IMG/VR virus record: IMGVR_UViG_3300045996_000470
Coordinates: 98,667-121,203 of that record
Length of the DNA: 22,537 nucleotides
Strand: one strand, 5' to 3'
Origin: a virus
In this document: in pieces, positions 1-22,537 of the stretch
Position numbering within the stretch: the stretch's first letter is position 1
How the letters are laid out: every line of letters begins with the position of its first letter
Position numbers and translations under genes: made by a program
Notes under the pieces: generated by a model
Seen by the model: only the letters and a program-made list of their open reading frames with translations
Database searches by the model: none
Told to the model about the DNA's origin: nothing

Positions 1-980
1 GCCAAAAAGTCCGTAAGGTACTGACAATTCATAAAAAACGTTAGCCCTGTATCCGGATAATTCGTAACCACACACTTCACAATCTCCTCGCTCTCTCCCT
101 CTGTAGAAGTAGCACTAAGAAGCATCTTCTCTTCTTGTAACTCAATCTTAACTGCTCTGCTATTCTCGTCTGCCGTAAGCACTACACGCCTAAGTGCTTT
201 AACCATCTCACTTGCATCGAAAACAACCTCAATTTCATTGTCCTTCGGAAGAGCCATCCTATAGTCCGGAAAATTCATTGTCAATTTCCTAGAGATAAGA
301 ACACGGTTGCCAGACTCAAATTTTATGTGATTCGGGTTATTTGTGATAACAACATCGTTACCTACAAATTTAGCGACTTCTGACAAAGCACGCTTCGGGA
401 TAAGAACTTCCAAATGAGCCTCTACATCATCTATCTCTTCTTGCTGTATAGCGATTCTATGTCCGTCTGTGGCAATCATCGTAACCTTCCCAAGTTCTAC
501 TTCCAATTTCGCCCCACCGAGAGCAAATCTACCCTCGTCCTGAGAAGTTGCAAAACAGGTGTGCTTGATAAGTTCCTTGATAGTATCTCCATCCATAGTG
601 ACTTCATCGTCTGTAACTTCGGGAACTGTAGGAAATTGGTCTTTTGAAAGCCCCGCCATTCTAAACTTAGATGTGTTGCAAGTCACCTTGACCCAATCAT
701 TCCCCTCTTTTTTAAATTTCACAGCACCGTCTGCTAGAGATTTTACAATGTCGCACAGCTTCTTAGCAGGGATACAAATTGACCCTTCTGTTTTAATTTC
801 TGCCGCGATTTCTGCTTGGATAGTTATGTCGAGGTCTGTACCGGTAAGTCTAATTTTGTCTTTATTTACAGACTCTATAAGTAAACTAGAAAGAGCGCCG
901 ATTCCTGCTTTCTTCTCGGCAATGCCTTGAAGCAGATTAACTTCGCTCTTTAGTGTTTGATTATTAACTGAAAATTCCAT
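1..980 (-). CDS. dnaN: DNA polymerase III subunit beta (sliding clamp), 3' end outside window
   Basis: Ring-shaped processivity clamp that tethers the replicative polymerase to DNA. About 326 codons are visible; the family is usually about 370 residues, so only the last part of domain 3 is missing. Seen in the translation: N-terminal LLQGIAEKK and TGTDLDITI (the TDLE-type signature), GRFALGG, the ATDGHRIA signature of domain 2, and FPDYRMALP leading into domain 3. The start ATG at 980 is fixed by a promoter whose -10 box ends 6 bp upstream, so the transcript is probably leaderless. It has its own promoter although it follows the leftward gene cluster. A phage-borne clamp implies that the virus supplies its own replisome parts or redirects the host polymerase. 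Confidence 0.95.
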   Translation of the reverse strand, partial: MEFSVNNQTLKSEVNLLQGIAEKKAGIGALSSLLIESVNKDKIRLTGTDLDITIQAEIAAEIKTEGSICIPAKKLCDIVKSLADGAVKFKKEGNDWVKVTCNTSKFRMAGLSKDQFPTVPEVTDDEVTMDGDTIKELIKHTCFATSQDEGRFALGGAKLEVELGKVTMIATDGHRIAIQQEEIDDVEAHLEVLIPKRALSEVAKFVGNDVVITNNPNHIKFESGNRVLISRKLTMNFPDYRMALPKDNEIEVVFDASEMVKALRRVVLTADENSRAVKIELQEEKMLLSATSTEGESEEIVKCVVTNYPDTGLTFFMNCQYLTDFL

Positions 981-1014
981 ATTCAGATTATACAGAATTT
1001 CTAAGAATTGTCAA
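981..1014 (-). promoter_or_regulatory. leaderless promoter of dnaN
   Basis: On the minus strand TTGACA (1009-1014) and TATAAT (987-992) are separated by 16 bp. Only 6 bp lie between the -10 box and the dnaN ATG, which puts the expected transcription start at or next to the start codon. The -35 box overlaps the last codons of the upstream zinc-ribbon gene. Confidence 0.85.
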
Positions 1015-1244
1015 CTGGCCTGTAAGTGTACTGTGCATTCCTCAAAGAGCCTTACATCGTCAAAGTCGTGTTTAGGGGCTTGGGAAGGCTTCTCTGTGCG
1101 TCCCTGAAATTCACATTCTGCGTCCGGAGGGCACTCACACTCAGGTTCTAGCCACCTATCACACCACGAGCAGTAGCGAGAATCGTAAGTATAATTGTAT
1201 GAATTTCTTTGTCCGCAATAAGGACAAAATTTAGGTCTTTTCAT
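1011..1244 (-). CDS. zinc-ribbon miniprotein
   Basis: A 77-residue hypothetical protein. It opens with MKRPKFCPYCGQRN, followed by CSWC about twenty residues later: two CxxC knuckles that should bind one zinc ion. A second cysteine cluster follows (ECECPPDAECEF), then an acidic tail. Its ATG overlaps the stop of the preceding gene (ATGA at 1241-1244), which indicates translational coupling. The fold is typical of nucleic-acid or protein adaptors, but nothing shows a specific role. Confidence 0.8.
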   Translation of the reverse strand: MKRPKFCPYCGQRNSYNYTYDSRYCSWCDRWLEPECECPPDAECEFQGRTEKPSQAPKHDFDDVRLFEECTVHLQAS

Positions 1245-1603
1245 TTCGCCTTACCCGTCCCGTCACATCTTGGGTGATGATTCCAGCCACCTAGTCTCGT
1301 TTTGTTAGCATCCTCAATTGTCATAGCCCAATAAGCACAAGGACACAGCTTAGGTTCGTGAGGTTTTAGAAAAATCTTCAGGGTTCTATTATCGTCCTGA
1401 AAAGACAATTCTAGCTCTACATCATATAGAACTAATAGTCTTCCTTGATTTGAGATTACTTCAAGCCTATTGACCGTTTCAGTATTCAGTGCGTTGGCTT
1501 GATATCCCCTAGAAAACGCATCGTATAGAGTTTCGTCTATAACGCCTTCACTAAGGGCTTGACTCCACGCCTTGTTTAGTCTTGCTAGTTCTTCTCCCTT
1601 CAT
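1241..1603 (-). CDS. hypothetical protein with Cys/His-rich C-terminus
   Basis: A 120-residue protein of unknown family. The N-terminal half is helical and charged (MKGEELARLNKAWSQ). The C-terminus carries CPC and, about twenty residues later, HHPRCDGTG, so a zinc site is possible. The reading frame is open further upstream to a GTG at 1633. I chose the ATG at 1603 because it forms an ATGA overlap with the stop of the 45-residue gene before it, the arrangement used throughout this arm. Confidence 0.7.
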   Translation of the reverse strand: MKGEELARLNKAWSQALSEGVIDETLYDAFSRGYQANALNTETVNRLEVISNQGRLLVLYDVELELSFQDDNRTLKIFLKPHEPKLCPCAYWAMTIEDANKTRLGGWNHHPRCDGTGKAK

Positions 1604-1737
1604 TTTTTCACTCTTTCTTGCGGCAGTCCACAAGCCCTACGTCTGCGGTTCTTACGAATCCAATCCGAACACTTGCCGTGTCGAGTTTTCTCTACCGTGT
1701 AAAGTTCGTAAAGTTCAGCCCTTGTTTTTTGCTTCAT
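1600..1737 (-). CDS. small basic protein (45 aa)
   Basis: A short gene filling the space between its neighbours. It encodes MKQKTRAELYELYTVEKTR followed by a very basic stretch (WIRKNRRRRACG) and ends VKK. It overlaps the upstream gene by 23 bp and the downstream gene by the 4-bp ATGA, exactly like the surrounding genes. Its composition suggests nucleic-acid binding, but no family is recognised. Confidence 0.65.
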   Translation of the reverse strand: MKQKTRAELYELYTVEKTRHGKCSDWIRKNRRRRACGLPQERVKK

Positions 1738-1990
1738 ATTCTCTTTTTGCTTCCCTAAGTCTTAATTCCCTAGTAACTCTGTGTTCAAACCTGTTGGCAT
1801 CTTCCTGCAACAACAGTCGCGCAACTTGAAAACGTTTTAAATCTTCCTTTGTGCCATCGAAATTCAGAGAATCCGGTTCCCTCTGTTCCCAGTACATATC
1901 GTAATGGAAATTCTGATTATCATAAGGGTCATGCCATTTGCCACAACCCGTACACCAATAAAACCTTAATGAACTTTTTAAATTAGCCAT
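1715..1990 (-). CDS. hypothetical protein with CxxC-H motif
   Basis: A 91-residue protein: MANLKSSLRFYWCTGCGKWHDP at the N-terminus gives CTGCGxxH, a possible partial zinc site, and the C-terminal half is a charged helix (RVTRELRLREAKREYEAKNKG) likely to form a coiled coil. It overlaps the exported-protein gene upstream by 8 bp and the 45-residue gene downstream by 23 bp. No known family is recognised. Confidence 0.72.
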   Translation of the reverse strand: MANLKSSLRFYWCTGCGKWHDPYDNQNFHYDMYWEQREPDSLNFDGTKEDLKRFQVARLLLQEDANRFEHRVTRELRLREAKREYEAKNKG

Positions 1991-2441
1991 CTGTATTTGT
2001 AATTTGTATGTCAGTTGCTGTGCATACCGAGTCTAAAACTAAAACCACCTGTCCAGCATGAGGCTTCTGTTCTTCCGGAGTTTTAAACGTTGTATTTAAA
2101 GGTTTTGCTGCAAACACATCCGGAGCAATTTCCACAGGCCATACCCCTACTTCCTTCAACTTTAGAACACTCTTAGTTTCGCAATTAGCTTTAAAAGTAG
2201 TAACTACATAAGCAACACTATTTAACGCCCAGCTTTTGTCCGGATACAGCTTGTAATGTGCCTGAAGAATGTCAAGAGTAGCCTCGTCTTTTGCCCACTT
2301 AATATTTTTGGTATCAAGCATATACATAAATTTTTCTGTACGGGCTATTTCCTTAAAGTTCCTAAGGTCAGGAGGAGTGTTTTGCGCGTTTGCTACTATT
2401 CCTGTGGCAAACAGAATAACTGCTAATAATATTATTTTCAT
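1983..2441 (-). CDS. exported hypothetical protein
   Basis: A 152-residue protein starting MKIILLAVILFATGIVANAQ, a classic signal peptide with a likely cleavage site after ANA. The mature part has a surface-associated look (EIARTEKFMYMLDTKN, LNSVAYVVTTFKANCETKS) with two cysteines that could form a disulfide. I prefer ATG 2441, in ATGA overlap with the upstream stop, over the TTG at 2447. Secreted proteins in phage accessory regions often act on the host envelope; nothing more specific can be said. Confidence 0.78.
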   Translation of the reverse strand: MKIILLAVILFATGIVANAQNTPPDLRNFKEIARTEKFMYMLDTKNIKWAKDEATLDILQAHYKLYPDKSWALNSVAYVVTTFKANCETKSVLKLKEVGVWPVEIAPDVFAAKPLNTTFKTPEEQKPHAGQVVLVLDSVCTATDIQITNTDG

Positions 2442-2764
2442 TCCCAAGTTCTCAACTCTGTTATTGTCTCGTCAAAATATTTCTTGGCTAAGGCGACAAC
2501 ATCCTTTTTCCACTTGCCGTCCACCAACCAAACTTCTCGGTCTTTACACCTATACCTTTCGTCTCTAGGGATTAGTGCTTCTAACTCTGCGATAAACTCG
2601 TCGTTATGAGAAGCATCCACTCTAATCCTTGGCTCTATTTGGTCAAAGTCTATGTGATACTCTCCCCAAGTAAGTCGGCAGAGAGAATCCTTATTAGGTA
2701 CGCCTATCTTTGGACGAAAAGGATTAGTTATAACAGAAACTTTCTTATTCTTGGGTATTAACAT
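2438..2764 (-). CDS. hypothetical protein, weak HARP-like motif
   Basis: A 108-residue protein of unknown family. The central run of an acidic helix, IPRDERYRCKDREVWLVDG and then a helix with LAKKYF resembles the pattern in HARP-type domains (short domains next to SNF2 helicases) and in small phage proteins, where a residue cluster precedes a W-x-V strand. This is a visual analogy only. The start ATG at 2764 has no clear Shine-Dalgarno sequence. The gene ends in an ATGA overlap with the exported-protein gene. Confidence 0.7.
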   Translation of the reverse strand: MLIPKNKKVSVITNPFRPKIGVPNKDSLCRLTWGEYHIDFDQIEPRIRVDASHNDEFIAELEALIPRDERYRCKDREVWLVDGKWKKDVVALAKKYFDETITELRTWE

Positions 2765-2780
2765 TTGTCAAATGGATTTT

Positions 2781-2963
2781 CTACATTGGATAGCCGTGAC
2801 CGCTTTTCCAGTCGTGTTTTCCACAATCTCCTGTTCTAGGTCTTAATTCATCCCCATATTCCTCTTCATCTGTGTAATCCAAAAGATATTCTTTATCACA
2901 GGTGTAACAAATACTTGTTGCCGGTCTGCCTTTCTCGTCAAGTCTAGGTTCTTTGTTTTCCAT
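2781..2963 (-). CDS. small zinc-binding-like acidic protein
   Basis: A 60-residue protein: MENKEPRLDEKGRPATSICY, then a CYTC pair, an acidic stretch (DYTDEEEYGDELRPR) and a final DCGKHDWKSGHGYPM whose Cys and His could complete a zinc site. A TTG lies two codons upstream, but the ATG at 2963 is preferred because a promoter places the transcription start immediately before it. It therefore begins a new leaderless transcription unit. Confidence 0.72.
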   Translation of the reverse strand: MENKEPRLDEKGRPATSICYTCDKEYLLDYTDEEEYGDELRPRTGDCGKHDWKSGHGYPM

Positions 2964-2997
2964 TACCAATCATAATACCTTTCGTAGAAAAAGTCAA
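2964..2997 (-). promoter_or_regulatory. leaderless promoter inside the left arm
   Basis: Minus-strand TTGACT (2992-2997) and TATGAT (2969-2974) are separated by 17 bp. The -10 box is 5 bp from the ATG at 2963. It divides the left arm into an upstream and a downstream transcription unit. Confidence 0.7.
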
Positions 2998-3004
2998 CCG
3001 GCCC

Positions 3005-3187
3005 CTACAGAACATCTGTGTCCCAAGTTGTGAATACGTTTTTGTGGTATTTGAATTTCTCTCCACAGCTAACACAATTCTCCTCTCCATCCTCTTCGGT
3101 AAAGTCAGAGCAGTCGAAGTAAAACCACCCACAGTGGGGACAAACCATTTCGTCAGTATTGTAATGAATTATGTCTGATTGTTCCAT
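3005..3187 (-). CDS. zinc-ribbon miniprotein
   Basis: A 60-residue protein starting MEQSDIIHYNTDEMVCPHCG and continuing to CVSCGEKF: two CxxCG knuckles about 23 residues apart, a complete zinc ribbon. The frame stays open upstream to 3259, but that extension lies wholly over the previous membrane-protein gene, so the ATG at 3187 (18-19 bp overlap) is preferred. Function unknown. Confidence 0.75.
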   Translation of the reverse strand: MEQSDIIHYNTDEMVCPHCGWFYFDCSDFTEEDGEENCVSCGEKFKYHKNVFTTWDTDVL

Positions 3188-3354
3188 TGTTTTTTCTCTA
3201 TAGCTTCGCAAATTTTGGAAATTCCTTGGTAAAAAATAGATGTTCCCAAACAGAACCAAACAAAACTGCTAGCGTCTATTCCAGTAGCTACCAATGCTAT
3301 TGTCCCTAATACGGCTAAAACTAGCCAATAAAATCCGTTAACTGCTGCACTCAT
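3169..3354 (-). CDS. two-pass membrane miniprotein
   Basis: A 61-residue protein with two hydrophobic segments (about residues 7-24, FYWLVLAVLGTIALVATG, and 29-45, SSFVWFCLGTSIFYQGI) and a charged C-terminus (CEAIEKKQWNNQT). Its ATG overlaps the upstream stop as ATGA. It is one of two adjacent small membrane proteins and sits downstream of a secreted phospholipase-like gene, so an envelope role is plausible but unproven. Confidence 0.75.
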   Translation of the reverse strand: MSAAVNGFYWLVLAVLGTIALVATGIDASSFVWFCLGTSIFYQGISKICEAIEKKQWNNQT

Positions 3355-3590
3355 TTTTTCTCTCCGTCCTTTAGCTTCTCTAACAATTCCGGAGTAGGTT
3401 TAAGCCATCCCGTAAGTTGAGCTATTTTAACTTGTATCCTAATTTCCTCTAGCTTAGAATCTAAGGCTCCTCCAATCGTAAAGAGTATCGAAGCAAGGAG
3501 TGCAGTCATTGCAATAGGAGTGCCCGGAATCCAAATTCCTCCTATTATCGCTATGATTAACCACAGTATGGCAAATATTCTGTATTTCAT
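3351..3590 (-). CDS. two-pass membrane miniprotein with cytoplasmic-like tail
   Basis: A 79-residue protein. Hydrophobic segments cover about residues 4-20 (FAILWLIIAIIGG) and 26-42 (AMTALLASILFTIGGAL), followed by an amphipathic, lysine/glutamate-rich tail of about 35 residues. It has ATGA overlaps with both neighbours, which suggests co-translation with the other small membrane protein. No family is recognised. Confidence 0.75.
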   Translation of the reverse strand: MKYRIFAILWLIIAIIGGIWIPGTPIAMTALLASILFTIGGALDSKLEEIRIQVKIAQLTGWLKPTPELLEKLKDGEKK

Positions 3591-3817
3591 AATTTTTTCA
3601 ATTCGTAGATAGAGCCGTTTTTAGTGGTTATTCTAAAGACATTCTCGTGAGGTTTAAAGACACTCTTAACAGCAGTAGTCCGAAATGTTCTTCCGTCACC
3701 TTCTCTGTTAAATAACCAAAGGTTAACTCCAAATAGAATAGGACTGTGGCTTTCGAATTTCTGAAACTTCGGAAACCTGTCCATATTATCTCTGTGTATT
3801 ATCTCTAGTTCGTACAT
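3587..3817 (-). CDS. hypothetical protein (76 aa)
   Basis: A short, beta-rich protein (MYELEIIHRDNMDRFPKFQK, then FRTTAVKSVF and FRITTKNGSIYELKKL). No motif or membrane segment is visible. A TTG immediately precedes the ATG at 3817. The gene overlaps the end of the phospholipase-like gene by about 32 bp and ends in an ATGA junction. Confidence 0.68.
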   Translation of the reverse strand: MYELEIIHRDNMDRFPKFQKFESHSPILFGVNLWLFNREGDGRTFRTTAVKSVFKPHENVFRITTKNGSIYELKKL

Positions 3818-4133
3818 CAATAAGTTCTTTTTTCTTTCCTCTTTGGAAAGAAAAGACTCCTCCTATTTTTACTCCTAAAAACATAAACGGGGCAGCAAAT
3901 TTATTTCGTTTCCAGATACATTTAAATAAAGCAGTGTCGGCTTTAGTTCTATCTTTTTCTTTTCCGCCTTCTGCGTATGCTTTGTCGTGAATCAGACAAC
4001 AAGGGCTTAAATTCTTTGTATCGAATAAATTGCAACCATTTCCTCCTGCCCACTCAATTGCTTTACTTTCTTGAGGGACTCCTGTAATTACCAAAACAAA
4101 AACCAGTAAAACAGTTCCTATTATTTGTTTCAT
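3786..4133 (-). CDS. secreted phospholipase A2-like protein
   Basis: A 115-residue protein with a signal peptide (MKQIIGTVLLVFVLVITG, cleavage probably near SKA at residues 23-25). The mature part shows the phospholipase A2 active-site signature CCLIHDKAY: Cys45-Cys46, His49-Asp50, Tyr53. Gly56-Gly57, Asp61-Arg62, Ala65-Asp66 and Cys72 follow. In PLA2 families His49 and a second Asp form the catalytic dyad, and Asp50 binds calcium next to a glycine-rich loop (here WAGGNGC at 28-34). The spacing of the HD-Y-GG-DR-AD pattern resembles compact viral and bacterial PLA2 domains. The predicted reaction is hydrolysis of the sn-2 ester of phospholipids outside the cytoplasm. It could instead be a non-catalytic relative. 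Confidence 0.78.
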   Translation of the reverse strand: MKQIIGTVLLVFVLVITGVPQESKAIEWAGGNGCNLFDTKNLSPCCLIHDKAYAEGGKEKDRTKADTALFKCIWKRNKFAAPFMFLGVKIGGVFSFQRGKKKELIDVRTRDNTQR

Positions 4134-4597
4134 AAATTACCTTCGTGCCAATACTCAATCCCACCGTCCGGACGGAAAATATAAAGTCCCCAACAGTTTC
4201 CTTTCCCTTCCTTAATAACTTTCTTAGCGTATCTAATTGTTGCCCACGTTCCACTTCTAAGTTTCTCTTGATTCTCAAACGGAGTGGCAAACATAATATC
4301 CGCTTCATTTACAATATCCCTGTTTCGGTCTAGGTAAGGCTTATCTGTCCAAAGGTGGTCACAAGGTCTATAAACGTAAGCACTTTTATCAGTAGGAGGA
4401 TGCCCGACGATACTGATTCCTTCAAAATTGTTGCGAACTAAATCGTGAAACTCCGTATCTGAACCCTCACACATTCCGTGATGCACCACAGCAGTTTTGT
4501 AACGTCTAAGATACACGGGAATTAGCTCTTGACGTTGAGTTCCCATTCCTGACCTTGAGCCGGTAAATCCAATCTCTAATGTCCCTCTGATTGCCAT
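4130..4597 (-). CDS. SLOG/Rossmann-fold nucleotide-binding protein
   Basis: A 155-residue protein with the hallmarks of the SLOG superfamily (DprA, YpsA and LOG-like Rossmann folds): an N-terminal strand and loop GFTGSRSGM (residues about 9-17), then VVHHGMCEGSDTEFHDLVR (about 37-55, matching the HGxxxGxDxxxH pattern), a strand ending in GHPP, and RSGTWATIRYAKK (about 114-126, the GTWxTIRxA loop). SLOG domains bind nucleotides or their derivatives; some sense defence-related nucleotide signals. The ligand is unknown here. It overlaps the PLA2-like gene by 4 bp (ATGA), so the two are probably translated together. Confidence 0.8.
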   Translation of the reverse strand: MAIRGTLEIGFTGSRSGMGTQRQELIPVYLRRYKTAVVHHGMCEGSDTEFHDLVRNNFEGISIVGHPPTDKSAYVYRPCDHLWTDKPYLDRNRDIVNEADIMFATPFENQEKLRSGTWATIRYAKKVIKEGKGNCWGLYIFRPDGGIEYWHEGNL

Positions 4598-4598
4598 A

Positions 4599-4796
4599 TT
4601 AACTTTTTACAGTGCTGCCCACTACCAAACAATACATCGAAATAGTCAACCAAACGCCGAAAACAATTCCAGCCACAAACAGCATACCTCGAAGTCCGGT
4701 ACAGTAGAAATCATAGAAAGTTGCCACCAAGGCGATTCCCATTCCTATTGACATTAATCCCCAATTTCTAAGTAAGTGTTTGCTTAATTCTGTCAT
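4599..4796 (-). CDS. two-pass membrane miniprotein
   Basis: A 65-residue protein with hydrophobic segments at about residues 12-27 (WGLMSIGMGIALVATF) and 36-58 (GMLFVAGIVFGVWLTISMYC). It is the first gene after an internal promoter that has a conventional leader with an AAGGA Shine-Dalgarno sequence before the ATG, unlike the leaderless genes. Its stop is directly followed by the SLOG gene. Confidence 0.75.
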   Translation of the reverse strand: MTELSKHLLRNWGLMSIGMGIALVATFYDFYCTGLRGMLFVAGIVFGVWLTISMYCLVVGSTVKS

Positions 4797-4815
4797 TCGT
4801 ATTCCTTATAGGACA

Positions 4816-4843
4816 AGTATACACCATTTTGTACGAAAGTCAA
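4816..4843 (-). promoter_or_regulatory. promoter with conventional leader for the membrane/SLOG/PLA2 unit
   Basis: Minus-strand TTGACT (4838-4843) and TATACT (4816-4821), 16-bp spacer. About 19 bp lie between the -10 box and the ATG at 4796, including a TAAGGA ribosome-binding site. This is one of the few clearly leadered promoters and suggests that membrane protein, SLOG, PLA2-like and downstream genes form one unit. Confidence 0.75.
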
Positions 4844-5049
4844 GCATTTTCGAGAGTAGAATCATCCAGACTATCTTTAGTCCAAACCACTTCTAACCCT
4901 TCGTTTTTGCTAAGAGATTTATATGCTTCCTTCCAGCTTGCCAAAAGAGAGGAATCATTCCTAAATCCATAGGAATTCCTCTCTATATTCTCCCTACTCT
5001 TTATTGCCGCTTCCAGTGCTAACATCAAATACTGTTGACTAATTTTCAT
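4840..5049 (-). CDS. hypothetical helical protein (69 aa)
   Basis: A small, mostly helical protein (MKISQQYLMLALEAAIKSRE ... SWKEAYKSLSKNEG) with an acidic C-terminus. No motif is seen. It overlaps the upstream DnaJ-zinc-finger gene by 11 bp, and its stop codon overlaps the -35 box of the next promoter. Confidence 0.68.
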   Translation of the reverse strand: MKISQQYLMLALEAAIKSRENIERNSYGFRNDSSLLASWKEAYKSLSKNEGLEVVWTKDSLDDSTLENA

Positions 5050-5344
5050 TTTCTGTCCTCCACACTATTCCTTTTCCTTCACAAGACCTACAACTCACAT
5101 TTGAACTAATATTCCCGGTACCCCACATTCCGAACTCTCCGTTATAAAAATGCCAAGGGACTGAACCTGTTCCTCCGCAAACTGGACACTTAAAAGGTTT
5201 AGTTTCCTCTTTTAGGGGTGCTGGACAACCGGAATGGTCTATACAAGCACAAGCAGGTTTTGGGGTATTAGTTAAAGGGTCTGTGTACCAAGAAGTTCCA
5301 CATCTTCCACAACTTATTTTAACTGTCGGCGGTATTACACTCAT
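5039..5344 (-). CDS. DnaJ-type zinc-finger protein
   Basis: A 101-residue protein with three cysteine clusters: CGRCG near residue 12, CACIDHSGC near 32, and then CPVCGGTG (about 53-60) paired with CRSCEGKG (about 84-91). The last two are CxxCxGxG repeats as in the DnaJ/Hsp40 cysteine-rich domain, one pair of which binds one zinc. No J domain is present. Such stand-alone fingers occur in phages without a known role. It starts in a TAATG overlap with the gene upstream. Confidence 0.78.
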   Translation of the reverse strand: MSVIPPTVKISCGRCGTSWYTDPLTNTPKPACACIDHSGCPAPLKEETKPFKCPVCGGTGSVPWHFYNGEFGMWGTGNISSNVSCRSCEGKGIVWRTENEN

Positions 5345-5592
5345 TAATGAATTATCTCCTGTTTCTTTAGCTTCAATGTTGGTTCTCCTCCGTGCTGATG
5401 ATTCTTTAGGAATAGTGAAATGTTAGGGTCTTCAAGCCATCCCTCTAATCCATCGTAAGGAAAAGCTGGTGTAGTCCACCATCCTGCCTCTTCTGCACCC
5501 ATACACTCCACACAAAGAAGTGTTTCCCTTTCCGCGTCCCACGCAACAAAAGGAGGTAATCTAAAATTTTTTATTGTTCCTTTCTTTAACAT
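5344..5592 (-). CDS. hypothetical protein (82 aa)
   Basis: An unrecognised protein starting MLKKGTIKNFRLPPFVAWDA with a central LCVECMGAEEAGWW and a hydrophilic end. The frame is open to an ATG at 5616 (90 residues), but that start would lie in the preceding gene. ATG 5592 directly follows the upstream stop (TAATATG), with a GGAGGAG about 15 bp before it. Either start is possible. Confidence 0.65.
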   Translation of the reverse strand: MLKKGTIKNFRLPPFVAWDAERETLLCVECMGAEEAGWWTTPAFPYDGLEGWLEDPNISLFLKNHQHGGEPTLKLKKQEIIH

Positions 5593-5593
5593 A

Positions 5594-5812
5594 TTACCAC
5601 GGCAAGTCTCCTCCATTCTCAGGCTCTATAGGGTCGTCATTCTCTTCGTCCCAATAGTCTACCTGATATGTTTTCTTACATTTCTTACACTTAATCTCGT
5701 CCGAGTCCGGTAAATCTGAACCATATTCAGTTCTTATATTTTCTCCACACTCCGGGCACATTGTCCAAGTGATTTGACGAGTTTCTGCATCTATGTATCT
5801 ACCCTTTTTCAT
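5594..5812 (-). CDS. zinc-ribbon miniprotein
   Basis: A 72-residue protein with CPECGENI (residues 19-26) and CKKCKKTY (about 42-49), a two-knuckle zinc ribbon like those of phage transcription or host-takeover adaptors, and a strongly acidic tail (DEENDDPIEPENGGDLPW). It starts in a TAATG overlap with the preceding gene. Specific function unknown. Confidence 0.78.
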   Translation of the reverse strand: MKKGRYIDAETRQITWTMCPECGENIRTEYGSDLPDSDEIKCKKCKKTYQVDYWDEENDDPIEPENGGDLPW

Positions 5813-6336
5813 TAAATGCCCTCTTCTCTAACTTCTCCTGTCTCGGCGTTGATAATAAAACCCTGATTTGGTAGTAAAGGGTGCTTTTTCTTTTCAAATA
5901 GTCCGACGGGTTGCATTTTGATTACCAGCCACCCATTGACAATAGGGGGATTAAGTTCTATTTGTCCAGAAAAATAAGTTGTAATGTACTTATCTGCCTT
6001 TGCAATATGCTCTGCCCCTGCGATGAAGGGAGCTACCAAAGTTTCATTAGTTTGAAAAAGAAGTATGTTGTCCCACAGTCTAAGCTTAGTTGGCAAGAAA
6101 TCGAACAATGCCATAGTAAGCTCATACGCCACTACCACGGGGTCTTTAACCCACAAATGCTTATTAAATGCCGAAGTATACACCTTAATTGTTACTGCAT
6201 CGGTACTGTCTTCTTCAAACGCATGAGACATCATATAAGGGAATTTAGAATTCTCCCAAATATCCTTGATTGCATTGGTCAAGTCTTCGTTACTTAACTC
6301 TTTATTTCGAAACCTTACTGTTGCCGGTGTACTCAT
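5812..6336 (-). CDS. hypothetical protein (174 aa)
   Basis: One of the larger proteins of this arm, not assigned to a family. It reads MSTPATVRFRNKELSNEDLT with a helix, a mixed core (AVTIKVYTSAFNKHLWV, VAYELTMALFDFLP) and a C-terminus with alternating strands (PPIVNGWLVIKMQPVGLF). No cysteine motif or membrane segment. It overlaps the upstream cysteine-rich gene by 35 bp. Confidence 0.75.
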   Translation of the reverse strand: MSTPATVRFRNKELSNEDLTNAIKDIWENSKFPYMMSHAFEEDSTDAVTIKVYTSAFNKHLWVKDPVVVAYELTMALFDFLPTKLRLWDNILLFQTNETLVAPFIAGAEHIAKADKYITTYFSGQIELNPPIVNGWLVIKMQPVGLFEKKKHPLLPNQGFIINAETGEVREEGI

Positions 6337-6568
6337 TCTTTTTTGTCTCTCTCTCCTGTATTAACTTGTGTACCTTTTTATCGAGGTACTTAATGGCTTT
6401 AAGCATAGCCTCTACACTCAAAAAGCCCCTTCCTTTTTCACTATTACAACACCAACAAACCCCAGACATAAAAGGCTTAGCACACGGGCAGGCGTAGTTG
6501 CATCCTTCTTCATCTGTAAGGCAAGGACAATCTTTCTCCGTGCCGTTTCGTCGGGCTATTAACATCAT
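6302..6568 (-). CDS. cysteine-rich small protein with basic C-terminus
   Basis: An 88-residue protein with a cysteine-dense segment: CPC, C, CPC, then CWCC within about 35 residues. This is enough for two zinc ions or an iron-sulfur cluster. A charged helix follows (AIKYLDKKVHKLIQERETKK). The frame is open to 6622, but the tandem ATGATG at 6563-6568 lies 2 bp after the upstream stop, so 6568 is preferred on coupling grounds. Confidence 0.68.
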   Translation of the reverse strand: MMLIARRNGTEKDCPCLTDEEGCNYACPCAKPFMSGVCWCCNSEKGRGFLSVEAMLKAIKYLDKKVHKLIQERETKKNEYTGNSKVSK

Positions 6569-6569
6569 C

Positions 6570-6959
6570 TCAGTGTTGTGTTTGACCGTAGCGAATAGAA
6601 TCGTTCTCCGACCTATTAGCATACATTAGGCTCTGTAAAGCTGAAAGCTGCGCTCTAAGTGAACGAACTTCCTCTGTGTCTGTATTCTTGTCCGCTTCTG
6701 CTAATCCAGCAGCTTCCCTTTCTGCTTGCCATCCTGCATCGGCTTTAGCTTCCCTTTCTTCTTTGTTCTTACCCTCGGTTTTTAGGAATGCTTTAGCTTT
6801 AGCAATCCTCATAGCATTGTCTTTTTTGGCAAAGTCTCGGGCTGATTCTCTAAGTCTTCCAATAGCTTCAGTTAAAGCTTCTGACAAATTCATCATCTGA
6901 GACTTTAGGGAAGTAGCTTCCGGACTTGTTACAAGTATATCGTCCTCTTCGTATTTCAT
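6570..6959 (-). CDS. coiled-coil protein (129 aa)
   Basis: Long charged helices (LSEALTEAIGRLRESARDF, then KTEGKNKEEREAKADAGWQ and EEVRSLRAQLSALQSLMYAN) predict an extended coiled coil ending in ANRSENDSIRYGQTQH. The pattern resembles helical phage proteins encoded near recombination or single-strand-binding genes, but no family can be named. The start at 6959 follows the DUF1508 gene by 3 bp. Confidence 0.75.
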   Translation of the reverse strand: MKYEEDDILVTSPEATSLKSQMMNLSEALTEAIGRLRESARDFAKKDNAMRIAKAKAFLKTEGKNKEEREAKADAGWQAEREAAGLAEADKNTDTEEVRSLRAQLSALQSLMYANRSENDSIRYGQTQH

Positions 6960-6962
6960 ATA

Positions 6963-7187
6963 TTACTGCGCTCCATTAATCTTTGCTAAAAGCTTGACAG
7001 TCATTTTCCCTGTCGTGTCCGTAACTCTGAGGTCTTCGGAAGCAATTCCCTCTATTAAAGAGTTTATACCCTTAACAACTGCTTGCAGGGTATTGTAAGT
7101 CTCACTAGTCGCTAGGACTTGATGATTCTTAGCCTTAATCACAAAGAAGTATTTACCGTCCTGACTCTCATTTATTTGTAGCTTCAT
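6963..7187 (-). CDS. DUF1508/YegP-like protein
   Basis: A 74-residue protein with the compact beta-beta-beta-alpha pattern of DUF1508: GKYFFVIKAKNHQVLATSE (residues 11-29, the G-x-F-x-L-x-A-x-N-x-x-x-I-x-x-S-E signature), then Y and VVKGINSLIEG (the xxGIxxV helix). Family members are often duplicated; here there is a single unit with an extra tail (TDTTGKMTVKLLAKINGAQ). The molecular role of the family is unknown. It overlaps the gene upstream by 20 bp. Confidence 0.75.
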   Translation of the reverse strand: MKLQINESQDGKYFFVIKAKNHQVLATSETYNTLQAVVKGINSLIEGIASEDLRVTDTTGKMTVKLLAKINGAQ

Positions 7188-7458
7188 TTAGTTTACTCAA
7201 CTTCACTTTAAAAATCCTGTCTCTATATTCCGGAGTGTCGTACGCACCGTTTAACCAGAAATCCCCATAGTGGACAATTGCCAAGTCCGGATACATAGGA
7301 ATCTGGTAACCTTGCTTGACGGCAAGGGCTGTTTCTCTGTTCCTCCCGGTCAACATACAAAACTTTTCCCATTCCTCATTCGTTCCGGTCAGCACAATCA
7401 CGGGGATAGTTTCTTCCCCTTCTTTTACCTTTAATTCTTCTAATTCTTTTTCTTCCAT
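7168..7458 (-). CDS. hypothetical protein (96 aa)
   Basis: An acidic N-terminus (MEEKELEELKVKEGEE) followed by a compact fold with strands (TIPVIVLTGTNEEWEKFCML, YPDLAIVHYGDFWLNG). No known motif. A GGAG ribosome-binding site lies 7 bp upstream of ATG 7458, so it has independent initiation. Confidence 0.72.
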   Translation of the reverse strand: MEEKELEELKVKEGEETIPVIVLTGTNEEWEKFCMLTGRNRETALAVKQGYQIPMYPDLAIVHYGDFWLNGAYDTPEYRDRIFKVKLSKLNEATNK

Positions 7459-7491
7459 AATTTCTCCATTTTCTCACGAACAAACATAACA

Positions 7492-7716
7492 TTATTCGTA
7501 CTCAACTCCTAACAATTTTTGAATTCCTGCCCATATTGTTCCGATTACCACGGCGGCAGGGAAAAAAAGCACTACACCCAAAAAATGATACCACCTCGCT
7601 CCTCCAATTCTGTAAGTTGTAACATATAGAAATATTGCCCAAATGACCCCTATTGCCAAATATGCTAGAGCTATAAACACCCCCAACCCAATTAAAATTC
7701 CCTGCCACAACTCCAT
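7492..7716 (-). CDS. two-pass membrane miniprotein
   Basis: A 74-residue protein with hydrophobic segments at about residues 5-32 (ILIGLGVFIALAYLAIGVIW) and 43-64 (WYHFLGVVLFFPAAVVIGTI). An AGGAG site precedes ATG 7716. A slightly shorter ORF on the same strand in another frame (7502-7708) is a shadow. Role unknown. Confidence 0.78.
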   Translation of the reverse strand: MELWQGILIGLGVFIALAYLAIGVIWAIFLYVTTYRIGGARWYHFLGVVLFFPAAVVIGTIWAGIQKLLGVEYE

Positions 7717-7725
7717 AATTTACTC

Positions 7726-7992
7726 CTACTCTATTTTAAAATGGTTATTTTTTATCTCCTGTGCTACGTTTCTTAAAGTAAAACTTACCCATCCTTTTCC
7801 TACACTAAGCCCTATGTATTCAGACATTTGTTTTTCAATTTTTAGAATAAATTCGTCAATAACTTTAGAAATTTTTACTTCAACCTCTAATTGTTCTTCA
7901 ACTTCTTCGTGCATCCTTTCAACATGGTCTTGTACATCTTGATTGTACGCCCCTCCACCCCTGTTTCTTATTCCCCAAGCTCCTCCGTTCAT
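7726..7992 (-). CDS. coiled-coil protein (88 aa)
   Basis: A glycine-rich N-terminus (MNGGAWGIRNRGGGAYNQ) followed by a long charged helix (ERMHEEVEEQLEVEVKISK, then IDEFILKIEKQMSEYIG) and a beta-type end. No family is recognised. Its ATG overlaps the upstream stop as ATGA. Confidence 0.72.
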   Translation of the reverse strand: MNGGAWGIRNRGGGAYNQDVQDHVERMHEEVEEQLEVEVKISKVIDEFILKIEKQMSEYIGLSVGKGWVSFTLRNVAQEIKNNHFKIE

Positions 7993-8330
7993 ACGTGTAT
8001 CCTTATTGGATTATCTCCTAATCTGTTTGCAAAGTTGGAGTAGGTAATAAAATCCTCACTAGGATTTCCACTAACTATAACTGCATCAAAATTTGGACCT
8101 CTAAGTTTCATTAAATCCTTGTCATACTCAAACCTATAAAAATAGAATCGACTTCCATTTTCCATATCAATTCTATTCCTACTAGGATAATAAGTGAAAT
8201 TTAAGTTATTTGCTTTTGCGTAATTAATTACCTCTTCAATCAATCGCTGGTGCCTTATAAGAATCCCTATATCGAAGTAGTTATTATTCGATAATAGTTT
8301 CATTGTCTTCGCTATTCTGTCTTCTATCAT
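7989..8330 (-). CDS. hypothetical protein with terminase/helicase-like Walker B-type segment
   Basis: A 113-residue protein. After a helical start it has the run NGSRFYFYRFEYDKDLMKLR, followed by GPNFDAVIVSG. It resembles the strand-loop-strand of P-loop ATPases such as large terminases (N-G-S-x-I then L-R-G-x-x-F-D-x-V-I). No Walker A lysine motif is present and the acidic catalytic residue is not obvious, so an ATPase activity is unlikely. It may be a degenerate or accessory relative; this reading is weak. Confidence 0.65.
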   Translation of the reverse strand: MIEDRIAKTMKLLSNNNYFDIGILIRHQRLIEEVINYAKANNLNFTYYPSRNRIDMENGSRFYFYRFEYDKDLMKLRGPNFDAVIVSGNPSEDFITYSNFANRLGDNPIRIHV

Positions 8331-8445
8331 GTTGTATCTCTCTTTCTACCGCAGCAGCCACGGCGTCTGCTACTTCGTTCTGAATATCTTCGTTCTGTAA
8401 GGCATCTCTAAGGAGTCTTGCAAACCATTTTCTAATAAAATTCAT
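8284..8445 (-). CDS. small amphipathic protein (53 aa)
   Basis: A short gene filling the apparent gap between its neighbours. It encodes MNFIRKWFARLLRDALQNED, then a helix with VADAVAAAVEREIQ and an acidic C-terminus. Its ATG forms an ATGA overlap with the upstream stop, and its 3' part overlaps the next gene by 47 bp in another frame. The N-terminal amphipathic basic helix could associate with membranes. Family unknown. Confidence 0.65.
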   Translation of the reverse strand: MNFIRKWFARLLRDALQNEDIQNEVADAVAAAVEREIQHDRRQNSEDNETIIE

Positions 8446-8726
8446 ACTTCCTCTCTTGGGGCAAATTGTACGTCAGCAAAAAACATATCCGTTGGGTCTT
8501 TGGCGTACTCTATGTTTAAGACTTGGTAACGAGTTGTCTCATTTCCATTCTGCAAAATAAGATAATCGCCCTTATTAATTCCCCTAGTCCATCCCATCAT
8601 CCGTCCTTTCAACCCATCCTCTTTAGGGTCGAAAGTGTAATCTCTTCCCCATCCTCTATTAGTTAAGTCGTGGGTTTTTCCTTTAAAAAATTCCGCACGA
8701 TTTCCGTCAAATAATTGAACCGACAT
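8442..8726 (-). CDS. hypothetical protein, possible PUA/ASCH-like fold
   Basis: A 94-residue protein. The segment GWTRGINKGDYLILQNGNET followed by TRYQVLNIEYAKDPTDMFFA recalls the G-D-x-L-x-L-x(n)-Y-x-V-x-x-I-x-Y pattern of small PUA-like barrels (ASCH-type), which bind RNA or modified bases. The match is by eye and lacks a decisive motif. It starts in a TAATG overlap. Confidence 0.68.
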   Translation of the reverse strand: MSVQLFDGNRAEFFKGKTHDLTNRGWGRDYTFDPKEDGLKGRMMGWTRGINKGDYLILQNGNETTRYQVLNIEYAKDPTDMFFADVQFAPREEV

Positions 8727-9037
8727 TATTTACTTCCTCCTTCGACCAAATCCCAATCCATTTTAGCGTCAAGGATTGCCAATTTTTCTGCCTGCCCTCT
8801 TACATTTACAGTATCCCAAGTGACTGTCACAGTTTTAGAGGAAGCGGGGGCTGAAATTTTCTCTATTCCATGAACAATCTTTCTATTGCAGTGAGTGTGC
8901 CCGCATTCCTTTTTCTTGGTAATGTAGTTTAAATGGTACGTCCCAAGGATATGACCTCCCTCGCACTCAAACCAATTAGAGTGGGGATAAGGGTTTAAAA
9001 TTAAAGGTCTTTTCGGTATTCTTGTTGGTCTACTCAT
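8726..9037 (-). CDS. hypothetical protein with Cys/His cluster
   Basis: A 103-residue protein with a proline-rich basic N-terminus (MSRPTRIPKRPLILNPYPHS), then WFECEGGH and a KKKECGHTHCNRK segment that could bind zinc, followed by a strand pattern (KTVTVTWDTVNVRG). No family is recognised. Its ATG overlaps the upstream stop. Confidence 0.7.
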   Translation of the reverse strand: MSRPTRIPKRPLILNPYPHSNWFECEGGHILGTYHLNYITKKKECGHTHCNRKIVHGIEKISAPASSKTVTVTWDTVNVRGQAEKLAILDAKMDWDLVEGGSK

Positions 9038-9240
9038 ATTTCTAACTGTTTCTCTATTTTTAAAAGTTTCTCGTAGATTATCACTAGTTGCTTAGGAATC
9101 GGCATATTATAAAATTCCTCCACAATTTCCTCTTTACATTCTTTGCACCCTTTAGGCACTATAATTTTGTGATGATTCTGCGGACATTTGCACCGCATTA
9201 TCTCATTCCCACAGTCGCAAACATATGTTCCGTGTCCCAT
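9034..9240 (-). CDS. zinc-ribbon miniprotein
   Basis: A 68-residue protein beginning MGHGTYVCDCGNEIMRCKCP with a second CKEC pair at about residues 32-35, followed by a charged helix (LVIIYEKLLKIEKQLEI) that may dimerise. Its start codon directly follows the stop of the 40-residue gene upstream (TAAATG). Confidence 0.74.
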   Translation of the reverse strand: MGHGTYVCDCGNEIMRCKCPQNHHKIIVPKGCKECKEEIVEEFYNMPIPKQLVIIYEKLLKIEKQLEI

Positions 9241-9363
9241 TTAACTTGGTCTCCCTCGTGGGCATCTGCCCTGATATATCCCGCATTTCTTTTCAATACC
9301 GCAGAAGTAACATTGGAACCAATAAGTTCCGTTCATTACCCTTATTTTCCAAAGATGTTTCAT
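9241..9363 (-). CDS. zinc-binding micro-protein (40 aa)
   Basis: A gene that exactly fills the space between two neighbours, with TAAATG junctions on both sides. It encodes MKHLWKIRVMNGTYWFQCYF, then CGIEKKCG and GRCPRGRPS. The cysteines (CxxC, then C and C) suggest a tiny zinc ribbon with a basic end. The perfect fit into the operon is the main support. Confidence 0.68.
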   Translation of the reverse strand: MKHLWKIRVMNGTYWFQCYFCGIEKKCGIYQGRCPRGRPS

Positions 9364-9609
9364 TTATCCTATCGGCCCGTAATACGGCACGTTCCTCAAT
9401 CCTTCCTCTGCGTCGATAAGCCTGTTATAAAGTTCCTCAAGTCTTTCATCTACCGTCTTAGAGTTAAATTCTTTAAGGTCTTTCTCCTTCCTTCTAAGTT
9501 TCGCTCCTCCGTCACAGTATGCCCAACTATGTCCATCTCTTTGAAAGGCTTCTCCAGAATCATAAGACTCTCCACACCTTTCACACGTTTCAATTATTCC
9601 TACTGCCAT
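9364..9609 (-). CDS. zinc-finger miniprotein, paralogue of the adjacent gene
   Basis: An 81-residue protein starting MAVGIIETCERCGESYDSGE, then DGHSWAYC, which could close a CxxC plus HxxxxxC zinc site, then a charged helix (KLRRKEKDLKEFNSKT) and another helix ending near YYGPIG. The gene immediately upstream encodes a protein with the same plan and the same first residues, so the pair looks like a tandem duplication. TAATG overlap. Confidence 0.75.
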   Translation of the reverse strand: MAVGIIETCERCGESYDSGEAFQRDGHSWAYCDGGAKLRRKEKDLKEFNSKTVDERLEELYNRLIDAEEGLRNVPYYGPIG

Positions 9610-9818
9610 TAATATCCTCCTGTATAAGGTATCTCTCTTTCAACCCTTGCAATTTCACCTCTGAGCCAATCGCATTTCTCTTCAAGGGTCATACTAGCCC
9701 ATCGTTCGCGTTCTCTTTTCGCCACAACGTCGTTAGAATTACAGCTATGGAAGTCTGTCTTTCCATCGTCCCACGACTTACCGCACTCGTCGCAGGTTAT
9801 AATATTCCCTACTGCCAT
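9609..9818 (-). CDS. zinc-finger miniprotein, paralogue of the adjacent gene
   Basis: A 69-residue protein starting MAVGNIITCDECGKSWDDGK, then DFHSCNSN, a charged helix (VAKRERERWASMTLEEKCDW) and an end with REIPYTGGY. It shares the N-terminus, the CxxCG knuckle, a downstream H/C pair and the aromatic-glycine C-terminus with the gene downstream. It starts 2 bp after the stop of a frameshifted gene. Confidence 0.75.
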   Translation of the reverse strand: MAVGNIITCDECGKSWDDGKTDFHSCNSNDVVAKRERERWASMTLEEKCDWLRGEIARVEREIPYTGGY

Positions 9819-9820
9819 AT

Positions 9821-9984
9821 TTAGTCCTCATTCTGTGCTATGTCGGTCTTGTGTATGTGAAAATTAACCATCATATTCCAAACGTCTTCAATATTTACGT
9901 AGACTCTAGCGGTTGTCCCATAATTAGCCCTTCGGTGAATTTCTTCGCCTGTTCATATATTTCATTCCAAGTTGTTTCTTCCAT
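9821..9984 (-). pseudogene. small gene interrupted by a frameshift
   Basis: The interval fits the operon exactly: ATG 9984 lies just after the upstream stop, and TAA 9821-9823 lies just before the next ATG. The length of 164 bp is not a multiple of three. The first frame gives METTWNEIYEQAKKFTE-like sequence (MEETTWNEIYEQAKKFTEG) and stops after 29 residues at 9895-9897. The minus-one frame then carries convincing coding sequence to the end (ANYGTTARVYVNIEDVWNMM and VNFHIHKTDIAQNED). A single -1 shift around 9925-9950 would give a protein of about 54 residues. It may be a true mutation, a sequencing indel or a programmed frameshift; no classic slippery heptamer is seen. Confidence 0.6.
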
Positions 9985-9985
9985 T

Positions 9986-10198
9986 TTAATCCCTCGTCTC
10001 CTCAGGTCTAGCAGCTTCAATAGTAAATGCCTGCCAGAGTGTAAAGTGCTTTTTACCAAATCCCTTCCAGTACCTTATACATCCAAACGCATCCGGTTCT
10101 GCTCTCCATTCTCTTTTAAATAAATACTTACGAATGTAGTGTCTGGATATTACTACACCTAAAATTATACAAAAGAGCGCAAATAATAAATATCCCAC
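9986..10198 (-). CDS. single-pass membrane protein (GTG start)
   Basis: A 70-residue protein. The N-terminal hydrophobic segment GYLLFALFCIILGVVI (residues 2-17) is followed by a basic patch (SRHYIRKYLFKREWR), so the C-terminus should be cytoplasmic by the positive-inside rule. The only suitable start is GTG at 10198, within a TAGTG overlap with the stop of the MazG-like gene. Function unknown. Confidence 0.75.
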   Translation of the reverse strand: MGYLLFALFCIILGVVISRHYIRKYLFKREWRAEPDAFGCIRYWKGFGKKHFTLWQAFTIEAARPEETRD

Positions 10199-10482
10199 TA
10201 ATCCATTCTCCTAAGTATTCCATCCATATCAGCCTTCCAAAGAGTCGAATTATTAATAGCTAATTTAGAGGCAATCGCCTCCTGCATTTCCTCCATAGAA
10301 AACCCAACCTCGTCGCATATAGAAATCCAAAGGATTCCCACATCTGCCAAAGCAAGAGGGTCATATGGATTAGCTTTAAGGTCTAAGACTTCCTCGGACA
10401 AGTGGGCTAAAGCCCCCTCCAAAGTAGTCTCCTTACCCTGCTTCCACTCTACTATTTTATCCTGTAAATCTTGAAATGTCAT
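10198..10482 (-). CDS. MazG/DUF550-like nucleotide pyrophosphohydrolase relative
   Basis: A 94-residue all-helical protein. It matches the DUF550 pattern: an N-terminal WKQGKETTLEGALAHLSEEV (tryptophan, then T-x-x-G-x-L-x-H-L-x-x-E-V), DPLALADVGILWISICDEVG, and a final KLAINNSTLW (K-L-x-x-N). Such enzymes hydrolyse dNTPs, often dATP or dGTP, to monophosphates and pyrophosphate with magnesium bound by an EExxE and ExxD set. Here the first set reads EEVLD and the second ALAD, so one acidic ligand is replaced by alanine and one Glu by Asp; activity is uncertain. ATGA overlap upstream. Confidence 0.75.
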   Translation of the reverse strand: MTFQDLQDKIVEWKQGKETTLEGALAHLSEEVLDLKANPYDPLALADVGILWISICDEVGFSMEEMQEAIASKLAINNSTLWKADMDGILRRMD

Positions 10483-10889
10483 ACTGTCAGCAACTCCGGT
10501 AAAACTTCCCCGCTAAATTTCTCCCTACAAGACGCACAAGACCTAGAAATATATCCGTCTCGATAAAGTTTAACATCATTCACAGACCCACAAAACTCAC
10601 AGAAGAATCTAGCCATTTTACAAGTCAGACTAATCATCTGTTCGTTAAGTTCGTCGTAGCCACCCTCCGTATAAATCCTCAAGTCCCCTAATTTCTGTTT
10701 AATCTGGAAAATCTTAGCTCCTCTAAGTTCCAAGAAAGTAAGACAAGGAACAATTACTATATCCCATCCTTTAGGGATGTAGAAATTAAGGGGGTCTATG
10801 TCTGCTAAACTGTTCTTAAAGACAGCCCGAAAAGTCTCCAAAGAGGCTTTCATTCTTTCCCTTTCTGCTTCCCAAAAATCCTGTGTCAT
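10479..10889 (-). CDS. hypothetical protein with C-terminal zinc ribbon
   Basis: A 136-residue protein. A helical N-terminus (MTQDFWEAERERMKASLETF) and a mixed core lead to a C-terminal ribbon with CEFCGSVND and CASCREKF about 20 residues apart (roughly 96-120). Proteins ending with a helix and a CxxCG...CxxC ribbon are common in tailed phages and have no known function. ATGA overlaps on both sides place it in translational coupling with the GIY-YIG and MazG-like genes. Confidence 0.76.
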   Translation of the reverse strand: MTQDFWEAERERMKASLETFRAVFKNSLADIDPLNFYIPKGWDIVIVPCLTFLELRGAKIFQIKQKLGDLRIYTEGGYDELNEQMISLTCKMARFFCEFCGSVNDVKLYRDGYISRSCASCREKFSGEVLPELLTV

Positions 10890-11347
10890 GGTTTCATTAA
10901 CTCCACTAACTCTTCGCCGTATCGAGCTACGTCCTTTAAGTATCTGCTGTTTCCCTTGTTCTTTTCATACACTTCCCAAGGAATTTTATTCTTCGGCTCA
11001 AAAGTTCCTCTCCTAGGAAAAGAGGGGCTATTCTTAGTTGCAATGTTGTATAAATTTTCGTTGCTTTGTATTAGCTCTAATTCCCTAGCACATCTCTCTG
11101 GCTCTGTGTCAATTACTTCAAGTATATAAAACTCGAAACCCTCTGCTCCCATTTCCGTCCAATCTTTTTGAAGATATTGGTTAACGTGTTTGTTGTCTCG
11201 TAATGCTTTATAGTGATGCAAAAGGCGCTGTTGAAAATTACAAGTTTTTCCAAAATATCTTCTATCATTCAGCTTATTTTGTATAAGATAGATGCCTCCG
11301 GATTGGGGGATATTTTTATAATTTTCTTGTATTTGTAGAATAATCAT
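10886..11347 (-). CDS. GIY-YIG endonuclease
   Basis: A 153-residue protein with a GIY-YIG nuclease domain: GGIYLIQNKLNDRRYFGKTC holds the two signature strands (GIY at 18-20, YFG at 31-33), followed by the helix with catalytic Arg (QQRLLHHYKAL, Arg41) and FEFYILE. A glutamate in RELELIQ (about 89-91) and the N-L-Y-N-I strand fit the rest of the active site. The C-terminal 50 residues are basic and may bind DNA. It has an AAGGA ribosome-binding site. It is probably a free-standing homing-type or host-DNA-degrading nuclease; no adjacent intron is visible. Confidence 0.87.
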   Translation of the reverse strand: MIILQIQENYKNIPQSGGIYLIQNKLNDRRYFGKTCNFQQRLLHHYKALRDNKHVNQYLQKDWTEMGAEGFEFYILEVIDTEPERCARELELIQSNENLYNIATKNSPSFPRRGTFEPKNKIPWEVYEKNKGNSRYLKDVARYGEELVELMKP

Positions 11348-11381
11348 GTAAGTCCTTTGTTTTCAACACCCTTTTTGGCAA

Positions 11382-11401
11382 TTGTATAACAAATTATACA
11401 A
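11382..11401. promoter_or_regulatory. perfect inverted repeat TTGTATAA-N4-TTATACAA
   Basis: A 20-bp element lies in the 77-bp space upstream of the GIY-YIG gene, with 8-bp perfect arms and a 4-bp centre. The arms look like -10 hexamers, and the same TTGTATAA word recurs at 12148-12156 and 12180-12187. It may be an operator overlapping a promoter, but no good -35 box was found. Confidence 0.45.
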
Positions 11402-11424
11402 GGCCGGCGGGGAAGAAAAAGAAA

Positions 11425-11751
11425 TCAATCTCCGAGTGTAGCAACATTCACTTTTACAACCTCAGTAGCTGCCTTCTTTAAATCTCCTTCTTTCTTAATA
11501 AGAATACGAATACACTGTCTTAAATACTTAGAAGCCTTAATGTTTTTCTTTCTGCAAAGCTCTTTAAATTCCCTTTTAAGCCCTTTGGTCAATTGGTAAT
11601 TGTCCCACACCTTATCAGAGGGGTCTCCCTCTTTATAGTTTGCCGACGAACCTGCCGTTTTCTTTTTTTCCTTAAACGCTTGCTGTGCAAGGGTTTGAAT
11701 GCCCTTTGCTGTGGATGGTATATTCTCTGGGTCTAATTTAGTATCTGCCAT
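11425..11751 (-). CDS. small basic protein, possibly ribbon-helix-helix-like
   Basis: A 108-residue lysine-rich protein. The N-terminal half is polar and probably disordered. The C-terminal half has LKREFKELCRKKNIKASKYL and then RQCIRILIKKEG, a helix-turn-helix arrangement similar to the two helices of ribbon-helix-helix proteins (S-K-Y-L-R-x-x-I). It sits next to the repeat-rich region, so a DNA-binding role at the origin or a partition role is an attractive inference, but it is not shown. Confidence 0.65.
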   Translation of the reverse strand: MADTKLDPENIPSTAKGIQTLAQQAFKEKKKTAGSSANYKEGDPSDKVWDNYQLTKGLKREFKELCRKKNIKASKYLRQCIRILIKKEGDLKKAATEVVKVNVATLGD

Positions 11752-11936
11752 TATCTTTTTTCAACCTGTTGTATCTCTTCCCTTACTTTCTTTGTTATAA
11801 CACTGTTAACACTGTGTAGTAGATAGGGGGAGGTGTTTTCCTTAATCTCGACAACCAGTGCCGTACTCATAGCCAGTCTAACGTCTTTATCCATTAATAA
11901 CTCTATTAAATTGGCTTTTAGCCATGCTTTTATCAT
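11751..11936 (-). CDS. hypothetical helical protein (61 aa)
   Basis: First gene of the leftward arm below the putative origin. It encodes MIKAWLKANLIELLMDKDVR, then a helix-rich sequence ending VREEIQQVEKR. Its stop overlaps the next start (TAATG). An AGGA site lies 8 bp before the ATG, just downstream of a large stem-loop. It is transcribed from a promoter about 365 bp upstream, so it has an unusually long leader. Family unknown. Confidence 0.68.
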   Translation of the reverse strand: MIKAWLKANLIELLMDKDVRLAMSTALVVEIKENTSPYLLHSVNSVITKKVREEIQQVEKR

Positions 11937-11953
11937 AATTTTATTCCTGATTT

Positions 11954-12020
11954 CTAATCTTAAACCCTATCTTAAACCCCCTAGGGGAGTCAAAATAGGG
12001 GTATTCTTTTTTAAGATTAG
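11954..12020 (-). promoter_or_regulatory. large stem-loop in the leader before the first leftward gene
   Basis: CTAATCTTAAA (11954-11964) pairs perfectly with TTTAAGATTAG (12010-12020). Inside, CCCTAT can pair with ATAGGG, and CCCCTAGGGG forms a further hairpin. In the leftward transcript the structure ends about 17 bp before the ATG at 11936, next to the AGGA ribosome-binding site. It could act as an attenuator or hide the site. Read rightward it is followed by GGGGTCTATTTTT, so it could also terminate transcription from the other side. Confidence 0.5.
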
Positions 12021-12307
12021 GGGTCTATTTTTCCCGAAAACTCTATTTTTCTAGCTTAATAAGGGGAGGGGATTTAGGGGGAATTGGTCAAAAACATAGC
12101 AAATCGCTTCTACTCGAACTACTTTTTAGCTCAGAAAAATTCTAGCTTATACAATTTTTACCCTCTTTTGTTTAAATCCTTATACAAATTCTCCCTTTTA
12201 TTAACTCTATTTTTCTGAAGTGTTTTGTCGGGTGTCAGCCTAAGGGTCCACACCTAACTAGAGGCCCTATTTTTACTAGGTTTCTAAAATTCACCTCAAT
12301 TGTTACA

Positions 12308-12336
12308 ATTATACAACATTTTATACAGAATGTCAA
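12308..12336 (-). promoter_or_regulatory. consensus leftward promoter at the origin side of the left arm
   Basis: Minus-strand TTGACA (12331-12336) and TATAAT (12308-12313) with a 17-bp spacer: a perfect sigma70 consensus. The predicted start near 12301 has no ATG nearby; the first gene begins at 11936. The transcript would therefore have a leader of about 365 nt, in sharp contrast to the leaderless genes. Confidence 0.8.
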
Positions 12337-12340
12337 GGGG

Positions 12341-12811
12341 TTAGACCCAAAAGTTTCTTTTTCTAAAAATGACCTTCTTAGCCATCTTCTGTAAAGACTT
12401 CTTAGTGGGATTCTTTTTACCCTTACGAGGTGCTTTTTGACTGAATGAGGGGGTTTCAGGTAAAGGAACGAGGGGATTTAGCTTCTTCCTCTTACCTGCC
12501 TTCTCAATAAAGGGTATAAAGGTATTAGATTTAGCCTGATTGGACTGTTTGGAGATAATTCTAAGGTTAGTTGAGACGTGCAAACCGCATACGTTATGTC
12601 CATAGAGGGGGATTATGTGGTCAACTTGCCATCTTTTCCTAGTAGTTAGGTTCTTATACTGGGCAGCAATGTAGATTTCTAGGATTTTCTTCCTTTCTTC
12701 CCTATTGTTTGCCCATCGGGGGAATGCGTTGTACCTTTTAGCTCTCTCTAGGGCGAGTCTGAAGGTGTATTTTCCGTTTAAGTAAGCCCGTTCTTGCAGG
12801 TTCATTGGCAT
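12341..12811 (-). CDS. HNH endonuclease
   Basis: A 156-residue protein. The core is WQVDHIIPLYGHNVCGLHVS (residues 61-80) followed by TNLRIISKQSNQAKSN (81-96). This is the D-H ... G-L-H-V-x-x-N-L ... N-x-x-K-x-N pattern of phage HNH nucleases, with His65 as general base and Asn82 and Asn91 positioning the metal site. The N-terminus is helical. The last 55 residues are very basic (KKNPTKKSLQKMAKKVIFRK) and probably bind DNA. It starts leaderlessly 8 bp after a TATAAT box, lies between the two repeat regions, and itself contains one iteron-like word at 12424-12433. It may be a selfish insertion or an origin-linked nicking enzyme. Confidence 0.85.
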   Translation of the reverse strand: MPMNLQERAYLNGKYTFRLALERAKRYNAFPRWANNREERKKILEIYIAAQYKNLTTRKRWQVDHIIPLYGHNVCGLHVSTNLRIISKQSNQAKSNTFIPFIEKAGKRKKLNPLVPLPETPSFSQKAPRKGKKNPTKKSLQKMAKKVIFRKRNFWV

Positions 12812-12848
12812 ATGAGACTATTATAACTTAAATTTCTACGAGGTGTAC
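12812..12848 (-). promoter_or_regulatory. leaderless -10 of the HNH gene overlapped by an iteron
   Basis: TATAAT on the minus strand (12820-12825) lies 8 bp before the HNH ATG. No good -35 hexamer exists; that place (about 12842-12848) is occupied by the first iteron. A protein bound to the iterons would compete with or recruit RNA polymerase here, so autoregulation is possible. Confidence 0.6.
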
Positions 12849-12947
12849 AGTTTTACGAGGTGCTCCTAGACTTGACATTTTCCTACGAGGTGCACAGTAG
12901 GAGATTATTTTCCGCCCTCCTGTTAAACAGTGTTAAACCTGACGAGG

Positions 12948-13030
12948 TGTACGATTTCTTTCTTTTTCTTTTCTATATTTTCTTTTTCTTTCTTCTCTTA
13001 TATTCTTTGTGTATTCTTTGTTATATATAC
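12948..13030 (+). other. T/C-rich tract, possible DNA unwinding element
   Basis: About 80 bp composed almost only of T and C (repeated TTTCTTT and TTCTTTTTC words), ending in TTATATATAC. It sits in the middle of the iteron array. Strand-biased AT-rich tracts next to iterons are typical places of duplex opening. ORFs crossing it on the plus strand have runs of Phe, Ser and Leu and are not credible genes. Confidence 0.5.
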
Positions 13031-13102
13031 AACCGGAAGTTTCTTACGATTGGCCAACCGAGAGTTTCTTCCGGTAGGCCAACCGGAAGTTTACGAGGTG
13101 CC
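13031..13102 (+). repeat. three tandem 25-bp repeats
   Basis: Units start at 13031, 13056 and 13081, each with AACCGGAAGTTT or AACCGAGAGTTT; the first two end in TAGGCC or TTGGCC. The third diverges after 12 bp into an iteron (ACGAGGTG at 13093). The first two units carry CTTACG or CTTCCGG in the middle. This is a second repeat family embedded in the iteron array, probably a separate protein-binding cluster. Confidence 0.7.
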
Positions 13103-13202
13103 TTTGACCCGAAAAGGGTCTAGTTTTGAAGAGATTTTCTACGAGGTGCACCAAAATCTGACGAGGTGTACAGCCCTCCACGAGTGAAAATCTGACGAGG
13201 TG

Positions 13203-13267
13203 TTTCCTACTAGAGGGAAATTCCTACGAGGTGCCCCTATTGACATTTCCCCGGAATGTGATATACT
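13203..13267 (+). promoter_or_regulatory. operator-like palindrome, iteron and promoter of a small RNA
   Basis: An imperfect copy of the window's palindrome, TTTCCTACTAGAGGGAAA (13203-13220), is followed by the last iteron (13226-13234) and then TTGACA (13240-13245) and TATACT (13262-13267) with a 16-bp spacer. The expected start is about 13273-13275. No start codon follows, which suggests an RNA gene. Confidence 0.65.
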
Positions 13268-13272
13268 GTATT

Positions 13273-13386
13273 TGCATTGAGGGTAGTGCCCTCAGAATTG
13301 ATTTTTTGCAGCACCCAACATCCTCCAGTTCAACGGGTGCTAGCAGGAGGTAAGGGGAGCCTCTGGTTCATAAGTCCCCAATTTTT
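13273..13386 (+). ncRNA. candidate small structured RNA with predicted pseudoknot
   Basis: About 114 nt between a good promoter and an AATTTTT end. Structures seen: a 6-bp hairpin TGAGGG/CCCTCA with loop TAGTG (13278-13294); a 9-bp bulged stem TGC-A-GCACCC (13307-13316) with GGGTGC-TA-GCA (13335-13345); CCTCC in the loop of that stem (13322-13326), complementary to GGAGG directly after it (13346-13350), an H-type pseudoknot; and GGGGA/TCCCC (13354-13379) before the T tract as terminator. The RNA contains a perfect AGGAGGT and its complement but no start codon downstream. It ends against the convergent phosphoribosyltransferase gene. It matches no RNA family I recognise and is not a tRNA. Confidence 0.62.
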
Positions 13387-13822
13387 ATATATTGTCATAG
13401 TCCCGCCCTGCGTAAATTGGTAGGTATTGGTAAGATTCATTAAAAGGTCGTATGCCTTTCCACATTTTTTCATTCCAGTTGTAGAGAAATATCCCTACAA
13501 TTTCGGGACTATCACAGCGTCTACCTATTTGCTGTATCATTTCGTACAGAGTCGCACCGCTGTCGATAAAATCATCCACAAGCATTATTTTCTGCCTTTT
13601 ACCCCACCCTACAATTATTCCAAAATCGTGATTTTTCTCTCCGTTCTTTCTAATAATAAGCAGTTTTTTGTCAAGGGTCATAGCTAGAGGTGCTCCTATC
13701 AATAGTCCTGAATTGCCTCTGACGGCTATAGCATCAAAATTATCTAAAGGGAGTACTTGTTTCGCCCTTTCCATTATTTCCCTCATTTTATTCGGGTCTG
13801 TAAATTGGTCTAAATAACTCAT
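13385..13822 (-). CDS. phosphoribosyltransferase
   Basis: A 145-residue type I phosphoribosyltransferase. The PRPP-binding motif is IMLVDDFIDSGAT (about 79-91: hydrophobic strand, two acidic residues, then the SGAT phosphate loop). AVRGNSG (33-39) is the pyrophosphate-loop region, and LLIIRKNGEKN (about 54-64) lies where the flexible loop begins. Such enzymes join a base to PRPP in nucleotide salvage; the substrate cannot be told because the hood region is divergent. The start is leaderless. It is the only leftward gene between the origin and 19800. Confidence 0.85.
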   Translation of the reverse strand: MSYLDQFTDPNKMREIMERAKQVLPLDNFDAIAVRGNSGLLIGAPLAMTLDKKLLIIRKNGEKNHDFGIIVGWGKRQKIMLVDDFIDSGATLYEMIQQIGRRCDSPEIVGIFLYNWNEKMWKGIRPFNESYQYLPIYAGRDYDNI

Positions 13823-13856
13823 GCAAACATTCTACCTCAGCCATATTAAAAGTCAA
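13823..13856 (-). promoter_or_regulatory. leaderless promoter of the phosphoribosyltransferase gene
   Basis: Minus-strand TTGACT (13851-13856) and TAGAAT (13829-13834), 16-bp spacer, with 6 bp from the -10 box to ATG 13822. It lies back to back with the rightward promoter at 13864; the two -35 boxes are only 7 bp apart. Confidence 0.75.
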
Positions 13857-13863
13857 GGGGTAC

Positions 13864-13891
13864 TTGCATTTTCAGATAAGATGTGTATAAT
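13864..13891 (+). promoter_or_regulatory. leaderless promoter, first gene of the right arm
   Basis: TTGCAT (13864-13869) and TATAAT (13886-13891), 16-bp spacer, with 7 bp to ATG 13899. The frame is open upstream to 13821 and the promoter excludes that longer start. Confidence 0.7.
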
Positions 13892-13898
13892 CTTGAAT

Positions 13899-14105
13899 AT
13901 GGTATTAACAAAGAAACAAAAACAAGCGTACTTTGAAAATCCGAATGTGTGTCCAGTCTGCGGGGCTGCCATCTTTAAAAGAGCCGATGAGGAATTTGAT
14001 TCCAATTGTGTCTGGCGATATTTCGGATGTGATAATACAGAAAGTTGTGGGATAACCTTTTCAGAAGAGTACAGGCTAACAGATGTAGAGGTGGATAAAG
14101 GTTAA
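13899..14105 (+). CDS. zinc-ribbon miniprotein
   Basis: A 68-residue protein: MVLTKKQKQAYFENPNVCPV then CGAAIFKRA and, about 25 residues on, FGCDNTESCGITF. CPVC plus C...C form a zinc ribbon of the type found in small phage adaptors. An acidic end (RLTDVEVDKG). The start is set by the leaderless promoter. Function unknown. Confidence 0.77.
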   Translation: MVLTKKQKQAYFENPNVCPVCGAAIFKRADEEFDSNCVWRYFGCDNTESCGITFSEEYRLTDVEVDKG

Positions 14106-14161
14106 TGGAAAAGGCTTGAAAAGGACTTTCCCGGTGCTTTGGTTTAACAAGGTTTAACACG

Positions 14162-14284
14162 ATGCGGAAAACATTAATCAAAATCCTAGAAGCTAAGATG
14201 AAATGGTACTCAGAACACGGGTATAAGTTCCTAGCTCTAGAAGTCGAACAAATAATTTACAAGGTGCGTGATGATAGAAACTAG
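14162..14284 (+). CDS. small helical protein (40 aa)
   Basis: A short gene with an AAGG ribosome-binding site 9 bp upstream, just after a doubled GGTTTAACA word (14139-14157). It encodes MRKTLIKILEAKMKWYSEHG, then YKFLALEVEQIIYKVRDDRN, a basic amphipathic helix pair. It overlaps the next gene by 14 bp. Family unknown. Confidence 0.6.
   Translation: MRKTLIKILEAKMKWYSEHGYKFLALEVEQIIYKVRDDRN
14253..14275 (+). promoter_or_regulatory. iteron-like ribosome-binding site, copy 1
   Basis: ATTTACAAGGTGCGTG precedes ATGAT at the start of the helical-protein gene. The word differs by one base from the origin iteron ACGAGGTGC, and the same block recurs 299 bp further on. The AGGTG part should pair with the 16S rRNA end. 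Confidence 0.55.
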
Positions 14285-14552
14285 AACTCCACACCAATTA
14301 ACTATCCTACATAGGATGAAAGACGCTTACTCTTCCAACAGAATTGCGGAACTTACGAACAATCTGCAAAGAAAAGTAGATGCTCGTAAAATCCAAGAGG
14401 TGCGTACAGCCCTAGAGGGATTAGATAGAGCTACACTTATCCTACTGGCGATGCGTTGGGATGTACAGATAGGGGTATGTGAAGAGGACACTGAGGACTT
14501 TAAGGACACAGATGTTCTTAGGAAGTGGCTTCTGGAATGGATGCAATATTAA
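14271..14552 (+). CDS. hypothetical helical protein (93 aa)
   Basis: An all-helical protein (HQLTILHRMKDAYSSNRIAE, VRTALEGLDRATLILLAMRW) with an acidic C-terminal part. It starts at ATG 14271 after ACAAGGTGCGTG, which serves as ribosome-binding site and resembles the origin iterons. A GTG one codon upstream is also possible. No family is recognised. Confidence 0.7.
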   Translation: MIETRTPHQLTILHRMKDAYSSNRIAELTNNLQRKVDARKIQEVRTALEGLDRATLILLAMRWDVQIGVCEEDTEDFKDTDVLRKWLLEWMQY

Positions 14553-14574
14553 AATTTACGAGGTGCGTGATGAT
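14552..14574 (+). promoter_or_regulatory. iteron-like ribosome-binding site, copy 2
   Basis: TTTACGAGGTGCGTG precedes ATGAT at the start of the next gene. It contains a perfect ACGAGGTGC iteron core. It is nearly identical to copy 1 over more than 20 bp including the start codon, so the duplication spans iteron and initiation region. Confidence 0.6.
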
Positions 14575-14776
14575 TGATAAGAGAAACTTAGAGGTGAAAG
14601 AAGGAGACTGGATTCTGGTCTACGAGTCGTGGGGTAAAACTCTTAAAGAGGGTATCTTCCGGTCATACGATGAAGAAGAAACTCGTGTTAGATACCTTAA
14701 TCCAGATACAGGTAGAATTAATAGTGTTCTTTTGGGAAGAGGCAGGATTTATAAACTTCCCGCTCGTGGATTATAA
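14570..14776 (+). CDS. hypothetical SH3-like small protein (68 aa)
   Basis: A beta-rich protein: MIDKRNLEVKEGDWILVYES, then GIFRSYDEEETRVRYLNPDT, GRINSVLLGRGRIYKLPARG. The E-G-D-W-x-L-V-Y and following strand pairs suggest a small SH3-like barrel. The frame is open to 14525, but that start is in the previous gene; ATG 14570 has the iteron-like ribosome-binding site. Confidence 0.7.
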   Translation: MIDKRNLEVKEGDWILVYESWGKTLKEGIFRSYDEEETRVRYLNPDTGRINSVLLGRGRIYKLPARGL

Positions 14777-14777
14777 C

Positions 14778-14805
14778 TTGACTTTTCCGGGTACTATGTT
14801 AGACT
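14778..14805 (+). promoter_or_regulatory. promoter with very short leader
   Basis: TTGACT (14778-14783) and TAGACT (14800-14805), 16-bp spacer. The predicted start is about 11 bp before ATG 14823, with GAGGT (14811-14815) at the extreme 5' end. It is intermediate between leaderless and leadered arrangements. Confidence 0.65.
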
Positions 14806-14822
14806 GATTTGAGGTTTAAATT

Positions 14823-15224
14823 ATGAACGGATTTATTTTAGCAGGCAAGCTCCTGAATTACCCGGAATGCTGCATAAAGTACTTTTGTGAGAACTTTGCT
14901 TTCGGTCCAGTTACAGTGTCATATAATGGGTTTATCCCTTGTATCGAGCACTCGAAGTTAACTCGTGAGGAACTGGAGACGCTTATAGGGCGAAGTCTGG
15001 AAAAGGAACCAGAAGTTTTTACTAAGTGGATGACGGCTCTTATAGCTCTCCCAGAAGGCGCCGACCCTTTAGATAAATTTAAAACTGGGTTAGCAATCTA
15101 TGCAGAGGCTGGGTTAGATGAATTTTGGACAGCGGCTTGGCTTCGGGCGGTGGATTTAAGCGAAGAAGAAGAGGAGATTCAGGAACGTTCTATAGCACAT
15201 GCTGAAGTCATGGCGAATTGCTGA
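14823..15224 (+). CDS. hypothetical protein with YPECCxxxF motif
   Basis: A 133-residue protein. Near the N-terminus LLNYPECCIKYFCENF (residues 10-25) matches a Y-P-x-C-C-x-x-x-F motif seen in DUF483-like and some metal-dependent proteins; a third and a fourth Cys follow (C22, and one at about residue 40, FIPCIEH). The C-terminal half is helical and acidic (DLSEEEEEIQERS). The vicinal cysteines could bind metal or form a redox pair; function unknown. Confidence 0.75.
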   Translation: MNGFILAGKLLNYPECCIKYFCENFAFGPVTVSYNGFIPCIEHSKLTREELETLIGRSLEKEPEVFTKWMTALIALPEGADPLDKFKTGLAIYAEAGLDEFWTAAWLRAVDLSEEEEEIQERSIAHAEVMANC

Positions 15225-15235
15225 GTCCCCCCCTC

Positions 15236-15264
15236 TTGCTTTTATACAAAAAAGGTGGTATGAT
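15236..15264 (+). promoter_or_regulatory. leaderless promoter of a membrane miniprotein
   Basis: TTGCTT (15236-15241) and TATGAT (15259-15264), 17-bp spacer, with 5 bp to ATG 15270. It supports the otherwise easily missed 45-residue gene. Confidence 0.6.
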
Positions 15265-15269
15265 ATTAT

Positions 15270-15407
15270 ATGTTTATTCTGTTTTTAGCTGTATTAGCTT
15301 TAATCGTCATAGTCTTATTTGCAATAGCAGGTTTACTGGCGGTATATATGGGGGGATTAATTTTAGGTGATTGCTTTGCAGACATCTGGAATGTCAAAAT
15401 TGAATGA
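15270..15407 (+). CDS. single-pass membrane micro-protein (45 aa)
   Basis: It encodes MFILFLAVLALIVIVLFAIA, then GLLAVYMGGLILGDCF and a short polar end (ADIWNVKIE). Residues 2-34 are almost wholly hydrophobic. It has a leaderless promoter and its stop overlaps the next start (ATGA at 15404-15407). Role unknown; holin-like or regulatory peptides have this size, but nothing points to lysis here. Confidence 0.65.
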   Translation: MFILFLAVLALIVIVLFAIAGLLAVYMGGLILGDCFADIWNVKIE

Positions 15408-15532
15408 TAGATGGAGTATGGATAGCAATCATTGTATATAGTGTCGCTCTGGTTATTGTTTTTGGGGTAGGGGTTAGGCAAGGATTAAGAGGAGCACTAC
15501 AGAAGGTTCGAGACAAGGCTATTGACAATTAA
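15404..15532 (+). CDS. single-pass membrane micro-protein (42 aa)
   Basis: It encodes MIDGVWIAIIVYSVALVIVF, then GVGVRQGLRGALQKVRDKAI, DN. One transmembrane helix (about 5-24) is followed by a basic amphipathic tail that should stay in the cytoplasm. It is coupled to the preceding membrane micro-protein by an ATGA overlap, so the two probably act together. Its last codons contain the -35 box of the next promoter. Confidence 0.65.
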   Translation: MIDGVWIAIIVYSVALVIVFGVGVRQGLRGALQKVRDKAIDN

Positions 15533-15549
15533 CCAAATTGTGGTAGACT
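15522..15549 (+). promoter_or_regulatory. promoter with leader for the acidic-tail protein
   Basis: TTGACA (15522-15527) and TAGACT (15544-15549), 16-bp spacer. ATG 15603 follows about 47 bp after the expected start, with AAGGA at 15587-15591. It excludes the longer frame that begins with TTG at 15522. Confidence 0.65.
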
Positions 15550-15602
15550 ATTTAAGGTTAGATTATTTTAGAAAACGCCTGAGGGCAAGGAACATTTTAG
15601 TT

Positions 15603-15938
15603 ATGGCAGAACGTAGTATAGCAGAAATTATGGAAGAGGGTCAGCGGTTAACCCTTGAACACGCAGAATTACTGCGTAGGTCGATTGTGGGAGAAACTCT
15701 GACGGCAGAGGAAACGGCTCGCAAGGCACAGCTTGAGGGTTATCTCTTGGGTTTGATGGGTCAGGCACAGGCTCAGGGTGTCGGTACGGCAGTCGGTACG
15801 GGTTACGGTCAGGTTCAGGACGAGGATGAGGATGAGGATGGGCTTGGCGATTTGGATGAAGAGGACGAAGATGAGAGCCTTTTCGACGAGGACGAGGATG
15901 AGGACGAGGAGCAAGGGGAATTTGGATTTAGGTACTAA
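15603..15938 (+). CDS. protein with acidic repeat tail (111 aa)
   Basis: The first 60 residues are helical (MAERSIAEIMEEGQRLTLEH, AELLRRSIVGETLTAEETAR). A Gly/Gln-rich linker follows (GQAQAQGVGTAVGTGYGQVQ), and then a highly acidic tail of Asp-Glu repeats (DEDEDEDGLG, LDEEDEDESLFDEDEDEDEE), encoded by GAGGAY repeats. Acidic tails mimic DNA or contact basic proteins and are seen in phage inhibitors and histone-like chaperones. No family is recognised. A strong terminator follows. Confidence 0.75.
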   Translation: MAERSIAEIMEEGQRLTLEHAELLRRSIVGETLTAEETARKAQLEGYLLGLMGQAQAQGVGTAVGTGYGQVQDEDEDEDGLGDLDEEDEDESLFDEDEDEDEEQGEFGFRY

Positions 15939-15973
15939 ATTCTTGAGGTGTGCTTCAAATTCTTGAGGTGTGC
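15937..15973 (+). repeat. two direct repeats AAATTCTTGAGGTGTGC
   Basis: A 17-bp sequence occurs twice with a period of 20 bp (15937-15953 and 15957-15973), just after an ORF stop and before the terminator. It contains GAGGTGTGC, close to the iteron core GAGGTGTAC, so it may be an outlying pair of sites for the same DNA-binding protein. Confidence 0.65.
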
Positions 15974-15980
15974 AGAAAAT

Positions 15981-16019
15981 GACTCTTAATCTTAGGGAAC
16001 TAAGGTTAGGGGTCTTTTT
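15981..16019 (+). terminator. Rho-independent terminator with 15-bp stem
   Basis: GACTCTTAATCTTAG (15981-15995) pairs with CTAAGGTTAGGGGTC (16000-16014) over all 15 positions, three of them G-U pairs. The loop is GGAA and TTTTT follows. It ends the unit with the acidic-tail gene and insulates the next promoter. Confidence 0.85.
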
Positions 16020-16024
16020 GTGTC

Positions 16025-16073
16025 TGTCCCACTAGTGGGAAATCCTTGACTTTTCTGTCTAATATGCTACTAT
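16025..16073 (+). promoter_or_regulatory. palindromic operator plus leaderless promoter
   Basis: TGTCCCACTAGTGGGAAA (16025-16042) is followed after 3 bp by TTGACT (16046-16051), a 16-bp spacer and TACTAT (16068-16073). ATG 16082 is 8 bp beyond. The palindrome centre lies 48 bp before the ATG. Confidence 0.8.
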
Positions 16074-16081
16074 TTAGGTCT

Positions 16082-16399
16082 ATGACAGCTTTAGAAATAA
16101 TTACAAGTCTGACTACAGACATTTACACTAAGGAAGAGTTGAGTTCTATATCGACAGCAGTTAGGTCGGCACAGGACATTAATAAGCAACGGTCGGTTGC
16201 GTTAATGAAAGCAACTCTTAAGGTAGGGGATGAAGTTACTCTTTCGGGACTACGCCCTAAGAGTATTAATGGATTGGTAGCTAAAGTTGTGGCTATCAAT
16301 AGAACTAGGGCAGAGGTTGATATGCCTGTTAATGTTAATGCAGGTCGTTGGTCGGGTGCAAAAGGCGTGGTTCCATTGTCTTGCGTTACTAAAGTCTAG
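16082..16399 (+). CDS. hypothetical protein with KOW/SH3-like domain (105 aa)
   Basis: A helical N-terminus (MTALEIITSLTTDIYTKEEL) and a C-terminal barrel-like sequence: LKVGDEVTLSGLRPKSINGL, then VAKVVAINRTRAEVDMPVNV and KGVVPLSCV. The V-G-D-x-V ... N-G-x-x-x-x-V-x-x-I-x-R-T-x-A-x-V-D pattern is that of small KOW/SH3-type domains found in many phage early proteins, which often contact nucleic acid. The promoter fixes the start at 16082 rather than at the TTG of the -35 box. Confidence 0.78.
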   Translation: MTALEIITSLTTDIYTKEELSSISTAVRSAQDINKQRSVALMKATLKVGDEVTLSGLRPKSINGLVAKVVAINRTRAEVDMPVNVNAGRWSGAKGVVPLSCVTKV

Positions 16400-16403
16400 G
16401 GGC

Positions 16404-16431
16404 TTGACTTTTCTCTCCCACTTGTTACAAT
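16404..16431 (+). promoter_or_regulatory. leaderless promoter with operator half-site in the spacer
   Basis: TTGACT (16404-16409) and TACAAT (16426-16431), 16-bp spacer, with 7 bp to ATG 16439. The spacer contains TTCTCTCCCACT (16411-16422), the left half of the palindrome, where the other promoters carry it upstream of the -35 box. Confidence 0.75.
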
Positions 16432-16438
16432 AACTTAT

Positions 16439-16861
16439 ATGAAGAAACAAATAACAGATATTAAATTGTCGGAAGCTATTGTGCGAGGCACAAAGATAGC
16501 TAAGGGAAAGGGCATTACACAGGGCGAAGGCAACGTCCTAGAGTTTAATCGGGCTGGCAAACTTGAGTGTGCTTGTACTGCGGGGATGGCTCTAATAGGC
16601 ACGTATGGCGTAGAGCAACTTGAAAAAGAACATGCGAAAGACCGATATATTTCTTGGGGTATAAAGTTTAAGAGCCTCTTTGAACCTGCTAAAACTACCT
16701 TTAAGAAAAAAGAGCAGTGTCTTCTAAAGACTGTAAAAACTCCTGTACAAAAAGAGAACGTAGAGACTGGTTCTATTTACTCTTTCATTTATAGTCTTAA
16801 TGATGGTGCTGGCTTAGCGGCTCGTTACATTGCTAAGAAACTTGAAAAGTGTGGTTTTTAG
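16439..16861 (+). CDS. hypothetical protein (140 aa)
   Basis: An unrecognised protein with a lysine-rich composition. It starts MKKQITDIKLSEAIVRGTKI, continues with KGKGITQGEGNVLEFNRAGK, ACTAGMALIGTYG in the middle, and a C-terminal helix (GLAARYIAKKLEKCGF). Two cysteines of ECACTAG are the only clustered ones. It has a leaderless start. No membrane segment. Confidence 0.74.
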   Translation: MKKQITDIKLSEAIVRGTKIAKGKGITQGEGNVLEFNRAGKLECACTAGMALIGTYGVEQLEKEHAKDRYISWGIKFKSLFEPAKTTFKKKEQCLLKTVKTPVQKENVETGSIYSFIYSLNDGAGLAARYIAKKLEKCGF

Positions 16862-16865
16862 TCGC

Positions 16866-16893
16866 TTGACAATTCTCTCCCACTCTGTATAAT
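16866..16893 (+). promoter_or_regulatory. leaderless promoter with operator half-site in the spacer
   Basis: TTGACA (16866-16871) and TATAAT (16888-16893), 16-bp spacer, with 8 bp to ATG 16902. The spacer holds TTCTCTCCCACT (16873-16884), the same half-palindrome as in the promoter at 16404 and in the same place relative to the -35 and -10 boxes. Confidence 0.78.
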
Positions 16894-16901
16894 ACTCATA
16901 T

Positions 16902-17225
16902 ATGAAAGATGCAACTGGTAAAGACTTAAGGCTTGGGCAAAGAGTTGCTATTCCTTGTAACAGTAGGTTTAAGATTGGAATCCTTTACAATTATCGTCCT
17001 AACCGGACACGGTGGTATCTTGAAGCTGTACGATACAGGGATAATGCAGATGTAGGGATTTATCCAGAAGACCATAGAGACTATTACGATAGGTATTGGA
17101 CTAGGGAGTATGTAAATACTCATGCCAATAATTATTACGTCGAGTTTCCTGATGGTAAAAAGAGAACTATCTCTGACATAAATAGTATTTTGGGAATAGA
17201 CGACGAGGGGAAGATAACACTATGA
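16902..17225 (+). CDS. phage small SH3-like protein (107 aa)
   Basis: It starts MKDATGKDLRLGQRVAIPCN, the D-x-x-G-x-x-(I/L)-x-x-G-x-x-V-A pattern common in small phage proteins with an SH3-like N-terminal barrel. The middle is rich in Tyr, Arg and Asp (YPEDHRDYYDRYWTREYVNT). The gene at 19432 begins in the same way, so the two are probable distant paralogues. The stop overlaps the next start (ATGA). Role unknown. Confidence 0.75.
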   Translation: MKDATGKDLRLGQRVAIPCNSRFKIGILYNYRPNRTRWYLEAVRYRDNADVGIYPEDHRDYYDRYWTREYVNTHANNYYVEFPDGKKRTISDINSILGIDDEGKITL

Positions 17226-17581
17226 TGCGTTTTAAGCTTTGCTTTCATATATCTTCAGTTACTCCTGAGGGAAAACGAGAGTCTATGGGCAAACTTCACT
17301 ATCGAGGGAACACGATAGCCGAAGCGGTGGAAAAAGTCATGTATTGTATTAATCCGGACGGAGTGCCTAGACCGCACACAGGGAATTGGCGGGATAGAGT
17401 CTGCACTTCCTTTACTGTTCAAAGAGATTTGGGTGGGAAATTGCGGGGTATGAATTTTAAATGGGACAAATATATAAAAACTAATGAAGGTAAAGCTTTA
17501 TTGACTAAACAACTTCCAATCCACGAGGAGCGTTTACGTACTCATGCTGAAAGATTTGGGTGGGAGTGGATAGATGCATGA
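17222..17581 (+). CDS. hypothetical protein (119 aa)
   Basis: An unrecognised basic protein (MMRFKLCFHISSVTPEGKRE, then GNTIAEAVEKVMYCINPDG, and a C-terminal helix ending EERLRTHAERFGWEWIDA). Tandem ATG codons at 17222 and 17225 give two possible starts; the first overlaps the upstream stop. It is coupled to the SH3-like gene before it and to the membrane protein after it. Confidence 0.72.
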   Translation: MMRFKLCFHISSVTPEGKRESMGKLHYRGNTIAEAVEKVMYCINPDGVPRPHTGNWRDRVCTSFTVQRDLGGKLRGMNFKWDKYIKTNEGKALLTKQLPIHEERLRTHAERFGWEWIDA

Positions 17582-17738
17582 TACCTATCTAATTCTCGCA
17601 GTGTTTGTAACTTTTCTCGGGGTGCTCTTAGTTTTGGAGGGTGCCCCGCACGGTCTTTTAGTGTTCTGTGCCGGAATATTATTTTGGGCTGGATACGAAT
17701 TTCTTTGTCCTACTAGTGGGAAATCCCTTGACAAATAA
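17574..17738 (+). CDS. two-pass membrane micro-protein (54 aa)
   Basis: It encodes MHDTYLILAVFVTFLGVLLV, LEGAPHGLLVFCAGILFWAG, YEFLCPTSGKSLDK. Two hydrophobic segments (about 4-21 and 27-44) are separated by EGAPHG. ATG 17574 overlaps the preceding gene by 8 bp, and a stop codon directly upstream leaves no other start. Remarkably, its last ten codons (CPTSGKSLDK) are made of the palindromic operator and the -35 box of the next gene. Confidence 0.65.
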   Translation: MHDTYLILAVFVTFLGVLLVLEGAPHGLLVFCAGILFWAGYEFLCPTSGKSLDK

Positions 17739-17755
17739 GAATAATCTGCTAAACT
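17706..17755 (+). promoter_or_regulatory. palindromic operator plus leaderless promoter of PcfJ-like gene 1
   Basis: TGTCCTACTAGTGGGAAA (17706-17723), then TTGACA (17728-17733), 16 bp, and TAAACT (17750-17755). ATG 17762 is 6 bp beyond. The palindrome centre lies 47 bp before the ATG, and the site is inside the coding sequence of the membrane micro-protein. Confidence 0.8.
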
Positions 17756-17761
17756 TATGCT

Positions 17762-19117
17762 ATGGAACTGAGTAAGAAAGAGATAAAACAAAAACTTTTG
17801 CATATCAAGACAGTCTTAGATTGGTGCAAGGTTGGCAACTTCAGAAAGCATCAGGTATATATAAACGATATTGAGAATGAGGGTTTGTATTCTTGGGGTT
17901 ATCAGGGGACTGCTCCCAATCAGCGTTGGACGCGACTTATAACGAAGTGGAATAAACTTACTGATGCTGAGTGGTTAATGCTTGAAAAGTTTGTCAAGCT
18001 GAAGTATCCAAAAGAGTACGTTGTTACTCGTAAGTCTTATCTTATCAATTTCACTAATCCTGAGACTAAAGAGACTTTAGCGGTTGACCTTAAGGATAAA
18101 AAGTTTACTAAGACTTATGCCAATGGTAAACAGCGGGATGTAAAACTGCCTCATTCATTTTTTAAGGGAATGGACGGTCGTATAGTTTCTACAAAAATTC
18201 CGGCAGACGATAACTTTCGGAAGCTAGTTGATACGATTATCCGTAAAGAGTCAGCGTGTTCAAATATGGGGACGTTTCTCGTTCGGCTGTTTGACAATAT
18301 CCATTTAGAGACTTACATATCGGCGGGGGTTAAGTTTGATTACAACATTGCTGTCGGATATGATTTTTTCGATAAAGACGTTAGAAAGATTTTGGACTCA
18401 AAAGGAATGGATTATAACCAAACGGTTGAATCATTCTTTGCGAACAATCACGATTTGGGCAAATCAATGCTTCACTTTATTAAAGATGAAGAAAAATTTA
18501 AGGATGTATTTTATTCCATAGCCCAAAATATGCGTAACGTAAACATACTTGTAGAAAATTATAAGTATGATGTTGGGACGTTGTTTAATTACTGTAAAGA
18601 GCGTAATTGGTCGTCAGGGCGGTATACGAATTACTACAACAGCAGAGACTTGGTTTCGTATTTGTGCGACTATGCTCGTATGGCTGATATGGTATTTCCT
18701 AACGGTTTTGATAAATATCCAAAAGATATTGTTGACCATCACGACGGAGTAACAAAACTTTATGAGAAAGAGAAAATAAAGTTTGATGATAAGGTTTATC
18801 AAAAACTTATCAATCCGAAGTTGGAGTATGAGAATAAAGACTATGCAATGATATTTCCTAAGTCAACGGGTGATATTCAAGAAGAGGGTAGAATACTTTC
18901 TCATTGCGTGGGGTCTTATGTTCAAACTGTTATCGAGGGACATTGTATCATTATGTTCCTGAGAAAAAAGAAAGAGAAAAAGACTCCGCTTGTTACGGTA
19001 GAACTTAGGGATAACAGAATCGGACAGGCTAGAGGTAAATACAACAGGTCTTTGGAATATCAAGAAAAGTTATTTCTACAAGAGTACGCAGAGAAGAAAC
19101 GGCTTAAGTATAACTAA
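17762..19117 (+). CDS. PcfJ-like protein 1 (451 aa)
   Basis: The C-terminal signature reads DIQEEGRILSHCVGSYVQTV (HCVGSY at 381-386), followed by IIMFLRKKK and TPLVTVELRDNRIGQARGK. This is the E-G-x-x-L-x-H-C-V-G-x-Y ... R ... P-x-x-T-x-E pattern of PcfJ-like proteins, named after a conjugative-plasmid gene and common in phages; its biochemical role is unknown. A central block NMGTFLVRLFDNIHLETYI is shared with the second copy in this window. The leaderless promoter carries the operator, and a stem-loop follows the stop. No signal peptide or membrane segment. Confidence 0.83.
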   Translation: MELSKKEIKQKLLHIKTVLDWCKVGNFRKHQVYINDIENEGLYSWGYQGTAPNQRWTRLITKWNKLTDAEWLMLEKFVKLKYPKEYVVTRKSYLINFTNPETKETLAVDLKDKKFTKTYANGKQRDVKLPHSFFKGMDGRIVSTKIPADDNFRKLVDTIIRKESACSNMGTFLVRLFDNIHLETYISAGVKFDYNIAVGYDFFDKDVRKILDSKGMDYNQTVESFFANNHDLGKSMLHFIKDEEKFKDVFYSIAQNMRNVNILVENYKYDVGTLFNYCKERNWSSGRYTNYYNSRDLVSYLCDYARMADMVFPNGFDKYPKDIVDHHDGVTKLYEKEKIKFDDKVYQKLINPKLEYENKDYAMIFPKSTGDIQEEGRILSHCVGSYVQTVIEGHCIIMFLRKKKEKKTPLVTVELRDNRIGQARGKYNRSLEYQEKLFLQEYAEKKRLKYN

Positions 19118-19123
19118 ACAAAC

Positions 19124-19149
19124 ATTCGACGGAATAAAATCCGTCGAAT
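19124..19149 (+). terminator. stem-loop after PcfJ-like gene 1 (ATAAAA loop)
   Basis: ATTCGACGGA (19124-19133) and TCCGTCGAAT (19140-19149) form a perfect 10-bp stem with loop ATAAAA, followed by only TTCCC. It lacks a long T tract, so it may be a weak terminator or a 3' end protector. Its right arm abuts the next operator. Confidence 0.65.
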
Positions 19150-19197
19150 TTCCCACTAGGGGGAAAGATTGACTTTTGACCTTTATCGTAGTATGAT
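19149..19197 (+). promoter_or_regulatory. palindromic operator plus leaderless promoter
   Basis: TTTCCCACTAGGGGGAAA (19149-19166), 2 bp, TTGACT (19169-19174), 17 bp, TATGAT (19192-19197), 6 bp, ATG 19204. The palindrome centre is 46-47 bp before the ATG. Confidence 0.8.
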
Positions 19198-19203
19198 GGT
19201 TCT

Positions 19204-19392
19204 ATGGATAAACCTGTTCTGATTATCAAACAGCCTGTACCTCCTAAACTTCCTAAACTGACTAAAAAACAGAAAACGGAGATGGCAGAGATGATTGCCC
19301 TTAAGTTAATTGAGAACGGTGTTGGATTCTTCTACTTAGAAGACGACACCTTTGTTTTTGCCACTGTCCGCCACGCCACAAATATTCACTAG
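19204..19392 (+). CDS. hypothetical protein (62 aa)
   Basis: A proline- and lysine-rich start (MDKPVLIIKQPVPPKLPKLT) is followed by a helix (TEMAEMIALKLIENG) and a strand (FYLEDDTFVFATV). No family is recognised. The start is fixed by the leaderless promoter. Its stop codon lies within CACTAG, directly before the next -35 box. Confidence 0.7.
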   Translation: MDKPVLIIKQPVPPKLPKLTKKQKTEMAEMIALKLIENGVGFFYLEDDTFVFATVRHATNIH

Positions 19393-19396
19393 TCCC

Positions 19397-19424
19397 TTGA
19401 CAATTTTCTTAAAATCCTTATACT
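19397..19424 (+). promoter_or_regulatory. leaderless promoter with a partial operator
   Basis: TTGACA (19397-19402), 16-bp spacer, TATACT (19419-19424), 7 bp to ATG 19432. CACTAGTCCC (19387-19396) upstream keeps only the centre of the palindrome and one degenerate side. Confidence 0.72.
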
Positions 19425-19431
19425 TATAACT

Positions 19432-19722
19432 ATGAACGATGTAGCAGGAAGAGAGATAACTGTTGGAGATGAAATAGCTTTTACTGTAAGCACTAGGATT
19501 CTTACAGGAAAGGTTACGAGAATTTACGAGGGGCAGGATTATGGACGCCTTGTTAGTAAACTAAAGGTGGAACTAACAACTCCGGAACCTAGAGGTAAAT
19601 GGGGTTACAGAGATAACGATAAAGGTGAACCTGTTTGGCAGGAAATTGTTACTGACTATGTAAGAATTAGAACTGTTTTTGGAAGTGATAGGGCTATTAT
19701 TCTTCGAGGACTTGAGGAGTAA
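19432..19722 (+). CDS. phage small SH3-like protein (96 aa)
   Basis: MNDVAGREITVGDEIAFTVS followed by TRILTGKVTRIYEG and a strand pattern continuing to VRIRTVFGSDRAIILRG. The D-V-x-G-R-E-I-x-V-G-D-x-I-A opening is typical of small barrel proteins of tailed phages of unknown function. It is related in pattern to the gene at 16902. It ends just before an orphan palindrome. Confidence 0.78.
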   Translation: MNDVAGREITVGDEIAFTVSTRILTGKVTRIYEGQDYGRLVSKLKVELTTPEPRGKWGYRDNDKGEPVWQEIVTDYVRIRTVFGSDRAIILRGLEE

Positions 19723-19740
19723 TTTCCCACTAGCGGGACG
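19723..19740. promoter_or_regulatory. orphan palindromic operator
   Basis: TTTCCCACTAGCGGGACG has one intact half and a degraded other half. No promoter follows in either direction: the site lies between convergent genes, beside the gp88 terminator. Confidence 0.6.
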
Positions 19741-19773
19741 AAAAAATAGCCTCCGGTCAGCTTTCCGGAGGCT
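19741..19773 (-). terminator. Rho-independent terminator of the gp88-like gene
   Basis: Stem AGCCTCCGG (19748-19756) and CCGGAGGCT (19765-19773), loop TCAGCTTT. On the minus strand the stem is followed by ATTTTTT, so it terminates the leftward gp88-like transcript. For the rightward gene ending at 19722 it gives only a weak TTTA tail. Confidence 0.85.
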
Positions 19774-19807
19774 TTAGGCTAAGTCAAAACTGAAAGTATA
19801 AAAAGAC

Positions 19808-20491
19808 TTAGCTAATATTGCGAACTACAAAACCCGTTGCATCTTTTTTGGCTTTACCCTTTGCTTTTAATCCGACAATAACGCCCTTTTTTCTTTTTGG
19901 GTCTAAGAAACGCAAATCAGTTTCATCGCCATTTACAACCTTATAACCTAAATACTTTTTAGGTATTTCCTTTTCAAACACTACGGCAACATTTACCCCG
20001 TTTTCCAACGCGTCAATACAATCCTCGATATTATTTTCAGAACGCGAAAATGTAAGATGATAGTTTGGCATTGTACGTTTGTACGGTTTGGGTATTTTCG
20101 TATAATCGTAAAACTGTACTTTCGGAAATAGTTTTGCTACGTAGTGAGCAAGTTTCGGTAAATCCGATGTTCCGTTTGGACGAACGCAAGGAATAAGATT
20201 TTTCTTTTCCGCACGTTTGACAAGTTTTTGAACGTCCGAAACTAATTCATTCAAAAACTTTTGATTTTCATCGAAATACATATCAGTTTTACGCTGACGA
20301 CCCGCCTGCACTTGGTCAAAAGCACCACGTCCTGCGGTATTCAAACAAGATGCAATACAGCCCGCCGATGCGAATGAACACAAATTACCACGCCCGCCCG
20401 ATTTTTGAGGTTTCAAGTAAAGAATACCTGTAAGATAGCCTTTTTTCTCGCCTTTGGAAGTTTTAGCGTTTTGTTCAGTCAATAAGCTCAT
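19808..20491 (-). CDS. gp88-like protein (227 aa)
   Basis: Strong match by eye to the Gene-product-88 family of phage proteins: QNAKTSKGEKKGYLTGILYL, then GNLCSFASAGCIASCLNTAG (Cys38, Cys45, Cys49), GRQRKTDMYF and CVRPNGTSDLPKLAHYVAKL. The three conserved cysteines could hold an iron-sulfur cluster or zinc. The barrel-like strand order (VQFYDYTKIP, YHLTFSRSE, VAVVFEKEIP) has led to comparison with radical-SAM-type folds; function unknown. The frame is open to 20569, but a leaderless promoter fixes ATG 20491. It is divergent from PcfJ-like gene 2. Confidence 0.85.
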   Translation of the reverse strand: MSLLTEQNAKTSKGEKKGYLTGILYLKPQKSGGRGNLCSFASAGCIASCLNTAGRGAFDQVQAGRQRKTDMYFDENQKFLNELVSDVQKLVKRAEKKNLIPCVRPNGTSDLPKLAHYVAKLFPKVQFYDYTKIPKPYKRTMPNYHLTFSRSENNIEDCIDALENGVNVAVVFEKEIPKKYLGYKVVNGDETDLRFLDPKRKKGVIVGLKAKGKAKKDATGFVVRNIS

Positions 20492-20498
20492 AAGTAAG

Positions 20499-20526
20499 AT
20501 TCTACACGTTTTTGTATAATTGTCAA
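20499..20526 (-). promoter_or_regulatory. leaderless promoter of the gp88-like gene
   Basis: Minus-strand TTGACA (20521-20526) and TAGAAT (20499-20504), 16-bp spacer, with 7 bp to ATG 20491. The shared palindrome at 20541-20559 lies 14 bp upstream of its -35 box. Confidence 0.8.
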
Positions 20527-20540
20527 GGGCTAAAATTTCA

Positions 20541-20591
20541 TTTCCCACTAGTGGGGAAAGGCTTGACAATTCTGGTAAACTGTAAGATAAT
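20541..20591 (+). promoter_or_regulatory. palindromic operator plus leaderless promoter of PcfJ-like gene 2
   Basis: TTTCCCACTAGTGGGGAAA (20541-20559, one extra G), 3 bp, TTGACA (20563-20568), 17 bp, GATAAT (20586-20591), 7 bp, ATG 20599. The centre is 49 bp before the ATG. It stands between two divergent promoters and could control both. Confidence 0.82.
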
Positions 20592-20598
20592 AGTCAGT

Positions 20599-22146
20599 AT
20601 GGAACTAGAAGAATTTAAGAAAAAAGCACTTGCAATTCGTGAGCTTGAAAAGTGGAAAAGTCGGGCAGCCTGTGAGCTTCCGGCTGGAACAGAGTTCTAC
20701 AAGTCAAGTTATGATATTAAGTCACAGGACATTTATGTTCTGACGACTAAAGCTAAACTTAAGACTAGAGACTTCGACACTTCGGGTATTATCGCATACA
20801 CTTATCGCCCTTGTCGAAAGAAAAATGCTACTCCTGAAGAAAGAAAACGCGAACAGGAAAGAGCAGTTTATCGGTGGAACTCTACGGGTAGCCTTTACAT
20901 TCCTTATGATGAGCTTTGGAAACAAAAAGCAATTAGAGATGAATTGGTTGCTTGGATGAATAAGGTTACTCCAAACTTTGATGTTGTTAAAGAAAAGGGA
21001 ATTATTGTTTTTACTAATCGTGAGACTAAGGAAATGATGCGTTGCGATTTGAACGCACAAACTTTTTTCCGTACTTATAAGAAGCGTAAGGGTCAACACG
21101 TTCGCTATCCTGCACAGTTTTTTAAGTATGTTATCGGCAGACTTTTGATTGCTGAAATTGGTGCGGCAGATTGCCAAACTTTCAAAACTCTTGTCGAGTT
21201 GGTTGCAAAGAATTATTCAAAGTGTCGAAACTTTGGAACATTTCTTGTAAGAATGTTCGACCATATCCACCTTGAGGAATACATTGCGGCTGGAGTTCCT
21301 TTTGATTTTTCAATTCCTTTCGCATACTCTGATTTTGATAAGAATATCCGAAAGAAAATTGACGAGCATAGTATGACCTACTCAATGGATATCGGCTCAT
21401 TGTTTTGCAGCGATAAAGATACGGGGCGGGCTGTATTTGCACAAATTGAAAATTGTGTGAATTTTAAGAATATGGTTATGTTGCTTGCCCATAATATTCA
21501 ACCTTTGAATACTCTAGTCAATCATTACAACTATGATTTGAAAACTCTTTTCGAATATTGCCGGAAAAATAAATGGTATGTAAGAAAGCCTGCAAGGTTT
21601 ACTTACTATACTCCAACAGAATTGCAAAATCCAGAAACGGAAGATATAAAGCATTTTTCTTCTTACAACTATGATATAGTTTCTTTTCTTAGGGATTATT
21701 CTCGTATGGCTTTGGATGTTTACGGAGATAATTACGATAAGTATCCTGCGGACTTACACGCAGCCCACGAAGAATGTAACCGTATTTACCAAACTCGCAA
21801 AGTCGAAATTGACCAAAAGCGGTTTGCCGAAACGATTGATAAGTCTTTGGAATGGAAAAATGACGAGTTTGAAATTATCTATCCAAAGGCGTCGGATGAG
21901 GTTGTCGCAGAGGGTAAGGCTTTGAGGCATTGCGTCGGGTCTTATATTCAGTCAGTTGTGCGGGGTGAGTGTAAAATTCTTTTCCTTAGAAAGAAAGACG
22001 AACTAGAAAAACCGTTTGTTACTATTGAAATTTCCGGTGGTAACATTCGACAAGCCAGAGGTTACGGAAACTCTGCACCAATCTATGATGCTAAAATGGC
22101 ATTACAAGATTATGCAAAGTCTAAGAAACTTCTTTATAGGGGATAG
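20599..22146 (+). CDS. PcfJ-like protein 2 (515 aa)
   Basis: A paralogue of the gene at 17762. The signature VVAEGKALRHCVGSYIQSVV (HCVGSY at 444-449) is followed by ILFLRKKDE and KPFVTIEISGGNIRQARG. The block NFGTFLVRMFDHIHLEEYIA corresponds to NMGTFLVRLFDNIHLETYI in copy 1, and FDFSIPFAYSDFDKNIRKKI also aligns. It is about 64 residues longer, with extra sequence near the N-terminus and a Tyr/Pro insertion around residues 330-350. The upstream TTG start at 20512 lies within the promoter region and is excluded. A stem-loop with the same loop as after copy 1 follows. Confidence 0.83.
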   Translation: MELEEFKKKALAIRELEKWKSRAACELPAGTEFYKSSYDIKSQDIYVLTTKAKLKTRDFDTSGIIAYTYRPCRKKNATPEERKREQERAVYRWNSTGSLYIPYDELWKQKAIRDELVAWMNKVTPNFDVVKEKGIIVFTNRETKEMMRCDLNAQTFFRTYKKRKGQHVRYPAQFFKYVIGRLLIAEIGAADCQTFKTLVELVAKNYSKCRNFGTFLVRMFDHIHLEEYIAAGVPFDFSIPFAYSDFDKNIRKKIDEHSMTYSMDIGSLFCSDKDTGRAVFAQIENCVNFKNMVMLLAHNIQPLNTLVNHYNYDLKTLFEYCRKNKWYVRKPARFTYYTPTELQNPETEDIKHFSSYNYDIVSFLRDYSRMALDVYGDNYDKYPADLHAAHEECNRIYQTRKVEIDQKRFAETIDKSLEWKNDEFEIIYPKASDEVVAEGKALRHCVGSYIQSVVRGECKILFLRKKDELEKPFVTIEISGGNIRQARGYGNSAPIYDAKMALQDYAKSKKLLYRG

Positions 22147-22152
22147 TTCCAA

Positions 22153-22178
22153 CGAGTGCCGAATAAAATCGGTGCTCG
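22153..22178 (+). terminator. stem-loop after PcfJ-like gene 2 (ATAAAA loop)
   Basis: CGAGTGCCGA (22153-22162) pairs with TCGGTGCTCG (22169-22178), 10 bp with two G-U pairs, loop ATAAAA. There is no T tract. It has the same loop and the same position relative to the operator as the stem-loop after copy 1, although the stems differ. Confidence 0.6.
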
Positions 22179-22227
22179 CCCCACTAGTGGGAAATACTCT
22201 TGACAATTATACAAAGTAGTGTATTAT
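22177..22227 (+). promoter_or_regulatory. palindromic operator plus leaderless promoter
   Basis: CGCCCCACTAGTGGGAAA (22177-22194, left half shortened), 5 bp, TTGACA (22200-22205), 16 bp, TATTAT (22222-22227), 6 bp, ATG 22234. The centre is 48-49 bp before the ATG. Confidence 0.8.
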
Positions 22228-22233
22228 TATACT

Positions 22234-22537
22234 ATGAACGTTAAACATAAAGAGGTTGGACTTCAGCCTAACGTGAAGTTAATTTTGAGCAAGGTTTCTG
22301 GAATGTTTTCTGGAACTCCAAGCGATGTTGTTAGTCGGGCGTTGGCTGTTCTTAATCGCGTTGCGGGTGAGGACACTAACATTGGATTCCGTAACAAGAT
22401 TACGGGAAAGGGTACTCTGCTTGGAAGTGTTGTGGTCATTGACCTTAGCATTCCGTTGGGAAGTCGCAAGATTAACTCATCGGACGAGTTGCAGTTTAAT
22501 CAGCGTGTTGCTATGGCTTTGAATCGGGAGTTTGGTA
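22234..22537 (+). CDS. hypothetical protein, 3' end outside window
   Basis: About 101 codons are visible. It reads MNVKHKEVGLQPNVKLILSK, then FSGTPSDVVSRALAVLNRVA and GKGTLLGSVVVIDLSIPLGS. The glycine- and serine-rich central part gives no clear family. No stop occurs before the window edge, so the protein is incomplete. It is the fifth gene under an operator-linked leaderless promoter. Confidence 0.75.
   Translation, partial: MNVKHKEVGLQPNVKLILSKVSGMFSGTPSDVVSRALAVLNRVAGEDTNIGFRNKITGKGTLLGSVVVIDLSIPLGSRKINSSDELQFNQRVAMALNREFG

Follow-up and report, generated by a model that had tools for sequence, protein, structure and literature searches.

Sigma-70-type promoters placed at the ATG and probable leaderless mRNAs in an uncultured tailed phage

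Gene layout and the promoter–ATG units

The window analysed here is a stretch of 22,537 bases, bases 98,667-121,203 of the 121,203-base IMG/VR virus record IMGVR_UViG_3300045996_000470. The remainder of the record was taken as stretches L002-L006, each analysed on its own. The source is an uncultured tailed phage with a GC content of about 40%. The terminase, portal, S49 head protease and major head protein are encoded on the + strand of L003. The primase-DnaB helicase, DNA ligase, RNA ligases, a polynucleotide kinase/phosphatase and a CCA/poly(A) polymerase-like protein are on the - strand of L005-L006, and dnaN is on the - strand of the window. Several RNA ligase-family proteins, the polynucleotide kinase-phosphatase and the CCA/poly(A) polymerase (L005 4466-13341 and 18339-19223; L006 4550-5128) make up a tRNA repair set.

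An earlier note on this DNA named fifteen genes in the window with a -10 box 5-8 bp before the ATG, usually with TTGACA/T 16-17 bp further upstream. We checked each start individually. In all fifteen, 5-8 bases separate the end of the -10 hexamer from the ATG and the promoter match is 8-12 of 12 positions; "usually" is also apt, as the -35 is TTGACA or TTGACT with a spacer of 16-17 at 12 of the 15. A poorer -35 is found at 12811 (TGTACA-18), 13899 (TTGCAT-16) and 15270 (TTGCTT-17).

On the - strand, the dnaN promoter (980..1014) is a complete 12/12 match, TTGACA-16-TATAAT, followed after 6 nt by the ATG at 980. A 60-aa ORF is preceded by TTGACT-17-TATGAT (2963..2997; 10/12), 5 nt from its ATG at 2963. 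The HNH-like gene has a perfect -10 and a weak -35, TGTACA-18-TATAAT (12811..12849; 10/12), with 8 nt to the ATG at 12811; its HNH name is that of the earlier note, and its protein matched no Pfam family at 0.001. The phosphoribosyltransferase-like gene, which has a weak Pfam Pribosyltran match, follows TTGACT-16-TAGAAT (13822..13856; 10/12) by 6 nt, with its ATG at 13822. The promoter of the GP88-family gene is TTGACA-16-TAGAAT (20491..20526; 11/12), 7 nt from the ATG at 20491.

The + strand units begin with a divergent promoter at 13864..13901, TTGCAT-16-TATAAT, with a perfect -10 and a weak -35 (9/12; 7 nt to ATG 13899), and a weak one at 15236..15272, TTGCTT-17-TATGAT (8/12; 5 nt to ATG 15270). 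Next are TTGACT-16-TACTAT at 16046..16084 (9/12; 8 nt to ATG 16082), TTGACT-16-TACAAT at 16404..16441 (10/12; 7 nt to ATG 16439; previous stop 39 nt away) and TTGACA-16-TATAAT at 16866..16904 (12/12; 8 nt to ATG 16902; previous stop 40 nt away). The first of two genes matching Pfam PcfJ is preceded by TTGACA-16-TAAACT (17728..17764; 10/12; 6 nt to ATG 17762). It is followed by TTGACT-17-TATGAT at 19169..19206 (10/12; 6 nt to ATG 19204) and TTGACA-16-TATACT at 19397..19434 (11/12; 7 nt to ATG 19432; previous stop 39 nt away). The second PcfJ gene has a divergent promoter, TTGACA-17-GATAAT (20563..20601; 11/12; 7 nt to ATG 20599), and the last unit is TTGACA-16-TATTAT at 22200..22236 (11/12; 6 nt to ATG 22234). 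The description of this architecture as window-wide held for all fifteen genes and failed for its breadth. It is too broad because the - strand from about 3.0 to 12.3 kb is without any such gene and because the window has strong promoters that are not of the leaderless type, at 12336 (-) and 13240 (+).

Promoter–ATG spacing and the leaderless reading

For counting, a strong promoter was defined as at least 10 of 12 matches over the -35 and -10, and a weaker set as at least 9 of 12; controls were dinucleotide shuffles. In the window, 12 ATGs lie 5-8 bp after a strong promoter, against a shuffle mean of 0.34 and a maximum of 4 (100 shuffles). The earlier note had proposed the same count over the complete genome, and it gives 28 such ATGs in the whole record against a mean of 1.8 and a maximum of 4 (20 shuffles). 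In an unbiased scan downstream of the 80 strong sites genome-wide, the ATG offset peaks at 6 (13 cases) and 7 (9 cases), with about one per offset elsewhere. Nor is the spacing equally frequent at non-starts: strong promoters precede 22 of the 157 predicted starts and 8 of 3008 other ATGs. The leaderless set shares the logo CCCTTGAC[AT][AT]TTnTACAAAATnnTGTATAAT, and its spacer is 16 nt in 18 of 28 cases versus 16 of 52 other strong sites (p = 0.005). The spacing is real and far above chance. It might be objected that expression is driven from promoters further upstream, and that the boxes near the ATGs are an A/T-rich coincidence. A GC content of 40% does raise the number of chance matches, and at 9/12 chance alone should give about 25 promoter-like sites in every 11 kb. 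However, the excess over shuffles is about 15-fold in the whole record and 35-fold in the window, and there is no excess (13 vs 17.5) in 810 kb of DNA from other phages, namely 80 IMG/VR contigs whose terminases are distant relatives. We consider coincidence hardly credible.

The starts themselves differ from other starts of the phage. A Shine–Dalgarno core is present at 1 of 27 leaderless-type starts versus 46 of 130 others, the frequency across all ATGs being 8%. Among start codons, enrichment at this distance is confined to ATG (p = 2e-13), and GTG, TTG and CTG are not enriched at the leaderless spacing after promoters. The bias to ATG bears on the possibility that the boxes are real while the true start codons lie downstream, so that ordinary short leaders, with their Shine–Dalgarno sequences, are hidden within what was called 5' coding region. 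The start codons were indeed picked by coding score and a preference for ATG. However, the enrichment of ATG over GTG and TTG falls exactly at the +1 spacing, and the dnaN protein aligns to the Pfam beta-clamp family from residue 1 and the GP88-family protein to Pfam GP88 from residue 3. Since these family profiles begin at residues 1-3, the ATG is the true start of both genes, and a general displacement of starts is very improbable.

Seven leaderless-type genes begin 38-40 nt after the previous stop, a gap equal to one promoter length. Such promoter-plus-ORF cassettes could be a product of genome compaction that leaves no room for a leader and has no special host or translational purpose. Compaction would be a reason for the architecture and is compatible with leaderless initiation. 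As that reason we regard it as possible though rather doubtful, because most leaderless-type genes have far longer upstream gaps, from 65 to more than 500 nt, and are still without a leader. Folding of the first 40 nt is uninformative, being only slightly weaker for the leaderless class (-2.8 vs -3.3 kcal/mol for the others).

At a standard sigma-70 promoter, transcription begins about 6-7 bases downstream of the -10, and the expected RNA start is therefore the A of these ATGs. Sigma-70-type promoters that start transcription at this A, or 1-2 nt before it, would yield leaderless mRNAs. This reading best accounts for the spacing, the missing Shine–Dalgarno cores, the bias to ATG alone and the 38-40 nt gaps, and we give it a probability of about 0.86. 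Counted against strict leaderlessness is that -10/ATG offsets of 7-8 would leave a leader of 1-2 nt. The host sigma-70-type RNA polymerase would transcribe from the consensus, with its 16-nt spacer, beginning on or just before the ATG's A, and the host ribosome would then initiate at the 5'-terminal AUG. It is reasonable to suppose a host tolerant of leaderless mRNA.

The earlier note's leaderless reading thus stands as the best account of these features. Its suggestion that this is the virus's main mode does not: promoters of at least 9/12 at leaderless spacing precede 27 of the 157 predicted starts (about 17%, gene fractions being approximate because the gene caller is simple and home-made). 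Some 80% of predicted genes are without the architecture, and most genes outside the leaderless set are leadered or overlap within operons. The replication/accessory half of the genome holds 23 of the 28 strong cases and the structural half 5. GGAG-type leaders occur before many late genes, and 26 of the 55 late genes that are not leaderless have a Shine–Dalgarno core. The phage has a dual system of leaderless starts and Shine–Dalgarno leaders. The leaderless mode would serve the first genes of transcription units within the replication/accessory half, as well as the rightward block of single-gene cassettes, and the operon-internal and structural genes would depend largely on Shine–Dalgarno sequences. 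The leaderless-type genes may be early, judging only from gene content.

tRNA ends and other elements near the promoters

Among 16 tRNA 3' CCA ends in the late half, 6 are followed within 8 nt by an ATG that opens an ORF of 40 or more codons, as against 5% of positions (p = 8e-5). They are at 8393, 9830 and 10436 of L002 and 226, 5513 and 7958 of L003, between 8.4 and 28 kb of the record. The 4-8 A/T-rich bases between CCA and ATG hold no Shine–Dalgarno core. A tRNA-like element at about 4,791-4,865 of L003, missed by both tRNA searches, also lies 6 nt before an ATG. The arrangement resembles tRNA punctuation. Cleavage at the tRNA 3' end would make the downstream mRNAs nearly leaderless too. 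We tentatively raise the idea, which we think rather unlikely, that the phage avoids leaders systematically by two routes: in the replication/accessory half through promoters that start at the ATG, and in the late half through tRNA 3' ends 4-8 nt before ATGs, where tRNA processing would release near-leaderless mRNAs. Mitochondrial tRNA punctuation is the model for that release.

The palindrome TTCCCACTAGTGGGAA has seven copies with at most 3 mismatches in the window, against 0.07 expected, all in its right part. Those at 16026, 17707, 19150, 20542 and 22178 each directly precede the -35 box of a leaderless promoter, and further copies are at 13204 and 19724. Because five copies adjoin a -35, the palindrome may be an operator. 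Nine ACGAGGTG iterons occupy 12838-13233, an intergenic region with divergent genes on either side and located at the GC-skew switch, which makes it a candidate replication origin. Beside the iterons, at 13240-13310 (+), a strong TTGACA-16-TATACT promoter is directly followed by a hairpin and T-tract, possibly specifying a very short non-coding RNA. Two leaderless-type promoters in L003, at 1612 and 4232, precede ORFs of 8 and 13 codons, respectively. The latter ORF could encode a leader peptide, since a terminator-like hairpin comes after it.

Leaderless transcription in other phages and bacteria

Leaderless transcription is already established for phages, by phiYS40 and lambda cI. The lambda cI transcript from PRM begins at the AUG. 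Lambda has this single leaderless gene, unlike the present phage, and neither the lambda nor the Tunturi_5 genome gave an offset peak or excess in the -10/ATG test. The mode is not unprecedented: the large Thermus phage phiYS40 is reported to make most of its middle and late mRNAs without leaders (PMC3594737), and when we scanned its genome with -10 boxes alone, the ATG offset peaked at 6-7 bp as in the present phage. As there, the leaderless type goes beyond one or two genes (27 of 157 starts at 9/12 or better; 28 ATGs at 10/12 or better). The two phages differ in that the leaderless class of phiYS40 is middle and late, whereas that of the present phage is concentrated in the replication/accessory half (23/28) and mostly has strong -35 boxes and the 16-nt spacer.

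Among bacteria, TA-led genes have TANNNT some 12 bp upstream of the start codon and no Shine–Dalgarno sequence; their mean share of genes is about 19% in Actinobacteria and about 39% in Deinococcus-Thermus (PMC3160421). In Deinococcus, where the -10 adjoins the ORF, leaderless genes have recent experimental support (PMC12340547). The present starts share both features, the first T of the -10-like box lying about 10-12 bp before the start in excess of shuffles and the Shine–Dalgarno core being all but absent (1/27). The TA-led genes are of cellular genomes; the present case, at about 17% of genes, is a phage of 40% GC. Cluster O mycobacteriophages (the Corndog group) have three predicted leaderless SigA promoters, with +1 at the first base of the start codon, and resemble the present phage also in many dyad repeats and a phage beta clamp (PMC4351075). 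However, their dyad repeats are mostly away from promoters, whereas those of the present phage are mostly just upstream of the -35.

The host of phiYS40 is Thermus, while homologues in the present phage point to several host groups. A freshwater actinobacterial host was suggested by the 40% GC and a terminase match to the Actinomycetia phage DSL-LC01. It was rejected on finding that DSL-LC01 has no leaderless excess with paired -35/-10 sites and that other proteins match Tunturiibacter, Stenotrophomonas, Pelagibacter, Mycobacterium, Streptomyces and phages of Gram-positive bacteria. We claim no host for these two reasons. A genome scan with the phage subtilase hit three unrelated bacteria at 35-42% identity. 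Searches with dnaN, the helicase, the major head protein and two long promoter patterns found no close viral relatives, and a shorter promoter pattern gave four matches only, all unrelated. Contigs bearing GP88 have a mild excess (89 vs 32 and 14 at control offsets); in those contigs that were inspected, one or two recurrent genes in each account for it. In five low-GC GP88 phage contigs (L113, L125, L127, L148 and L155), two genes have a conserved TTGACA-17-TATAAT 5-7 bp ahead of their ATG. With phiYS40 sharing the peak and the other genomes and contigs having no excess or a milder one, dense leaderless use is a trait of particular phages and not of phages generally.

Thermus phages and bacteria already provide examples of the leaderless mode, which is unusually dense and clear in the present phage, at about thirty genes. 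Its promoters form a statistically clean and dense leaderless-type set in a phage of moderate GC, beyond the few Thermus and mycobacterial phages that have been studied. The signature, an ATG-offset peak together with exclusion of Shine–Dalgarno sequences, can be scanned for in viral collections, and may lead to phages of leaderless-tolerant hosts.
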